DNA of 64,000 nucleotides from Marinigracilibium pacificum (GTDB lineage: Bacteria > Bacteroidota > Bacteroidia > Cytophagales > Cyclobacteriaceae), in contig NZ_JABBNU010000004.1 in assembly GCF_012926615.1 (NCBI RefSeq), positions 186,001-250,000 on the forward strand, written 5' to 3'. The position numbers and the translations under genes are program-made. Position 1 is the first letter of the stretch; each line of letters opens with the position of its first letter. The notes under the pieces are model-generated. The model did not search any database. It had not been told where the DNA came from and saw only the letters and a list, made by a program, of their open reading frames with translations. Below, piece by piece: positions 1-64,000 of the stretch.

Positions 1-915
1 AGTTGAAACCGGTTTTAGTTTAAGATCAGGAAAGTCATTAATTGTATTTTCCTTTATTGGTCTGTTAAATTTATTAATATATGCTGCTACATGTATAGCT
101 TCTTCATCAGATAATTTTGGATTATCTAAAGTTGCCTGTCCAAAAGGCATATTACCTTTTATAAATGCTGCAGCTGTGAGCAATCTATTCATACCTGCTC
201 CATGATTGTAGGTGTCATCACCCCATAATGGTGGATATTCATAGTATTTTGTACTTGAATTAGATTTTATTCCCTCACCATTTTCACCATGACATACCTG
301 ACATTCTGCTTTGTAAATAGTTTTTCCAATAAGTGTATCGGCTTTAAAATCAGGTAAAATGATATTGGCAAACCCTTTATGTAGGTTTATTGTAGAATCA
401 GAAACCCCCTCACTTAGCCAATTCATGTATGAAATAATTGCTTCCATCTGAGGAGAATCTTCGGGTAATCTTATGCCATTCATACTTCGCTCCATACACC
501 CATTTACTCTTTCTTCCAAGGTAGAGACTTTATTTTCTCTGCCCCTGAATTGAGGATAGCGTTTTGAAATTCCTACCCACGAAGCAGCACCAGCCTTCGT
601 CCCACCCTCTAAATGGCAGTTTGTACACGACAGGTTATTTCCCGAGTATCTGAGACTTTCGCTACTCACTTCAGACCCCATATATTTTGAAGATTGGCTA
701 ATTAATAAATATCCGTATTTAATTTCCTGGCCAATTTTCCCGGAAGGTAAATCAGACTCTATGGATTTTATCTCTGAATTAGATACAATAGCCTTTGATT
801 TGAATAAATCAGGTTTAATATAGGCTACTTCCAGGATAGTAAATACTATTATAACTCCTGAAACCAGCAATAGTAATATTATCGACAGCTTACTTATTAG
901 TTTTTCAATGTTCAT
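1..915 (-). CDS. TsdA-like dihaem cytochrome c, C-terminus cut by window edge
   Basis: The reading frame opens with ATG at 915 and is still open at base 1 (305 codons visible). The N-terminus has one hydrophobic segment (residues about 10-28), a signal anchor that would place the haem domains in the periplasm. Two haem-c motifs are visible, CTNCH at residues 97-101 and CQVCH at 205-209. Between them lie YPQFRGRE and NGCMERSMNG. In the thiosulfate dehydrogenase (TsdA) family a Cys in this second stretch is an axial ligand of haem 1, and Cys140 sits 39 residues after the first haem His. A role in oxidising thiosulfate to tetrathionate, or the reverse, is inferred from this resemblance. A generic dihaem cytochrome is the alternative. 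No sulfur-oxidation neighbours are in view. Confidence 0.7.
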   Translation of the reverse strand, partial: MNIEKLISKLSIILLLLVSGVIIVFTILEVAYIKPDLFKSKAIVSNSEIKSIESDLPSGKIGQEIKYGYLLISQSSKYMGSEVSSESLRYSGNNLSCTNCHLEGGTKAGAASWVGISKRYPQFRGRENKVSTLEERVNGCMERSMNGIRLPEDSPQMEAIISYMNWLSEGVSDSTINLHKGFANIILPDFKADTLIGKTIYKAECQVCHGENGEGIKSNSSTKYYEYPPLWGDDTYNHGAGMNRLLTAAAFIKGNMPFGQATLDNPKLSDEEAIHVAAYINKFNRPIKENTINDFPDLKLKPVST

Positions 916-1078
916 TTAAAAAAATTGATTAGACCAAATTCAGGTAAAGCTTTTTTAACTAACTCCCCTTACCTGAAAACACCAGATTTTACAGAAACCA
1001 ATATGTTTTTCAGGTATCAATTACAAAAGTAGCTTGCTGTTGATTGGTAAAAAGTAACTATAGTCACATTTGGCTAAT

Positions 1079-1107
1079 AAAAAATGCCACTATATATAAG
1101 TGGCATT
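1079..1107 (-). terminator. Rho-independent terminator after the DUF1328 gene
   Basis: Perfect 8-bp inverted repeat: AATGCCAC at 1083-1090 and GTGGCATT at 1100-1107, with a 9-nt AT loop. Read on the minus strand it is followed by a T run, as expected 27 nt downstream of the DUF1328 stop codon. Confidence 0.75.
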
Positions 1108-1134
1108 AAATTTATATCAATGTCGTACTATTCT

Positions 1135-1296
1135 TTATTTCTTCACAAGTCTGGCAAGTAGTGATAATACAAACAAGACAACGAAAATAAAGAAGATGAT
1201 TTTGGCAATTGATGCTGCTCCTGCTGCAATTCCTCCGAATCCAAAAATTGCTGCAATTATCGCAACTACCAGAAATATTACTGTCCAACGTAACAT
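1135..1296 (-). CDS. DUF1328 (UPF0391) small membrane protein
   Basis: A 53-residue protein starting [20 protein letters not shown] and ending LARLVKK. Two hydrophobic helices are separated by a Gly/Ala-rich turn ([12 protein letters not shown]), which is the typical signature and length of the DUF1328/YtjA family. These are tiny inner-membrane proteins of unknown function, often stress-induced. The gene is short and antisense to a longer but meaningless open frame on the plus strand. A hairpin terminator lies just downstream, so it is probably its own transcription unit. Confidence 0.85.
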
Positions 1297-1465
1297 AGTG
1301 AATTATTTTTTAGTTCTGCCCAATTTGTTACCAAAAGCCTGCCAACTTATTATTTGAGTGTTTTTGGGCATTTTCAATATTTACTTTGGTAGTTATGGGG
1401 ATAATATTCTACATTAATCGTAGAAAATATCAATCACATTTTCACAACTTATTGATTAACAGAAC

Positions 1466-3424
1466 CTAAGTCACATCTTTTATGAAATGAGAAATATTAG
1501 TGGAATTCCCACTAACATAAATAACATCATTAGGCTTAAGATATTCTTCAGGATCAGCCGTAATGAAAATATTATTTCTATTAATGCCAAGGATATTAAT
1601 TTTATACTTTTCCCTGATATCAGTATCCTTGATAGGTTTATTAATATACCCTCCAGATTCTCTAATTATTGTAATGGCTTCAATATTAATATCAGGAATG
1701 TTCAAGGGTCTTATAACCTTTGAGGTATTATCTTTTGTCAATGCATTATAGTTGTCAGACCTAAATGAATGAGCTAGTTGTTTAAGTCGCTGAATCGGAA
1801 TAAGATACCTATGTAGAGCTCGTGTAAATAACTCAATAGAAGTTTCAAACTCTTCTGGCACAACCTCATCAGCTCCAGTTAATAGCAAGGTATCAATATC
1901 CTTTACAAACCGGGTTCGTACAATAATATGTATTGAAGCAGAGTGTGATCGAATACTAGATATTATTCCTTTAATAGCAGCGGAGTCTGAAATTGCTATT
2001 ATAGCAACTCTGGCCTTTTCTATTCCTGCTTTATGCAAGATAAAATCATTAGATGCATCTCCATAGATGATGTTTTCTCCTTTTTCTTTCTCTAATATTA
2101 CCGTATCAGGGTTAAATTCTATGATTATATAAGGAACGTTGGCAATTTTTGACGCATGTGCCACATTTTTCCCATTTAGCCCATAGCCAATTATAATTAT
2201 ATGATCATGGAGTAATGTATCAGATGCAGTTTCTTTATAAATATTCTTTCTTTGCTTTTTCCTTTTTACCAAATATTGACTTATTCGTTCAGAATTAATC
2301 ATAATAAAAGGTGTACATATCATTGAGATAATAGATACTGATAAAAAGTATTGATTAAGTTCTGCTGATAACAGATTATTATCTATACCAACTTGTGATA
2401 GGATAAATGAAAATTCACCAACCTGGAAAAGAGAAAGCCCGCCAATAATGGAAGACCTGAGCGGGTACTTTAATAAGATAGCAGCTATCGATGCAATTGT
2501 AGTTTTAATTACAAATACCAAAATTAAGACCGGGACAATTATTATAATATTTTTTAACAAGAAAGACAGATCAAGCAGCATACCTATTGATATAAAAAAG
2601 AACCCGGTAAACAATTCTCTAAATGGTAAAACCAAACTAACTGCGCGATGACTATAATCCGATTCGGAGATAACCAAACCGGCAATAAATGCTCCAAAGG
2701 CTAATGATAACCCAACTTCAGCAGTACCTACGGCAACTCCTAGGCATATTGTTAAAGTAGTGAATATGAACAGTTCATTACTTCTTGTTTTTGCCACAGA
2801 ATGCAGCAATTTTGGAACCAGATAACGTGCTGCAAAAAGTGTAAAAATGATTATTATTACAGTTTTTAGAGCAAGAGTTGAAATGCTTCCTAAAATATTA
2901 TCTGATTTTCCTGCCAGTATTGGAGTCAATAACATCATTGGAACAACGATGATATCTTGAAAAATTAAAACACCAAGTGAAAACCTGCCATGCGGGGTAT
3001 CCATTTCATCTCTGTCTTGCAACATTTTGAAAACGATGGCCGAACTGGATAATGAAAACAAAAAGCCTATAAAAACGGCAAGACTCCAATCTTTAACAAG
3101 AATATATATTATGCCTGTTGTAAAAAGTATAGTCAGCCCAACCTGTAGTCCACCTCCCAGTAAAACTGTTTTCTTTATTAAAGCCAATTGCTTTAGTGAA
3201 AATTCAAGACCTATAACAAAAAGCAATAAAATGACGCCGATTTCAGCAAGCATTTCAACTTCTTCATTTGCAGCAACGAGAGTTAATCCATATGGACCGA
3301 TAACTATACCTGAAATAAGAAAACCAATAATTGTCGGAACATTGATCTTATGAAATAAAGAAACCACAATAACGGATATTCCAAGTAGATATAGAATATC
3401 GATTAATATGGCAGGAGTATGCAT
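1466..3424 (-). CDS. KefB-type monovalent cation:proton antiporter with RCK domain
   Basis: 652 residues. The first ~390 form a polytopic Na+/H+-exchanger (CPA2) domain with about 12 hydrophobic helices and the conserved LSSSAIVFKML segment. Around residue 415 a Rossmann RCK_N domain begins (IIIIGYGLNGKNVAHA, a GxGxxG nucleotide site), followed by GDASNDFILHKAGIEKA. The last ~75 residues look like a TrkA_C ligand-binding domain (PDVIYVSGNS-like ending). The expected role is K+ or Na+ efflux in exchange for protons in the inner membrane, gated by nucleotide binding. Ion specificity cannot be read from sequence. The gene lies 72 nt downstream of the acetyltransferase gene on the same strand. 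Confidence 0.88.
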   Translation of the reverse strand: MHTPAILIDILYLLGISVIVVSLFHKINVPTIIGFLISGIVIGPYGLTLVAANEEVEMLAEIGVILLLFVIGLEFSLKQLALIKKTVLLGGGLQVGLTILFTTGIIYILVKDWSLAVFIGFLFSLSSSAIVFKMLQDRDEMDTPHGRFSLGVLIFQDIIVVPMMLLTPILAGKSDNILGSISTLALKTVIIIIFTLFAARYLVPKLLHSVAKTRSNELFIFTTLTICLGVAVGTAEVGLSLAFGAFIAGLVISESDYSHRAVSLVLPFRELFTGFFFISIGMLLDLSFLLKNIIIIVPVLILVFVIKTTIASIAAILLKYPLRSSIIGGLSLFQVGEFSFILSQVGIDNNLLSAELNQYFLSVSIISMICTPFIMINSERISQYLVKRKKQRKNIYKETASDTLLHDHIIIIGYGLNGKNVAHASKIANVPYIIIEFNPDTVILEKEKGENIIYGDASNDFILHKAGIEKARVAIIAISDSAAIKGIISSIRSHSASIHIIVRTRFVKDIDTLLLTGADEVVPEEFETSIELFTRALHRYLIPIQRLKQLAHSFRSDNYNALTKDNTSKVIRPLNIPDINIEAITIIRESGGYINKPIKDTDIREKYKINILGINRNNIFITADPEEYLKPNDVIYVSGNSTNISHFIKDVT

Positions 3425-3496
3425 TTGAAGTATATTTAGGATTTGATTAAATATATCCCAATAGTGTGATCTATACTAAAGAAGCACTTTATTTAT

Positions 3497-4132
3497 TCAG
3501 TATTGGTTTAAGTTATTTTCCAACGCTTGAAAAAACAACCCGACATCATAACCGTCAACCAACGCATGATGAACATGAACTGATACGGGAATTACCTTCT
3601 CTCCCGATATATCAGTAAGCTTTCCCACAGATATTTTAGGACAGCTATCCTTAGTGCCAAATGTTCTGGCATGGCTAATAGAGGTGAACTTAACCCAAGG
3701 TATTGATGAAAAATGAATGACATCAATAGTATTTTTCGACACATCTAGTCCTGAACTATTTTTTACCCTTTCAAATTCTTTATTAACCATTTTATTAAAC
3801 ACTTTGAAATCATCATTATATGCAATATTTGAGAATCCAAAGGTTTTATCGTCTCTTAAAACAGTAGATGATATCCCGATACTTTCAAATTCCACTACCT
3901 TATCTTCATCAGTTATTCGTAAACGAAAAGCTTTAACTGAATTGACAGCTTTTAAGATAGAATGCATATAAAATAAGGAGAATGACTCTTCATTTGCCTT
4001 ACACCATTTATATCCGCCTGTACATTTCACATCTGCTGTTAATCCATAGAAAGGCTCATCAAATGACTTAAAAAAATGATAATGTTCCCTTCTATTCCAG
4101 TTATCAATATCGAGAATTTTGAATTTTGCCAA
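3497..4132 (-). CDS. Chloramphenicol acetyltransferase-like (type A CAT family) enzyme
   Basis: 211 residues, close to the ~215-220 of classical CAT. The N-terminal WNRREHYHFF matches the family opening. The C-terminal VHVHHALVDGYDVGLFFQAL carries the HHxxxDG active site, with catalytic His and structural Asp both present. SFSLFYMHSILKAVN also fits the fold. The start codon appears to be TTG at 4132, because no in-frame ATG lies upstream. Family members transfer acetyl from acetyl-CoA to chloramphenicol, but chromosomal relatives may have other acceptors, so resistance cannot be concluded. It lies 10 nt after the K+ channel gene and probably shares its mRNA. No mobile element is adjacent. Confidence 0.8.
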   Translation of the reverse strand: MAKFKILDIDNWNRREHYHFFKSFDEPFYGLTADVKCTGGYKWCKANEESFSLFYMHSILKAVNSVKAFRLRITDEDKVVEFESIGISSTVLRDDKTFGFSNIAYNDDFKVFNKMVNKEFERVKNSSGLDVSKNTIDVIHFSSIPWVKFTSISHARTFGTKDSCPKISVGKLTDISGEKVIPVSVHVHHALVDGYDVGLFFQALENNLNQY

Positions 4133-4142
4133 TTGTAAAAAG

Positions 4143-4829
4143 TTAATCTTTTGAAATTGAGTTTAATTTTCCAATTAGGAATGCAAGAATTATAGCAAGG
4201 TATAATTGACCCGCTACCCCTGTAAAAATTGCAATCGATCTACCAAAATTTGAAGTAGGGATTAATTCTCCATATCCTATGGTTGTTAGTGTAACGAATC
4301 CATAGTATAAAAAGATTCCGGTTCTTGAACCCACTCCTTGATCTAATACAGCTTGATTAGCAGAGAAGTTAAATGAATTATTATCATACGTATATGCAAA
4401 GGCAATGATTAACGATAGAGATAAACCTAGAAGTAAATACCCGTTTATAGCTTCAATAATTACACTTGACGAAACTTTTTTAGCCGCAGCAATAATGAAA
4501 ATCAGCTTAAAAACGATGTAAAAGAAGAAGAGAAACTCAACAAATGCTATAACTTTAAAAAAAATAGAAGTTTCAATAAATGCAGCTAAAGTTCTGTTTG
4601 CAAATAATATTACTCCTATTATGAAAGTCCATGGTTTTTTGCCTGAGCCTTCTTCAATTGATTTAAAGGAAACAACATAGCTACACAATAGGATAATGAC
4701 AGCATATAATAGTCCATAAATCTTTTGTTTATAATCTTCATGTACCATATTATTAATGAAGATTGTATAGAATAAAACTGCTGTCAATAAAAAGTTGACC
4801 CATAGATTAATTTTAGTTCTTTTAACCAT
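4143..4829 (-). CDS. Potassium channel family protein (two-TM pore domain)
   Basis: 228 residues with about six hydrophobic segments. The C-terminal part contains the pore helix and selectivity filter TLTTIGYGELIPT (TIGYG), followed by a final helix ending in GKLNSISKD. This is the Ion_trans_2 signature of K+ channels. No cytoplasmic RCK or cyclic-nucleotide domain follows, so the channel is minimal and its gating is unknown. It starts with ATG 2 nt after the upstream exonuclease-like gene and ends 10 nt before the CAT-like gene, indicating a three-gene operon. Confidence 0.82.
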   Translation of the reverse strand: MVKRTKINLWVNFLLTAVLFYTIFINNMVHEDYKQKIYGLLYAVIILLCSYVVSFKSIEEGSGKKPWTFIIGVILFANRTLAAFIETSIFFKVIAFVEFLFFFYIVFKLIFIIAAAKKVSSSVIIEAINGYLLLGLSLSLIIAFAYTYDNNSFNFSANQAVLDQGVGSRTGIFLYYGFVTLTTIGYGELIPTSNFGRSIAIFTGVAGQLYLAIILAFLIGKLNSISKD

Positions 4830-4831
4830 AA

Positions 4832-5887
4832 TTATTCGGCTTTTTCAATCTTCTCATTTACTTCTTCTTTTTCCTCATCATTTAATTCAAGTTCATTTTC
4901 TTTATCTTCTTTATAGGTTAAGGCCAGATCTACTAGTACAGGAAAATGATCAGATCCAATTTTAGGTAAAGTTTCCAGTTGAATTAATTGAAAGTGATGG
5001 CTACAAAATACATGATCCAGGGGCCATCTCAAAAGTGGATATTTCGCATTAAAAGTATTGTAAAACCCTCTACCCCTTCTTGGATCTAGTAATTGACTTG
5101 TCTTAAGAAATAGTTCTGTGGTATGACTCCAGGCAACATCATTCAGGTCTCCTGCAACAATAACTGGCAATTTTTCTTTGGCTGCTTTTTTTCCAACCTT
5201 TAAAATCTCGGCGTCACGCTCAGTTGCCCAGGAATTCTCTGAAGGCACTGGTGGTTCAGGATGTAAACAATATAGTTTTATCCTTTGATTTTGAATATTT
5301 ACTATTGTTTCGATAGATGGAATATCATCTTTGATAAGGTATTTCACTTCAGTATTTTCCAAATCATATTTACTGATCAATAGCATCCCATAGGTATTAT
5401 CCAGATCTTTGTAAATTCTTTGATGGTAATCCTCACTTAATGACTTATCGACTGCATTTTTCCAATCTTCATCTGTCTCTACGAGCAAGATTATATCAGG
5501 TTCATATTCTGATATTAATTTTGTGAGCTTATGATAATTACGATTATACTGATAAACATTAGAAATCATTAACCTGATTTTAACATGTGGGTTATTGCTG
5601 ACCTTACTAATCTGAACCTTTGAAAATACAGTATAGGGATATATTTGATATGATAAGTAACCAAGGCTTAAAACCAGTCCTGCAATAAAAAAATAATCGA
5701 AGGCCTTAAGTTTATTGAATAGCCAAATAAATATACATAATACAACAAAATTAATTACCCACTTTTGAACCCTTGGAAATTCAAAAACCCTGAAAGTCCA
5801 GAAATCACTTTTAATTAAAGGAATAAATGTTATCAGAGTGATAACGATAGCTAGAATACGCAGTATAATAGTTTGATATAGAGGCAC
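4832..5887 (-). CDS. Membrane-anchored endonuclease/exonuclease/phosphatase-family protein
   Basis: 351 residues. The N-terminus carries three hydrophobic helices (residues about 5-90), then an EEP-fold domain. Visible catalytic motifs are MISNVYQYNRNY (Asn), DIILLVETDEDW (Glu metal ligand), VAGDLNDVAWSHTT (Asp/Asn), LDHVFCSHHF and GSDHFPVLVDL (Asp-His pair). The catalytic domain probably lies outside the cytoplasm. The start is GTG, as no in-frame ATG lies upstream. The last ~25 residues are a charged Glu/Lys tail. Family substrates range from nucleic acids to phosphoinositides and sphingomyelin, so the substrate is not predictable. It is first in the operon with the K+ channel and CAT-like genes. 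Confidence 0.82.
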   Translation of the reverse strand: MPLYQTIILRILAIVITLITFIPLIKSDFWTFRVFEFPRVQKWVINFVVLCIFIWLFNKLKAFDYFFIAGLVLSLGYLSYQIYPYTVFSKVQISKVSNNPHVKIRLMISNVYQYNRNYHKLTKLISEYEPDIILLVETDEDWKNAVDKSLSEDYHQRIYKDLDNTYGMLLISKYDLENTEVKYLIKDDIPSIETIVNIQNQRIKLYCLHPEPPVPSENSWATERDAEILKVGKKAAKEKLPVIVAGDLNDVAWSHTTELFLKTSQLLDPRRGRGFYNTFNAKYPLLRWPLDHVFCSHHFQLIQLETLPKIGSDHFPVLVDLALTYKEDKENELELNDEEKEEVNEKIEKAE

Positions 5888-6186
5888 GAGTAGAATGACT
5901 TTGTATGTTATAATCAGTTAAATATAATTGATATTGAATTTATTTAAGATAACAATTTCAATCTAGTTAAATAATCAATCATAATACAAAATCTAATACA
6001 GGTTATTATATACTCGAAACTGTTATTTATTATTTAGATTATTAGCAGATTAAATATTAATAATTTAACTTAATAAGTGACATGTATTTTATTTAGTATT
6101 AGACTAAGCTGATCAATGGAATCGATATTCCATTATTGTTTGCTACTACGACACTATTGATAATTTCTATTAACATTCTTAACGCT
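5888..6186. other. Divergent intergenic region with a weak copy of the locus promoter box
   Basis: No gene seen. This AT-rich spacer separates the minus-strand exonuclease operon from the plus-strand sulfatase locus. At 6062-6078 AATTTAACTTAATAAGT resembles the box found about 100 nt upstream of the DUF3604 genes, here 125 nt before the sulfatase ATG. The assignment of this weak copy is inference. Confidence 0.35.
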
Positions 6187-7755
6187 ATGAGACAATTTAC
6201 AAAATTAAAAGTGGGTTTACTTTTGTGTCTGTTTTGTTCTATTTCTTTATTTGGACAGGACAAACCAAACATATTGGTAATATGGGGAGATGATATTGGC
6301 ACCTGGAATATCAGCCATAATAACCGGGGCATGATGGGATATAAAACACCGAATATAGATCGAATAGCAAAAGAAGGTGTTGGCTTTACTGATTATTATG
6401 CCCAGCAAAGTTGTACTGCAGGACGCGCTGCATTTATTTCGGGCAGCGTACCCGTGCGTTCAGGAATGACAAAAGTAGGTTTACCCGGAGCAGCACAAGG
6501 TTGGCAAAAGACCGATGTCACGATGGCTACCGTGTTAAAAAGTCAGGGGTATGCTACAGGTCAGTTTGGTAAAAATCACCAGGGAGATCTTGATGAGCAC
6601 TTGCCTACTATGCATGGATTTGATGAGTTCCTGGGCAATTTATATCACCTGAATGCTGAAGAAGAGCCGGAAAACCGTGATTACCCTAGAGACATGAAAC
6701 TTAAAAACGGAAAGACCTTTCTTGAGACTTATGGTCCACGAGGGGTTATTCATAGCTGGGCTGATGGCAAGGGAGGTCAGCGAATCGAAGACACTGGTCC
6801 ATTGACTAAAAAGAGAATGGAAACCATCGATGATGAAACTGTAGCTGCAGCCATTAGATTTATCAAAGAGCAGAACGAAGCCGGTAAACCTTTCTTTGTT
6901 TGGTGGAATGGCACAAGAATGCACTTCAGAACACATGTAAAAGAAGAACATAAAGGCATTTCAGGTCCTAGTGGTGATGAGTATCATGATGGCATGGTTG
7001 AGCACGATATGCATGTAGGTGAATTATTAAAAGTATTAGATGAACTGGGCATTGCAGATAATACAGTAGTAATGTACTCAACGGATAATGGTCCGCATTA
7101 TAATACATGGCCTGATGCTGGAACGACACCTTTCCGTAGTGAAAAAAACTCTAACTGGGAAGGAGCATACAGGGTTCCGGCTTTTGTCAGGTGGCCGGGC
7201 AAATGGCAAGCAAATGTTACATTAAATGGTATCGTTGCTCATGAAGACTGGTTACCTACCTTTGCTGCAATTGCAGGAGCACCGGATATAAAAGATAAGC
7301 TATTAAAAGGAGTTGGACTAAATGGTAGAAACTACAAAAATCATATTGACGGATATAATCTGAATGATTATTTATCGGGGAAAACAGATCAATCACCCCG
7401 TCATGAGTTCTGGTATGTTAATGATGATGGTCAGATCGTTGCTGCCCGTTATGATGACTGGAAAGTTGTATTTCTTGAAAATCGTGGTGAAGCATTTGGA
7501 GTCTGGATGGAGCCTTTTACCGAATTAAGAGTACCTGCAATATTTAACTTACGAAGAGATCCTTTTGAAAAGGCACAACACAATGCTAATGTATATTATG
7601 ACTGGTTGTTAGAAAGAGCCTATGTATTAGTGCCAATTCAACAATTAGCAGGTGAATTTTTACAAACTATGAAGGATTATCCTCCAAGTCAATCACCGGG
7701 TTCATTTAATTTGAGTTCAATTGAGGAAAAAATAAAAGAAGGATTGGGGCATTAA
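6187..7755 (+). CDS. Exported arylsulfatase-family sulfatase (paralog 1)
   Basis: 522 residues from the ATG at 6187, chosen because it begins a clean signal peptide (MRQFTKLKVGLLLCLFCSIS, cleavage near FGQ). The upstream in-frame ATG at 6136 would precede it with an unlikely extension. Metal-site motif [10 protein letters not shown] is at residues 27-36. The sulfatase signature SCTAGRAAF follows, whose Cys76 would be converted to formylglycine. Further conserved parts are FGKNHQGD and STDNGPH. It should hydrolyse sulfate esters in the periplasm or outside. It is about equally similar by eye to the two other sulfatases here. A barrel gene follows after 37 nt, probably in the same mRNA. No maturase gene is in the window. 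Confidence 0.92.
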   Translation: MRQFTKLKVGLLLCLFCSISLFGQDKPNILVIWGDDIGTWNISHNNRGMMGYKTPNIDRIAKEGVGFTDYYAQQSCTAGRAAFISGSVPVRSGMTKVGLPGAAQGWQKTDVTMATVLKSQGYATGQFGKNHQGDLDEHLPTMHGFDEFLGNLYHLNAEEEPENRDYPRDMKLKNGKTFLETYGPRGVIHSWADGKGGQRIEDTGPLTKKRMETIDDETVAAAIRFIKEQNEAGKPFFVWWNGTRMHFRTHVKEEHKGISGPSGDEYHDGMVEHDMHVGELLKVLDELGIADNTVVMYSTDNGPHYNTWPDAGTTPFRSEKNSNWEGAYRVPAFVRWPGKWQANVTLNGIVAHEDWLPTFAAIAGAPDIKDKLLKGVGLNGRNYKNHIDGYNLNDYLSGKTDQSPRHEFWYVNDDGQIVAARYDDWKVVFLENRGEAFGVWMEPFTELRVPAIFNLRRDPFEKAQHNANVYYDWLLERAYVLVPIQQLAGEFLQTMKDYPPSQSPGSFNLSSIEEKIKEGLGH

Positions 7756-7792
7756 AAAAATGGTGGGTATAAAGCCCATCGCCTAAACATTT

Positions 7793-8812
7793 ATGATTCG
7801 ATCTTTAAAAATTGTTTGTGTATTAATTTTATTTTCATCTTTCTATTCGTTTGGACAGGGAAGACAGGCATATGACAATGAAGTCTATAATGACTATTTT
7901 GATAGCCTTAAAAACATGGAATATAATAAGTTCCTCCCGATTTTAGGCGATAAGGTATATAAAAGAGGTTATGATATCCAGTATGGTTATGGAATAAGTG
8001 CTGTATATTTCACTCAGACTCAAGAGATTGATATTCAGAGAACTTTATTGGGTTTTAATAATAGTGAACTAGTGGATATGAGTGATTTTATAGTATTTGC
8101 CCCTACTGTAGCTACTACCAATGCCTATACTGTCAGACCGGATATCTGGATATTACCTTTTCTGAATGTTTATGCAATTATCGGAGGGGGTACAACCCAG
8201 ACTGATGTTACTTTAATTGAACCCATTGGAATCCAGACATCTCAGCGTTTTGGAGCTTCATCATTTGGCCTTGGTGTTACACTTGTTGGGGCTGTTGGGC
8301 CAGTCTGGATGGCCTGGGATAATAATTATAACTGGGCAGATGTTGAAGTAGTGGTTGAGCCTGTACCGGCATATAACGGTAGCCTAAGGATAGGTCATAC
8401 TTTCTTCAATGCTAATAATCCCCAGAAAAGCCTTGCAGTATGGGCCGGAGCCTTTTACCAGATAATCCAGAGTGATACAGAAGGAAGTATTCCACTACAA
8501 AATGTCTTTCCAGATATCGGTAGCGGACAGACAATTGATAATCTAAGAGAATGGGCTTCTACCCTGCCTCCGCCCCAACGATTAATTGCAAATCAAATTA
8601 TCAATAAACTTGAGGATATCAGTAATGGAATAGATCCCGATAATGCAATAATAAATTACAAGCTTGATAAGAAGGTAGCAAAACCTATGAACTTAATATT
8701 TGGTGCTCAATATCAATTTAATAAACATTGGATTTTAAGGACCGAACTTGGGGTATTTGGAAAACGAAGTCAGTTCATGCTTAATTTAAACTATCGCTTT
8801 ACAGGATTATAG
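7793..8812 (+). CDS. Putative outer-membrane beta-barrel protein in sulfatase operon
   Basis: 339 residues with a signal peptide (MIRSLKIVCVLILFSSF, cleavage near FGQ). The body is rich in alternating hydrophobic and aromatic strands with Gly/Asn turns. The C-terminus ends in an outer-membrane-like final strand (LNLNYRFTGL). A helical insert around residues 240-285 interrupts the strands. I do not recognise a named family. It follows sulfatase 1 by 37 nt, so it may be a channel for the sulfatase substrate or product. That role is inference from position alone. Confidence 0.65.
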   Translation: MIRSLKIVCVLILFSSFYSFGQGRQAYDNEVYNDYFDSLKNMEYNKFLPILGDKVYKRGYDIQYGYGISAVYFTQTQEIDIQRTLLGFNNSELVDMSDFIVFAPTVATTNAYTVRPDIWILPFLNVYAIIGGGTTQTDVTLIEPIGIQTSQRFGASSFGLGVTLVGAVGPVWMAWDNNYNWADVEVVVEPVPAYNGSLRIGHTFFNANNPQKSLAVWAGAFYQIIQSDTEGSIPLQNVFPDIGSGQTIDNLREWASTLPPPQRLIANQIINKLEDISNGIDPDNAIINYKLDKKVAKPMNLIFGAQYQFNKHWILRTELGVFGKRSQFMLNLNYRFTGL

Positions 8813-8960
8813 CAATATTTACCCGTAACAGTTTAGTTTAAGTTTTATTTTAAATCTGAACATTATAAATTAAATTAATAGTATTGAAGACTTATAAAAC
8901 AATTGTTATCAATATCAGTTAATAAAATCTTACTATCTATCACACAAAATCAATAAAGCA

Positions 8961-10532
8961 ATGAGAAGCAGAATACTATTATTTATTCTTTTTCTGAGTT
9001 GTTCGGTTCTTTTGAACGCTCAGGACAAACCCAATATACTGGTTATTTGGGGAGACGATATCGGGTGGTCAAACTTAAGTGCCTATGAGCATGGAGTTAT
9101 GGCCTACAGAACTCCTAATATTGACCGAATAGGAAAAGAAGGCGTTATTTTCACAGATCACTATGCACAACCTTCATGTACAGCAGGTAGAGCAGCATTT
9201 ATTACAGGGCAATATCCTATCAGATCAGGTATGACAACAGTTGGACAGCCTGGTGATGCGCTGGGACTTCAGAAAGAATCTCCATGTCTGGCAGAAGTGT
9301 TGAAAGCAGAAGGATACAGTACCGGTCATTTTGGCAAAAACCACCTTGGCGACAGAAATGAGCACTTACCAACTGCACATGGCTTTGATGAATTTTTTGG
9401 TAACCTGTATCACCTGAATACACAAGAAGAAGCAGAGCAAAGAGATTATCAGAATTTTGGTAAGGCATATTCAGGCAATTTAGAAGACTATGAAAAGAAA
9501 TTCGGTACCCGTGGCGTATTACATTCATTTGCGACTGGTAAAGAAGATAATACTGATGACCCTAGATTTGGTAAAGTTGGTAAACAACGTATTACTGATA
9601 CAGGCCCGCTTACTCAAGAGCGTATGAAAAATTTTGACAGGGCTGAAGTCATTCCTAAAGCACTTGATTTTATTAAAAGATCTAAAGACGAGGATGAACC
9701 GTTCTTTGTATGGTTGAATACCAGTAGAATGCACCTTTATACTCGTATTGAGGATGAATGGTTACAAAAAGTCGAGAAATATACCAGTGAAGCTGATTAC
9801 TATGGCGCAGGTATGTTACAGCACGATTCTGATATCGGATATGTACTGCAACAATTAGAGGAAATGGGCTTATTGGATAATACGATCATCCTTTATTCTA
9901 CAGACAACGGACCAGAGCATGCTTCATGGCCACATGGTGGTACTACGCCATTCAGAGGAGAAAAAATGACAACCTATGAAGGTGGTATTCGCGTACCATG
10001 TATGGTAAGATGGCCGGGTAAAATCCCTGAAGGAAGATCATTAAATGGTATTCAGGGACACCAGGATTTATTCACAACCCTTGCAGCTGCAGCAGGTGTT
10101 GATAACGTTGCCGAACAAGTAATGAAGAGTAAAAATCAATATATCGATGGAGTAAATAACCTTGATTACTGGATGGGAAAAACCGATCAATCAGCTCGTA
10201 ATCATATATTCCATTACTATGAAAGTAAACTAACTGCGGTACGAATGGGGCCATGGAAATTTCACTTCTCTACCAAGGAAGACTACTATGCGAATGTAAT
10301 TCCTCGAACAGTTCCATTAGTATTTAATATCCGGATGGACCCTTATGAAAGTTATTCCAGTACCGATGCATATGGACACTTGATGCAAAAGGTTTCCTGG
10401 CTCTTACAGCCAATGGGTGAATTGATGGGGCAACATTTAAAAACTCTGGCAGATTATCCACCAGTACAGGGAGGTAAATCATTTGATATGTCTAATGTCG
10501 TTCAGGAGTTTATAAATAAATCTAAGCAGTAA
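8961..10532 (+). CDS. Exported arylsulfatase-family sulfatase (paralog 2)
   Basis: 523 residues. Signal peptide [20 protein letters not shown] with probable cleavage before [13 protein letters not shown] provides the metal-binding aspartates, and [10 protein letters not shown] contains the formylglycine Cys (Cys73). FGKNHLGD and [12 protein letters not shown] complete the active-site set. It should cleave sulfate esters in the periplasm or at the cell surface. Its leader resembles those of the DUF3604 genes only weakly: an AT box about 97 nt and a GTTATCAAT 56 nt before the ATG. A strong hairpin terminator lies 24 nt after its stop, so it is transcribed separately from the DUF3604 genes. Confidence 0.92.
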
Positions 10533-10555
10533 GAAAATATATTTCACTGAAACTT

Positions 10556-10596
10556 AAAAACCTGGTTGCGTTCGCTTTGAACTCAACCAGGTTTTT
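10556..10596 (+). terminator. Terminator after sulfatase 2
   Basis: Perfect 13-bp stem: AAAAACCTGGTTG at 10556-10568 pairs with CAACCAGGTTTTT at 10584-10596. The right arm ends in a T run, and the hairpin may work in both directions. Confidence 0.85.
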
Positions 10597-10685
10597 ATTT
10601 TATGAAAGCCCACAATAATATTCAAAAGAAAATAACATACCCGGTATAGTTAAATACCAGAAACGATTATTTTAATATCATTATA

Positions 10686-10705
10686 AATGAATTAACTTAT
10701 ATAAG
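10686..10705 (+). promoter_or_regulatory. Conserved upstream box of DUF3604 gene 1
   Basis: AATGAATTAACTTATATAAG, 99 nt before the ATG. The same 20-mer recurs exactly before DUF3604 gene 2 and in altered form before genes 3 and 4, sulfatase 3 and the 20,991 barrel. A GTTATCAAT follows 59 nt before the ATG. It is likely a promoter upstream element or activator site; which of these is inference. Confidence 0.55.
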
Positions 10706-10784
10706 AATACACTGATTGCTTTCTGGTTATCAATCCCGATAAAAATCATTAATCAGAACTGCTATTTACAAAACAACACGATCA

Positions 10785-12683
10785 ATGAAAACTATAAGTT
10801 ATTATCTTATTGTAATATCACTCGTATTTCTTGGTTCCTGTTCAGGAAACCAGGAAAGTGAAGATACAACTGAATCAACTGAAAACGACATCGTTGAAGT
10901 TGAGGTTAAAACCAATCCTTTAAGAGATGTTTACTGGGGCGATCAGCACGTGCATACTGCCTGGTCTGCCGATGCCGGTGCAGCAGGTACCCGTATTGGC
11001 CCTGAAGAAGTACTTCGCTTTGCCAGAGGTGAAGAGGTGATAAGTGCATCACAGCAAAAAGCAAAACTTGCCCGACCTTTAGACTGGGTGGCTATTACAG
11101 ATCACTCAGATGGAGCAGGTGTAATCAATGCCGTCATTGAGGGAGATCCGGAAGTTATGGGCGACCCAATAGTTGCTCAATATCATGAAGATATGGAAGC
11201 TGGTGGTGAGAAAGCCGCAGCAGTTATGATGGATTTAATAAATCGGCAATCAAACGGAAACCTACCTGATGTATTTATGGACCCTGAATTTGCAGCATCA
11301 GTTTGGTTACGAAATATTGAAATTGTCGAAGAATATAATGACCCCGGAACATTTACTGCTTTCATTGCCTACGAGTGGACATCCAATTATGGTGGGGGGA
11401 ATAACCTTCACCGTAACGTGATCTACCGGGATAATGGTGATATAGCGTCCAAGATGTCACCAATGACGACTTTCGACTCTGAAAATCCGGAAGACCTGTG
11501 GAAATGGATGGCGAATTTTGAAGAAAAAACGGGTGGCCATTTACTGGCTATTCCACATAATGGAAATTTATCCAATGGTCTTATGTTTCGCACGGTAGCT
11601 TTTGACGGAAGCGAATTAACTAAAGAACTTGCCACACTAAGAAATAAATATGAGCGCCTCTACGAAACTACTCAAGGTAAAGGAACAAGTGAGGTCCATC
11701 CTTCTCTTGCCGCCAATGATGAATTTGCCAGTTTCGAGATATGGGACAAAGGAAACCTGGTAATGGTTCCTAAAGAACAAGAAATGCTTCAATATGAATA
11801 TACACGTAGTGCGTTGAAAAATGGACTGATGCTGGAAGACAAGCTGGGTGTAAATCCTTTTAAGTATGGACTAGCATCAGGAACAGATACACATACCGGT
11901 TTATCTACAGCCGATGAGAATAATTTCTGGGGAAAATACGCTTCTTCAGAACCAAGCCCCGAAAGATGGGACGAAAAAGCGCTTGATTTTCCTTCTGGTT
12001 ATGTTCTCGGTTGGGAACTTGGTGCTTCAGGTTATACTGGAGTATGGGCAGAATCTAATACACGTGAAGCACTTTGGGATGCGATGCATCGAAGAGAAAC
12101 ATATGCTTCAACAGGTCCTCGGATGACAGTTCGTTTCTTTGGTGGCTTTGATTATACAGAAGATGATCTGGATATTTCCAATATGGTTCAAAACGGATAT
12201 GACAAAGGGGTGCCGATGGGAGGAGATCTTTCTAATGCACCTGAAGGCAAAGCTCCGGTATTTATGGTCTATGCAAATAAAGATCCTGAAGGTGGAAACC
12301 TTGATCGTATACAGATCATTAAAGGATGGTTGAATTCAAACGGAAAAACTGAAGAAAAAATCTTTAATGTTGCCTGGGGTGATGCAGATTCAAGAAACCT
12401 GGATAGCAATGGTAATCTTCCTGAAGTTGGTAATACAGTCAATGTTGAAAAAGCGACTTGGGAAAACAGTATCGGAGATTCTGAATTAAAAGCCATCTGG
12501 ACTGATCCGGATTTTGACCCAAACCAAAGAGCTTTTTACTATGTCAGGGTAATCCAGATCCCAACTCCACGATGGACTGCTTATGATGCACTGAATTATG
12601 ATCTGGAGATGACTGATGATGTGCCGATGAGTTTACAAGAAAGAGCTTATACATCTCCAATATGGTATACCCCATCAAAATAA
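10785..12683 (+). CDS. DUF3604 lipoprotein with PHP-like metal motifs (paralog 1)
   Basis: 632 residues. The lipobox FLGSC places lipidation at Cys19, followed by an acidic Ser/Glu/Thr-rich linker, a composition compatible with surface export in Bacteroidota. The DUF3604 domain fills the rest. Candidate metal ligands are GDQHVHTAW (His55, His57), ITDH (Asp106, His107), AIPHNGN, and SGTDTHTG near residue 365. These resemble the HxH, DH, H and DxH motifs of the PHP phosphoesterase superfamily. The exact reaction is unknown. A metal-dependent hydrolase acting at the envelope on the same substrate as the sulfatases is inference. The start context CACGATCAATG recurs, as CACGATCTATG, in the paralogs. 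Confidence 0.85.
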   Translation: MKTISYYLIVISLVFLGSCSGNQESEDTTESTENDIVEVEVKTNPLRDVYWGDQHVHTAWSADAGAAGTRIGPEEVLRFARGEEVISASQQKAKLARPLDWVAITDHSDGAGVINAVIEGDPEVMGDPIVAQYHEDMEAGGEKAAAVMMDLINRQSNGNLPDVFMDPEFAASVWLRNIEIVEEYNDPGTFTAFIAYEWTSNYGGGNNLHRNVIYRDNGDIASKMSPMTTFDSENPEDLWKWMANFEEKTGGHLLAIPHNGNLSNGLMFRTVAFDGSELTKELATLRNKYERLYETTQGKGTSEVHPSLAANDEFASFEIWDKGNLVMVPKEQEMLQYEYTRSALKNGLMLEDKLGVNPFKYGLASGTDTHTGLSTADENNFWGKYASSEPSPERWDEKALDFPSGYVLGWELGASGYTGVWAESNTREALWDAMHRRETYASTGPRMTVRFFGGFDYTEDDLDISNMVQNGYDKGVPMGGDLSNAPEGKAPVFMVYANKDPEGGNLDRIQIIKGWLNSNGKTEEKIFNVAWGDADSRNLDSNGNLPEVGNTVNVEKATWENSIGDSELKAIWTDPDFDPNQRAFYYVRVIQIPTPRWTAYDALNYDLEMTDDVPMSLQERAYTSPIWYTPSK

Positions 12684-12701
12684 CACAGATTTAATTTTTA
12701 A

Positions 12702-12736
12702 AACACGGTCAGTATACTCCTGACCGTGTTTTTTTT
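12702..12736 (+). terminator. Terminator after DUF3604 gene 1
   Basis: 11-bp perfect stem AACACGGTCAG / CTGACCGTGTT around a TATACTC loop, then a T run. The hairpin is almost the same as those after the three following paralogs. Confidence 0.88.
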
Positions 12737-12760
12737 GTTATCGATAGTTGATTCAATATA

Positions 12761-12780
12761 AATGAATTAACTTATATAAG
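12761..12780 (+). promoter_or_regulatory. Conserved upstream box of DUF3604 gene 2
   Basis: AATGAATTAACTTATATAAG, identical over 20 nt to the box of gene 1, 101 nt before the ATG and only 25 nt after the previous terminator. ATAGCTTTCTGATTATCAA follows downstream, in the place where a -7 element would be expected. Confidence 0.55.
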
Positions 12781-12861
12781 AATACAGCCAATAGCTTTCT
12801 GATTATCAATCCACTATAAAAATCATTAACCAGAAATGCTATTTTCAAAACCACACGATCT

Positions 12862-14739
12862 ATGAAACCTATAAGTTATTACCTTATTGTGATGTCGTTC
12901 ATAATTATGACCTCATGTTCCGGGAATAAGGAAAGCGAAGAAACAGCCCAGACAACTGAAGAAGCAACAGTTGCAAACGAAATTAAATCAAATCCATTAA
13001 AGGATGCATACTTTGGTAATGTCCACATTCACACCAGCTATTCATTTGATGGATACACCAACAAATGTCCGACTAACCCTGAAGACGCTTATCGATGGGC
13101 AAAAGGAGAAGCTATCCCTGGTGGTGGCGGAGGTGGTGATCTGCAAATAAATGAGCCGTTGGATTTTTATGCCGTTTCCGATCATGCCGAATGGATGGGG
13201 ATGTTTAAACAAATGGAAAATCCTGAAAGTCCATTGAGTAAACTGGATTTTGCAAAAAGAGTGACTTCAGAGGATCCCGCAGTTTCTTTCCAGGCATTTG
13301 CTGATTTTCTATATGATTTCAGTACAGGTGGCGAACTTTCTAAAGAACCCTTGTTTTCAGATCCGGAAATAATGAAATCTGTCTGGGCTGAAATCGTAAA
13401 AACAGCTGACGAGCATTATGAACCGGGAAAATTTACTACCTTCCCTGCTTTTGAATGGTCATCCAATCCTAATACTAGAAACCTTCATCGGGTTGTCGTA
13501 TTTGAGAATTCAGAAAATATTCCTGATCTGGCTTTTTCAACGAATGATTCAGATAAACCGGAAGATCTATGGAAATGGATGGAAGGTTGTCGCGCTAATG
13601 GTGCTACTTTGTTAGCCATACCTCATAATGCAAATGCCAGTGATGGATTAATGTTTTCATTAAGAGATTCTGAAGGTAATCCACTTTCAATGGCCTATTC
13701 AGAAATGCGGATGAAAAATGAACCCTTGTATGAGATCTCTCAAATTAAAGGAACCTCCGAGGTTCATCCTGACCTCTCTCCAAATGATGAGTTTGCCGGA
13801 TTTGAATTATGGGATTACACCCTTGCTGCTACTGCAGAACGACCAACAAATAGAAAAGGTAGCTATTTCAGACAAGCATTACTAGATGGAATAGAAATTG
13901 AAAAAAATGGAAATGGTAACCCATTTAAATATGGAGTAATTGGTGATTCTGATGGGCATAATTCAGCTGCCTCTGTGGAAGAAGATAATTACACTGGGAA
14001 ATTTGCTACGGAAAACAGTCCAGCGCACCGTATTAATGGTCCGGAAGGTTTCTCGGAAAAAAACAAACAGCAGTTGCGTGAATTCAGCTCAGGAGGGTTA
14101 GCCGGAGTATGGGCGGAATCAAATACCCGTGAAGCTATTTTTGAAGCAATGATGAGAAAAGAGACTTTTGGAACTTCCGGAACGAGAATGAAAGTACGAT
14201 TATTTGGCGGATATGACTTTCCTGATAATTTATTTGAAAATACCAATTGGGTAAAGTCTGCGTATGAAGGAGGTATTCCTATGGGAAGTACTTTACCGGC
14301 TTCTCAAGGAAAAGCCCCTACTCTTGTTATTCATGCCATTAAAGATGCAAACGGAGCGAATCTTGATCGTATCCAGGTAATTAAAGGCTGGGTAGATAAA
14401 AATGGTAAGCAAATGGAAAAAATATATAATGTTGTGGTATCAGATGATAGGACAATTGATTCAAACGGCAGTGTAGATCCCGTTGGAAATACGGTAAATG
14501 TAGCTGAGGCCTCATATTCCAATAGTATTGGTGATCCTGAATTAAAAACTGTTTGGACGGACCCGGATTTTGACCCTTCACTATCAGCTTTTTACTACGT
14601 TAGAGTATTAGAGATACCAACACCCAGGTGGAGTACTTATGATGCAAAGACTCTTGGAATCGAGCCCCGTGATGACTTACCTGTTACCATTCAGGAAAGA
14701 GGCTGGTCGAGCCCGATCTGGTATACCCCATCAAAATAA
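12862..14739 (+). CDS. DUF3604 lipoprotein with PHP-like metal motifs (paralog 2)
   Basis: 625 residues. The signal segment MKPISYYLIVMSFIIMTSC ends in a lipobox Cys at 19, followed by SGNKESEE and an acidic linker. Candidate metal ligands are GNVHIHTSYSFD (HxH), VSDHAEW (DH), AIPHNANASDG, and IGDSDGHNS (DxH). It differs from paralog 1 in a Gly-rich insertion after the first motif (IPGGGGGGD) and in having LWDYTLAATA before the last motif. Both traits resemble paralog 3, so genes 2 and 3 are probably the more recent duplicates. Function is as proposed for paralog 1. The start is preceded by CACGATCT. Confidence 0.85.
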   Translation: MKPISYYLIVMSFIIMTSCSGNKESEETAQTTEEATVANEIKSNPLKDAYFGNVHIHTSYSFDGYTNKCPTNPEDAYRWAKGEAIPGGGGGGDLQINEPLDFYAVSDHAEWMGMFKQMENPESPLSKLDFAKRVTSEDPAVSFQAFADFLYDFSTGGELSKEPLFSDPEIMKSVWAEIVKTADEHYEPGKFTTFPAFEWSSNPNTRNLHRVVVFENSENIPDLAFSTNDSDKPEDLWKWMEGCRANGATLLAIPHNANASDGLMFSLRDSEGNPLSMAYSEMRMKNEPLYEISQIKGTSEVHPDLSPNDEFAGFELWDYTLAATAERPTNRKGSYFRQALLDGIEIEKNGNGNPFKYGVIGDSDGHNSAASVEEDNYTGKFATENSPAHRINGPEGFSEKNKQQLREFSSGGLAGVWAESNTREAIFEAMMRKETFGTSGTRMKVRLFGGYDFPDNLFENTNWVKSAYEGGIPMGSTLPASQGKAPTLVIHAIKDANGANLDRIQVIKGWVDKNGKQMEKIYNVVVSDDRTIDSNGSVDPVGNTVNVAEASYSNSIGDPELKTVWTDPDFDPSLSAFYYVRVLEIPTPRWSTYDAKTLGIEPRDDLPVTIQERGWSSPIWYTPSK

Positions 14740-14758
14740 CACATGGAATAATTCTTAA

Positions 14759-14794
14759 AGCACGGTCAGCATACTCCTGACCGTGTTTTTTTTT
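14759..14794 (+). terminator. Terminator after DUF3604 gene 2
   Basis: 9-bp stem CACGGTCAG / CTGACCGTG around CATACTC, followed by nine T residues. Confidence 0.88.
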
Positions 14795-14819
14795 GTGATC
14801 AATAGTTGAATTAATATAT

Positions 14820-14840
14820 ATGAACTAAATTAAATACAAG
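14820..14840 (+). promoter_or_regulatory. Degenerate upstream box of DUF3604 gene 3
   Basis: ATGAACTAAATTAAATACAAG, 104 nt before the ATG. It matches the boxes of genes 1 and 2 only partly, but the downstream AGTAGCCTTCTGATTATCAA is well conserved in sequence and spacing. Confidence 0.35.
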
Positions 14841-14923
14841 TAATAATGCCAGTAGCCTTCTGATTATCAAACCCACTACAAAGCACAATGATCAGAAATG
14901 CTATTCACTAAAACACACGATCT

Positions 14924-16798
14924 ATGAAAGATATAAGTTATTATCTTATTGTGATGACATTCGTGTTTCTTGGTTCCTGCTCTGGTAACAAGGAAAGCGA
15001 AGAAACGAACGAAACGACAGAAGAGGAAGTAGTTGAAAACGAAATCAAATCAAATCCTTTAAAGGAGGCATATTTTGGAAACCTTCATGTGCATACAAGC
15101 TGGTCTTTCGATGCCTATATAAATGGCTCGATCACCGGTCCGGATGATGCATATCGATGGGCACAAGGAGAATCCATACCAGGTGGTGGTGATGGCACTC
15201 CCCTTCAAATCAAAAAGCCTTTGGATTGGTATGCTGTATCTGATCATGCCGAATATCTAGGGGCTTTACCAAAAATGGCTGATCCAAATAGTCCGATGAG
15301 CAAACACCCTCTTGCAAAAGATATAACCGGTGATGACCCGGTGGCTGCCTTTGCTGCATATACCGAAATTTCTAATGGAATATATCAGGAAAGAAAAAAG
15401 GATCCGATATTAGGTGATTCTACTTTTGCAGCCAGTACCTGGACTGAGATAATAGATATTGCCGATAAACATTATAACCCGGGTACTTTTACCACTTTTG
15501 CTGCTTTTGAGTGGACTGCAGCACCTGACTGGAGAAATATCCATAGAATCGTTCTTTTTAAGGATACCGAAAATGTTCCTTCTGTCCCATTTTCTGCAGT
15601 TGACTCTGATGTACCAGAGAATCTATGGAAATGGATGGATGCCCAACGAGCGAATGGCAGCCATCTTCTGGCAGTACCGCATAATGGAAATGCCAGTGAT
15701 GGAATTATGTTTCCAATTGGAACAACCTATGGTGGAAGTGAGATTAATCAGGAGTATTCAACAACAAGAATGCGCAATGAACCAGTTTATGAACTGATTC
15801 AGATAAAAGGTGCTTCTGAAACCATGCCTCTACTTTCACCTAGTGATGAATTTGCTGATTTTGAAATATGGGACTATACCCTTGCAGCTACTGCCACACC
15901 ACCAAAAAATAAGAAAGGTGGTTACATGAGGGAAGCGCTTATTCGCTCAATGAAATATGAACAGGAAGGTAAAGGAAATCCATTTAAATATGGTTTCATT
16001 GGAGATTCTGACACCCACAACTCCTATTCTCCTATTGAAGAAGATAATTACCATGGCAAATTTGGGTTTGAAAATAATCCTGAACACCGGTTAGACGGAC
16101 CTCCGGGCGTTGATGAAAAGGGAGCAAATCAAGTGAGAAAGTTTGGAAGTGCAGGGCTTGCAGGCGTATGGGCAGAATCAAATACCAGGGAAGCCATATT
16201 TGATGCGATCATGCGAAAAGAAACCTTTGCTACATCCGGACCACGATTGAAAGTTCGATTCTTTGGCGGGTTCAATTATCCTGAAAATATATTGGAGAAT
16301 TCTGACTGGGTGAAAGAAGGATATGCAAATGGTGTACCGATGGGTGGAGATCTAACTGCTTCAGATGGAAAAGCACCTTCATTTATAATTCATGCGATAA
16401 AAGAAGCTGATGGTGCAAATCTTGATCGTATTCAAATTATTAAGGGCTGGGTAGACGCAAATGGAAATACTTACGAAAAGGTGTTTGATGTAGCCTTTTC
16501 AGATGATCGAAAATTAGATGCTAATGGAAACGTACCGGCTGTTGGAAATACAGTCAACGTAGCAGAAGCTAGTTACACCAATGATATTGGAGATACCGAG
16601 TTAAAAACAGTTTGGACCGATCCTGAATTCGATCCTTCACAATATGCTGTTTATTATACCAGAGTGCTTCAAATTCCTACTCCTAGATGGAGCACCTATG
16701 ACGCAAAAACTTTAGGTAGAGAACCAAGAAAAGATCTTCCGGTAAGTATACAGGAAAGAGCCTGGTCAAGTCCGATCTGGTATACTCCAGCAAAATAA
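14924..16798 (+). CDS. DUF3604 lipoprotein with PHP-like metal motifs (paralog 3)
   Basis: 624 residues. Lipobox VFLGSC gives Cys19, then SGNKESEE and an acidic linker. Candidate metal ligands are GNLHVHTSWSFD (HxH), VSDHAEY (DH), AVPHNGNASDG, and IGDSDTHNS (DxH). It shares the IPGGGDG insertion and IWDYTLAATA with paralog 2. The C-terminal part contains the family block VRFFGGF, then MGGD and a beta-rich region ending SSPIWYTPAK, nearly identical in all four paralogs. The 3' flank with terminator is almost the same as that of paralog 4. The role at the envelope is inferred as for the other copies. Confidence 0.85.
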   Translation: MKDISYYLIVMTFVFLGSCSGNKESEETNETTEEEVVENEIKSNPLKEAYFGNLHVHTSWSFDAYINGSITGPDDAYRWAQGESIPGGGDGTPLQIKKPLDWYAVSDHAEYLGALPKMADPNSPMSKHPLAKDITGDDPVAAFAAYTEISNGIYQERKKDPILGDSTFAASTWTEIIDIADKHYNPGTFTTFAAFEWTAAPDWRNIHRIVLFKDTENVPSVPFSAVDSDVPENLWKWMDAQRANGSHLLAVPHNGNASDGIMFPIGTTYGGSEINQEYSTTRMRNEPVYELIQIKGASETMPLLSPSDEFADFEIWDYTLAATATPPKNKKGGYMREALIRSMKYEQEGKGNPFKYGFIGDSDTHNSYSPIEEDNYHGKFGFENNPEHRLDGPPGVDEKGANQVRKFGSAGLAGVWAESNTREAIFDAIMRKETFATSGPRLKVRFFGGFNYPENILENSDWVKEGYANGVPMGGDLTASDGKAPSFIIHAIKEADGANLDRIQIIKGWVDANGNTYEKVFDVAFSDDRKLDANGNVPAVGNTVNVAEASYTNDIGDTELKTVWTDPEFDPSQYAVYYTRVLQIPTPRWSTYDAKTLGREPRKDLPVSIQERAWSSPIWYTPAK

Positions 16799-16818
16799 TA
16801 CACGATTTATTTCTTTAA

Positions 16819-16850
16819 AAATGGTCAGCATACTCCTGACCGTTTTTTTT
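16819..16850 (+). terminator. Terminator after DUF3604 gene 3
   Basis: Stem AATGGTCAG / CTGACCGTT with one G-T pair, loop CATACTC, then a T run. Confidence 0.85.
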
Positions 16851-16874
16851 GCGGTTAATGGTTTGATTATTATA

Positions 16875-16892
16875 AATGAATTAACTTATAAG
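16875..16892 (+). promoter_or_regulatory. Upstream box of DUF3604 gene 4
   Basis: AATGAATTAACTTATAAG, identical to the gene 1 and 2 boxes except for a missing TA step, 100 nt before the ATG at 16975. AATAGCCATG follows at the expected distance. Confidence 0.5.
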
Positions 16893-16974
16893 AAGTATGT
16901 TAATAGCCATGTAATTTTCAATTACACCACACTTGAAGATTGATTTATTGGCGAACTATAAAAACACACGATCT

Positions 16975-18873
16975 ATGAAAACCATATACAACCAATTGGT
17001 GATTCTGTTGGGAATTATCGTAATGATATCCTGTTCAGGAAGCCAGGAAAGTGACGATACCACTGAATCGACAGAAAACGACATAGTAGAAGTTGAGATT
17101 AAATCAAACCCAATGAAAGATGTTTACTGGGGCGATACGCACAATCATACCGGAAATTCCTTTGATGTATACTTATTTGGCACGCCAAACTCTACTCCCG
17201 AAACTGCTTACCGTTTCGCTAAGGGAGAAGAAGTTGAAAGCCCGACTACAGGAAGACCAATGAAATTGACTGAACCACTTGACTTCCTTGTTATTGCTGA
17301 TCATGCAGAATTATTGGGATCAATGCCATTAATGTATGAAAATACCCCGGGAATTTCTGATTCAAAATCAGGTCAGGCATTTTTGAAAATAGCCCCGGAT
17401 AAAACTGATGAAAAAGGACTTCAGAAAATTTATGATATTTTAAACTTTGCAGCTTTTGACCAGCCTAATGAGGCCAATCTGGGCAGTAAAGATTTGATTA
17501 ATGATCTTGGGGGAGAAAACCGTAAAGAAGCCTGGGCGCGATATGTTGAAACAGCAGATGCACACAATAACCCGGGAACATTCACAACACTTATAGGTTG
17601 GGAATGGTCATCCAATAATAGCGGAGCCAATTTACATCGGGTAGTTTTTATGCCACAGGGAAAAGATGTTGCAAATCAGTTTTTACCATATAGTGCATTA
17701 AGTAGTGATAATCCTGAAGATCTCTGGGCATGGCTGGAGGAGACAAGTGGTCGTACCGGTGCCGAGTTTGTCGCCATTCCTCATAATCCGAATATCAGTC
17801 TGGGGCTGATGTTTCCTGAGACCAGGCTAAATGGAGAACCTATTGACAGAGAATATGCTGAAAGCCGTATGAAGTGGGAGCGAAATGTTGAAATCACCCA
17901 AATCAAAGGCGATTCAGAAACCCACCCTGCCCTGTCACCAAATGATGAATTTGCTGATTTTGAAACATATGATTTTGCACTGACGCCTGACGGAACCAGA
18001 TCTAAACCAACAGAAGCTGATTATGTCCGATCCGGATTAAAACGCGGGCTGGCAATGGAACAAAAGCTAGGCGTAAATCCCTATAAAATTGGATTAATAG
18101 GAAGTTCGGATTCTCATACCGGAATGTCTGCAATAGAAGAAACGAATTTTGCCGGCAAAGGTCAACACGATGCCACTCCTGAGAAAAGGCCTCATCCAAC
18201 AGGTATTGGATCTTCAAAGGGCTGGGACATGGGAGCTGCAGGCTGGGTTGCTGTCTGGGCTGAAAATAATACCCGCCAAAGTATTGTTGATGCCTTCCAG
18301 CGAAAAGAAGTCTATGCAACAACGGGACCTAGAATTACATTACGCTTTTTTGGAGGCTTTGAATTTACGGACGATGATCTTTACGGAAACATGTTACAAA
18401 CTGGTTATGACAAAGGCGTTCCAATGGGTGGTGATTTGAATCAAAATGGAGAAAAAGCACCAACATTCATGATCTCTGCCATCAAAGATCCAAATGCAGC
18501 TAATCTCGATCGAATCCAGGTGGTTAAAGGATGGCTTGAAGCAGATGGCAGCACCAGTGAAATGGTTTATAATGTTGCCCTATCAGATGACAGAACTGAT
18601 GGAAGTATTGCTGTTGGTAATACTGTAGATATGAATACAGGAAAATATACAAATACCATAGGTGATGCCGATTTAAAAGTAGTCTGGAAAGATCCGGATT
18701 TTAATCCAGCACAGCATGCTTTTTATTATGTCAGGGTATTAGAAATTCCAACTCCGAGATACTCCTTACTTGATGCGATTGAATTGGGAATAGATGTAAA
18801 GGAAACCAACCATCCTGCCACAATTCAGGAAAGAGTCTATAGTTCCCCGATCTGGTATACTCCAGCAAAATAA
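16975..18873 (+). CDS. DUF3604 lipoprotein with divergent first metal motif (paralog 4)
   Basis: 632 residues from the ATG at 16975. This start was chosen over the in-frame ATG at 16933 because it is preceded by the conserved CACGATCT and begins a clean lipoprotein signal (VMISC). The post-Cys sequence SGSQESDD and acidic linker match paralog 1. Candidate metal ligands are GDTHNHTGNSFD (HxH kept, surrounding residues changed), IADHAEL (DH), AIPHNPNIS, and GSSDSHTG (DxH). An extra segment around residues 120-180 is not aligned with the other copies. Substrate preference may therefore differ. It is the last DUF3604 copy before sulfatase 3. Confidence 0.85.
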   Translation: MKTIYNQLVILLGIIVMISCSGSQESDDTTESTENDIVEVEIKSNPMKDVYWGDTHNHTGNSFDVYLFGTPNSTPETAYRFAKGEEVESPTTGRPMKLTEPLDFLVIADHAELLGSMPLMYENTPGISDSKSGQAFLKIAPDKTDEKGLQKIYDILNFAAFDQPNEANLGSKDLINDLGGENRKEAWARYVETADAHNNPGTFTTLIGWEWSSNNSGANLHRVVFMPQGKDVANQFLPYSALSSDNPEDLWAWLEETSGRTGAEFVAIPHNPNISLGLMFPETRLNGEPIDREYAESRMKWERNVEITQIKGDSETHPALSPNDEFADFETYDFALTPDGTRSKPTEADYVRSGLKRGLAMEQKLGVNPYKIGLIGSSDSHTGMSAIEETNFAGKGQHDATPEKRPHPTGIGSSKGWDMGAAGWVAVWAENNTRQSIVDAFQRKEVYATTGPRITLRFFGGFEFTDDDLYGNMLQTGYDKGVPMGGDLNQNGEKAPTFMISAIKDPNAANLDRIQVVKGWLEADGSTSEMVYNVALSDDRTDGSIAVGNTVDMNTGKYTNTIGDADLKVVWKDPDFNPAQHAFYYVRVLEIPTPRYSLLDAIELGIDVKETNHPATIQERVYSSPIWYTPAK

Positions 18874-18893
18874 AACACGATTTATTTCTTTAA

Positions 18894-18927
18894 GAACGGT
18901 CAGCTTACTCCTGACCGTGCTTTTTTT
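18894..18927 (+). terminator. Terminator after DUF3604 gene 4
   Basis: Stem ACGGTCAG / CTGACCGT around CTTACTC, followed by GC and seven T residues. Same design as the three preceding terminators. Confidence 0.87.
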
Positions 18928-18950
18928 ATAATCAATTGTTGAATTAAAAA

Positions 18951-18970
18951 ATATGAATTAACTTTTGTTT
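18951..18970 (+). promoter_or_regulatory. Upstream box of sulfatase 3
   Basis: ATATGAATTAACTTTTGTTT, 102 nt before the sulfatase ATG. It keeps the ATGAATTAACTT core of the DUF3604 boxes, and the gene also has their CACGATCTATG start context. Confidence 0.45.
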
Positions 18971-19052
18971 TAGTAAAACCAATTGCCATCTAGTCTTCCT
19001 TACCACCACATTCTATTGAAATTGAATTACTAGTAATTTAAAAACACGATCT

Positions 19053-20588
19053 ATGAAAAAATTAAAAAGCATCTTTTTCATCCTGGCATTTGTGTTTCTA
19101 GCTCCGGCGCTTATTTGTCAGAATAAGGACAAACCAAATATTTTGGTAATTTGGGGCGATGATGTGGGTATGTGGAATATTTCAGCTTACCATAGAGGAA
19201 TGATGGGTGGAACAACCCCGAATATCGATCGAATTGGAAAAGAGGGAATGATCTTTATGGATCATTATGCCCAGGCATCATGTACAGCAGGCAGAGCGGC
19301 TTTCATACTAGGCCAGTATCCGATGAGAACCGGTTTAAGTACCGTTGGGTTACCCGGAGCTAAAGAAGGGATCCAGGATAGTGATCCTACACTTGCTCAG
19401 ATGTTAAAAGCAGTTGGGTATCGAACTGGTCAATTTGGCAAAAACCACCTTGGAGACAGAGATGAACACTTACCTACTGCTCACGGGTTTGATGAATTTT
19501 ATGGAATTCTTTACCATCTTAATGCCGGTGAATATCCTGAGCAATATGACTACCCAAAAGATCCTGAGGTTCTAAAACAATTAAAACTTAATCAAAGAGG
19601 AATAATTCATTCAAAAGCTACTGGAAATGGTAAGCAGGAAATTAAAGATTTAGGTCCTTGGGGAACAGAAGTTCAGCGTAATCTGGATCAGCAGGTCCTA
19701 GAAGAATCAAAACGATTTATCCGTGATGCTGTTAAAGATGACGAGCCATTTTTTGTCTGGCATAACACGACAAGAATGCATTACAGAACCAACTTGAATG
19801 ATGAATACCAGGGTAAGAGTGGGTATGGTTTGTATGCAGATGGTATGATGGAATTGGATGATGATGTGGGAGAATTACTTAATCTTCTTGAAGAGCTCGG
19901 GGTTGATGAAAATACGATTGTAATGTTCTCAACAGATAATGGAGCCGCATCAAACAGTTGGCCTGATGGAGGAAACCATCCTTTCCATGGTCAAAAAGGT
20001 GTTGGTGGCTGGGAAGGCGGTTTTCGAGTTCCCGTTTTAGTGAAATGGGATGGCCATATCCCTGCAGGAACTACTACAGGTGAATTTATGACAATGGAAG
20101 ATTGGGTACCTACACTTATGTCATGGGTTGGTCAAACTGATGTCAAAGAGAAACTACTTAATGGACATTCAATTGGCGGCAAATCATTTAAAGTCCATCT
20201 GGATGGCTATGACCAAAGTGATATTTTATTAAATAATGGAAAGAGTAAACGTAAAGAGTTTTATTATTTTACAGAAACTACTTTACATGGTATGCGATAT
20301 GGAGATTGGAAAGTGCTTTTCAGAGATCAAAAACACTGGTTCCGTTCTCCTCAGCCATTATTATCAACACCAATCGTAACTAATTTAAAACTAGATCCTT
20401 TTGAACGATTTCACGATGCTCGAGGATATGATGAGTGGGCTGAAAACAGAAGTTGGGTACTTGGCCAGATAGGTAGCCATTTAGGATCCTTTTTGGAAAC
20501 TTTTAAGGAATACCCTCCCAGCCAAGAAAGTTTTTCTATTCAGTTAGGTGACTTTAATTCAATGCTCAATATGGTGACTTCGGATTAA
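19053..20588 (+). CDS. Exported arylsulfatase-family sulfatase (paralog 3)
   Basis: 511 residues. Signal peptide MKKLKSIFFILAFVFLAPAL with cleavage near ICQ. Metal-site motif [10 protein letters not shown]. The signature [10 protein letters not shown] holds the Cys77 to be made formylglycine. FGKNHLGD and STDNGAASNSWPDGG follow. It should hydrolyse sulfate esters in the envelope. Unlike sulfatases 1 and 2 it carries the start context CACGATCTATGAAA and the leader box of the DUF3604 genes, which suggests that it belongs to the same regulon. A strong hairpin terminator follows. The subfamily and substrate cannot be assigned by eye. Confidence 0.92.
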   Translation: MKKLKSIFFILAFVFLAPALICQNKDKPNILVIWGDDVGMWNISAYHRGMMGGTTPNIDRIGKEGMIFMDHYAQASCTAGRAAFILGQYPMRTGLSTVGLPGAKEGIQDSDPTLAQMLKAVGYRTGQFGKNHLGDRDEHLPTAHGFDEFYGILYHLNAGEYPEQYDYPKDPEVLKQLKLNQRGIIHSKATGNGKQEIKDLGPWGTEVQRNLDQQVLEESKRFIRDAVKDDEPFFVWHNTTRMHYRTNLNDEYQGKSGYGLYADGMMELDDDVGELLNLLEELGVDENTIVMFSTDNGAASNSWPDGGNHPFHGQKGVGGWEGGFRVPVLVKWDGHIPAGTTTGEFMTMEDWVPTLMSWVGQTDVKEKLLNGHSIGGKSFKVHLDGYDQSDILLNNGKSKRKEFYYFTETTLHGMRYGDWKVLFRDQKHWFRSPQPLLSTPIVTNLKLDPFERFHDARGYDEWAENRSWVLGQIGSHLGSFLETFKEYPPSQESFSIQLGDFNSMLNMVTSD

Positions 20589-20597
20589 ATTAATAAG

Positions 20598-20646
20598 TCA
20601 GATAGATTCATGGTACTAAAATATAACATGAATCTATCTGATTTTT
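20598..20646 (+). terminator. Terminator after sulfatase 3
   Basis: Perfect 14-bp stem TCAGATAGATTCAT (20598-20611) / ATGAATCTATCTGA (20628-20641) with a 16-nt loop, followed by a T run. Confidence 0.85.
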
Positions 20647-20863
20647 CTTAATGATATTTTTAAGTAAATTTTACTATTAAATATTTCAACATTTCGGTTG
20701 ATTTTTAGTGTTGGTTAGAAATTGAAATAACTTCATAATTTTAAAGCGAACTACCCTAAACCCTTCTGATCTTTGATTTCTTTTAGTTCAATTATTTCCT
20801 GAGAACGAAATCATATATCCAAAACCGTAACTTGTCATTTAAATCATTAGGCATATTTGTATA

Positions 20864-20884
20864 AATGATTTAACTTATATATAG
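20864..20884 (+). promoter_or_regulatory. Upstream box of the barrel-parvulin-HupE operon
   Basis: AATGATTTAACTTATATATAG, one substitution within the AATGAATTAACTTATATA core, 127 nt before the ATG at 20991. It links this operon to the DUF3604 and sulfatase genes as one probable regulon. Confidence 0.45.
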
Positions 20885-20990
20885 TATGTCTATAACCCTA
20901 TCATGATTGATAAAGTGATAATTTTGATATGCTATTTATTAATTCATTTAAAGCCCAAAGTATGAAACTATGGTACAACCGTTACAAAAT

Positions 20991-21818
20991 ATGAGATTAT
21001 TGTATTCCTTAATTTTCTTTATTTTTTTAAGCTTCAGTGCTAATGCACAAGAGGAAGACAAAAAGGAAGAGCAAATTGATACAAAATCAGGATCAGAAGC
21101 TGAAGAACTGGCAAAAAAACTGGCTAATCCAATAGCTTCATTAATATCTATACCTTTACAAAACAACACAGACTTTGGTATTGGTGAACTTGAGGGAACC
21201 AGAAATACCTTAAATATTCAACCTGTGGTTCCAATCAGATTAGGTGATAACTTAAACCTGATAACACGGTATATTTTCCCAGTTGTTACACAGTATAACA
21301 TTACTGGTGTCGGTGAGAAACAAAGTGGCCTAAGTGATGCTGTTGTATCAGCTTTCTTTTCTCCGAGTAATTCTAAAAACTTAACCTGGGGTATTGGCCC
21401 TGTATTTTTGCTACCAATTGGCACTGATGACCTTCTTACAACTGATAAATTTGGCGTTGGCCCAACAGCTGTAGCATTAACTCAAACTAACGGGTGGACA
21501 ATTGGAGGTTTGATAAATCAGATTTGGTCTGTTTCAGGTAATGAAGACCGTGCAGACGTCAGTCAAATGTTTGTTCAGCCTTTTGTGGTATATAACTGGA
21601 AATCCGGGGCTGGTCTTGGGGCTAATTTAGAATGGACACAAAATTGGGAGACTTCCGAATCTACTATCTGGTTAAATCCAACATTCAGTGCCGTGAGTTC
21701 TATGGGAAACCAGAAATTTCAGTTAGTTATAGGTCCCAGATTTAATCTCGATGCCCCCGATGGAGCAAAGGCTGACCTAGGAGGCAGGGCAGTACTAATT
21801 TTCTTATTTCCTAAATAG
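20991..21818 (+). CDS. Outer-membrane barrel of the phenol-degradation MetA-like / 'neuromedin U' type
   Basis: 275 residues from ATG 20991, chosen over the ATG at 20970 because it starts the signal peptide MRLLYSLIFFIFLSFSANA. After an acidic Glu/Lys linker (residues about 21-45) come repeated amphipathic strands with motifs such as NIQPVVPI, GLSDAVVSAFFSP and VGPTAVALTQ. The C-terminus is AVLIFLFPK. Proteins of this kind are often annotated as putative transporters or 'neuromedin U' in marine bacteria. A passive channel role is a guess. It is the first gene of a same-strand run with the parvulin, HupE/UreJ and Omp85-like genes. Confidence 0.6.
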   Translation: MRLLYSLIFFIFLSFSANAQEEDKKEEQIDTKSGSEAEELAKKLANPIASLISIPLQNNTDFGIGELEGTRNTLNIQPVVPIRLGDNLNLITRYIFPVVTQYNITGVGEKQSGLSDAVVSAFFSPSNSKNLTWGIGPVFLLPIGTDDLLTTDKFGVGPTAVALTQTNGWTIGGLINQIWSVSGNEDRADVSQMFVQPFVVYNWKSGAGLGANLEWTQNWETSESTIWLNPTFSAVSSMGNQKFQLVIGPRFNLDAPDGAKADLGGRAVLIFLFPK

Positions 21819-21873
21819 GTTGAACAAAAAAATGTCAGTATTTTATTAGTATCTACCAAACCAGTTTTTGATA

Positions 21874-22746
21874 ATGAAAAGATTTTTAAAAGAACCATTT
21901 CTTCATTTTGTATTAATTGGGTTCGCCATATTTATTGTTTATGCTTTGACTGTGGATGATAATGACTCTGAAAATGCAATTATTATCGATAATAGTGACA
22001 TCAGTCATATGGTTTCAATCTGGGAGTTGCAATGGCAAAGAAAACCTACTACCGAAGAACTATCCGGACTTATAAGTAAAACACTCAAACAGGAAATCAT
22101 GTATCGGGAAGCATTAAAAATGAATCTTGATCATAATGATGAAGTGATTAAGCGCAGGCTTGCTCAAAAAATGGATTTTATAACCAGCGATGTATCTGCA
22201 ATGGTAAATAATCCAACTGACAAAGACTTGAAAAATTATTACAATAAGTATTCTGAAAGGTATATGCGGCCCGCTCAATATAGCTTTTACCAGATTTGTT
22301 TCACTTTTGATAACCACTCAGATCCGGTCAATCAAGCCAAATCAGTTTTAGAAGAGCATGGTAATGTTTCAATTGAGGAATTCACAAAATTAGGTGACCC
22401 ACTACCCTTTCCTTTTTATTATGAAAGTATCTATGCCAATAAGCTTAATTCAGAACTTGGTGGAAACATTGCTGAAACAATGGAAGGATTACCATTAAAT
22501 CAATGGACCGGTCCTGTTGAATCAGGTTTTGGAACCCATCTTGTCTATATCACCGAGAAAATTGAACCTCAACTACCCTCTTTCACTCAAATGAAAGATG
22601 TGATAAAGAGAGATTATGACTATGATATGGAACAGGAAAGTCGTGAAAAGATTTATGAAAATTTAAAAAGTAGCTATAACATTAAGCTTGAGGCAGATAT
22701 CAATAAAGAGTTAAGAGAAAAGATTTTAAAAGAATTCGGTAGCTAA
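21874..22746 (+). CDS. Membrane-anchored parvulin-type peptidyl-prolyl isomerase
   Basis: 290 residues from ATG 21874. A single N-terminal helix (FLHFVLIGFAIFIVYAL) anchors the protein with the rest in the periplasm. The middle has a SurA/PpiD-like helical chaperone segment (residues about 35-125). The C-terminal half carries the parvulin-like core (AQYSFYQICF, then GNIAETMEGLPLNQW, then GPVESGFGTHLVYITEK). It probably folds or inserts exported partners. Its place directly before a HupE/UreJ gene and near DUF3604 and sulfatase genes suggests a dedicated chaperone, which is inference. The spacing to HupE/UreJ is 17 nt. Confidence 0.8.
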   Translation: MKRFLKEPFLHFVLIGFAIFIVYALTVDDNDSENAIIIDNSDISHMVSIWELQWQRKPTTEELSGLISKTLKQEIMYREALKMNLDHNDEVIKRRLAQKMDFITSDVSAMVNNPTDKDLKNYYNKYSERYMRPAQYSFYQICFTFDNHSDPVNQAKSVLEEHGNVSIEEFTKLGDPLPFPFYYESIYANKLNSELGGNIAETMEGLPLNQWTGPVESGFGTHLVYITEKIEPQLPSFTQMKDVIKRDYDYDMEQESREKIYENLKSSYNIKLEADINKELREKILKEFGS

Positions 22747-22763
22747 CATAAATTGAATTAAAG

Positions 22764-23750
22764 ATGATTAAGCGATATTATTTATTAATCTTATTCTTGT
22801 TTCTGCCTGAATTTCTTTTTTCACATGAAATGAGGCCTGCCTATCTCCATATCAAGCAGGTAAATGAAACGACCTACCATGTATTCTGGAAGATCCCTCG
22901 CCGAGGCGATATGGTGATTCGGTTGAGTCCCGTTTTTCCGGAATCATCATCATTAAATGAGTTTGCATTGCCTAAGCTGATGGATGGCGCAATGCTTTAT
23001 TCTTATTCTTTGGTTACAGAAACTCCCTTAGAGGGTCAAAAAGTTACTATCGATGGATTACAAAAGACCATGATCGATGTGCTTGTAAATGTAGACTATC
23101 TTAATGGAGAAAAGGTGTCATTTATGCTGAAACCTGATGATACGGAAAAAATCATACCCGGAAAGATGAGTACTTTTGCCGTTATCAAAAATTACACAGT
23201 GCTGGGTGTAGAACATATCTGGTTTGGTATTGATCATTTACTCTTTGTCCTCGCCCTGATTATTATTACCAAAGGATTTAAAAAGATTGTAAAAACGATC
23301 ACAGCCTTTACCATTGCTCATAGTATTACCCTGAGTATGGCTGTTTTAGGATTTGCAAATTTACCAGGTCCACCTGTCGAAGCGGTCATTGCTTTAAGTA
23401 TTGTGTTTCTTGCAATTGAAATAATTAAAAATGCCAATGGTAAAGAAACAATTACAAGTAAGAAACCCTGGTTAGTAGCATTTACATTTGGATTATTGCA
23501 TGGCTTTGGATTTGCCGGAGCATTAGCAGAAGTTGGCCTTCCACAAACTGATATACCCTTGGCGCTAGCCTTTTTTAATATTGGTGTAGAGCTCGGACAA
23601 ATTGCCTTTGTAATTTTGGTTCTATTAATTATTAAAGCATTATCATACAAAGAAAACTGGCCTTTGATATTAAAGAAAGCTCCTGCTTATGCCATTGGAT
23701 CTTTAGCTGCATTCTGGACTATCCAGAGAATTGCCGGGTTCTGGTTTTAA
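22764..23750 (+). CDS. HupE/UreJ-family membrane protein with extracytoplasmic N-terminal domain
   Basis: 328 residues. The signal peptide (YYLLILFLFLPEFLFS) is followed by a beta-rich extracytoplasmic domain of about 120 residues beginning HEMRPAYLHI. A six-helix membrane domain follows. It has family-type His motifs VEHIWFGIDHLLF, TIAHSITLS and GLLHGFGFAGA. HupE and UreJ are known or proposed nickel permeases of hydrogenase and urease operons. This longer HupE/UreJ_2 type has no proven substrate. No hydrogenase or urease gene is nearby, so a metal supply role for the DUF3604 enzymes is possible but unproven. It follows the parvulin by 17 nt. Confidence 0.82.
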   Translation: MIKRYYLLILFLFLPEFLFSHEMRPAYLHIKQVNETTYHVFWKIPRRGDMVIRLSPVFPESSSLNEFALPKLMDGAMLYSYSLVTETPLEGQKVTIDGLQKTMIDVLVNVDYLNGEKVSFMLKPDDTEKIIPGKMSTFAVIKNYTVLGVEHIWFGIDHLLFVLALIIITKGFKKIVKTITAFTIAHSITLSMAVLGFANLPGPPVEAVIALSIVFLAIEIIKNANGKETITSKKPWLVAFTFGLLHGFGFAGALAEVGLPQTDIPLALAFFNIGVELGQIAFVILVLLIIKALSYKENWPLILKKAPAYAIGSLAAFWTIQRIAGFWF

Positions 23751-23767
23751 TTATAATTAATAAAGTG

Positions 23768-24829
23768 ATGGTCAAAAAAAAATATTCCTACTTATTGATT
23801 ATCAGCTTATTATATTTAATTCCGTTTAAATCAGATTGTCAGGAAAAGCTTAATAATGATAAAAAATTCAGGGTAGTTGCTCTACCAACCATAGACTACA
23901 ACAGGTCATTAGGATTCAAGATAGGTGCTACAAGTATGGGTTTCTTTGACCTAAACGAAAAGGACTCCATTTCACCAGTTTCATCTGTTGGTTTAATGGG
24001 GTTTTGGTCTACAAATAACTCCTGGGTTGTAATGGCACATACTCAGTTATTTTTATCAGAAAACAAATATCGAATAAAAGCTGCAGCAGGCCTGGTAGAC
24101 TTCAACTCTCAATACTATGAAGAAGATGTTTTTCCGGGTGGTTTATTTGTTGATTTTAATACAACTTCAGATTTCGTCTACTTCTTATTTGCTTTTAAGT
24201 TACGTAAGAATTTATACCTTGGTCCGCAGGTATTATTTTCTAAAAGAGAAACTCTATTTGATCTACCAGGAGATTCCGGTAATGAACAAAGGGCATTTAA
24301 CGGACTTGGTGGTGCATTAGAGTGGGATGACAGATCAAATGTGTACAATTCTCATTCGGGTTTATATGCGAAGCTATCCGGATTTAGCTACAATGACTGG
24401 CTTGGGTCGGATGTTGAGTTTAATAACCTCCAACTAGAAATAAACAAGTATTTTCCATTAGATTCAAACCGAACCATTGCTACCAGGTTTTTTGGGTATT
24501 TTGCTCTTGGAAATAATATTCCCTTCGAAGCTCAGCGTTCTGTAGGAAGAAAAGACATTAGAGGCTATACACAAGGTGAATTCAGAGGAGAGCAAATTAT
24601 ATCAGCTCAAGCAGAATACCGATGGACTTTCTATAATAAATGGGGAATGGTTGCTTTTGCAGGATTGGCTATTTCTAATGACCCCGAAGGCTGGAGTCAG
24701 TTGTTACCAGGCGGTGGTGCCGGCATAAGATACATGATGATCCCTGATAAGCGCATCAATGCAGGTATTGATATTGCTGGTGGTGTTCGTGACTGGGGAA
24801 TCTATTTCAGGATAACAGAGGCATTTTGA
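23768..24829 (+). CDS. BamA/TamA (Omp85)-like outer-membrane barrel without POTRA repeats
   Basis: 353 residues from ATG 23768 (a GTG precedes it in frame at 23765). A signal segment (YSYLLIISLLYLI) is present. The body is a surface-antigen/Omp85-type barrel. Early strands contain ALPTIDYNRSLGFKIGATS. Later come LEWDDRSNVYNSHSG, VGRKDIRGYTQGEFRG and GGGAGIRYMM, close to family motifs around the sixth extracellular loop. The protein ends in an aromatic strand (WGIYFRITEAF). There is no room for POTRA domains, so it is not BamA itself. It closes the parvulin-HupE operon (14-nt spacing) and its stop lies inside a terminator stem. Confidence 0.7.
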   Translation: MVKKKYSYLLIISLLYLIPFKSDCQEKLNNDKKFRVVALPTIDYNRSLGFKIGATSMGFFDLNEKDSISPVSSVGLMGFWSTNNSWVVMAHTQLFLSENKYRIKAAAGLVDFNSQYYEEDVFPGGLFVDFNTTSDFVYFLFAFKLRKNLYLGPQVLFSKRETLFDLPGDSGNEQRAFNGLGGALEWDDRSNVYNSHSGLYAKLSGFSYNDWLGSDVEFNNLQLEINKYFPLDSNRTIATRFFGYFALGNNIPFEAQRSVGRKDIRGYTQGEFRGEQIISAQAEYRWTFYNKWGMVAFAGLAISNDPEGWSQLLPGGGAGIRYMMIPDKRINAGIDIAGGVRDWGIYFRITEAF

Positions 24830-24858
24830 AGCAATACTTTTTCTATTGTATTGCTTCA
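24827..24858 (+). terminator. Terminator overlapping the stop of the Omp85-like gene
   Basis: Perfect 11-bp stem TGAAGCAATAC / GTATTGCTTCA whose first three bases are the TGA stop codon. The T run comes about 12 nt later, so it is a somewhat imperfect intrinsic terminator. Confidence 0.7.
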
Positions 24859-25148
24859 ATTGTAATTGATTTTTTCAATAATAAGTTAATCTTGTAAATC
24901 GTATAACTTATAATCTTCATTATTCATAAAATAAATTCCTGCCTGGCAGTAGGCTTCTACTCAATGTTTATTCATTATTCCTATTATAAGATACTATACA
25001 TATTATAATAATCAATGAAAAAATTTAATTATTTCGATACGACAATTATATAAAAGTGATATCAAATTATAAGATTCATTGATAGTGATTAGTGGTAATT
25101 GCATAATTTTATTTTCATGCTATATTGTTGTTTTAAACTAATATAAGC
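24830..25148. other. AT-rich intergenic region before the DUF418 gene
   Basis: Apart from the terminator at its left end and a short imperfect ATAAGTT/AACTTAT inverted repeat near 24,881-24,911, I see nothing in these 319 nt. The promoter of the DUF418 gene must lie here, but no element can be called. Confidence 0.4.
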
Positions 25149-26294
25149 ATGAGCCAAAATATTCGATTACCCCATTTAGATGCTATCAGAGGTCTAGCCT
25201 TATGGGGAATTTTTATTGTAAATATTGTCTGGTTTTCGTTTCCATCTGAATATTTTGGAGAACTGTATGGCGGTGGACCACATTGGTACAATGACTTTAT
25301 AAATTTTCTCAGGACTGAATTATTTGGAGGTCGTACAGCAACTATTTTTGCTTTATTATTTGGTCTGGGAATGGGCATGCAGTGGAATAAATGGAAAAGT
25401 TCTTCTATTTTATTAAAGAGAAATATAGTTCTTGCTTTATTTGGAATACTTCATATAATCCTTTTATTAGGTGGAGATATATTATTGGATTATGCATTAT
25501 TTGGGCTGATTGGTATTGTACTTATCCGTCTTCCAAAAAGAATAATATTGGTAACAGCCATAATGATTGCACTATATCCATCGATGCTTATTCTATTTAG
25601 ACACTTAGAATGGATAGAAGCTGCAGGAAACGCACCAGCAATGGGAATATCTGTTGATGAAAAGATTGAACTTTTTAAGAATGGTCCGTTTTGGCAACAA
25701 TGTCTTTTCAGAATAAAACAATATCAAATAATCTGGCAAAACCCATGGGTGATTAATTTTTACTTCCCTCCTGTATTCGCTTGTTATGTTTTTGGGATTT
25801 ACTTAAGTAAAACCAACTTCTTGAATTCGTTATCAGATCAATCCAGATATTGGAAAATTTTTATTCCTGCCCTGATATACAAGATTGCTATTACTTTAAT
25901 TAACCATCTATCTATAACTTGGATGGTTGAGTTTAAGTCAACAATAGTTTTTCAGATACTCATGCAATGGGATCAGTATGTAACTTCAGCTATCCTTGTG
26001 ATTTTGGTCATTCTAACCATTAATACAACTTTTGGAAAACGGTTATGGTATCCTTTCAGGCTCTTGGGTCAGATGTCATTAACAACCTATATTCTTGAAA
26101 GTGTTTTATCAAGCATTCTATTTTACTCATTTGGATTTGGTCTGTATAATGAATTAAGTCCGCTAGCAATACAGCTTTATTGCCTGTTTTTTACAATTAT
26201 GATTATCGCTTTTAATTATTTCTGGCTTAAGCGATTCGAAAGAGGCCCATTGGAGACCATCTGGAGGAAACTAAGTTATCCTGACAAGATGTAA
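25149..26294 (+). CDS. DUF418 family polytopic membrane protein (YeiB-like)
   Basis: 381 residues with about nine to ten hydrophobic helices. The N-terminal signature IRLPHLDAIRGLALWGIFIV and the C-terminal LLGQMSLTTYILESVLSS with a following FGFGL are typical of the DUF418/YeiB family. This family belongs to the acyltransferase-3-like membrane fold. Members are thought to be transport or acyl-transfer related, but no function is proven. It stands alone on the plus strand and converges with the efflux operon, with only 7 nt between the two stop codons. Confidence 0.85.
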   Translation: MSQNIRLPHLDAIRGLALWGIFIVNIVWFSFPSEYFGELYGGGPHWYNDFINFLRTELFGGRTATIFALLFGLGMGMQWNKWKSSSILLKRNIVLALFGILHIILLLGGDILLDYALFGLIGIVLIRLPKRIILVTAIMIALYPSMLILFRHLEWIEAAGNAPAMGISVDEKIELFKNGPFWQQCLFRIKQYQIIWQNPWVINFYFPPVFACYVFGIYLSKTNFLNSLSDQSRYWKIFIPALIYKIAITLINHLSITWMVEFKSTIVFQILMQWDQYVTSAILVILVILTINTTFGKRLWYPFRLLGQMSLTTYILESVLSSILFYSFGFGLYNELSPLAIQLYCLFFTIMIIAFNYFWLKRFERGPLETIWRKLSYPDKM

Positions 26295-26301
26295 TATTAG
26301 G

Positions 26302-27720
26302 TTATTTGATTTCAGAAGGCTGCCAGCCTCCCCCTAATGCTCTGTACAATTCTACCACTGAAAGAATTTGTAGTAGCCTTGCATTAACGATCTCAAATTG
26401 AGCCACCTGGGCATTGTCTTTCGCATAAATCACCTCCAGATAACTAGCAAGCCCTTGTTTTTGCAGTTCTTCGGAAAACAGCACGGCATCTAATAATGCA
26501 CGGTTCTCTTTGCGTTTTAGCTTCACCAGTTCCTGAAAATTTTGATATGTGTATAATGAGTTAGATACTTCTTTGTAGGCATTCAGGATTGTTTCTTTAT
26601 AATCGTAATATGCAATTTGTTGATCAGCAAGTCGGACTTCTTTTTGTGTCCTGAGTTTCCTTTGATTGAATAAAGGAAGTGTCAGATTACCAATTACATT
26701 ACCAAATAAAGAATTGATGCTAAATAAGTTATCAAAATCCATGCTATTAAATCCTCCGGCTGCATTTATTGACAGTGTAGGATAAAATGAAGCTCTAGCT
26801 GAATTTGTCAATTCAAAAGCACTAATCAGGTTATATTCGGCTGCCTGTACATCTGTCCTGTTTTGTAAAAGCTGAATTGGTATTCCTATATTGAGCTCCT
26901 CGTTTATCTGAATGTTATCCCAATTTGCTCTATCAACAGGTCCGGGAGTTCTACCGAGCAAAATGGATAAAGAGTTTTCAACCAATCTAATTTCATTCAT
27001 TATTTGCAGTAAACTACCTTCTGCTTTATATAGAAAAGCTTCACTCTGCTTAACTCCAACGGCATTTTCCTGGCCTGCTTCTTTGAGTGCATTGATTATC
27101 TCTAACCCTTTTTGCCTGTTTTCAATTGTGATTTCAAGAATTCTAACTTTTGCATCTAAAGAAACAAGAGTATAATAGTTTCTAACAATTTGGGAAATAA
27201 TCACTGTTTGCAGATATCTGGTAGCATTTATTGTTTGCATATATTGAGCTGCAGCTGATCTTTTCAGGCTTGTAATCCTTCCCCAGATATCAAGTTCCCA
27301 TGAAAACACACCACCTAAAACTATATCAGTATAATGTGTATCAGACGGCCGATCCTGAAACAAATATGAATTTGTCGGAAGATAATTTTCACCTACCGAA
27401 AACGCACTATTTATACTTGGTAAATAATTAGATCTTCTTTGCTTAAAAATTGATTCTGAAGCCAGTATATTTTGCTTCGCTTTCAAAATGCTTAAGTTAT
27501 TTTTTAACCCTTCATCAATATAACCGATCAATATCGGATCATTATATATTTCCCGCCAGTCGAGTGTGGCCATTGATATGGTATCTTCTGTAAGAGTATC
27601 AGCATAAAAAGAGTCAACAGAATATGTTTCAGGACGTTCGTATTTTTTTGTAGCAATACAGCCCTGAATAAATAAGATTGAAATAAACAGTAGTCCAATA
27701 TGTTTAATAAATCTATTCAT
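26302..27720 (-). CDS. RND efflux outer-membrane factor (OprM/TolC-type lipoprotein)
   Basis: 472 residues. Signal with lipobox FIQGC (Cys21). Two long coiled OEP domains follow, with NLSILKAKQNI, PSINSAFSVGENY, WELDIWGRITSLKRSA and QLLQNRTDVQAAE, and VVELYRALGGGW near the C-terminus. These are the standard motifs of the NodT/OprM family. It forms the trimeric exit duct of a tripartite efflux pump. It overlaps the RND pump gene by 8 nt at its start, so the two are translationally coupled. Confidence 0.93.
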   Translation of the reverse strand: MNRFIKHIGLLFISILFIQGCIATKKYERPETYSVDSFYADTLTEDTISMATLDWREIYNDPILIGYIDEGLKNNLSILKAKQNILASESIFKQRRSNYLPSINSAFSVGENYLPTNSYLFQDRPSDTHYTDIVLGGVFSWELDIWGRITSLKRSAAAQYMQTINATRYLQTVIISQIVRNYYTLVSLDAKVRILEITIENRQKGLEIINALKEAGQENAVGVKQSEAFLYKAEGSLLQIMNEIRLVENSLSILLGRTPGPVDRANWDNIQINEELNIGIPIQLLQNRTDVQAAEYNLISAFELTNSARASFYPTLSINAAGGFNSMDFDNLFSINSLFGNVIGNLTLPLFNQRKLRTQKEVRLADQQIAYYDYKETILNAYKEVSNSLYTYQNFQELVKLKRKENRALLDAVLFSEELQKQGLASYLEVIYAKDNAQVAQFEIVNARLLQILSVVELYRALGGGWQPSEIK

Positions 27721-30700
27721 TTAACTCCTCATTTGAATTCTTATCAAATTCCATTGGTTTGATCTTTTCTTGTAATGTTTGAAAGACCACAAATAAAGCT
27801 GGAATTACAAGCCCTCCGATCAGGGTTCCTACTAATAATCCAAATGCTGCTCCGGTAGCCAGGGAACGATTACCATTTGCTCCAATACCGGAGGCTAACA
27901 CAAGAGGCATTACACCCACTACGAAAGCAAAGGATGTCATTAAAATTGGTCTGAGTCGATCTTTAGCTCCTTGAATAGCTGCTTCAGCAATACCCATTCC
28001 TTTTTTGCGCTGTTGAAGACCAAATTCTACTATAAGAATGGCATTTTTGGCAATCAGCCCAATAAGCATAACCAAGGCAATCTGAAAGAATATGTTATTT
28101 TGAAGTCCTGCAAGTTTTTGAGAAACAAAGGCTCCCATAACACCGATTGGAACAGCTAACAAAATACTCCATGGCAAAAGATAACTTTCATACTGTGCTG
28201 ATAATAATAAATACACAAACAGGAATGTAATGATAAAAATTACAGTTGTCTGACCAGCTGATTTGATCTCTTCAAGGGTTAACCCTGAATAATCTATACT
28301 GTAATTTAGTGGTAGTTCGGTTTTTTCCATTTGATCTATCAAGGCAATAACATCGCCGGAACTATAGCCTTGTGATGGGGCACCATTGACTGCCGCTGAA
28401 TTAAATAAGTTAAATCTACTAACAGACTGAGGTCCATAAACCTGTTTGAAAGTGATAAATTGATTTACCGGTAACATATCACCATTGGCATTTCGCACAT
28501 TAATGTCATTCAGGCTACGAAGATCAGCCCTTTCATCAGCTGAAGCCTGAATCATTACTCTAAACTGCTTTCCGAAGCGAGTAAAATTGGCAGCATAGAT
28601 TCCCCCGACATATCCTCCCACAGTCTGAAAAACATCAGATACTTTTACACCATTAGATTTAATAGCCTCTTCATTAATAATCATTTCATACATCGGATAA
28701 TTTGTATTGAAGGCAGTTATGGCATATTGCACTTCAGGATGATCCATTAATTTCGACAGGAAATCTCGGGTTACTCTTTCCAGTTCCTGCTGGTCTCCAC
28801 CGGTTCTGTCCAATAATTTAAATTCGAAACCAGAACTCACGCCAAAACCTGGAACACTCGGTGGACTGAAAAATATCATTCGGGCATCAGGCATTCCCTG
28901 GGAAATACCAAACAACTTACCGATAATGGCTTCCACAGATTGATCATCATGTTCCAGTCTTGTTTCCCAATCTTCAAGTTGAAGGAAAGCAACCCCGTAA
29001 TTATTACCTACTCCATTTATCAGACTAACCCCTCCTATAACCGTACTATTAACAACACCAGGAATCTTATTTGCTTGTTCTTCAAGTTGTTTTAATACAA
29101 GATAAGTTCTATCGAGTGTCGCACCTGGAGGTAATTCAATATTGGCAAAGACAACCTTTTTATCCTCACCGGGAACAAATCCTGTAGGCATTGAATTATT
29201 CGCCCACCATATACCAAAAATGGATAACAGAAGGATACCTAGCACAAATATTTTATGCCCGATAAGGAAGGAAACAATACTGCCATATTTCTCGGTAAAC
29301 TTTTCAAAGGCAACATTAAAAGCATCATAAAAGCGTTGAAGAAAGTTCTTTTTTTCCGGTTCATGGTGATGTTTTAGAATCAGTGCACAAAGCATTGGGC
29401 TTAATGTTAGAGCATTTATAGCTGAAATGAATATTGCACACATCAAGGTAATTCCAAACTGTTTAAAAAACACCCCTGTGGGTCCTGCTATAAACGTTAC
29501 CGGAATAAAAACCGCAATCATAACTAGTGTCGCAGAAATCACGGCAGATACAATTCCACTCATAGCTTCCTTTGTAGCTGTTTTCACATCCATTTCAGGT
29601 TTTTTGGCCATCTTAGCATGTACAGCCTCAACTACCACAATCGCATCATCCACAACAATCCCGATGGCCAGGATCATAGCAAATAAGGTTAACAAATTAA
29701 GTGAATAGTCAAGAACAAGGAGAAAGAACAGTGCTCCAACGATTGAAACTGGCACAGCAATGGCCGGAATAATGGTAGACCTGAAATCCTGAAGGAAAAT
29801 AAATACTACTATGAATACCAGAATAAATGCTTCATAAAGTGTGTGTAATACATTTTCCATCGAAGCTTCAAGAAATTCATTACTATCAAAATTAATTAAA
29901 TAATCAACTCCCGGAGGGAAATTAGCTTCCTGTTCCTCCAAGTATTCTTTTACTTCTTCGATTATAACCTGAGCATTTGATCCTGGAGTCTGATAAATGC
30001 CCATAGTAACAGATGGATTACCATTGGTTTCGCCAATAGTTCCTGCAGTAAATGCTCCTAATTCAACTTTTGCAACATCAGAAAGTCTTAAAATCTCACC
30101 CTGATCTGTTGCTTTAACTATGATGTTTTCATATTCCTTTACTTCATCAAATCTTCCCTGATATTTCAACACATACTGAGTTGCTGCACCGGTATTCATC
30201 CCTATTTTACCTGGAGCAGCTTCAATACTTTGCTCATTTATAACAGCCACTATATCCTGAGGAACAAGATCATATTGTGCCAGTTTCTCCGGAGACAGCC
30301 ATACCCTCATTGAATAATTTTTAACTCCGAAAGCCCTGGCGTCACCCACACCTGAAATTCTTTTTATTCCGGATATGATATTGATATTCATGTAATTCTG
30401 AATAAATGTCTCATCATACGTTTCGCTTTTGGAATAAAATGATATAAACATCAATGCACTTGTCTGCTGTTTTCTGGTAACCACACCTGATCTGACAACT
30501 TCCTGAGGTAATTTAGGAATGGCCAGGGAGACACGATTCTGTACATTTACTGAAGCTATATCCGGATCCGTTCCCTGCTCAAAATAAACCGTGATTTCTG
30601 CATTACCTCCATTATCTGCTCTGGATTCAATATATGTCATCCCCTCAACCCCGTTAATTTCTTCTTCAATTGGAACAACAACACTTTTTAATACAGTTTC

Positions 30701-30862
30701 CGCATTAGAGCCTATATAGTTTGTTCTAACTTTTATGGTAGGTGGAGCAATATCCGGATATGTAGTGACAGGAAGGCTCAATAACCCTAAAACACCAAGA
30801 AAAATAATTGTGATAGTAATTACTGTTGATAATACAGGCCGATCAATGAATTTTTCAATCAT
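27713..30862 (-). CDS. RND multidrug efflux pump, HAE1/AcrB type
   Basis: 1049 residues, full family length. It opens with MIEKFIDRPVLSTVITITII and has two large periplasmic loops separated by the expected helices. The proton-relay pair in TM4 is visible (GIVVDDAIVVVEAV). The second half carries FIIALVMLIGLIAKNAILIV-like sequence and an intact C-terminus with an acidic tail. It exports hydrophobic compounds, detergents or antibiotics using the proton gradient. The substrate cannot be predicted. It lies downstream of the adaptor and DUF1254 genes and overlaps the outer-membrane factor gene. Confidence 0.95.
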   Translation of the reverse strand: MIEKFIDRPVLSTVITITIIFLGVLGLLSLPVTTYPDIAPPTIKVRTNYIGSNAETVLKSVVVPIEEEINGVEGMTYIESRADNGGNAEITVYFEQGTDPDIASVNVQNRVSLAIPKLPQEVVRSGVVTRKQQTSALMFISFYSKSETYDETFIQNYMNINIISGIKRISGVGDARAFGVKNYSMRVWLSPEKLAQYDLVPQDIVAVINEQSIEAAPGKIGMNTGAATQYVLKYQGRFDEVKEYENIIVKATDQGEILRLSDVAKVELGAFTAGTIGETNGNPSVTMGIYQTPGSNAQVIIEEVKEYLEEQEANFPPGVDYLINFDSNEFLEASMENVLHTLYEAFILVFIVVFIFLQDFRSTIIPAIAVPVSIVGALFFLLVLDYSLNLLTLFAMILAIGIVVDDAIVVVEAVHAKMAKKPEMDVKTATKEAMSGIVSAVISATLVMIAVFIPVTFIAGPTGVFFKQFGITLMCAIFISAINALTLSPMLCALILKHHHEPEKKNFLQRFYDAFNVAFEKFTEKYGSIVSFLIGHKIFVLGILLLSIFGIWWANNSMPTGFVPGEDKKVVFANIELPPGATLDRTYLVLKQLEEQANKIPGVVNSTVIGGVSLINGVGNNYGVAFLQLEDWETRLEHDDQSVEAIIGKLFGISQGMPDARMIFFSPPSVPGFGVSSGFEFKLLDRTGGDQQELERVTRDFLSKLMDHPEVQYAITAFNTNYPMYEMIINEEAIKSNGVKVSDVFQTVGGYVGGIYAANFTRFGKQFRVMIQASADERADLRSLNDINVRNANGDMLPVNQFITFKQVYGPQSVSRFNLFNSAAVNGAPSQGYSSGDVIALIDQMEKTELPLNYSIDYSGLTLEEIKSAGQTTVIFIITFLFVYLLLSAQYESYLLPWSILLAVPIGVMGAFVSQKLAGLQNNIFFQIALVMLIGLIAKNAILIVEFGLQQRKKGMGIAEAAIQGAKDRLRPILMTSFAFVVGVMPLVLASGIGANGNRSLATGAAFGLLVGTLIGGLVIPALFVVFQTLQEKIKPMEFDKNSNEELNE

Positions 30863-30881
30863 TTATATTCATTATTAGAAA

Positions 30882-31910
30882 TTACTGAACTTCAGGTATT
30901 TCATAATCTCCTTTTAAAACTTCTTCTCCAGGTAAGTAAACTCTTAATAGGAAATTCCAGCCTTCTGGAGCATCAAGTCTATTTTTAACATCTCCGCAAT
31001 TTTCTTCAGAACCATAATGTACTGTAAATGTTCCGTCGTTATTTAATTTAACATTCGAACCATTTAATAAGCAATTTTCAGATTTAATATATCCATCTTC
31101 ACCATAAACCGTAATTGACCAAAAACCTGTATTTGAAGGAACCTCATAAGTAGCTGAAAAGCAATTTGATGCAGATGCATCTTCAGGAGTATAGTTGAGG
31201 TAAGTTGCGGCTTCTTCTGGTAATAAACCCCATGCTGCAGCTGCCGCAATATGCCTGGTATTTTCATTTACTTCTCCCCTTTTACCCATCATTCCTTCCC
31301 AACTTGCATAATTAGCACTTTCTTCATTATAAACTGTTCGTAGTGAATCTAAAGACTCTTTGTCCCATTTGAATTCAGGGAAATCCTTTGCGGAAACTGA
31401 TTCCACAACAAATTTATTCTGAAGGTCATTAAGCATCTTTATTTCATTCTCATCATCTGCATTATAAACTTGTAACCGAATGATTATATATAGAAAATCT
31501 GTGTTACCATTCATGGTGTATTGTCCAGGTTCATATATAATTTCCTGTACATAATGGTCATTATCAATTATGTAAATGGATGCATACCGATCATCTGGTA
31601 TTTCAGGGAAAGTGATATTTATCCCCTCTCTGGCATCAAAAACACCCCCTGAATAAAGAACATCTCTATTCATTCTAATTACAGTTTGTTTATCTAGTGG
31701 TGTAGGAGTTCGATAATGAAAAAATTCATTTGATTTTCCAGCATTATTTATCATTTGGACGAATGCATTATCGGTTTCAGCCCTAATAAAGTTTTCGGGG
31801 GTTACAGTTTTCTTTTCTGAGACAATTTTATCTATACTTTCTTTGGATTCATTTTGTTGTCCGCATGAAAAAAGAATCAATGATAAAACTAATAATTTGA
31901 TGTATTTCAT
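30882..31910 (-). CDS. DUF1254/DUF1214 lipoprotein inserted in the RND operon
   Basis: 342 residues from the ATG at 31910. This start is preferred to the upstream-extended frame, which would overlap the adaptor gene. Lipobox ILFSC gives lipidation at Cys16. The first domain resembles DUF1254 (ENFIRAETDNAFVQMI, FHYRTPTPLDKQTVIRMNRD). The C-terminal ~100 residues resemble DUF1214 (FWSITVYGEDGY, NFLLRVYLPGEE). Proteins of this pair occur widely, but their biochemical role is unknown. It sits between adaptor and pump with 25- and 19-nt gaps on the same strand, so it is probably co-transcribed. Its position suggests a link to what the pump exports. Confidence 0.85.
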   Translation of the reverse strand: MKYIKLLVLSLILFSCGQQNESKESIDKIVSEKKTVTPENFIRAETDNAFVQMINNAGKSNEFFHYRTPTPLDKQTVIRMNRDVLYSGGVFDAREGINITFPEIPDDRYASIYIIDNDHYVQEIIYEPGQYTMNGNTDFLYIIIRLQVYNADDENEIKMLNDLQNKFVVESVSAKDFPEFKWDKESLDSLRTVYNEESANYASWEGMMGKRGEVNENTRHIAAAAAWGLLPEEAATYLNYTPEDASASNCFSATYEVPSNTGFWSITVYGEDGYIKSENCLLNGSNVKLNNDGTFTVHYGSEENCGDVKNRLDAPEGWNFLLRVYLPGEEVLKGDYEIPEVQ

Positions 31911-31935
31911 AATCGTGTATTTTAATATTTGAGAA

Positions 31936-33129
31936 TTAATTATTAACAGGTCGTAAAGTATTAACCAGACTATCAATATCAACTGATTTTGGTTTGATAG
32001 GCGCTTTATGTCTGAGATTGTTTGCTCCCATCGCAACAACAACCTCTCCCTTCTTAAGACCTGATTCTACAATAGCCAGATTATCAATTCTATCAATAAG
32101 CTTGACGGGAGTTGTATTGGTGCTATCATTCCTGACTGTATATACATAAGATATCCCTTGCTGCTCAAATACTGCTGTTTCAGGAATTACAAGTACATTT
32201 TCAAATTTTCTTGGTATTCTAATTAATCCGGTACTCCCCTGATTTAATAGCTTGGAATCATTATCAAACTTTACCCGAAACTGTATAGTTCCTGTTTGAG
32301 GGTTTATTTGTCCTGAAGTAGTCTGGAGTTTACCTTTTTCTTCGAAAATACTTCCATTTGCCAATTCAAGTTCAATTGGAGGCATTAGATTAATTTTTTC
32401 CTGAAGATCTTTACCAGGATACTCCTGAAAGAAATTTATGTATTGTTGTTCATTTATTGAGAAATATGCATAAATCTCACTAACATCAGAGATGGTAGTA
32501 ATTGGATTACTATCAGTTGGCTTAACTAGCGAACCCTCCCGGTTATATATTCGACCTACAACTCCGTTTATTGGACTGGTTATCTCCGAAAACTTTATAT
32601 CTTCAAGAACACCCTGATATGCTGCCGAGGCAATTTGATGGTCAGCCTGGGCTTTACTTAATTGCCCCTTGGCTTTTAATAGTTCTGCTCTGGCTGTTTC
32701 AAGCTGTACTGAACTAATAATATCCCTCTCAACGAGAGGCTCTAGTTTATCCACTTCAACTTGTGCTGCTTTTACATTTGCTTTAGCAGACTCTATCGCT
32801 GCAAGGCTCGAACTTACTGAAGCCTGGGCTGCAGATGCATTTTCAGCCTGAATATTAGCCTCTATTTTAAATAGTTTTTGTCCTTTTCGAACTGTCTGCC
32901 CTTCATCAACAAATACTTGTTCTATATACCCGCTTATCTTTGGTTTTACTTCAATATTAATGACTCCGGATATTTCAGAAGGAAAGATAAAGTAACCATT
33001 GATATCTCTTTGATCAACTTTTACAACTGGAAATGATCGTCTCGGAACAGTTGTATTATCATTTTTTTTACCACAAGAAGTTAATAATAAAATGACAATG
33101 AATATCTGTAATGATCTAATAGTAATCAT
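31936..33129 (-). CDS. RND efflux periplasmic adaptor (membrane fusion lipoprotein)
   Basis: 397 residues. Signal with lipobox LLLTSC (Cys19). The barrel-sandwich half-motif VEVKPKISGYIEQVFVDEG is followed by a coiled-coil hairpin (residues about 95-165, Ala/Glu/Lys/Val-rich). Then comes the second lipoyl half (SEITSPINGVVGRIYNREG) and the membrane-proximal domain. This is the AcrA/MexA architecture. It bridges the inner-membrane pump and the outer-membrane factor. First gene of the operon, with a divergent porin gene on the other side of a 350-nt spacer. Confidence 0.92.
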   Translation of the reverse strand: MITIRSLQIFIVILLLTSCGKKNDNTTVPRRSFPVVKVDQRDINGYFIFPSEISGVINIEVKPKISGYIEQVFVDEGQTVRKGQKLFKIEANIQAENASAAQASVSSSLAAIESAKANVKAAQVEVDKLEPLVERDIISSVQLETARAELLKAKGQLSKAQADHQIASAAYQGVLEDIKFSEITSPINGVVGRIYNREGSLVKPTDSNPITTISDVSEIYAYFSINEQQYINFFQEYPGKDLQEKINLMPPIELELANGSIFEEKGKLQTTSGQINPQTGTIQFRVKFDNDSKLLNQGSTGLIRIPRKFENVLVIPETAVFEQQGISYVYTVRNDSTNTTPVKLIDRIDNLAIVESGLKKGEVVVAMGANNLRHKAPIKPKSVDIDSLVNTLRPVNN

Positions 33130-33479
33130 CCGTTATCTGGTTACAATTAATACTATTTTGGTTTGATCATCCTGACAAAATATTTGGCAGATAACAATCC
33201 TTAAGAATATAATTTTTACTATATTTAATTTAACTATTTAATATTAAAATTTATAATTAGTTGAATTGTTTATAATTAAATGATTTTTCTTTCTGTGATG
33301 TGTTGAAACAATGCCTATTGTGATATCAGGAAAATTCGAGAAATGAAAGACAGGTCAAGTTTCATTTAGATAATTAATAAATAAGCATCTTAAATAATCT
33401 TAATATTTAGCATCAAACTCTTTAATAAGTATTGGTGGTATTTTAAGTAAGTTGATTTCAATTATAGATCCGTTTCCTG
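33130..33479. other. Divergent intergenic region between efflux operon and porin gene
   Basis: 350 nt of AT-rich DNA with no gene. It must contain back-to-back promoters for the adaptor operon and the DcaP-like porin. No dedicated regulator gene is adjacent and I cannot identify an operator. Confidence 0.4.
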
Positions 33480-34736
33480 ATGAATAAAATATGCATAATT
33501 AATCGAGTAATAATTCTGTGCCTGATATTTCTGTTTACAACTACAGTGATACAAGCCCAAAATAATCGAAATAATGCTATAAAAGTTGTTACATTAAATA
33601 CATCGGATACAATTATTGTTGATACTACAAGAATGTTTGAAGATGCTCCCCTGGACATTAGTCAAGATCGAGGTTTGTTTATCGTAAGTCCAGATAGGAA
33701 GATGCAATTAAGGATACTTGGCTCTATTAGATATCATATTGTAATGGATCAGGTTAATTTAATTTCAGAGAATTCATTCAACACCCATGAAATCCCAACC
33801 GGAGATGATAATAATCCGATATTTAATTATTCAAACCAGCTGAGTCAGACCCGACTTGGTTTTGAGGTAACACGCCGAACAGATTTAGGTGATGTATTTA
33901 TACGACTGGAAACAGATTTTGCCGGACCAGATGGTTTTAGAATAAGACATGCCTATGGGGAAATTAAAGGATTATTACTTGGGCAGACCTGGAGTTTGTT
34001 TTCACATGTAACTTCTGTACCCGCAACCGTTGATTTCGCAGGACCAACATCATCCATTAACATAAGGACACCACAGATTAGATATACATTCAGGAATTTA
34101 TCAAACGGGTGGAATCTGGCATTAGGATTAGAATACCTGGTTCCGAATCTGAATTTTCCGGATTCAATTAATGCCGAGATATTTCAACTTACACCTGACC
34201 TCTCTGCTCGTTTAAATAAGACATTTAAATGGGGTGAAATTCAGGTTTCCGGATTATTACCTATCCTTTCTGGCAGGAATGTATTTGGAGACTTAAAAGT
34301 TAAGACAGGTTATGGAGCTGCGGCTTCAATTGTAGTTAACTCATGGGTTGGAGGTAAATGGTATTTACAATCCGTCGTTGGAAGAGGCATATCACGTTAT
34401 TTTAATGATCTTGACAATAATGTACTTGATGTACTTGTAGATATAAATAACAATTTAGCTCTCCCTCTTAATTATGGAATTAACGGATCTTATGAACATG
34501 CCTGGAATAAAAACTGGACTACAAGCTTTACTTATGGCATTCTTCAGGTTGAACGGTATACCATCACACCTCCAAGTTGGTATTTCAAAGGACAAACATT
34601 TAGATCAAACACTTTCTGGTCGATTTCTGAAGGTGCAAAATTAGGAATTGAAGTAATCTATGGTACGAGGGAAGATAAAAATAATGAAACCGGTGACGCC
34701 TTTAGAGGGAACATATTAATGTTCTATGACTTTTAG
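33480..34736 (+). CDS. DcaP-like outer-membrane porin (copy A)
   Basis: 418 residues. Signal peptide ends near VIQAQ. The mature part is a beta-barrel with an N-terminal extension. FRIRHAYGEIKGLLLGQTWS is matched in the second porin here (FRLRHAYITAGDFIIGQTWT), so the two are paralogs. Other shared parts are an RLGFEV/RFNIDVRR block and a region before a stretch of strand-loop repeats. The protein ends in an aromatic residue (LMFYDF). DcaP-type trimeric porins take up dicarboxylic acids or other small anions. The substrate here is unknown. It is divergent from the efflux operon and appears monocistronic. Confidence 0.65.
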   Translation: MNKICIINRVIILCLIFLFTTTVIQAQNNRNNAIKVVTLNTSDTIIVDTTRMFEDAPLDISQDRGLFIVSPDRKMQLRILGSIRYHIVMDQVNLISENSFNTHEIPTGDDNNPIFNYSNQLSQTRLGFEVTRRTDLGDVFIRLETDFAGPDGFRIRHAYGEIKGLLLGQTWSLFSHVTSVPATVDFAGPTSSINIRTPQIRYTFRNLSNGWNLALGLEYLVPNLNFPDSINAEIFQLTPDLSARLNKTFKWGEIQVSGLLPILSGRNVFGDLKVKTGYGAAASIVVNSWVGGKWYLQSVVGRGISRYFNDLDNNVLDVLVDINNNLALPLNYGINGSYEHAWNKNWTTSFTYGILQVERYTITPPSWYFKGQTFRSNTFWSISEGAKLGIEVIYGTREDKNNETGDAFRGNILMFYDF

Positions 34737-34894
34737 ATTTAATCACAGCCATGTTAATTTCACCCTGCTATGTGGTTGTTGGCCTAATTACAAATTAAAT
34801 CATGTACTGCTAAAGTTTAACTGGAAAGTCCTGCTATCCTAACAAACCAAAAGAATCGCATTGTTAATTATTTATATATAATTCGTCTTAATAA

Positions 34895-35476
34895 TTAATT
34901 GTTTGCCTTCAAATATCTAGAACGGAAATGCTCATTGTTTTTGAAAACACAGGAATTTATTTCTGATATACTATTTCCTTTTTCTTTATCCATTTCAAGC
35001 ATATCAATTAACGACACACCCACTATTGGATCAATTTTATCCCTTAACATAAAAAAGACCTTATCAATTTCGGGGTGTAACAATAAACTTTGAGTTGTGG
35101 GGGTTATACTTGAATATTTATGCCTATAAAATTCACACATATCTTTTAACATGTGATGAGGATGGCTCAGATCAAAATCATATTCCTTTACGAGGCTATT
35201 AATCAATTCGTCTGGCATATTCTCTTTCTCATATTGAAATGCTACCTTATGGGTTTTACTATCAATATCCTCAAATGATTCGGAACTGGAATTTAATAAT
35301 TCTTTATTTTTTTGAAGTAATAATATCTTCATTAATTGCTCAATTGATAACCATAGTAGATTATTCCCTCCTACAGTCCCCCCTCTCATCCAAAGATATC
35401 TGCCTTGAATATAATTTCTGTCTGCGGTAGACAACCAGTTGTTTAATACCTTGATAAAGTGTTTGTTTTCAGCCAT
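34895..35476 (-). CDS. Hypothetical protein, possibly HEPN-like
   Basis: 193 residues from the ATG at 35476. The open frame continues upstream to a TTG, but ATG starts a better N-terminus. The sequence is all-helical by composition and soluble. The segment ADRNYIQGRYLWMRGG, then NNLLWLSIEQLMKILLLQ, is reminiscent of HEPN-domain N-termini. The usual HEPN RNase motif (Arg then His, 4-6 residues later) is not evident. The family assignment is weak. It stands alone, convergent with the porin and divergent from the GNAT gene. Confidence 0.5.
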   Translation of the reverse strand: MAENKHFIKVLNNWLSTADRNYIQGRYLWMRGGTVGGNNLLWLSIEQLMKILLLQKNKELLNSSSESFEDIDSKTHKVAFQYEKENMPDELINSLVKEYDFDLSHPHHMLKDMCEFYRHKYSSITPTTQSLLLHPEIDKVFFMLRDKIDPIVGVSLIDMLEMDKEKGNSISEINSCVFKNNEHFRSRYLKANN

Positions 35477-35628
35477 ATATAAATATAACAAATCTATGGC
35501 TAATTATATTTAATTTGGAATGACATAAAGATTTGTATTAATAATATTACTATTATCATATCATTAACCCCACGTATAACATATATAACATAATTGAATA
35601 TTTAGGCAATAATGATATCTTCAAAGAA

Positions 35629-35910
35629 ATGGAAATAGTAAATGAAACTAAAGATACCAAGGGCAGGTTCGTAGCCATGGAAGATGATATGGAACTCGGT
35701 GAAATGACTTACAGTATTGCCAATAAAGATTTAATAATTGTGGATCATACCGGAGTTAATGATGAAGCCAGAGGGAAAGGAATTGGTAGAGCATTGTTTC
35801 TACACCTGGTTGATTATCTTAGGACAAATGAAATTAAAGTTATTCCCCTTTGCCCATTTGCAAAGTTGATGTTTGATAAACACCATGAAATGACTGATGT
35901 TGTCCGGTAA
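35629..35910 (+). CDS. YjdJ-type GNAT N-acetyltransferase
   Basis: 93 residues. The short GNAT fold of the Gcn5/YjdJ group is recognisable from GEMTYSIANKDLIIVDHTGV, the acetyl-CoA loop ARGKGIGRAL and VIPLCPFAKLMFDKH. Members probably acetylate small molecules or proteins in the cytosol, with unknown targets. It stands alone and ends just before a bidirectional terminator that it shares with the convergent ABM gene. Confidence 0.85.
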   Translation: MEIVNETKDTKGRFVAMEDDMELGEMTYSIANKDLIIVDHTGVNDEARGKGIGRALFLHLVDYLRTNEIKVIPLCPFAKLMFDKHHEMTDVVR

Positions 35911-35925
35911 ATTTTTACGGAATGA

Positions 35926-35957
35926 AAAAGCTTCCGGTTAATTTACCGGAAGCTTTT
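35926..35957. terminator. Bidirectional terminator between GNAT and ABM genes
   Basis: Perfect 13-bp stem AAAAGCTTCCGGT (35926-35938) / ACCGGAAGCTTTT (35945-35957) with a 6-nt loop. A runs and T runs on both sides fit termination in both directions. Confidence 0.9.
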
Positions 35958-35960
35958 ATA

Positions 35961-36251
35961 TTATATAGCACTAGCAAGTGTAACTTTTCTTTCTTCTAAT
36001 AATGGGACTATCTGTTCCAATACTAAACTCTTGAAATGTTCAGAATTCTTATGAGATTCAATCGCATTCTGACCAAGATAAGCTTCGTGAAGAATTATAA
36101 CATTTTTATCTTCAATACTCTGATGAGCATTATAAAATAAGTTTCCTTCTTCATTTTCACTTTTTATTTTAAGTTCCTGTATAAGATTAAGAACAGTTTC
36201 CAGAGAACCTTCTTTTACTTTCCAGGTAGCAAATACATGAATATTGCTCAT
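35961..36251 (-). CDS. Antibiotic biosynthesis monooxygenase (ABM/YgiN-like) domain protein
   Basis: 96 residues, the usual single ABM domain length. The ferredoxin-like fold is marked by VFATWKVKEGSLETVLNLIQ, NLFYNAHQSIEDKN and FILHEAY-like strands, then SHKNSEHFK. Family members include quinol monooxygenases and haem-degrading enzymes, and this size fits a small cytosolic homodimer. It follows the DJ-1 gene by 11 nt, so the two likely act in reactive carbonyl or quinone stress. That functional link is inference. Confidence 0.8.
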   Translation of the reverse strand: MSNIHVFATWKVKEGSLETVLNLIQELKIKSENEEGNLFYNAHQSIEDKNVIILHEAYLGQNAIESHKNSEHFKSLVLEQIVPLLEERKVTLASAI

Positions 36252-36262
36252 AAATATTGGAG

Positions 36263-37039
36263 TTATTGATTGACTTTTTTGTTTAATAACTTTAATACTT
36301 CCTCACCTACTCTATGAGCTGAGGCAGGATTCTGGCCAGTTACAAGTCTGCCATCAACTTCAACGTGAGACTCCCATAATCCGGATTTCTTGAACTCAAC
36401 TCCTCTTTCGATTAAAGCTGTTTCTAGAAGATATGGAACTACATCTGAAAGTCCAACGGCATCTTCTTCTTCATTTGTAAACGCATTAACTGTTTTACCT
36501 TCGATAAGATGTGAACCATCGCTAAGCTTGATGTTAATCAACCCTGCTGGACCATGACAAACTGCACTTACTATACCGTTGTTTTCATAAATAGTAGCTG
36601 CAATTTCAGCTAGTTCTTTGTTGTCTTTGAAATCCCACATGGTTCCATGGCCACCAGCATAATGAATAGCTAAATACTCTTCCGGATTAACTTCTGATGG
36701 TTTCATTGTATTTTCAACCTTAGCCTTATACTCCTTGTTTTCCCAAAATTTCTTATTGATTGGGTCTTCAAGATCAAACCCGTCAACCGGAGCCTTCCCT
36801 CCTTTTGGACTTACAAAATCAATTTCATATCCTGCGGCTTGAAGTATATCCCATGGATGTGCCACCTCACTTAAATAAAATCCAGTCGATTCGCCAGTAT
36901 TACCTTTTTGGTCATGGCTTGTTACTACAAATAATACTTTCTTTTTCATTTCTCCTCCTGTTTTGTTTTGTGCATTTGAAAAAAACATTAACAAACTTGC
37001 AGTCAGTAGTAATATACTTGTTAATACTCTCATTTTCAT
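36263..37039 (-). CDS. DJ-1/PfpI (HSP31-like) family protein with a putative signal peptide
   Basis: 258 residues from the ATG at 37039 (a TTG lies further upstream). The first ~30 residues are a hydrophobic export-type segment (ILLLTASLLMFFSNAQ). The DJ-1/class I amidotransferase fold follows: VLFVVTSHDQKG, IDFVSPKGG, nucleophile elbow SAVCHGPAGL, and TGQNPASA at the C-terminus. Family members are glyoxalases, deglycases or chaperones. An internal ATG at 36949 preceded by AGGAGGAGAA would give a cytosolic form of 228 residues, so the start is uncertain. It is the middle member of a Crp-regulator / DJ-1 / ABM group. Confidence 0.82.
   Translation of the reverse strand: MKMRVLTSILLLTASLLMFFSNAQNKTGGEMKKKVLFVVTSHDQKGNTGESTGFYLSEVAHPWDILQAAGYEIDFVSPKGGKAPVDGFDLEDPINKKFWENKEYKAKVENTMKPSEVNPEEYLAIHYAGGHGTMWDFKDNKELAEIAATIYENNGIVSAVCHGPAGLINIKLSDGSHLIEGKTVNAFTNEEEDAVGLSDVVPYLLETALIERGVEFKKSGLWESHVEVDGRLVTGQNPASAHRVGEEVLKLLNKKVNQ
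36947..36960 (-). promoter_or_regulatory. Strong Shine-Dalgarno before an internal start in the DJ-1 gene
   Basis: Read on the minus strand, CAGGAGGAGAAATG puts a near-perfect ribosome binding site a few bases before the ATG that opens KKKVLFVV, the first beta strand of the fold. Strong Shine-Dalgarno sequences are uncommon in this window. It may decide the real start or create a second, cytosolic form. Confidence 0.5.
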
Positions 37040-37135
37040 TACATTAAATTGTTTTGACAATGCAAAGGTGTAAAGATTTGACTGATCATCACAGGAGGTA
37101 GATCACAGGTTTTTTGTGATCTATATCACAGGCAT

Positions 37136-37711
37136 TTATTTACCAAGGCGACTCAATGTTTCACGACTTACGCCGAGATACGATGCTAATATTGTTTTGG
37201 GGATTCGTTGAACTAAAGAAGGATATAATCTGATAAATTCATCATATCTCCCGCTTGCGTCTTTATTTAAAAGTGTAAGAATTCTCTTCTGAAGGGCTAC
37301 ATATCCTTTATTTGACTTGACCCTGAAAAAGTGCTCAAGCTTATGAATTTCAGAACAAATATGATCTTTATCTTCCAGAGAAATATATAACAAATCACAC
37401 TCTTCTATGCAATCAATATTTATTGTTGCTTTTCCGCCATTGTAAAAAGCATTATAATCAGTTACCCACCAGTCTTCCATTGCAAATTGGAGAATATGAT
37501 CTTTTCCTTCAAAATTGGTCGAATAAGCCTTTACTAACCCGGAAACAACGAAATACTCAGGTACTTCCAATTGATCTTCTTGAACAACAAATTGGTGTTT
37601 CTTAAAATGCTTTTGATGATAAAAAGACGCAGCATATTCAAACTCCTCATCAGAAAGTGATATTAATTCTTGAAAATGATTACGCAATTTTTCTTTTGCA
37701 ATAGAGTCCAA
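37136..37711 (-). CDS. Crp/Fnr-family transcriptional regulator
   Basis: 191 residues. N-terminal cyclic-nucleotide-binding-like domain (HQFVVQEDQLEVPEYFVVSG, then MEDWWVTDYNAF) and C-terminal helix-turn-helix (KTILASYLGVSRETLSRLGK), typical of Bacteroidota Crp/Fnr regulators. No Cys cluster for an iron-sulfur sensor is seen. The only nearby start is a TTG at 37711 (ATT and ATC lie upstream), so the N-terminus is uncertain. The gene precedes the DJ-1 and ABM genes on the same strand, with a ~97-nt gap. It probably regulates them, which is inference. Confidence 0.85.
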   Translation of the reverse strand: MDSIAKEKLRNHFQELISLSDEEFEYAASFYHQKHFKKHQFVVQEDQLEVPEYFVVSGLVKAYSTNFEGKDHILQFAMEDWWVTDYNAFYNGGKATINIDCIEECDLLYISLEDKDHICSEIHKLEHFFRVKSNKGYVALQKRILTLLNKDASGRYDEFIRLYPSLVQRIPKTILASYLGVSRETLSRLGK

Positions 37712-37877
37712 AATGATGCGATTAATAAGTGAAAACTATAATTCAATTTAATTCAAAGACGAATCTGATACAATATTGTTTTGTATACCTATGTGTTTTA
37801 ATTTCAGAATAGAAAAACACTTACCCTCGATAAAACACAATGAATTATTACAGGTAATTTGCAAGGTGATTGAAAAT

Positions 37878-38633
37878 TTAAATTTGAATTCCAATTCCAT
37901 AAAACAGGACCAACCTTAGGCCAACATATAAAATAAGGATTGAAGTAAGTATTCCCAATATTTTAAGATTAAAGCGCTTACTTGATAAATAAGAGCCAAT
38001 TAATCCACCAATAACTACAGCAATTACAAGGCTTAGTGCCATTTTTATATCAAGTATATAAGAGCCTGCAATATTCAGACTAATAATCCCTGCCAAAGAA
38101 TTAACAAGGATAAACACGGATGCCAAGGAAGCTATAACCCTTGGATTCTTCCAGTGCATCAAATTTAAAGTTGGCGACAGGAAAATACCTCCGCCTATTC
38201 CGGAAATCCCTGATAATAACCCAATAAAACCTCCCATTAGGCTTTTTTTACTATTTGAAAAGTCTTTTGAGGAAATATTACTTTTCACATATTTAAGTAT
38301 CATAAATAATCCGGCCAGAATTAATGATATTCCCAATATTAGAAAAAATGTAGATTGAGAGAGCTTTATTTGCCCCCCCACAAATGCCATAGGAATACTT
38401 AAAATAAAAAACGGCCATATTGCTTTAAAATCAAGTACATTATTTCTGAAATACATTATTGTGCCAATTGCTACAACACAAACATTTAGAGTCAGTGCTA
38501 ATGATCTTATCTCATAGAAATCGGTTAATACAAGGCTTAAAATTGCCAGATAGCTCGACCCGCCTCCAAATCCAACCGAACTATAGAATAAAGCTATAAG
38601 AAAAAAAATGATAGGTAAATACTCTAAAGACAT
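37878..38633 (-). CDS. TauE/SafE-family sulfite/organosulfur permease
   Basis: 251 residues with about eight hydrophobic helices. The SSVGFGGGSSYLAILSL motif near the N-terminus and its internal repeat GLLSGISGIGGGIFLSP are diagnostic of the TauE/SafE (DUF81) family. Characterised members export sulfite, sulfoacetate or other anions across the inner membrane. It starts 1 nt after the moeA stop, so it is the last gene of the molybdenum cofactor operon. A role in moving molybdate-like or sulfur oxyanions is possible but unproven. Confidence 0.87.
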   Translation of the reverse strand: MSLEYLPIIFFLIALFYSSVGFGGGSSYLAILSLVLTDFYEIRSLALTLNVCVVAIGTIMYFRNNVLDFKAIWPFFILSIPMAFVGGQIKLSQSTFFLILGISLILAGLFMILKYVKSNISSKDFSNSKKSLMGGFIGLLSGISGIGGGIFLSPTLNLMHWKNPRVIASLASVFILVNSLAGIISLNIAGSYILDIKMALSLVIAVVIGGLIGSYLSSKRFNLKILGILTSILILYVGLRLVLFYGIGIQI

Positions 38634-38634
38634 A

Positions 38635-39801
38635 TTAATGAATCAGATAACAATCTAATAGATCACCTTTAATCATTATTGAGTCAGCTTCGATAAATGC
38701 CAGGGCATTACCAACAGCCATTGAATGAAGCATTGAAGAACTTTGAGCATTTAAAATTTCAACTTCGTAATTATAAATCTTTGCTTTCAAAAATGAAGGC
38801 TTGTCCGAATTATTTTCAAAATTATGTGATAATGGCAGTGAAAGCTTCATTAATCCCGGAGATTCCATACCGCTAAGTTTTTGTAAAAGGGGAAGAACAT
38901 AAATATAAAAACAACTCAATGATGAAGCAGGGTTTCCTGGAAGAGCAAATACATATTTATTTTCCTTCTTACCATAATAAAGAGGCTTCCCAGGTTTTTG
39001 GAATACCTTATAAAAAAGCTCTTCTACCCCATTTTCTTCCAGTGCCTTTTTTACAAAATCATAATCTCCGACTGATATTCCACCACATATTAGCAAAACA
39101 TCAGAGTCTTTTAGTATCTTTTCTATTTCAGCTTTTATAGCATCAAAGTTGTCTTCAATATGGTTTCTGGTTTTACACAAGAATCCAAATTGAGTACATG
39201 CTGCGGATAATGCAAAACTGTTCGATTCATAGATTTGTCCATCAAGTCTGTCTTTTCCAATTTCAACAAGTTCGTTCCCTGTAGTTATCAGATTAATAAC
39301 AGGCTTACTAAAAACTGATACTTTTTCAATACCAAGGCTACCTATCAACCCCACACTTGCAGGCGTTATCCTATGATTTTCCTTAAATACTACCTGACCA
39401 TTTTTTAGTTCATCACCTTTTCGTCTGATACATTGTCCGGTGGATGGCTCAGTTTCCAAAATAAGATTCTCACCTTTAACAATAGTCTTTTCCTGCATAA
39501 CCACCGCAGTTGTATTCTCCGGAACTTTCGCTCCGGTAAATATCCTTGCTGCTTCACCCGGATTTAAATTGACTTTATCCAGGTCACCAGCTGCTACTTC
39601 ACCAACGATAGTATAATTTTTAGATATCCCGCACAGTGCGTATCCATCCATTGCTGAATTGTCAAAAGCTGGTATATCAAAAGGTGCAATAATATCTTCT
39701 GCAAGAGAATAACCAAGGGAATCTGATAGACTTCTTAATTCTGTCTTCATCTCTGTATTTTGGTTAGAGATGATATCTAAAGCTTCTTGTATTGTAATCA
39801 T
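38635..39801 (-). CDS. moeA: Molybdopterin molybdotransferase MoeA
   Basis: 388 residues. MoeA N-terminal and linker region (DIPAFDNSAMDGYAL), then the MoCF-binding core (INLITTGNELVEIG, CGGISVGDYDF, FALPGNPASS) and a short C-terminal beta domain. The enzyme inserts molybdate into adenylylated molybdopterin in the cytosol. Its start overlaps the moaA stop by 1 nt (TAATG). The upstream GGAGGA encodes the last two glycines of MoaA and could serve as ribosome binding site. Sequence and context both fit. Confidence 0.94.
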   Translation of the reverse strand: MITIQEALDIISNQNTEMKTELRSLSDSLGYSLAEDIIAPFDIPAFDNSAMDGYALCGISKNYTIVGEVAAGDLDKVNLNPGEAARIFTGAKVPENTTAVVMQEKTIVKGENLILETEPSTGQCIRRKGDELKNGQVVFKENHRITPASVGLIGSLGIEKVSVFSKPVINLITTGNELVEIGKDRLDGQIYESNSFALSAACTQFGFLCKTRNHIEDNFDAIKAEIEKILKDSDVLLICGGISVGDYDFVKKALEENGVEELFYKVFQKPGKPLYYGKKENKYVFALPGNPASSLSCFYIYVLPLLQKLSGMESPGLMKLSLPLSHNFENNSDKPSFLKAKIYNYEVEILNAQSSSMLHSMAVGNALAFIEADSIMIKGDLLDCYLIH

Positions 39802-40787
39802 TATCCTCCTATTGAAATCATTGAACGGTTTTTTTCATAATGGTCTGAATCCATTTTAACATCCATTCCATCACGTGAATACTTTTTGGTCTTTATTGCA
39901 TTAAGAATCAGGTTATCAATCTGTTCCCCTTTCCTCAATGGAGTAAGCAAATCTGTTTCTGAATTTGCAAAAAGGCAGTTTTTCATTTTACCATCGGCCG
40001 TTAATCTCAACCTGTTACATTCACTACAAAATGGATTAGTAATAGTACTGACTATGGCAAATTTACCTTTATGTCCCGGAATCTGATAGTTGTTTGAAGT
40101 GCTGTGTTTTGGATTTACAAGTTCTTTAATATCACCAAATTGAGTTGAAACTGTATCCAGGATTTCCTTTTTCCCCACCACATTAGTCCAATCCCATTTA
40201 TTCCCTTTAAATGGCATAAACTCAATGAACTTTACCGTCAGATTTTTATGCTTTGTTAACTCAATAAAATCATTTATCTCCCTATCATTGATACCTTTTA
40301 TTAATACGATATTGAGTTTAACCTCCATATCCATTTCGAGAGCCTTGTTAAGATTTTGCATGATCCGGTCAAAATAATCTCTCTTGGAAATAAAAACAGA
40401 CTTTGCTTTATCCAATGTGTCCAGGCTAAGGTTAATCTTCGTTAATCCAATACGCTTAAATAAATCCAGGTATTTATCAAGCAGGATTCCATTTGTTGTT
40501 ATTTTGAGGGTCAACCCTAAATTAGCCAACTCTTCAACAAGGAAGCCAAAGTTCTTTCTTACCAGAGGTTCGCCACCTGTAAGACGGATGGTATCGACTC
40601 CCAGATTCTTGAAAGTTACAGCCATGCTAATAACCTCTTCCAAAGTCATTATATTGGGCTTGTCCATTAATTCTATACCTTCCTCAGGCATACAGTAAAA
40701 ACACCGAAGATTGCACCTGTCTGTCAGGGAAATTCTGAGATAGGTATGTGGTCTTCCGAACTTGTCTACTATTTTTTTCTCAGTCAT
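39801..40787 (-). CDS. moaA: GTP 3',8-cyclase MoaA
   Basis: 328 residues from ATG 40787 (a TTG extends it upstream). Radical-SAM motif CNLRCFYCMP near residue 25 binds the first [4Fe-4S] cluster. C-terminal cysteines NPFCSECNRLRLTADGK and NCLF ligate the second cluster. The protein ends in the double glycine (ISIGG) typical of MoaA. It catalyses the first step of molybdopterin synthesis, GTP to the cyclic intermediate. It overlaps the upstream moaC-moaB gene by 8 nt and the downstream moeA by 1 nt. Confidence 0.96.
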   Translation of the reverse strand: MTEKKIVDKFGRPHTYLRISLTDRCNLRCFYCMPEEGIELMDKPNIMTLEEVISMAVTFKNLGVDTIRLTGGEPLVRKNFGFLVEELANLGLTLKITTNGILLDKYLDLFKRIGLTKINLSLDTLDKAKSVFISKRDYFDRIMQNLNKALEMDMEVKLNIVLIKGINDREINDFIELTKHKNLTVKFIEFMPFKGNKWDWTNVVGKKEILDTVSTQFGDIKELVNPKHSTSNNYQIPGHKGKFAIVSTITNPFCSECNRLRLTADGKMKNCLFANSETDLLTPLRKGEQIDNLILNAIKTKKYSRDGMDVKMDSDHYEKNRSMISIGG

Positions 40788-41676
40788 GTCTGCTTCCTTC
40801 AATTACTTTGTAAACATGTAAAACATGAGGAAATATCGAATCAATACATTCTGCCGCTCCTTTAGTTGATCCTGGTAAAATCAGAACTAATCTTCCATCT
40901 TTGATACCGGCAACTGATCGAGATAACATGGCATAAGGCATTCTTTGCTGGCCATAGTTCCTCATTTGTTCTTCTACTCCTTTTAACCTGATATCAAGTA
41001 ATGGTTCAATCACATCCGGGGTTACATCCCGCGGTCCTACTCCTGTTCCTCCGGTATAAATAATCATATCATGGCTGTTTTTACTTAAGATTGCCTTGAT
41101 TTTCTCTTTATCATCAGGAATAATTGTGATATCACAATCAATACCCAGGTCTGAAAGCTTTGAACTAATTATCTTACCGGCCTTATCTTCTCCCTCTCCT
41201 TTCGAAATGGTATCTGAACAAACAACTATTTGAGCAGTCAACCCTTCTGAATCTAATCTAAATGACGATTTACCTCCTTTTTTCTTTTCAAGCCTGATAG
41301 TGCCTATCTCTATATTTTTATCTATTGGTTTTAACATGTCATACATGTTTAAGGCTACAATACTTGCTCCATGCATTGCTTCGACTTCAACACCGGTTTT
41401 ATAAATTGTCTTTATGGTAACTGAAATATGTATCTCTAATCCTTGGATTTGATATTCAATTCCGGTGTATTCAATTGGTAATGGATGACAATCAGGCAAT
41501 AAATCAGGAGTCTTTTTTATGCCAAGAAGCCCTGCAGCCTTAGACATTTCAAATACATTCCCTTTTGGAACTGTGTTTTCCTTTATCCGGTTTATGGTAT
41601 CCGGGCTACTTGCTTTTACAATGGCAAGCGCAGTAGCTTCTCTGAGTGTATTGACCTTATGTGTTATATCTATCAT
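40780..41676 (-). CDS. Bifunctional MoaC-MoaB (cPMP synthase plus MogA-like domain)
   Basis: 298 residues. Residues about 1-150 are MoaC (LLPDCHPLPIEYTGIEY, GVEVEAMHGASIVALNMYDM). They are fused to a MoaB/MogA domain (residues about 155-295; VVCSDTISKGEGEDKAG, IYTGGTGVGPRDVTPDVI, LPGSTKGAAECI). MoaC completes formation of cyclic pyranopterin monophosphate. The MoaB/MogA part adenylylates or otherwise prepares molybdopterin. Such fusions are known. The fusion explains why no separate mogA is seen. It overlaps moaE by 4 nt and moaA by 8 nt. Confidence 0.93.
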   Translation of the reverse strand: MIDITHKVNTLREATALAIVKASSPDTINRIKENTVPKGNVFEMSKAAGLLGIKKTPDLLPDCHPLPIEYTGIEYQIQGLEIHISVTIKTIYKTGVEVEAMHGASIVALNMYDMLKPIDKNIEIGTIRLEKKKGGKSSFRLDSEGLTAQIVVCSDTISKGEGEDKAGKIISSKLSDLGIDCDITIIPDDKEKIKAILSKNSHDMIIYTGGTGVGPRDVTPDVIEPLLDIRLKGVEEQMRNYGQQRMPYAMLSRSVAGIKDGRLVLILPGSTKGAAECIDSIFPHVLHVYKVIEGSRHD

Positions 41677-42116
41677 TTATTAACCTTCCATTGATGAGTT
41701 TGGTCTTCAAACATTTCTTTTCCGAAGATTGGTACTTTTGCCTTGATTTCTTCAACCAGATAATTGCATGCCTCGATAGCAGTTTTCCTATGAGCAGACG
41801 ATGTAAAAACAAACAGGCAAATTTCACCTGTTTTAACTTGGCCCAGACTATGGTAAATATGGGCACAGGTCATGTCATATTTTGAAAATGCTGATTCACG
41901 TATTTCATGAAAAACCTGTTCTGCCATTTCCTCATATGCAGTATACTCAATAGCAGCAACTTCTTTACCTTCTATCCCATCAGCTCTAATTTGACCGAGA
42001 AATATGCTATGGGCACCAATCTCAGTTTTAGACTGGTGATTTGCTATTGACTGAGCAATTTTCTCGGGAGGAATTGCTCCTTGTATAAATACTTTATTTG
42101 GTTTCTTTTTATCCAT
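41673..42116 (-). CDS. moaE: Molybdopterin synthase large subunit MoaE
   Basis: 147 residues with the MoaE signature (GAHSIFLGQIRAD, IEYTAYEEMAEQVF, HIYHSLGQVKTGE, FVFTSSAHRKTAIEAC). It is the catalytic subunit of molybdopterin synthase, accepting sulfur from thiocarboxylated MoaD. It overlaps the MoeB-like gene by 8 nt at its start and the moaC-moaB fusion by 4 nt at its end. Confidence 0.95.
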   Translation of the reverse strand: MDKKKPNKVFIQGAIPPEKIAQSIANHQSKTEIGAHSIFLGQIRADGIEGKEVAAIEYTAYEEMAEQVFHEIRESAFSKYDMTCAHIYHSLGQVKTGEICLFVFTSSAHRKTAIEACNYLVEEIKAKVPIFGKEMFEDQTHQWKVNK

Positions 42117-43122
42117 TGATTATCGAGTTTAGTCCGCCTTCAACATTTTTCAGGTTTTGAAATCCAAATTCGCTTCTGAGGATTTCTATTGCTTTTTTAC
42201 TTCTAATACCAGATTGACAAAAAACAAGGACCTCATCATTTGATGGAATCTCGGATACCCTGTTTCTGAGGTCATTCATTGGTATTGTAATAACATTTTT
42301 ATCATTAATCCTTGGTTGTTCAGAAGTGTCTCTGACATCAAGGTAGGTTTTGCCTTTATCTGATAATTCACAAAAAACTTTAACGGGGATTATCCCATGT
42401 TTCTTTATCTTTTCTATTTCTTCTTTTTGAGGCCTTATTTTTATAACCTGTTCAGCGCCAGTTAGAATATTTATAAGCTTGACTCTTCCATAAAGTATAT
42501 CTCCGGTATCCAAAATAATCTTCAATGCCTCAATTGATTGAAGTATACCTAATAAACCCGGAGTCACTCCTAATACCCCTGTAGTTTCACAGCTTATGTT
42601 CTTATAGGCTGGTACGGGAAAAAGACATCGATATCCAGGGCCTTCCTGATAATTAAAAACTGCAAGTTGACCTTCATTTTTATAGATTGATGCATAAACC
42701 CATGGTTTGTCAGCCAGGATACAAGCGTCATTAATTAGGTATTTTGTTTCCAGATTATCAGATCCATCGATCACCAGATCATACTCTTTAATCCTGTTTA
42801 TTGCATTTTCGATGGTTAAAGCTTCATTATAAGTAACAATTTCAATCTCACTATTAAGAGATCTTAATTTTTCATAAGCAGCAATTACTTTAGGTTTACC
42901 TATATCAGATTCATTATACAAAACTTGCCTGTGCAGATTGGTGATAGAAACTACATCATGATCCATTAGCCCGACTTTACCTACCCCCGCACCAACAAGA
43001 TATTGAGCAGCCGGACATCCTAATCCACCAACACCAATGATTAACACACTGGCCTGAAGAAGTTTTTGTTGTCCTTCGGCACCTACTTCGGTGAGTTTAA
43101 TTTGTCTATCGTATCTATTCAT
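42109..43122 (-). CDS. moeB: MoeB/ThiF-type adenylyltransferase fused to a rhodanese domain
   Basis: 337 residues. N-terminal E1-like domain (residues about 1-245): VLIIGVGGLGCPAAQYLVGA nucleotide site, then LHRQVLYNESDIG and VIDGSDNLETKYLINDAC. C-terminal rhodanese domain (about 250-335) with the active-site loop FCQSGIRSKKA, where the Cys could carry persulfide sulfur. It activates MoaD by adenylylation and probably also supplies sulfur. The fusion matches eukaryote-like MOCS3 logic. It overlaps moaD by 4 nt, where the moaD stop and this start share ATGA. Confidence 0.92.
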   Translation of the reverse strand: MNRYDRQIKLTEVGAEGQQKLLQASVLIIGVGGLGCPAAQYLVGAGVGKVGLMDHDVVSITNLHRQVLYNESDIGKPKVIAAYEKLRSLNSEIEIVTYNEALTIENAINRIKEYDLVIDGSDNLETKYLINDACILADKPWVYASIYKNEGQLAVFNYQEGPGYRCLFPVPAYKNISCETTGVLGVTPGLLGILQSIEALKIILDTGDILYGRVKLINILTGAEQVIKIRPQKEEIEKIKKHGIIPVKVFCELSDKGKTYLDVRDTSEQPRINDKNVITIPMNDLRNRVSEIPSNDEVLVFCQSGIRSKKAIEILRSEFGFQNLKNVEGGLNSIING

Positions 43123-43355
43123 CCTCCTGCAAATGGTGGTAAAATTGCTACTTCATCGCCTTCATTAAGCCTGATATCAGTTTCAAGACTTTTATTTACT
43201 GCTATTTGAATTGACGCCGGATCTGTTAAATCATATTGTTTTATAAGATGATATTTAAGTTCAGAGGCAGTGAAATCATCAGAAACATCTATAGTTTCCT
43301 CATTCATGCCCGTTGCTTCAGCGATCATCCCAAAGTATTTTAGTTTTAATTTCAT
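43119..43355 (-). CDS. moaD: Molybdopterin synthase sulfur carrier MoaD
   Basis: 78 residues with the ubiquitin-like fold and the C-terminal Gly-Gly (VAILPPFAGG) that is thiocarboxylated. It donates sulfur to MoaE. It sits between the cytidylyltransferase gene (1-nt overlap) and the MoeB-rhodanese gene (4-nt overlap), consistent with tight coupling. Confidence 0.94.
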   Translation of the reverse strand: MKLKLKYFGMIAEATGMNEETIDVSDDFTASELKYHLIKQYDLTDPASIQIAVNKSLETDIRLNEGDEVAILPPFAGG

Positions 43356-43963
43356 TATTTCTTGCTATAGGTATTAAGAGTTTCTACATCTTCCTGAGTA
43401 TCAATATCAAATACACCGTCTTCAAATCTTACCGTGTTATATTTAATATTGTCTCTGATGATTAATTTTTTAGCTCCCTGATCACCCTCCAGACTCATTA
43501 AATCATTAAATAATTCCTTCGAAAATATAGCCGGAACACCAATTTGCCCATTATATTCCGAGAAGGTAGAATTGTTCTGACTATTAAGTTGGGTTTCAAT
43601 TATTTCATTTAGCTTTTGAGTATTTATAAATGGTTGATCAGAAAGTAAAATCATTATATGTTCTAATTCTGGCTTAATTTCCAGAGATTTTTTTAGTCCG
43701 GATTGAATACTAGTAGCCATACCTTTTCTCCAATCGTCATTTAATACTAATTTGAATGATTTAGGATTGATTATTGACCTGATTTCATTTGAATTCGCTC
43801 CTAAAACAAGGGTTTTCACAGTAAAAGGTAATGATTCGGCTACGTCAATGACATGCTGAAGTAATGGTTTATCTTGAAATTGAACTAATTGCTTAGGATA
43901 TCCCAGTCTGCTGGATGATCCGGCTGCAAGTATCATAACCCCTATATTTTTATTGGATTTCAA
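43355..43963 (-). CDS. mocA: MocA-like molybdenum cofactor nucleotidyltransferase
   Basis: 202 residues. The nucleotide-binding motif MILAAGSSSRLGYPKQL, then LSDQPF and a long NTP-transferase fold, match the MobA/MocA group. Together with XdhC and a xanthine-oxidase-family enzyme, MocA (CTP-specific, forming molybdopterin cytosine dinucleotide) is more likely than MobA (GTP). The start appears to be a TTG at 43963. The first ATG at 43936 would remove residues just before the active site. It overlaps xdhC by 4 nt. Confidence 0.8.
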   Translation of the reverse strand: MKSNKNIGVMILAAGSSSRLGYPKQLVQFQDKPLLQHVIDVAESLPFTVKTLVLGANSNEIRSIINPKSFKLVLNDDWRKGMATSIQSGLKKSLEIKPELEHIMILLSDQPFINTQKLNEIIETQLNSQNNSTFSEYNGQIGVPAIFSKELFNDLMSLEGDQGAKKLIIRDNIKYNTVRFEDGVFDIDTQEDVETLNTYSKK

Positions 43964-45114
43964 ATTTTTACTGTGTTAAAATGATTTTCAACAGAATCAT
44001 GAATTGGTCCATCCTTATCTTTTAAAAACCGGGCATTGGTGTTGGTAATTACAGATTGGATCTCGGATAATATTGACAGTCCAATTTCTGCCGGAGTCTC
44101 TGCTCCCAGCTGCAGCCCAACAGGTGAATGTATTTTATTTAAAACAGATGTCATTATTTCAATTCCCTCTGACTTCAGCTCATCAACCATCCTTGTAAAC
44201 TTCTTTTTTGGACCGAGAATTCCAATATATGGAATTGTTTCATTGTAAATTAACAATTTTAAAACAGCCAGATCATAGTTATAATTATGGCTCATTAAGA
44301 CAAAATAACTTCGTCCATCAATTGATATATTATCTAAAGTTTCTTCAGGTTTAGATACGATTATTTGACATGAAGAACCGAATCTGGATTCATTGGCATG
44401 AGAAGATCTGCCATCTGTAACAACCACTTTCCAACCCAGTATATCAGCTTGCCTGGCTAAAATCTGTGCGTCATTCCCTGCACCGACGATTACCAACTGT
44501 ACCGGAGGTGGACAATATTGAATAAATGCGCAAATTTTTGATGAATCAACAGTAATCTCGGCAAACCCTGATTGATTCTTTTCAAAAACAAATTCTGAAT
44601 GATTAAATAAAATGTCTTTTATCTCCGAATTGTCAATTTCACCAGCAATCAATCCCTGCCTGCCAACCAATAATTTGGTGCCCGGTTGTTCATGGTTCCG
44701 ATCAAAGCTAAACAAGATTATTAAACCTAATGGATCTTTTGACCTGGAGACTTCTTTAAGTAACTCACAAGGGTTTAGGTCATCATCATAGTCAATTGGC
44801 TCAAAAAGCACCTCAATAATGCCATTACAGCCTAGTTGTGCTCCAATTACAGCATCTTCTTCTTTAGTTGTATCGTAGGTCACAAGTTTATTCCTGCCCT
44901 GGTTTAAAGCATTTAAGGCCTTTCTTAATGCATCTCCTTCAAGGCATCCCCCACTAATCGCTCCGGTAATATTACCGAATTCATCTACGATCATTCTGGC
45001 TCCAGCTCTACGATATGAAGAGCCTTCTACATGAACAACAGTAGCCAATACACAATGAGTTTCTTCATTTTTTAAGAACTCATATCGGGACACTATGGAG
45101 TCAAGTTCTCTCAT
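43960..45114 (-). CDS. xdhC: XdhC/CoxI-family Mo-hydroxylase maturation factor
   Basis: 384 residues. N-terminal XdhC_CoxI domain (LATVVHVEGSSYRRAGARM, ISGGCLEGDA) and C-terminal Rossmann domain (LVIVGAGNDAQILARQAD, then VTDGR). XdhC proteins bind the molybdenum cofactor, help its sulfuration and insert it into xanthine-dehydrogenase-family enzymes. It overlaps the cysteine desulfurase gene (4 nt), which would provide the sulfur, and mocA (4 nt). Confidence 0.93.
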   Translation of the reverse strand: MRELDSIVSRYEFLKNEETHCVLATVVHVEGSSYRRAGARMIVDEFGNITGAISGGCLEGDALRKALNALNQGRNKLVTYDTTKEEDAVIGAQLGCNGIIEVLFEPIDYDDDLNPCELLKEVSRSKDPLGLIILFSFDRNHEQPGTKLLVGRQGLIAGEIDNSEIKDILFNHSEFVFEKNQSGFAEITVDSSKICAFIQYCPPPVQLVIVGAGNDAQILARQADILGWKVVVTDGRSSHANESRFGSSCQIIVSKPEETLDNISIDGRSYFVLMSHNYNYDLAVLKLLIYNETIPYIGILGPKKKFTRMVDELKSEGIEIMTSVLNKIHSPVGLQLGAETPAEIGLSILSEIQSVITNTNARFLKDKDGPIHDSVENHFNTVKI

Positions 45115-46265
45115 GCTTCTATAGATCTTAATTGATTCACGGCATTTTTAATATGCGAAGCAGCAATCTCAATATCTTCTGTTGTTGTATTTCGACCAAG
45201 ACTAATTCTTAAAGAGGCCAGAGCTTCTTCATCACTTAGTCCCATTGCCTTTAAAACATGAGATGGCCTCAAAGTATTGGAGCTACATGCAGAACCCCTC
45301 GATATAGCCAGCATATTAAGTCTTCTAAATAATTTTTCTCCCTCAATATTTTTAAATGAGACATTAATAGTATTTGAAAGTCTTTCGGAAGAACCAGAAT
45401 TTAAACTTGAACCTTCTATTTCGAGTAAACGTTTTTCAAGTGTTGATCTTAAAGTGAATAATCTTTCGTTTTCTTCATCAAGTAGCGAAATGGCGATTTC
45501 AAGTGCTTTGGCAAACCCTATTATTCCAGGGACATTTAATGTTCCCGGACGAATACCATATTCCTGTCCTCCCCCAAAAAGAACCTGATTAATATTAAAA
45601 CGGTCTGTCTTATTTATATATAATGCACCAACGCCCTTTGGACCATATATTTTATGCGAAGAAAAGAAGGCCAGGTCAAGATTTAATTCTTCCAAATCTA
45701 ATGGTAGCTTGCCAACTGCTTGTGTTATATCACACAATAATTTCACTCCTTTACTATGGACAATACTTTCGATAGCCTGAATCGGGTGAATGACTCCGGT
45801 TTCGTTATTTGCCATCATCAGACAAACCAAAATCGTTTTGCTTGTTATGGCTCGATCTAATTCATCTAAATTAATATTACCTTGATGATCAACATCTAGA
45901 GTGGTTATTTCAAATCCTTCTTGCTCTAGATTTTCCAATGTATCTAAAACAGCTTTATGCTCTGTTTTACAGGTAATTATATGATTTCCTTTTGATCTAT
46001 ATTTTCGGCTGAATCCATTAATTGCCAAATTTGCTGCCTCTGTTGCTCCGGAGGTAAAAATGATTTCCGTTGGATTACAGTTTAATAAATCTGCTATATC
46101 TTCTCTAGCTTGTTCTACCGCTTCATCAGCTTCCCACCCAAAAGCATGATCGCTACTGGCATTACCATATATTTCTGTGAAATAGGGCAACATTGCTTCC
46201 ACAACCAGTTTATCAACAGGCGTTGTTGCGTTATAATCAAGATATATATTTCTACTTCTATTCAT
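45111..46265 (-). CDS. NifS/IscS-like cysteine desulfurase
   Basis: 384 residues. PLP-dependent aminotransferase class V fold: IYLDYNATTPV at the N-terminus, SSHKIYGPKGVGAL with the PLP Lys, and SRGSACSS with the catalytic Cys. It releases sulfur from cysteine as persulfide. Placement inside the Mo cofactor operon suggests that it feeds either the MoeB-rhodanese/MoaD sulfur chain or the sulfido ligand via XdhC. It overlaps xdhC by 4 nt. A general Fe-S role is the alternative. Confidence 0.92.
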   Translation of the reverse strand: MNRSRNIYLDYNATTPVDKLVVEAMLPYFTEIYGNASSDHAFGWEADEAVEQAREDIADLLNCNPTEIIFTSGATEAANLAINGFSRKYRSKGNHIITCKTEHKAVLDTLENLEQEGFEITTLDVDHQGNINLDELDRAITSKTILVCLMMANNETGVIHPIQAIESIVHSKGVKLLCDITQAVGKLPLDLEELNLDLAFFSSHKIYGPKGVGALYINKTDRFNINQVLFGGGQEYGIRPGTLNVPGIIGFAKALEIAISLLDEENERLFTLRSTLEKRLLEIEGSSLNSGSSERLSNTINVSFKNIEGEKLFRRLNMLAISRGSACSSNTLRPSHVLKAMGLSDEEALASLRISLGRNTTTEDIEIAASHIKNAVNQLRSIEA

Positions 46266-46337
46266 GTAAGCGATATGTTTTGTAATATATAACGTTTAAT
46301 AAATTATAAGGCTTAAGACTAAACTTAAACCTCATAA

Positions 46338-46673
46338 TTATATGCTCATTAATTCATCTTGTTCGATTAGAAGATCATTTATTTTCTTTTGTAGCTTATC
46401 ATATTCAAGCATTACTTTAATACCATACGGGGTTATTTCTGCCCCACCCCCATGTGGTCCTCCCTTTTTAAGGATCACTAAAGGCTGTTTTGAATGGTGA
46501 TTTAACCTTTGCACTATTTCCCAGGCCTTTTTATATGACATATTCATAAGTCCTGCAGCCTTTGATAGAGAACCTTCACTTTGAATGCCCTTTAACAACT
46601 GGTTAGGGCCAGGCCCAAAGAAACGCTCATTATCTTCTTCAATCCAGCATTTACATTTTATCACCTTGTTCAT
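46338..46673 (-). CDS. ModE N-terminal-like winged-helix regulator
   Basis: 111 residues. The winged helix-turn-helix resembles the DNA-binding half of ModE (GSLSKAAGLMNMSYKKAWEIVQ, then KKGGPHGGGAEITPYG). The molybdate-binding (TOBE/MOP) half is absent, as is common for short ModE-like proteins in Bacteroidota. Two cysteines near the start (CKCW) may bind metal, which is inference. It probably regulates the surrounding Mo genes. It lies 72 nt upstream of the desulfurase gene and 18 nt after the large oxidoreductase subunit. Confidence 0.85.
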   Translation of the reverse strand: MNKVIKCKCWIEEDNERFFGPGPNQLLKGIQSEGSLSKAAGLMNMSYKKAWEIVQRLNHHSKQPLVILKKGGPHGGGAEITPYGIKVMLEYDKLQKKINDLLIEQDELMSI

Positions 46674-46691
46674 ACCAATTGAATTAAAGAA

Positions 46692-48965
46692 TTATCCTTT
46701 AACCTTCACACCACTATTCAGTTCATTAATAAATGGTTGATTATAAAACCTTTTCCCTGTTGCTTTATATAATGCATTAGCCAAAGCTCCCATTATTGGT
46801 GGAAAAGGAGGTTCTCCTAATCCCGTAGGATCGATTCCGTTTTCTACAAAGTACACATCAATTTTTTTAGGTGCTTCGGAATGCCTGATTAATCTGTAAG
46901 TATCAAAGTTTTTATGTTGTGGAACACCTTCATCAAATGTCATCTGACTAAACATTGCATGACCGATACCATCGATTGTACCACCTTCTACCATATTCTT
47001 AGCTGCATCCGGATTAACTACAATTCCACAGTCAACTGCACAAGTCACTTTATGAATATTAGGTTTATTATCATTCATACTCATATCGAGAATTTGTGCT
47101 ACATACGAATTATGGCAATAATAAGCGGAAACACCTCTTGCTACCTCATTACTTTCATTCCCCCAGCCTGATTTCTCTCTTACTAATTCCAGAACACCGG
47201 CATATCGTTCTGCATCATAATCATTTTTCTCTCCTACCGGATTATCCTTAGCTCTTTTTAAGAGATCAAGTCTGAATTGAATCGGATCCTGCCCCATTTC
47301 TTCTGCCAATTCATCAAGAAACGATTGTTCAGCTCCGGCAATAAAATTAGAACGCGGGGCTCTGAAAGCTCCTACAGAAATATTTGTATCGATAGACCAG
47401 CTTTCGGCCAGATAATTATCTACAGCTCCGGCTGGGAATCTGTCGGCAAACAACGGACTCTCAGGTATTCCGCCTGCATTAACATGAAATGCCAATAGTT
47501 TATTATTTTCATCAAGAGCTGCCCGATAAGTTACATGATATGCAGGACGATAAACTCCATTTGTCATATCATCTTCACGAGTGTAAACAAGCTTAATTGG
47601 CTTGCCCATCTTATGTGAGATCACAGCTGCTTCAACTAGAAAATGACCATAGAGTCGACGACCAAAACCACCTCCCATTCGGGTCATTTGAATATCAATT
47701 TTATCAAGATCAAGACCGAATCTTTTACTTACACTTTTTTCTGCATATTCAGGAGTTTGAATAGGCCCCAGTAAATCTGCTTTGTCATCTGTAACATCAG
47801 CAAAGAAGTTCATTGGCTCCATGGTATTATGAGCCAGAAATGGACACGTATATGTTCTTTCAATTATCCTGGTAGCATTTTTAAAACCACTTTCAGGATC
47901 TCCGTCCTTCCTTACAACTTCAGCATTTTTTCCACCAAGAGTAGCCAGCAGATTTGCATGTATTTCGCTGCTTTCCATACCACTTGCACCATCCATACCG
48001 GCAGATTTTTCCAGAATCTGAGCTTTTTCAACCAATTCAGGATTCATTTCCCATTCGACTTCCAATGCTTTTTTGGCTTGCATTACTTGCCAGGTCGATT
48101 CACCAACTACAACAGCAAGCTTAGAAAAAGCTGCCACATCACTCCATTCCTTTTCCATATCCTCAGGATAAGTGTCGATGGTGAAAACATCTACAATCCC
48201 AGGCATGGATTTAACAGTTTCGACATTCATGGTTTTGAATTGCATACCAAATGCCGGTGGCTGAACAATCATGGCAATCAGCATACCTTCTTTTTGTACA
48301 TCAAGCCCATATAAAGGCTGTCCGGTAACTATTTTTTTAGCATCGACATTTTTACGTGATGTACCAATTATTTTAAAGTCTTTATTATCTTTTAACTCTA
48401 CTTCTTCCGGGATGGGTACCTGAGCAGCCGCTTTTGCAACAGCCCCATATTCTAAAGTCTGTTCACTTCCTGCTTGTTTAATTATTCCTTTGTCAACACT
48501 TAGCTGAGAAATATCCGTATTTAGCTGAGTTGCAGCAGCTGTAAGTAGCATATGTCTGGCAGTAGCCCCAGCCATTCTCAAAGATTCCCAGCCCTGTCGT
48601 ATTGATTGACTACCTCCGGCTAATTGACGCGTAAATATATCAGTATTTAATGGTGCTTGTTCTACGACAACCTTATCCCAATCAACATCTAATTCTTCCG
48701 CAACTATCATCGGCATAGATGTTTTAACATTCTGTCCGATTTCAGGATTTGGAGAAAAGATAGTAACAACACCATTATCACCAATTTTGAGATATCCATT
48801 AATTTCAAACCACTCTTCAGGCATTTCAAGAACCATTTCTTCAACACCTTCTTCAGTCGGTCGTTTACAAGCCAGCCAGTTGAAACCAATTAACAGTCCA
48901 CCTCCGGCAAAAGAGACACTTTTAATAAAGGATCTTCGTCCTATTCCTGTTTTTACCTTGCTCAT
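46692..48965 (-). CDS. Molybdopterin-dependent aldehyde/isoquinoline oxidoreductase large subunit (IorB-like)
   Basis: 757 residues. A twin-arginine signal (GRRSFIKSVSFAGGGLLIGF) is at the N-terminus. A Cys at about 33 (NWLAC) might add a lipid anchor. The xanthine-oxidase-family catalytic domain follows in the IorB arrangement: IVAEELDVDWDKVVVEQAP, MGGGFGRRLYGHFLVEAA, SVGAFRAPRSN and GLGEPPFPPI. The GLGEPP Glu is the expected catalytic base. It oxidises an aldehyde or N-heterocycle in the periplasm with a Mo centre. It pairs with the small Fe-S subunit gene upstream (26-nt gap). Physiological substrate unknown. Confidence 0.9.
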   Translation of the reverse strand: MSKVKTGIGRRSFIKSVSFAGGGLLIGFNWLACKRPTEEGVEEMVLEMPEEWFEINGYLKIGDNGVVTIFSPNPEIGQNVKTSMPMIVAEELDVDWDKVVVEQAPLNTDIFTRQLAGGSQSIRQGWESLRMAGATARHMLLTAAATQLNTDISQLSVDKGIIKQAGSEQTLEYGAVAKAAAQVPIPEEVELKDNKDFKIIGTSRKNVDAKKIVTGQPLYGLDVQKEGMLIAMIVQPPAFGMQFKTMNVETVKSMPGIVDVFTIDTYPEDMEKEWSDVAAFSKLAVVVGESTWQVMQAKKALEVEWEMNPELVEKAQILEKSAGMDGASGMESSEIHANLLATLGGKNAEVVRKDGDPESGFKNATRIIERTYTCPFLAHNTMEPMNFFADVTDDKADLLGPIQTPEYAEKSVSKRFGLDLDKIDIQMTRMGGGFGRRLYGHFLVEAAVISHKMGKPIKLVYTREDDMTNGVYRPAYHVTYRAALDENNKLLAFHVNAGGIPESPLFADRFPAGAVDNYLAESWSIDTNISVGAFRAPRSNFIAGAEQSFLDELAEEMGQDPIQFRLDLLKRAKDNPVGEKNDYDAERYAGVLELVREKSGWGNESNEVARGVSAYYCHNSYVAQILDMSMNDNKPNIHKVTCAVDCGIVVNPDAAKNMVEGGTIDGIGHAMFSQMTFDEGVPQHKNFDTYRLIRHSEAPKKIDVYFVENGIDPTGLGEPPFPPIMGALANALYKATGKRFYNQPFINELNSGVKVKG

Positions 48966-48991
48966 TTCTTGTGGGGTTTATTGACTGAAAA

Positions 48992-49456
48992 TTATGACTG
49001 TTGGGTTTTTGCAGCTGTTTTTATTGCTGCTTTGATCCTGGTATAAGTTCCGCATCTACAGATATTTCCATTCATTGCAATTTCAATATCTTTATCGGTC
49101 GGATTTGGGTTTGATTTAAGAAGCGCAGTTGCCGACATAATTTGTCCGGCCTGGCAATAGCCACATTGTGGCACATCATGTTCGAGCCAGGCTTTCTGAA
49201 CAGGGTGAGTTCCATTTTCAGAAAGTCCTTCAATAGTCGTTATTTCATTATTTGCAGCTGCGGAGATTGGCAGCTGGCAGGATCTCACTGCATTGCCATT
49301 AAAATGAACCGTACATGCACCACATTGTGCAATACCACAACCAAATTTGGTTCCTACAAGATTTAGGTGATCTCGAAGAACCCATAGTAATGGTGTAGTT
49401 GGATCAACATCAACAGTTTGATCTTTTCCGTTTATTTTTAATTTGAATTCTGCCAT
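48992..49456 (-). CDS. [2Fe-2S] small subunit of the Mo oxidoreductase (IorA-like)
   Basis: 154 residues. The N-terminal plant-type ferredoxin cluster is marked by [17 protein letters not shown]. The C-terminal helical cluster domain is marked by [11 protein letters not shown] and [11 protein letters not shown]. This is the IorA/CoxS architecture. It has no signal peptide and is probably exported by hitching on the Tat signal of its large partner. It passes electrons from the Mo site to an acceptor. First gene of the long minus-strand operon. Confidence 0.94.
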
Positions 49457-49843
49457 GGTTAAGGGTTTGGTTCAAATTAATAAAATTATATGTCATATGC
49501 GATTGAAGAGACTATTTTATATAGAGTCAAATATGTTAAATATTATAAAATATTAGTTTTTTAACATATTTAAATCGAATTCCTAAAGCTTTAATTTCAG
49601 ATAAGACTCTAAAAACTATAGTTGTAATTTAATTACGTCAATAAATATTTGTCAACTAATAATTGAAATATCGTTCTGTTTGCAATAAAAAGGCAAATAA
49701 TGTAAAGCAAAGAAGAAAATTATTGTAATCAAAACATGAATTTTTAATATTAACTTATCATTAAGTTTAATCCTTTTGTATCGCAAAATCATAATTATTA
49801 AACTTCAATTAATTATATTATAGTATTAATAGAATCATGCTCC
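49457..49843. other. Divergent control region between ior operon and MalT-like regulator
   Basis: 387 AT-rich nt with no gene. It must hold promoters for the Mo oxidoreductase operon and for the regulator. A perfect 12-bp inverted repeat lies near 49,529-49,571. Nothing else can be called. Confidence 0.45.
49529..49571. repeat. Perfect 12-bp inverted repeat in the ior/regulator spacer
   Basis: AAATATGTTAAA (49529-49540) and TTTAACATATTT (49560-49571) are exact reverse complements separated by 19 nt. It could be an operator for the adjacent MalT-like or ModE-like regulator, or a weak stem. AT-rich DNA makes chance repeats more likely. Confidence 0.45.
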
Positions 49844-52471
49844 ATGTTAAATGTAAAATTCCATAAGCCTGTTCTTGGTAATCAGATTATTTCACGACCC
49901 AGAGTAATTGAAATTTTCAAAAACATACCTGTCTCAATCTTAGTATGTGCACCCGCTGGTTATGGTAAATCTGTAGCAGTAAGTCAATGGTTGGATTATC
50001 AAGAAAGTCATTACATGTGGTTAACCTTAGATGATGAGCAAAATAATATATCCTTATTTTTAGATTATTTTATAACCGGACTTGAAGAAATATACCCGAA
50101 TCAGTTCCATGATACAAAGTCATGTATTAATAACAATAAAATAGCGGACTTTGATACCCTTAAAGAAGTTTTTATTAATGAATTAGATACAATTGAAGAA
50201 TCACTGGTTATAATCCTGGAGGATTATCATCTAATTAGTAATACATATATACACTCTATAATAGAGACCTGTATTAAATATTGTTCTGGTTTTATAAAAT
50301 TTGTTCTAATATCAAGAGTTGATCCTCCAATCAACACATTTGACTTAAAAATATACGGTAAACTTCATGAGATAAGAATGAAAGATTTATCTCTGGATCA
50401 TAATGAATTCCAAAATTTTATTAGATATAATTTAAAGATACCCACTTCAAAAGATGAATTAATCAAATTTGAAGGCCTTGCTGAGGGATGGATTTTAGGT
50501 ATCAAGTTGGCTACTTCAATTGTTAATATCAACAGATCAATATCATTGAGTACATCATTACTGATGTCACATGATATAAGCAGACTTGTTAAAAATCTAA
50601 CGGAATATTTAGAAGATGAATTATCAAATCTGTTATTGTATTTTTCTGTATGCAAAAAATTCAATGAAAGTCTGCTTCGTTCTATTTTAAAATTTAAGGG
50701 TAAGAAATGGAATTATGATTCAGATATAATCCAGATATTAATTGACCATAATTTATTCCTTACACAATTAGATAAAAATGGAGAATGGTTTAGATTTCAT
50801 CATTTCTTTAGAGAGATTCTTTTAAAAATTGCTATTGATAAAGATCAGGAAGGCACTAATTCTTTGATCAGCTTTGTCGGTCAATGGTTCGCAGAAAATG
50901 ATATGATTGAAGAGGGAATAAAGTATGTAATTGAAAGTAATCAATACGATGAAGCAATTGAAATAATTTCGCGATTTCGAATAAAAATGGTAAATAATGA
51001 TGAGTGGTACAGGGTTCAACGCTGGTTGGATCAATTACCTGAAAATATCAGAAAATCTGATCCTGATATTTTACTTGCACAAATTCTTATTTATGAAGAT
51101 ACATGGGAATTAGGTAAGATTCCACCAATGCTAACTGCATTAGAAAACTTATTAGTCACAAACATCAGTAACCATCACAAATCAGAAATACTTTACCACC
51201 AAGGGCATAGAGAATTATTTGTCCTTTCAAATCCTAATAAAGCCAAAGAATTATTTATCAGATCAAAAGAGCTGTATAATGAGCAATCAGCATTCTGGTC
51301 AAGGAGGGAAATGTTTTTAGCCACAGCCCTGCAAATGACAGGTAAAAGTGAAATTGCTTTAGATTCATTAAATATAGCAGAGCAACAAAATAATGCCGGA
51401 AGTCATTTATTTCTCAGAACCTTATTTTCAAAAATGTTGGTTTTATTACTTTCAGGTGATTTTCATATCGGAACAAAGACTGCGGAAGAGTTCGCTTATT
51501 TTGCTAAAGACAGCGGTTATGATTCATTAGAATCTTCTAGCTGTTATATGTCTGCTAATACATCATTTCAAAAGCTTGAAATTCAAACCACCATTGAAAC
51601 CCTTAATCGCGGATTACAACATTTTGGAAAAATGAATTATCGTCTTTATTTCGATGCAATGGCAATGAAAGCTTTATGCCATATGGCTGAAGGTGAAAAT
51701 CAAAAGGTAGAAAGCACAATTGAAAATATAAAAAAATTAGTTGATCAATTAAATGATAAATCTTATCGCTCCTACTATGAATCAGTAAATGCTCGAATTA
51801 AATGGTTGAATGGGCAAGAAACTGATTTGATAAGCTGGGCAAATAACATTAACAATCAAGTACATTTCACTCAATTATATTTTTTAATTGATGTTCCTGT
51901 TTTTACGCAATGCAAAATTTTAATATCATCCGATGATATAAACTTGATTGAAAAAGGTTACTTACTTTTGAATGAAATTGAAGTTATTTTACTTGATTTT
52001 AATAATCGATATCATGATACTGAAATCAGTATATTAAAAGGTTATTATTTCTACAGAAAGGGCGATAAATTAAAGGCTTCAAGTTTGGCTACAAAAGCTA
52101 TTCAAAATGCGAATTTACAGGATGCATGGTGGTCGGTACTTGAAATTTTAATTAGGGATAGGGATTTTTTGAAAGTTTTAGATTACAGGTTAATCCCTGA
52201 AAAATTATTAAAATATTTACCTCAGAAAACAGAAAATTCCGGGCGCAATGATAAAATTAATTCCATTAATATAAATTCAGATAGAGTTTCTTCTCGGGAA
52301 ATAGAAGTATTAAAAGCAGTAGCTTTGGGGTTGAGAAATAAAGAGATTGCTGAATCCCTGAATATTTCAGAAGTAACTGTTAAAAGCCATTTAACAAATA
52401 TTTTCAGGAAAATAGATGTGCCAAATCGTACATCTATGATTAAAAGAGCCAGAGAATTAAACCTGATTTAA
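49844..52471 (+). CDS. MalT-like (STAND) LuxR-family transcriptional regulator
   Basis: 875 residues. N-terminal ATPase with Walker A VCAPAGYGKSVAVSQW around residues 34-48 and a Walker-B-like LVIILEDYHLI. The middle (residues about 340-760) is a helical repeat region of TPR-like type. The C-terminal LuxR helix-turn-helix is VSSREIEVLKAVALGLRNKE through SEVTVKSHL. MalT-like proteins bind a small inducer and ATP, oligomerise and activate transcription. The gene is AT-rich (one 60-nt line near 50,221 is only 23% GC). It probably activates the plus-strand catabolic operon downstream, the divergent ior operon, or both. Confidence 0.9.
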   Translation: MLNVKFHKPVLGNQIISRPRVIEIFKNIPVSILVCAPAGYGKSVAVSQWLDYQESHYMWLTLDDEQNNISLFLDYFITGLEEIYPNQFHDTKSCINNNKIADFDTLKEVFINELDTIEESLVIILEDYHLISNTYIHSIIETCIKYCSGFIKFVLISRVDPPINTFDLKIYGKLHEIRMKDLSLDHNEFQNFIRYNLKIPTSKDELIKFEGLAEGWILGIKLATSIVNINRSISLSTSLLMSHDISRLVKNLTEYLEDELSNLLLYFSVCKKFNESLLRSILKFKGKKWNYDSDIIQILIDHNLFLTQLDKNGEWFRFHHFFREILLKIAIDKDQEGTNSLISFVGQWFAENDMIEEGIKYVIESNQYDEAIEIISRFRIKMVNNDEWYRVQRWLDQLPENIRKSDPDILLAQILIYEDTWELGKIPPMLTALENLLVTNISNHHKSEILYHQGHRELFVLSNPNKAKELFIRSKELYNEQSAFWSRREMFLATALQMTGKSEIALDSLNIAEQQNNAGSHLFLRTLFSKMLVLLLSGDFHIGTKTAEEFAYFAKDSGYDSLESSSCYMSANTSFQKLEIQTTIETLNRGLQHFGKMNYRLYFDAMAMKALCHMAEGENQKVESTIENIKKLVDQLNDKSYRSYYESVNARIKWLNGQETDLISWANNINNQVHFTQLYFLIDVPVFTQCKILISSDDINLIEKGYLLLNEIEVILLDFNNRYHDTEISILKGYYFYRKGDKLKASSLATKAIQNANLQDAWWSVLEILIRDRDFLKVLDYRLIPEKLLKYLPQKTENSGRNDKINSININSDRVSSREIEVLKAVALGLRNKEIAESLNISEVTVKSHLTNIFRKIDVPNRTSMIKRARELNLI

Positions 52472-52580
52472 TTAGACTTTAGATTAATACGACTTTTTTG
52501 CGACTTTGGTAGGATGTTTTTGATATATTAAAAGATGATATTTAATATATCAAAGAATTAACAATTCAATCTATTTATCC

Positions 52581-52838
52581 ATGACCACCAATTACCTATT
52601 TGCTAACCCGGCAAATTATCAAATCCAGTTATTTGGTCCCCCTTCCCACACACTTAAGGAAAGTTTGGGTTCAATGAATATCAAAACCAAAATCATTGAA
52701 GGAAATAAGTTCACAGAACTAACGGGAATTTTACCTGATCAAGTTGCTCTTGTTGGAGTAATCCAGAAAATCCATCAGCTACATTATGCAATTACATCCA
52801 TCCAGATTATTGATATGGATATTAATCACCTGAAATAA
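52581..52838 (+). CDS. Hypothetical small protein (85 aa)
   Basis: 85 residues, soluble, no signal peptide or cysteine. The N-terminal half has short polar segments (NYLFANPANYQIQLFG). The C-terminal half has two hydrophobic strands (VALVGVIQKIHQLH, then ITSIQIIDMDIN). I do not recognise the family. It lies 109 nt after the regulator gene and 22 nt before another small ORF, so it may be the first gene of the catabolic operon. Confidence 0.55.
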   Translation: MTTNYLFANPANYQIQLFGPPSHTLKESLGSMNIKTKIIEGNKFTELTGILPDQVALVGVIQKIHQLHYAITSIQIIDMDINHLK

Positions 52839-52860
52839 ATTTCACCTCAAAAGAATTGTT

Positions 52861-53010
52861 ATGTACGAAGTTTACGAAAACAAAAATCAATCAACATACA
52901 CTCCTTTCCGTTATACGAAATCATCAGAGTTGTATCAATTTATTGAGTTTATTTATAGTGAAAATTCCTCAACAACTTTAAAACCTGATGTACATGAAAA
53001 GCTTAAATAA
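52861..53010 (+). CDS. Hypothetical very small ORF (49 aa) overlapping the porin start
   Basis: 49 codons from ATG 52861 to TAA 53008-53010, starting MYEVYENKNQSTYTPFRYTK. Codons look normal for this genome, and hydrophobic residues fall in a plausible pattern (LYQFIEFIY). It overlaps the porin gene start by 17 nt, which fits translational coupling. No homology is recognised, so it may also be a leader or a chance frame. Confidence 0.35.
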   Translation: MYEVYENKNQSTYTPFRYTKSSELYQFIEFIYSENSSTTLKPDVHEKLK

Positions 53011-54256
53011 ACATTGCTATTTATTCCTGCTAATTTTAATATCAACATCAGTTATTGCACAGGAAAGAGACACTGTCAATGTGGATTCTTTAAATATCAG
53101 CCAAAAAATATATCCTGCCGGTGACGTCAAAGAAACGAGTCAGGTTCTTTCGGCAAATGATTTAATTGAATCTGACTTCCCCGGATCCTGGCCGATGTTC
53201 GGTTCCGATATCAGAATGAAAATCGGTGGATACATAAAAGTAGATGCATTATATGATGTCGATGGCACACTGGATAAAAATCAATTTTTAATGTCAACAA
53301 TTCCAGTTGAAGGTCAGCCTGAATATGATAACCATGGGTATTTCAGCTTCTTTTCAAAAGAAACCCGTTTCAATATTGATGTCAGGCGAATTGGTGAAGG
53401 GAAAATCCCTTTAAAACTATTTATTGAAGGAGATTTCTTTACTTCAGGAAACCAATTCAGACTCCGTCATGCCTACATTACAGCTGGTGATTTTATCATC
53501 GGTCAGACATGGACTACCCTGTCGATTCTTGAGTCATTGCCATTTATGATTGATTTTGCTGCTGGCGATGCACTCTTTGGAGGTAGAACATCACAAGTTA
53601 GATATCAAAAGAACCTTAAGGAACATATAAAAATAGCAGTAGCTATTGAAAGTTTTGATCTGCTGGGAATTGAAAATTCAAATAATTTACCAGGCAAATC
53701 TTCAGCTCAATTTCCATTGTTTGCAACAAGGGTCGACTTCAATTGGAAAACCGGATTAATAGTGATTGGTTCGAGTGTGGGACAAATAAGATGGGATGGT
53801 GGTTCTGTGGGAACTTCAACTGCCTTACAAATCGATGGAGTTATTGCAGGAAGACAATACATTGGAAAGAATAATTACTTCGCCTGGAATATAAGTGCAG
53901 GTAAAGGTTCTGGCGAGAACATTATGGCTTTTGCCGGCAGTAATGCTAATGCAGTATTAACGGATAATTATGATCTTGAGACGATTTCTTCTTTTGCAGC
54001 GGTACTATCTTTTATGCATAAATGGTCTGACCGTATGTCTTCAAATTTCTCCTATGCTTATGGCTGGTTAGATACTCCCGAATCGCGAGATCCATTAGCA
54101 TTGAAAAAAGGCGGGGTTGGACATTTGAACCTGATTTACAGACCCTATAAACGGTTCTCAGGAGGTATCGAATATATGTGGGGAGCACAACGAACAACTG
54201 ACGATTCTTATGGGAATGCAAGTCGAATTCAAACAATGGTCAAATTTGAATTTTAA
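52994..54256 (+). CDS. DcaP-like outer-membrane porin (copy B)
   Basis: 420 residues from ATG 52994 (another ATG is in frame at 52988). Signal peptide CYLFLLILISTSVIAQ. The mature protein has the family N-terminal strand IKVDALYDVD and ETRFNIDVRR. FRLRHAYITAGDFIIGQTWT is shared with the porin at 33.5 kb. It ends in the strand QTMVKFEF. The likely role is uptake of the compounds degraded by the peptidase and amidohydrolases downstream. It lies 63 nt before the M20 gene on the same strand. Confidence 0.7.
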   Translation: MKSLNKHCYLFLLILISTSVIAQERDTVNVDSLNISQKIYPAGDVKETSQVLSANDLIESDFPGSWPMFGSDIRMKIGGYIKVDALYDVDGTLDKNQFLMSTIPVEGQPEYDNHGYFSFFSKETRFNIDVRRIGEGKIPLKLFIEGDFFTSGNQFRLRHAYITAGDFIIGQTWTTLSILESLPFMIDFAAGDALFGGRTSQVRYQKNLKEHIKIAVAIESFDLLGIENSNNLPGKSSAQFPLFATRVDFNWKTGLIVIGSSVGQIRWDGGSVGTSTALQIDGVIAGRQYIGKNNYFAWNISAGKGSGENIMAFAGSNANAVLTDNYDLETISSFAAVLSFMHKWSDRMSSNFSYAYGWLDTPESRDPLALKKGGVGHLNLIYRPYKRFSGGIEYMWGAQRTTDDSYGNASRIQTMVKFEF

Positions 54257-54319
54257 GAGGTATGACTTTAACAATACACTAATATTTAAAAATATAACTC
54301 TCACTAAAATTAAATAATA

Positions 54320-55903
54320 ATGAAATCACTACTAAAAAATCTTTTCATACCCGCAGCCATTGTAATCATTTCAATTTTGGGTTGTGGAGAAAATCAGGAT
54401 CAACAAAAAGAGGAAACAACAGAGGAAGCAAAACAATCTGAGTCAATAAATTTAAATGAATTCACCTCAATGCAAATGAAAGGTGTTGAACAAGTTTCCG
54501 TTGAGGTAGATCTTGATGGAGCAGTGCAACGCTTATCAAAAGCTGTGACATTTCCCACCATTTCTAATCAGGATAGAGAAGATTTTGACACCAAAGCCTT
54601 TACAGACTACCATAAGTTTTTGGAGAAAGCCTATCCCAATGTTCATAAAACACTTAAAAAAGAGGTACTCGGAGATCCTAGACCCTATAGTTTATTGTAC
54701 ACCTGGGAAGGTAAGGATCCAAGTTTGGAGCCCGCCTTATTTTATGCACATCAGGATGTCGTACCAGTTCCAGATGATAGCAGAGATCAATGGAAGCAGG
54801 ATCCGTTTTCAGGTGCTGTTGTTGATGGTTATATCTGGGGCCGAGGAGTACTTGACGATAAAAATCAGATTCATGCGATTCTGGAGGCAGCCGAAATGAA
54901 AATCAAAGAAGGCTGGCAGCCATCCCGAACCATTTATTTCGTCTTTGGACAGGACGAGGAAGTAGGTGGAGCAGAAGGCGCAAAAGTGATTGCTGATGTA
55001 CTGGAAGAGCGTGGCATTGAACGATTTGCTTATGTGATGGACGAATCAGCCCCGTTGACACCTGGGATATTCCCGGGTATCCAGGAAAATACCGCACTAA
55101 TCGGTATTGCACAAAAGGGATTTATCAGCCTTGAATTGTCTATAAATGGCGTAGGCGGACATTCCTCCATGCCTCCTGAAGAATCAAATATTGGAATTAT
55201 AGCCAAAGCCATCACCAAACTGGAAGCTGCTCAATTTCCCTACAGAATTCACCCGGCGGTTCGTTCACAATACCGTTATATGGGGCCTGAATTACCAGAA
55301 GAGCAACAGCCATTGTATGCAGCCGTGGCCTTTGGAAAAGATGGTGAAATGACAGATATGGAGAAGAAATTCATTGAAGTCATGTCAGGTAATGAAGTGA
55401 CCAGAGCGATGCTGCATACCACCATGGCAGTAACCATATTTAATGCAGGTATCAAAGACAATGTACTGCCTCCGTCTGCATCAGCAGTGGTGAATTTCCG
55501 ACCGATGCCCGGTGATACTCCGGAAGTGATCATTGACCATGTAAAAAAAGCCATTGATGATGATCGAATTACTGTGAAAGACATTTCTGCTTCAACGCCA
55601 GCTACCAATATCGCAGAGGTAGGAAATGCCGCTTATAATATGCTCGAAAAAACCATTCGCCAGATCTGGGGCAATGACCTGATCGTATCACCATTCTTTG
55701 TTGTTGGCGGTTCAGATTCAAAGCATTTTCAGGCCAGAGATTTTGCACCGGATGTATATACTATCACGGCAATCCAATTAGAAAATACCGAAGAATTTAA
55801 AGGCTTTCATGGCGTAAACGAACGAATTCTTGTGGAAGAATATGGTAAGTCTATCGGCTTCTTCTACCAGATATTTGATAATCTGGAAGAATTGAAGAAA
55901 TAA
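54320..55903 (+). CDS. M20/M28-like zinc peptidase lipoprotein (CPG70/carnosinase-type)
   Basis: 527 residues. Lipobox ISILGC gives lipidation at Cys22. The M20 catalytic domain has LFYAHQDVVPVP (His-x-Asp), GRGVLDDKNQIHAIL (bridging Asp), GQDEEVGG (Glu-Glu) and GSDSKHFQ (His). The dimerisation lid contains GVGGHSSMPP. Family enzymes cleave dipeptides or N-acyl amino acids with two zinc ions. As a lipoprotein it acts in the envelope. It is co-oriented with the porin and the amidohydrolases and probably part of the same pathway. Confidence 0.9.
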   Translation: MKSLLKNLFIPAAIVIISILGCGENQDQQKEETTEEAKQSESINLNEFTSMQMKGVEQVSVEVDLDGAVQRLSKAVTFPTISNQDREDFDTKAFTDYHKFLEKAYPNVHKTLKKEVLGDPRPYSLLYTWEGKDPSLEPALFYAHQDVVPVPDDSRDQWKQDPFSGAVVDGYIWGRGVLDDKNQIHAILEAAEMKIKEGWQPSRTIYFVFGQDEEVGGAEGAKVIADVLEERGIERFAYVMDESAPLTPGIFPGIQENTALIGIAQKGFISLELSINGVGGHSSMPPEESNIGIIAKAITKLEAAQFPYRIHPAVRSQYRYMGPELPEEQQPLYAAVAFGKDGEMTDMEKKFIEVMSGNEVTRAMLHTTMAVTIFNAGIKDNVLPPSASAVVNFRPMPGDTPEVIIDHVKKAIDDDRITVKDISASTPATNIAEVGNAAYNMLEKTIRQIWGNDLIVSPFFVVGGSDSKHFQARDFAPDVYTITAIQLENTEEFKGFHGVNERILVEEYGKSIGFFYQIFDNLEELKK

Positions 55904-55929
55904 AATCTTAGAAAAAAAATATTAAAATC

Positions 55930-56856
55930 ATGAAAAAGCAATCAGTAGCAATTGTTGGAGCAGGGCTTATCGGGTGCAGTTGGGCAGCGTATTATGCTTC
56001 CCATGGACTCCAAGTCAATGTCTGTGATGTACAGGAAGGATACCAGCAAAACGCACGAGCGAGAATCAGCAAGCTGGCAGCAGAGATCCCAAATGTTGAT
56101 GAGGAAAAGGCTGTGGAACAAATATCCTTTTTCACCTCCATTGAGGAGGCAGTAAGAGACGTAGACCTTGTCCAGGAGAATGGCCCTGAAAGATCGGATA
56201 TTAAGCAACAAATGTTTGCCGACTTTGAACGTTTTGCTCCTGAATCAGCACTGCTTGCCTCATCAAGTTCGGGTACTGTACCGGCTGTTCTGTCCGCCAA
56301 GATGGAAGCACCGGAACGAGCCCTCATTGGTCATCCGGTTAATCCAGCTCATCTATTACCTGTGGTAGAAATTTGCGGGGGTCAGGATACACCAATAAAA
56401 CTGGTGGAGCGATTGGAGAAATTCTACCGAGACTGTGGACGTGTGACCGCTACCCTCAATAAACCCATAGATGGGTTTGTGACCAACCGTTTACAGACGG
56501 CCCTGGTAAGGGAGGCAATTCATCTTGTTGGCGAAGGGATAGTAAATGTAAAGGATTTAGACTCACTTTTTATGGCATCCCTCGGCGTAAGATGGGCTTC
56601 TATAGGGCCATTCTTAACTGGCCAACTCGGAGGTGGTAAGGGGGGCTTTAGAGGAATTGCGGAAAATATCTTGTCCTCTTTATTCACTTCGATGGGTTTT
56701 GAACCTGTATCCAAAGAAACATTGGAAATGTTAGAACAGCAGACTAACCAATTCTATCCTATGGAGAAAATGAAGGAGTTTGCTACAGTGCGCGATGAAC
56801 GACAGAAAGCCGTTCTTGATATCCAAAGCAAGCACCCACTACCCACTAAAGATTGA
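55930..56856 (+). CDS. 3-hydroxyacyl-CoA dehydrogenase / L-carnitine dehydrogenase-like NAD enzyme
   Basis: 308 residues. N-terminal Rossmann fold (AIVGAGLIGCSWAAYYASHG, residues about 7-26). The catalytic His motif is ALIGHPVNPAHLLPVVEICG. The C-terminal helical domain includes NRLQTALVREAIHLVGEGI. This arrangement fits the 3HCDH/lambda-crystallin/L-carnitine dehydrogenase type, oxidising a 3-hydroxy acid or carnitine-like alcohol with NAD+ in the cytosol. No enoyl-CoA hydratase partner is seen, so a general beta-oxidation role is less likely. It lies 26 nt after the M20 gene and 26 nt before the cupin. Confidence 0.85.
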   Translation: MKKQSVAIVGAGLIGCSWAAYYASHGLQVNVCDVQEGYQQNARARISKLAAEIPNVDEEKAVEQISFFTSIEEAVRDVDLVQENGPERSDIKQQMFADFERFAPESALLASSSSGTVPAVLSAKMEAPERALIGHPVNPAHLLPVVEICGGQDTPIKLVERLEKFYRDCGRVTATLNKPIDGFVTNRLQTALVREAIHLVGEGIVNVKDLDSLFMASLGVRWASIGPFLTGQLGGGKGGFRGIAENILSSLFTSMGFEPVSKETLEMLEQQTNQFYPMEKMKEFATVRDERQKAVLDIQSKHPLPTKD

Positions 56857-56882
56857 TTTTTAGAACCCTAAAAAATAAAGTA

Positions 56883-57266
56883 ATGAGCGATATATATAAA
56901 TTAAAATACACAAAGCTATATGCAGATGAAGACGGTGAGACCCATTTTAAGGAGGAGGAATTCGTCATGAACAGTAAAGATTATTCTCCTCCGGCTCCTC
57001 CGGTTTGGGTGGCCCCAAGAACCAGGGCTACCGGTAGTACCGTTGTTGCCTTCCCTGTTGGATGGTATGGCGATTTTCATCCAGCACCCAAGCCTCAATG
57101 GATGATGATCTTAAAGGGAACTATGGAGGTGGAAGTAAGTGATGGAGAAAAGCAAACATTCCTTGCTGGCAGTATAGCCTTTTTAGATGATCTAGGCAGT
57201 AAGGGACATATTAGCAAAAGTATTGGTGATGAAGTAGCCATAGTCTCGGTAACGGAAGTAGAATAA
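56883..57266 (+). CDS. Small single-domain cupin protein
   Basis: 127 residues from ATG 56883, chosen over an upstream start that would overlap the dehydrogenase gene. One cupin barrel is recognisable from GDFHPAPKPQWMMILKGTME and the later LAGSIAFLDDLGSKGHIS. Metal-binding His residues are present but incomplete compared with the classical two-motif pattern. Such cupins may be isomerases, dioxygenases or sensors. It sits between the dehydrogenase and the AI-2E gene in the catabolic operon. Confidence 0.78.
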   Translation: MSDIYKLKYTKLYADEDGETHFKEEEFVMNSKDYSPPAPPVWVAPRTRATGSTVVAFPVGWYGDFHPAPKPQWMMILKGTMEVEVSDGEKQTFLAGSIAFLDDLGSKGHISKSIGDEVAIVSVTEVE

Positions 57267-57290
57267 GCAGATATAAAGCCCATTTATGTT

Positions 57291-58445
57291 ATGAAAAATG
57301 TAGAAAGATTAAATGAGCGTTTTAAATCAGTCGCGGAAATCACTATTAGACTAGGTTTTCTGCTTTTACTTATTGCCTGGTGCTTGCGCCTGCTTTATCC
57401 GTTCTCCGGAATTATAGTTTGGGGAATGATTCTGGCATTGGCTATAGCCCCCTTATACAAATCCTTAAATAGTAGATTGGGTAATAAACCCAAAAGAGCT
57501 GCTACAATAATCGTACTGGCTGGATTAATTATCATTATTCTGCCCGCCTGGTTATTTATGGGGTCATTAGTAGAAGGGTTACAGGAACTTAATTCAAATA
57601 TAAATGCTGGATCATTGACTATTCCTCCTCCTACCCAGCAGGTAGCTGACTGGCCAGTTATTGGAGATAAGGTCTACACACTCTGGGTAGAAGCTTCTCA
57701 AAACATAGATACATTTACAGATCACTACAAAGAACAGATTAATGCATTCGGACAAGGCCTCCTTTCAAGATTAGCTGGTTTAGGAGGAAGCATTGTTAAA
57801 CTAATCATCGCGACAGTAATTGCAGGAATTCTATTGGCTACCCCCGGAACAGAACAAACAGCCCGGAAGTTCTTTCACAAACTAGCGGGTGATATGGGTG
57901 ATGAGTTTACTACTATTACAGCCCAAACAGTAAATAATGTAGTGAAAGGTGTGATCGGTGTAGCGTTTATCCAGTCGTTCTTACTTGGTCTTGGATTTCT
58001 ACTGTCTGGCATACCCTATGCAGGCCTATGGACTCTGGTGGTTTTGGTTATGGCTATTCTCCAATTACCCGTTTTGCTTGTTACCATTCTGGTTGTGTTA
58101 TGGCTATTTTCGGAACTCTCCCCCTTCCCTGCTACATTATGGACCATATACCTGCTGGCGGCAGGTGCATCAGACAATTTCCTTAAGCCAATTCTTTTGG
58201 GCAAAGGAGCAGCAGTACCTATGGTAGTGATATTTCTAGGCGTTATTGGTGGATTTGTGTTATCCGGGTTCATCGGATTATTTACAGGAGCTATCATCGT
58301 ATCCTTTGGATATAAACTGTTTATATATTGGTTAAATAGTGATGAATTAGAACTTTCTGAAAAAACAGCCAGCCAACTGTATGCCCAAGGTTCGGATTCT
58401 GGAAGTTTTAATGATGATTTTGATTCAAATAAACATTCAAATTAG
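57291..58445 (+). CDS. AI-2E family permease (UPF0118)
   Basis: 384 residues with about seven hydrophobic helices. The family layout is visible: two N-terminal helices, a polar central segment (residues about 95-160), then paired helices with GVIGVAFIQSFLLGLGFLLS and the C-terminal GKGAAVPMVVIFLGVIGG. Members were proposed as AI-2 exporters and some act as Na+/H+ antiporters, so the name does not fix the function. It lies 24 nt after the cupin gene. Its place in the operon is unexplained. Confidence 0.87.
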   Translation: MKNVERLNERFKSVAEITIRLGFLLLLIAWCLRLLYPFSGIIVWGMILALAIAPLYKSLNSRLGNKPKRAATIIVLAGLIIIILPAWLFMGSLVEGLQELNSNINAGSLTIPPPTQQVADWPVIGDKVYTLWVEASQNIDTFTDHYKEQINAFGQGLLSRLAGLGGSIVKLIIATVIAGILLATPGTEQTARKFFHKLAGDMGDEFTTITAQTVNNVVKGVIGVAFIQSFLLGLGFLLSGIPYAGLWTLVVLVMAILQLPVLLVTILVVLWLFSELSPFPATLWTIYLLAAGASDNFLKPILLGKGAAVPMVVIFLGVIGGFVLSGFIGLFTGAIIVSFGYKLFIYWLNSDELELSEKTASQLYAQGSDSGSFNDDFDSNKHSN

Positions 58446-58561
58446 TTTACAGAGACCTCGATAGTTTGCTTCAGTTTATCCTGACCAACCAAAGAATATT
58501 CGCTATCCAGTTAGCCATTAAAAAACATAAATTAAAAAAGAACACTAAAAGTAGTCCAGCA

Positions 58562-59905
58562 ATGAAAAAACAAAGTATAAATCTTTGGATGTTTACGCTA
58601 ATGATCCTCATAAGTGGATTTTCTTATGCTCAAACACCAAAAAATCAAATTCTTATCACCAATGCTAAAATTTTCGACGGAACGAACAAGCTGGTGGAAG
58701 GAAAAGATGTGCTCATTCAAGGGAACAAGATCGTTCAGATTGCTGCAGGAATCATGATTACTCAAGATGAGCATTCCCAAATCATCGATGCCACAGGCAT
58801 GACATTAATACCCGGACTTACCGATGCGCATTGGCATACCATGCACGCCCATATTGCCAGTATGCAAATCTTTGTAAATGACATTGGTTATCTGACCCTG
58901 GTGGGTGCTGAAGCCGCCGAAGCCGCGTTGATGCGGGGATTTACATCGGTACGCGATGTGGGAGGACCGGTTTTTGGAATCAAGAAAATGATCGATGAGG
59001 GAAGAATTTCAGGGCCAAGAATCTATCCATCTGGTGCGTATATAACCCAGACCTCCGGCCATGGAGATTTTCGTTTTCCAACGGCAATGACCAGAAAAGA
59101 CGGAAGAGAACTTCTTGATGGGGAACTGATGGGCTGGACTAAGATCGCGGACGGTGTTCCTCAGGTTATCAGGCGGGTTCGTGAGAATTTAATGAGTGGT
59201 GCCACTCAGATTAAAGTGATGGCTGGTGGAGGGGTGGCTTCGCTTAGTGATCCACTCGATGTAAGGCAATATACGCTGGATGAAATGAAAGCTGCGGTGG
59301 AAGTAGCTGCGACATGGAACACCTATGTATGCGTCCATGCCTATTCTGATGTCGCAGTTCGTGGAGCACTGGAAGCGGGAGTCCAGTCTATTGAGCACGG
59401 TCAAATGATCACGGAAGAGACAGCAAAACTGATCAAAGAAAAAGACGCTTGGCTTTGCTTGCAACCCTTGCTGAATGATGAAGACGCAATTCCATTTCCT
59501 GACGGATCTTTCGAACAACAAAAATTCCTGGCAATGACGGCTGGCACCGAAAAAGCCTACGGGTTGGCCAAAAAGTATGATTTGAAGGTCGCTTTTGGCT
59601 CGGACTTACAAAATGGCGCGGCGATTGCCGCCACACAGGGGAAAGCACTGGCAAAGCTCAAAAGGTGGTATGAGCCATGGGAGGTATTGAAAATGGCGAC
59701 CAGCACTAATTACGAGCTCTTCAAGATGTGCGGACCCCGAGATCCCTATCCCGGAAAGAATGGTGTCATCGAGGAAGATGCGCTGGCTGACCTGATCATC
59801 GTGGATGGCAATCCTTTGGAAAACCTCGATTTGATCGCCGATCCTGAAAACAATTTCAAGGTGATCATGAAAGACGGTAAAATCTACAAGAACATAATAG
59901 ATTGA
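58562..59905 (+). CDS. Exported amidohydrolase, imidazolonepropionase/prolidase-like (copy 1)
   Basis: 447 residues from ATG 58562, which starts the signal peptide ([20 protein letters not shown]). The amidohydrolase TIM barrel has [10 protein letters not shown] (HxH), [11 protein letters not shown] with the candidate carboxylated Lys, VHAYSD and IEHGQ (two His), and FGSDLQNG (Asp). Family members in COG1228 include Xaa-Pro/Xaa-Arg dipeptidases and cyclic amidases. It acts in the periplasm. Copy 2 follows after 7 nt. Visibly GC-rich (one 60-nt line near 59,101 is 55% GC). Confidence 0.87.
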
Positions 59906-59912
59906 TAAAACC

Positions 59913-61247
59913 ATGAAAAATTTAAAATCGAGCATCTGGTTGCTTCTGGTGATGACACTTTTAAGTGGACTTGCTTTTGGGCAAACACCAGTAAATCAAA
60001 TTTTAATTACTAACGCCAAAATTTTCAATGGTGTCGATGAAAAATTAATAGATGGAGATATTCTGATCGAAAATAATCTGATCAAAGAAATTGGCCCTTC
60101 CATCAAAGCACCCAACGGTGCCGAGGTGATTGATGCAGCTGGTAAGACAGTGATACCGGGTTTGATCGATGTGCACTGGCATATGGCACTGGCTGAGCTA
60201 CCTATGACATTTATTTTAACTGGAGATGCTTTTGAGGTCGGTATACGAAGTACCATTGCCTCCCCAAAAACCTTAATGCGAGGCTTTACTACAGTACGGG
60301 ATATGGGAGGAAATGTGTTCAGTCTCAAAAAGTTGATAGATCAAGGATTAGTGGTTGGTCCGCGTATTTTACCTTCAGGTCCTATGATCAGTCAAACAGG
60401 TGGACATTTTGACTACAGGCTTATCAATCAAATACCGGATAGACTTGGCAATATGACTTACTGGGAAGAGGTAGGGATGTCTGCCATTGCAGATGGTGAA
60501 GCCGAGGCTCGGCGCCGAACCCGAGAAGCTTTTATGTTGGGCGCAACACAAATTAAAATTGCTGGTGGCGGTGGAGTTGCCTCCCAATATGACCCCATTG
60601 ATGCACGACAGTATTCCCTGGAAGAAATGAAGGCCATAGTTGATGTTGCGAATAGCTATAATAGCTATGTAGGAGCCCATATTTTCACAGACGATGCTGT
60701 ACAAACTGCGATAAAAGCTGGAGTCAAAAGCATCGAACATGGTATGCTCATGGGCCGGGAGACCCTTCAAATGATGAAGGACAATGAGGTTTGGCTCAGT
60801 ACCCAACCCATATTGAATGATGAGGATGCGGATGAATTCCCTAGCGAAGAGTCCAACAGGAAGTTTGCAGAGGTAACACAAGGAACAGACAATGTCTACA
60901 AGGTTGCGAAAGAAATTGGAGTGAATATCGCATTTGGAACAGACCTGTTTATGGGTGCTGAAAATGCTGCCAAGCAAGGGAAACTGCTTTCAAAATTAGA
61001 TCGCTGGTTTACTCCTTATGAAGCTTTGAAAATGGCAACTTCAGAAAACGCAAGATTGCTGGAGCTATCAGGGCCACGGCATCCCTATAAGGAAGGTCAA
61101 TTAGGTGTGTTGAAACCCGGAGGTTATGCCGACCTGATTATTGTGGATGGTAACCCTTTGGAAAATTTGAAATTGGTTGCCGACCCGGAAAACAACTTCA
61201 AGGTCATTATGAAAGACGGTAAAGTCTACAAAAACACATTAAACTAG
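59913..61247 (+). CDS. Exported amidohydrolase (copy 2)
   Basis: 444 residues. Signal peptide [21 protein letters not shown]. The catalytic set is [11 protein letters not shown] (HxH), [25 protein letters not shown] and FGTDLFMG. The mature sequence is close to copies 1 and 3 over its whole length, with a more divergent middle (residues about 110-180), which could alter substrate choice. It is spaced 7 nt from copy 1 and 7 nt from copy 3, so all three are co-transcribed. Confidence 0.87.
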
Positions 61248-61254
61248 TTCAACC

Positions 61255-62577
61255 ATGAAAAAGCTTAATAAAAACATCTGGTTGATCATCGTAATGACAC
61301 TTTTAAGTGGACTCACTTATGCGCAAACACCAGCAAGACAAATCTTAATTACCAATGCCAAAATTTTTAATGGTGTCGATGAGAAATTGATTGATAGTAA
61401 CATTCTTATCGAAAACAACCTGATCAAAGAAATTGGACCATCCATCAAAGCCCCTAAAGGCGCCGAGGTGATTGATGCAGCCGGAAAAACAGTGATTCCG
61501 GGACTTATAGACATGCACTGGCACATGATGTGGGCTAAAATGTCAGTACCGGTAGTCATGTCCAAGGACGCCTTTTATTTGGGCATTATGGCCGCCAAGA
61601 CTGCAGAGGAAGACCTGCTGCGCGGTTTTACCACTCTGCGTGACATTGGGGGGAATACCTTTAGCCTGAAAGAAGCCATTGACCAGGGAATTATTCCCGG
61701 GGCCCGCATTTTTCCTTCAGACGCTTTAGTGAGTCAAACCTCCGGTCACGCCGATTTTCGGCCTGGAATAGAGCCAAACCACGCCCCCTACCTGGAGACA
61801 TCTGGGCATTCGATCATTGCAGATGGTGTTCCTGAAGTCTTTCGTGCCGTACGTCAGCAGTTACGTCGTGGGGCAACCCATATCAAACTCACCGCAGGTG
61901 GTGGCGTGTCCTCCGATATGGATCCACTTGATGTAAGACAATACTCTTTGGAGGAACTCAAAGCTGCAGTTGAAGCCGCTGCTGAATGGAACACCTACGT
62001 AGCGGTACACGCGTTTAGTGACGATGCGGTGCAAATGGCGATTAAAGCCGGCGTGAAGTCCATAGAGCATGGGATGCTAATAACAGATGAAGCGGCAAAA
62101 TTGATGGCAGAAAAGGATGTGTGGTTGAGTATTCAACCCATCCTGAACGATGAAGACGCCATTCCATTTCCAGAGGGTTCGGTGAATCAAAAAAAATTCG
62201 TGGAAGTTACAAATGGTACAGACAACGCTTATGCACTGGCTAAGAAATATGGTGTGAAGACCGCCTGGGGTACAGACGTGATCTTCGATCCCGAACTTTG
62301 CCTAAAACACGGGAAGTTACTGGCTAAGCTAAAACGTTGGTACACACAGTATGAAGCATTAAAAATGGCGACCTATGATAATGCTCAACTGCTCAAGTTG
62401 AGTGGTCCGCGCAATCCATATCAACAAGGTGAATTAGGAGTAATCAAAGAAGGAGCCTATGCCGATATGATTATCGTGGATTGTAATCCCCTGGAGAACC
62501 TCGATTTGGTTGCCGATCCTGATAACAACTTTAAGGTAATCATGAAAGACGGTAAGATTTATAAAAACACTTTATAA
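61255..62577 (+). CDS. Exported amidohydrolase (copy 3)
   Basis: 440 residues. Signal peptide [19 protein letters not shown]. Catalytic residues are [10 protein letters not shown] (HxH), [25 protein letters not shown] and WGTDVIFD. It is closest to copy 2 at the N-terminus ([12 protein letters not shown] shared) and to copy 1 in the centre ([18 protein letters not shown]). This mixture suggests exchange between copies. It is followed after 9 nt by the D-aminoacylase-like gene. Confidence 0.87.
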
Positions 62578-62586
62578 TAATAAAAC

Positions 62587-64000
62587 ATGAAAAAATTAAC
62601 ACAGTTGTTTGCTATCATTTTCATACTTGGGATAGTCATGGTCGCATGCAAATCTCCAACTGAAAAGGCAGAAGACAACAAAGCAACCTTTAAATCACTT
62701 CCTGCCGATACGGAATTTGATGTCGTCATCCTCAATGGTCGGGTGATAGATCCGGAAACCAATTTTGACGGGGTTCGAAATGTCGGAATTAAAGATGGAA
62801 TCATTGGTTTGATCACCGAAAAGGATATCAAAGGAAAGGAAACCATGGATGCTACCGGACATGTGGTGGCTCCGGGTTTTATTGACCAACACTGGCACTG
62901 GCCCAGACCAGTTGGCTACAAGCTTGGGTTAAGAGATGGTGTTACCACTGCCATGGATTTAGAATTTGGATGCTACGGCCCCAATGTTGGCAAATGGTAT
63001 GACATGCACAAAGGCCGCTCACAAATGAACTATGGAACCGGTTCCAGCCATGAAGCCGCCAGAGGAGCTATTCTCGACAAGATCGAAAATGCTGATGAAA
63101 TTCTACTGGATGCTCCCATGGCCATTCCGGTGAGATCAGGTACCCAATGGGCCTATGGTGTCATTGATCAGCAAACGGGTAACGAGCTGTTAAAAACCAT
63201 AGATGCAGGTTTACAGCAAGGTGCTTTAGCTGTTTCGGCGACTTTAGGTTACTGGCCCGGGGCTACGGCTCGGGAAGTCTTTGAGATACACAAACTGGCT
63301 GGTCGCTATGGTCGTTTTTATGCCATCCACTCCAGAAATACACCCGGGAGTGCAACAAGGGAAGCCAATGGCGCTCAGGAAATGTTTACCAATGCCATGG
63401 CACTCAATGCGCCCGTTTCGATGAACCATTTTAACAACCCTGGATGGGAAATGGTCCAGGAACTGCTGGTAAGAATGCGTGAACAAGGACATAATGTATG
63501 GGGCGAAGTGTATCCGTATGCGGCTGGCTCTACTTCCATCAATGCAGCCTTTATTAAACCGGAACATTGGATAGATGAGCTTGGACACACCTATGAGACC
63601 ACCCTTCAGGATCCTGAGACTAATGAATTCTATACGCTGGAGAAGTATGAGGAGGATGTGAAAAAGGATCCCACCAAAGAAATTATACTTTACAAATCTC
63701 CTGTTGAGGACATCCCTTCCTGGCTGGCATTACCGGGAGTTGTTTTGGCGAGTGATGCCATGTTTGCAGCCCCTGGTGGATGGGATCAGCTTCCCTGGGA
63801 TACCAAATACGAAGACCTTTCAAATACTCACCCAAGAGTAGCAGGTACAAGAGGAAAAGCGCTGCGAATTGCCAGAGAGAACAATATTCCATTGATGCAA
63901 ATCATCGCCATTGCCAGCTACAACAATGCAAAGTACCTGGGAGAAACAGGGCTTGAGGCGATGAAGGTACGTGGACGTATGCAAGAAGGGATGGTCGCAG
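62587..64000 (+). CDS. D-aminoacylase-type amidohydrolase lipoprotein, cut by window edge
   Basis: 471 codons visible from ATG 62587, still open at base 64000. The lipobox VMVAC gives lipidation at Cys19. It has the N-acyl-D-amino-acid amidohydrolase arrangement: DVVILNGRVIDPETNFDG, a HxH-like site DQHWHWPRP, GVTTAMDLEFGCYGP with a candidate Cys, HSRNTPG and VVLASDAMFA. This group removes acyl groups from N-acyl-D-amino acids or cleaves related amides. It lies 9 nt after amidohydrolase 3, so it is part of the same operon. Product specificity cannot be read. Confidence 0.85.
   Translation, partial: MKKLTQLFAIIFILGIVMVACKSPTEKAEDNKATFKSLPADTEFDVVILNGRVIDPETNFDGVRNVGIKDGIIGLITEKDIKGKETMDATGHVVAPGFIDQHWHWPRPVGYKLGLRDGVTTAMDLEFGCYGPNVGKWYDMHKGRSQMNYGTGSSHEAARGAILDKIENADEILLDAPMAIPVRSGTQWAYGVIDQQTGNELLKTIDAGLQQGALAVSATLGYWPGATAREVFEIHKLAGRYGRFYAIHSRNTPGSATREANGAQEMFTNAMALNAPVSMNHFNNPGWEMVQELLVRMREQGHNVWGEVYPYAAGSTSINAAFIKPEHWIDELGHTYETTLQDPETNEFYTLEKYEEDVKKDPTKEIILYKSPVEDIPSWLALPGVVLASDAMFAAPGGWDQLPWDTKYEDLSNTHPRVAGTRGKALRIARENNIPLMQIIAIASYNNAKYLGETGLEAMKVRGRMQEGMVA

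Follow-up and report, generated by a model that had tools for sequence, protein, structure and literature searches.

What is encoded by a block of three sulfatases, four DUF3604 lipoproteins, a parvulin and a HupE/UreJ protein lying on one strand of the Marinigracilibium pacificum genome? The block occupies 18.6 kb (6187 to 24829, entirely on the + strand) of the 64-kb stretch analysed here, hereafter the window, and a first-pass annotation had read it as an envelope system degrading a sulfated, perhaps also phosphorylated or otherwise esterified, substrate. Pfam searches bore out the enzymes and their one-strand arrangement. One of the three barrels claimed is of the Omp85 type by PF01103; the other two are barrel-like by inspection and had no Pfam match at E 0.001. 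The block contains the following genes:

6187 to 7755, + strand: sulf1, exported S1-type sulfatase with the formylglycine motif CTAGR (PF00884, E 5.9e-45)
7793 to 8812, + strand: barrelA, exported barrel-like protein (by inspection)
8961 to 10532, + strand: sulf2, exported S1-type sulfatase with CTAGR (PF00884, E 7.3e-55)
10785 to 12683, + strand: DUF3604 lipoprotein 1, predicted PHP-like metallohydrolase with a C-terminal beta domain (PF12228)
12862 to 14739, + strand: DUF3604 lipoprotein 2 (PF12228, E 5.4e-222)
14924 to 16798, + strand: DUF3604 lipoprotein 3 (PF12228, E 5.2e-220)
16933 to 18873, + strand: DUF3604 lipoprotein 4 (PF12228, E 9.6e-236)
19053 to 20588, + strand: sulf3, exported S1-type sulfatase with CTAGR (PF00884, E 8.2e-52)
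20970 to 21818, + strand: barrelB, exported barrel-like protein heading the barrelB-parvulin-HupE-Omp85 run (by inspection)
21868 to 22746, + strand: parvulin of a DUF3604-linked subfamily (PF13145, E 1.5e-14), membrane-anchored by inspection
22764 to 23750, + strand: long-form HupE/UreJ (HupE_UreJ_2) membrane protein with HX5DH and an extra N-terminal, probably exported domain (PF13795, E 3.1e-48)
23765 to 24829, + strand: short Omp85-superfamily barrel (PF01103, E 1.5e-8)

By inspection, the likelier start of sulf1, whose reading frame opens at 6136, is the MRQF at 6187, and that of the fourth DUF3604 gene is an internal ATG near 16975. Relatives of barrelA are present in three loci (L026, L028 and L036) and those of barrelB in 15 of 84 fetched loci; one of three barrelB relatives scanned gave a sub-threshold match to PF13557. 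No RNA elements or tRNAs were detected in the window at curated thresholds. Amidohydrolase-family genes lie elsewhere in the window, at 58466-63999, and also in another locus (L087).

The predicted DUF3604 model has a PHP fold followed by a C-terminal beta domain, and its nearest fold neighbours carry phosphoesterase titles. The PHP metal ligands, which we take to follow the order HxH, DH, Glu, His, His, DxH, have putative counterparts in H55, H57, H107, E197, H209, H258, D368 and H370, all invariant in 70 of 70 aligned DUF3604 proteins from nine phyla and located in or beside strands of the predicted model. Sequence comparison gave a fainter signal. PF02811 had no HMMER match to DUF3604 even at E 5, and a sequence search of solved structures returned nothing at E 1 (single sequence) or E 5 (profile). 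A trimmed N-terminal DUF3604 profile scored 66% (E 5.5e-5) against 18 TrpH-like PHP proteins (two of the 20 stretches fetched had no motif match and were dropped), with controls at 0.1-0.3%, although this modest score arose only with trimming and without the -glob option; against 30 DnaE PHP domains it scored 2.6%, with a sulfatase control at 2.7%, and whole-length DUF3604 run with -glob against PHP profiles scored 0.2%, the positive control reaching 97.4%. By its modelled fold and conserved residues, DUF3604 is a PHP-fold lipoprotein hydrolase that probably cleaves phosphoesters, and this fold fits the phosphorylated or otherwise esterified substrate first proposed. The fold does not fix the reaction, and hydrolysis of a non-phosphoester bond, such as a lactone or amide, would sit well with the amidohydrolase-family genes of the window and of L087; given that every putative PHP metal ligand is invariant and that the closest structures by fold bear the name of phosphoesterases, we regard this alternative as improbable.

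The first-pass annotation had staked its reading on these families recurring together in other genomes, and in our genome and locus survey DUF3604, the parvulin subfamily and the long-form HupE/UreJ are indeed tightly linked (up to three candidates were scored per genome for DUF3604 presence and up to six for parvulin occurrence). This triad often stands alone and is frequent on rhizobial plasmids. For a parvulin acting as a peptidylprolyl isomerase (PPIase) we would expect a catalytic His pair. In the linked subfamily the first His is replaced by Gln in 39 of 48 sequences, that of the window included, and kept in nine, while the second is kept in 48 of 48; the pair is incomplete in most members. 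The window protein has the rotamase domain PF13145; it may work like a parvulin-domain chaperone, and we do not claim PPIase activity for it. In HupE/UreJ, HX5DH is invariant in 37 of 37 aligned sequences, together with further invariant His and Glu. The family name itself says little, since HupE_UreJ_2 is common without DUF3604 (121 of 392 genomes), and no hydrogenase or urease genes are annotated in five triad-bearing plasmid regions, for which the gene table is incomplete.

The sulfatases appear catalytically complete. The residues that we took as the S1 catalytic set (D32, D33, C73, R77, K126, H128, H258, D315, N316 and K335 in sulf2 numbering) are invariant in 14 of 14 aligned sulfatases. 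An FGE-like maturation protein encoded elsewhere in the genome (L104; PF03781, 251.5 bits, with CHSSYC) can, as judged from its sequence, meet the formylglycine requirement that had been pointed out for these enzymes. It is one of five PF03781 matches in the genome, four of which were inspected in sequence; nothing exceeded the cut-off for the radical-SAM type maturase TIGR03942 in the genome. The solved chain closest to sulf2 is 7aj0 (PsFucS1), a fucoidan sulfatase of subfamily S1_13 (PMC8484680).

Window-type sulfatases, identified with a profile (A5) built from 14 sequences, are enriched in genomes with DUF3604. Leaving out the genomes that supplied A5 sequences and were among those tested (M. 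pacificum itself, G405, G407, G408 and G416), 30 of 34 DUF3604 genomes carry one, against a background of 13 of 392 that may be an undercount because candidates were scored unequally (all or nearly all first-look candidates in DUF3604 genomes, at most three in each background genome). The ranking seems sound, since all three CTAGR sulfatases of M. pacificum were recovered with three of 24 candidates scored. Within Bacteroidota, the same source genomes again left out, the comparison is 7 of 8 versus 11 of 389 (Fisher P 8.5e-10), and for the drawn sample alone 2 of 3 versus 11 of 389 (P 0.003), kinship being ignored in both. The DUF3604-positive genomes came from another collection than the background, drafts and MAGs included; genome-level searches took in the genomes of 38 of the 80 loci, mainly isolates, and left out three Bacteroidota MAG loci (L010, L038 and L052). 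Proximity is modestly above chance: a sulfatase lies near DUF3604 in 6 of 34 genomes versus 1.5 expected (P 0.0044, A5 source genomes left out). A distance test on 99 DUF3604 rows (10 partial rows dropped) and all 79 sulfatase rows likewise gave a modest enrichment near DUF3604 genes.

Is the block then a sulfated-polysaccharide utilization locus, with the sulfatases at its core and DUF3604, parvulin and HupE as ancillaries? Three sulfatases with a full catalytic set, a fucoidan sulfatase as closest solved relative and the enrichment of the subfamily in DUF3604 genomes would all suit such a locus. However, Pfam recognised neither a SusC/SusD pair nor any glycoside hydrolase or polysaccharide lyase among the 12 block proteins, two of which had no match, and the triad, frequent on rhizobial plasmids as it is, mostly lacks a window-type sulfatase nearby: none was present in 75 of 82 loci, which are the closest ones, being drawn from the best 80 of 530 relatives, and 35 of the 82 have a flank shorter than 7 kb. 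Among full-flank loci of the same set the figure is 42 of 47. One genome (G140) holds the triad with no window-type sulfatase among its scored candidates (at most three per genome), and of five rhizobial plasmid regions inspected, three show no annotated sulfatase close to the triad, which also weakens the earlier suggestion of a specifically marine or sulfated substrate. We therefore consider a utilization locus an unlikely explanation and set aside the view of sulfatases as core. The proposal that all the families form one system thus holds only in part, with a near-obligate triad and optional sulfatases.

The triad could, conversely, serve the cell's own envelope, its PHP domain trimming a phosphoester on a lipid head group or surface polymer, in maintenance or signalling, with the sulfatases unrelated. 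A membrane-anchored parvulin, a lipoprotein enzyme and an Omp85-like barrel hint in this direction, as do the frequent solitary triads and the modest sulfatase proximity. Against it stand the genome-level link to sulfatases and the distribution of DUF3604 itself, which is patchy across the genomes surveyed, reaches 25 matches in one genome (Ca. Litorirhabdus singularis) and yields a tree that mixes phyla, a behaviour resembling that of accessory catabolic genes, not housekeeping ones. We give such an envelope role a rather low probability. The four window copies (2-4 share 43-48% identity with copy 1) do not stem from a recent tandem duplication, a scenario rejected since in the tree each groups with a different relative from the Flavobacteriaceae. 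Although copies 2 and 3 lie closer to one another there, all four are old lineages by this tree.

Related upstream boxes had been noted at six transcription units. Four sites match with at most one mismatch and three diverged copies exist, one of them upstream of sulf1 at about 6053; sulf2 has no clear box. The other sites, with one hairpin, are:

10684 to 10701, + strand: TAAATGAATTAACTTATA box before DUF3604 gene 1, exact (motif search)
12700 to 12732, + strand: terminator-like hairpin after DUF3604 gene 1 (hairpin scan)
12759 to 12776, + strand: TAAATGAATTAACTTATA box before DUF3604 gene 2, exact (motif search)
14817 to 14834 (about), + strand: diverged box before DUF3604 gene 3 (alignment, repeat family D11)
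16873 to 16890, + strand: TAAATGAATTAACTTATA box before DUF3604 gene 4, exact (motif search)
18950 to 18967 (about), + strand: diverged box before sulf3 (alignment, repeat families)
20862 to 20879, + strand: TAAATGAATTAACTTATA box before the barrelB-parvulin-HupE-Omp85 run, one mismatch (motif search)

At up to three mismatches the window holds five matches, where 0.45 would be expected. The four that have no more than one mismatch are the only such sites in the 4.96-Mb genome; genome-wide, two-mismatch sites outside the locus number four, versus two for a backwards control. The box as a cross-species operator was rejected, no match at up to three mismatches being present in the loci of 13 relatives. 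The intergenic DNA flanking the DUF3604 genes and that preceding sulf3 consist of mutual repeats (D10, D11 and D17), so the likeness of the boxes among DUF3604 genes may reflect shared ancestry, and the barrelB copy is therefore the main independent one. Selection may maintain the box, but repeat identity, at 62-92% (D10) and 66-84% (D11) versus 60-84% for coding repeats, shows no clear excess. Terminator-like hairpins also lie 3' of DUF3604 genes 2 and 4, with related sequence 3' of gene 3 (18 terminator-like sites overall versus 13.2 in shuffles), and sigma-70-like promoters showed no excess (59 versus 66.3 in shuffles). Given the hairpins ending several DUF3604 genes and the multiple boxes, a single 18.6-kb operon was rejected.

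On balance, we lean towards an export-side ester-hydrolase system with DUF3604 as its core, parvulin and HupE/UreJ as helpers, and barrels and sulfatases as optional parts. The DUF3604 lipoprotein, with its fold of metal-dependent phosphoesterases, would cleave the ester; the inner-membrane-anchored parvulin, mostly without the usual catalytic His, would probably serve the hydrolase, once exported, as foldase or holdase, and the long-form HupE/UreJ would probably transport a divalent metal for its loading. Some lineages add barrel proteins and formylglycine sulfatases. In M. pacificum, the locus-specific upstream box common to the DUF3604 genes and the helper run makes their joint induction probable. 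Phosphate esters, and with sulfatases sulfate esters, would be removed from extracellular or periplasmic substrates, providing nutrient P and S or opening the carbon skeleton. More tentatively, the triad may be an undescribed cross-phylum cassette for export-side metallation, in which the parvulin has sacrificed most of its isomerase site in order to hold the PHP hydrolase once exported, HupE/UreJ passes metal across the inner membrane via its exported N-terminal domain, and DUF3604 paralogues diversify in the manner of sulfatases and glycan hydrolases. Should the helpers indeed fold the exported enzyme and supply its metal, they would offer a compact model for extracytoplasmic metalloenzyme building. 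DUF3604, a family of about 600 residues and often multi-copy, gains a predicted fold, a set of probable active-site residues and a pair of near-obligate partners, and its activity can therefore be tested with ordinary phosphatase and diesterase assays.

In the literature searched, subscription papers aside, no function is described for DUF3604, the sole mention in the passages available being a table row for Chlamydia CT_425, and there is no mention of PF12228, of HupE with arylsulfatase and peptidylprolyl isomerase, or of HupE, UreJ and sulfatase jointly; the passages retrieved for 'UreJ family protein' are off-topic for the triad, and the papers listed for CTAGR with sulfatase concern conjugates. 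Among the closest known systems are the PHP phosphoesterases BVU_3505 (3e38) and TM0559 (2anu), from which DUF3604 differs in its length of about 600 residues, its lipoprotein nature (by inspection), the missing PF02811 match and its pairing with a parvulin and a HupE protein. Another exported member of the PHP superfamily is Sb-PDE of Sphingobium TCM1; the passages available of PMC5460133 describe a Sec-exported, zinc-containing phosphodiesterase of 441 residues with a PF02811 match and mention no parvulin or HupE partner. PsFucS1 and the window sulfatases have PF00884 and all the catalytic residues in common, the latter differing in their CTAGR motif. Finally, the HupE/UreJ metal permeases have PF13795, HX5DH and the further invariant His and Glu in common with the window protein, which is longer and bears an N-terminal, probably exported domain.

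The first-pass annotation had treated sulfatases, DUF3604 proteins, barrels, a parvulin and a HupE/UreJ protein as one candidate envelope system. The gene set is real, but the sulfatases do not belong to its core: the unit is a triad of DUF3604 (PF12228), a parvulin-domain protein (PF13145) and a long-form HupE/UreJ (PF13795).

6187-24829, forward strand: block of sulfatase, DUF3604 and putative helper genes (gene calls and Pfam scan)
Upstream of DUF3604-1, -2 and -4 and of the barrelB run: sites of box TAAATGAATTAACTTATA (genome scan)

All genes of the block lie on the forward strand. An S1 sulfatase comes first, separated by a barrel-like protein from a second one; then follow four DUF3604 genes and a third sulfatase. 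The 3' end is the barrelB run, in which barrelB is tightly packed with the genes for the parvulin, for HupE/UreJ and for a short Omp85-type barrel. DUF3604 has a PHP fold and is a putative metallohydrolase; all four copies carry lipoprotein-type signals by inspection.

Linkage was examined in 82 DUF3604 loci, namely the best 80 of 530 confirmed relatives from a genome contig scan plus two further Bacteroidota loci; by record titles, the 80 span Bacteroidota, Pseudomonadota, Verrucomicrobiota, Acidobacteriota, Planctomycetota, Nitrospirota, Myxococcota, Thermodesulfobacteriota and Campylobacterota. Among these 82 loci, the parvulin occurred in 61, HupE in 62 and the two as an adjacent pair in 58; when only the 47 loci flanked by 7 kb or more on both sides are considered, the counts were 43, 42 and 41, with L044, L050, L079 and L081 lacking the parvulin. 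Pairwise distances of the three proteins were correlated (57 of the 82 loci, where all three were long enough). The 392 Bacteroidota genomes, our own included, provide a less biased test: DUF3604 was found in three, and the parvulin subfamily (own profile, E 1e-25) in exactly the same three. The HupE_UreJ_2 Pfam family was present in 121 of the 392, mostly as proteins of ~200 aa, in contrast to the 326–349 aa open frames adjacent to DUF3604. The core of the set is thus the DUF3604-parvulin-HupE triad.

The second His of the parvulin fold was kept in all 48 aligned proteins (of 61 found). The first-His position, occupied by His in active parvulins, held Gln in 39 of the 48, including the window protein, and His in nine; we infer that the parvulin acts as a holdase. 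All 37 HupE/UreJ sequences aligned, out of 62 loci, share the HX5DH motif as well as additional conserved His and Glu positions.

Sulfatases resembling those of the block (profile, >400 bits) lay near DUF3604 in only 7 of the 82 loci (5 of the 47 fully flanked ones), and therefore fall outside the core; counting every sulfatase of 400 aa or more with phmmer kinship to the window's raised the total to 13 of 82. A distinct ~800 aa type (CSPTR, SSPTR or CSPSR) was seen near DUF3604 in six loci (L016, L039, L049, L054, L063 and L072). At genome level, and with kinship ignored, the window-type subfamily (E 1e-120) was present in 34 of 38 DUF3604 genomes versus 13 of 392 sampled Bacteroidota, two of the 13 being DUF3604 genomes, a contrast that may be overstated because nearly all candidates were scored in the former search and at most three per genome in the latter. 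Within Bacteroidota, still ignoring kinship, it occurred in 11 of 12 DUF3604 genomes versus 11 of 389 others (P 8.8e-15), in 7 of 8 after removal of profile-source genomes (P 8.5e-10) and in 2 of 3 in the drawn 392-genome sample alone (P 0.003). Physical proximity, with a sulfatase no more than 15 kb from DUF3604, was seen in 10 of 38 genomes versus 1.28 expected, and in 6 of 34 versus 1.5 expected without profile-source genomes (P 0.0044), kinship again being ignored. Sulfatases are thus frequent genome-level partners of DUF3604.

Of the 13 sulfatases that score above the Pfam cut-off in our genome, 12 show a formylglycine-type motif (L099 gave none), and CTAGR is confined to the block's three. 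A profile search of this genome found no radical-SAM maturase above cut-off. Four of its five PF03781 matches were read, and one, L104, has a lipoprotein-like signal and a Cys pair, which we take to be that of formylglycine-generating enzymes (FGE).

Allowing one mismatch, the box has four sites in the 4.96 Mb genome, all in this block. The DUF3604 copies form four separate lineages in the tree, and the stretches between them are mutually repeated (family D10, 62–92%; family D11, 66–84%). Since coding repeats reach similar identity (60–84%), the box at the DUF3604 genes and sulfatase 3 may have been kept by selection, local homogenisation or ancestry. The copy before barrelB is the main independent evidence for putative shared control. 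The box was not seen in the loci of 13 relatives.

Candidatus Litorirhabdus singularis IMCC14734 (4.8 Mb; the L044 genome) has 25 DUF3604 matches, versus 1–7 in the 37 other genomes searched, and only five window-type sulfatases. DUF3604 proteins of a Burkholderiales MAG (L014) and an Akkermansia-titled MAG (L016) are very close, with short branches, which would reflect either recent transfer or bin contamination. A table of PMC11925237 lists Chlamydia trachomatis CT_425 (622 aa) as a DUF3604 protein. Elsewhere in the window lie a DUF1254/DUF1214 protein adjoining RND pump genes (30882-32042), molybdenum-cofactor genes with a molybdopterin hydroxylase (38635-49456; one gene scanned, others named by inspection) and four consecutive amidohydrolase-like genes (58466-63999; two scanned), 3' of a DcaP-type porin and an M20 peptidase. 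The DUF1254/DUF1214 family occurred near DUF3604 in 6 of the 82 loci, and the periplasmic DUF2092 family near the triad in 8, including L086, L140 and L209 (one member of each family scanned); a DUF2092 protein is also annotated in rhizobial plasmid regions that include the triad.

In the triad regions of Sinorhizobium medicae WSM1115, Rhizobium indicum and Ensifer PDNC004, no sulfatase is annotated up to 12–15 kb on each side, in an incomplete gene table. A pair of arylsulfatases, together with an FGE and a HAD hydrolase, is found within 23 kb of the triad on plasmids of Rhizobium leguminosarum WSM1689 and Neorhizobium petrolearium. The most likely job of the set would be to remove phosphate esters (by DUF3604) and sulfate esters (by the sulfatases) outside the cytoplasm, probably with the parvulin and HupE/UreJ as a dedicated pair for folding and metal supply.
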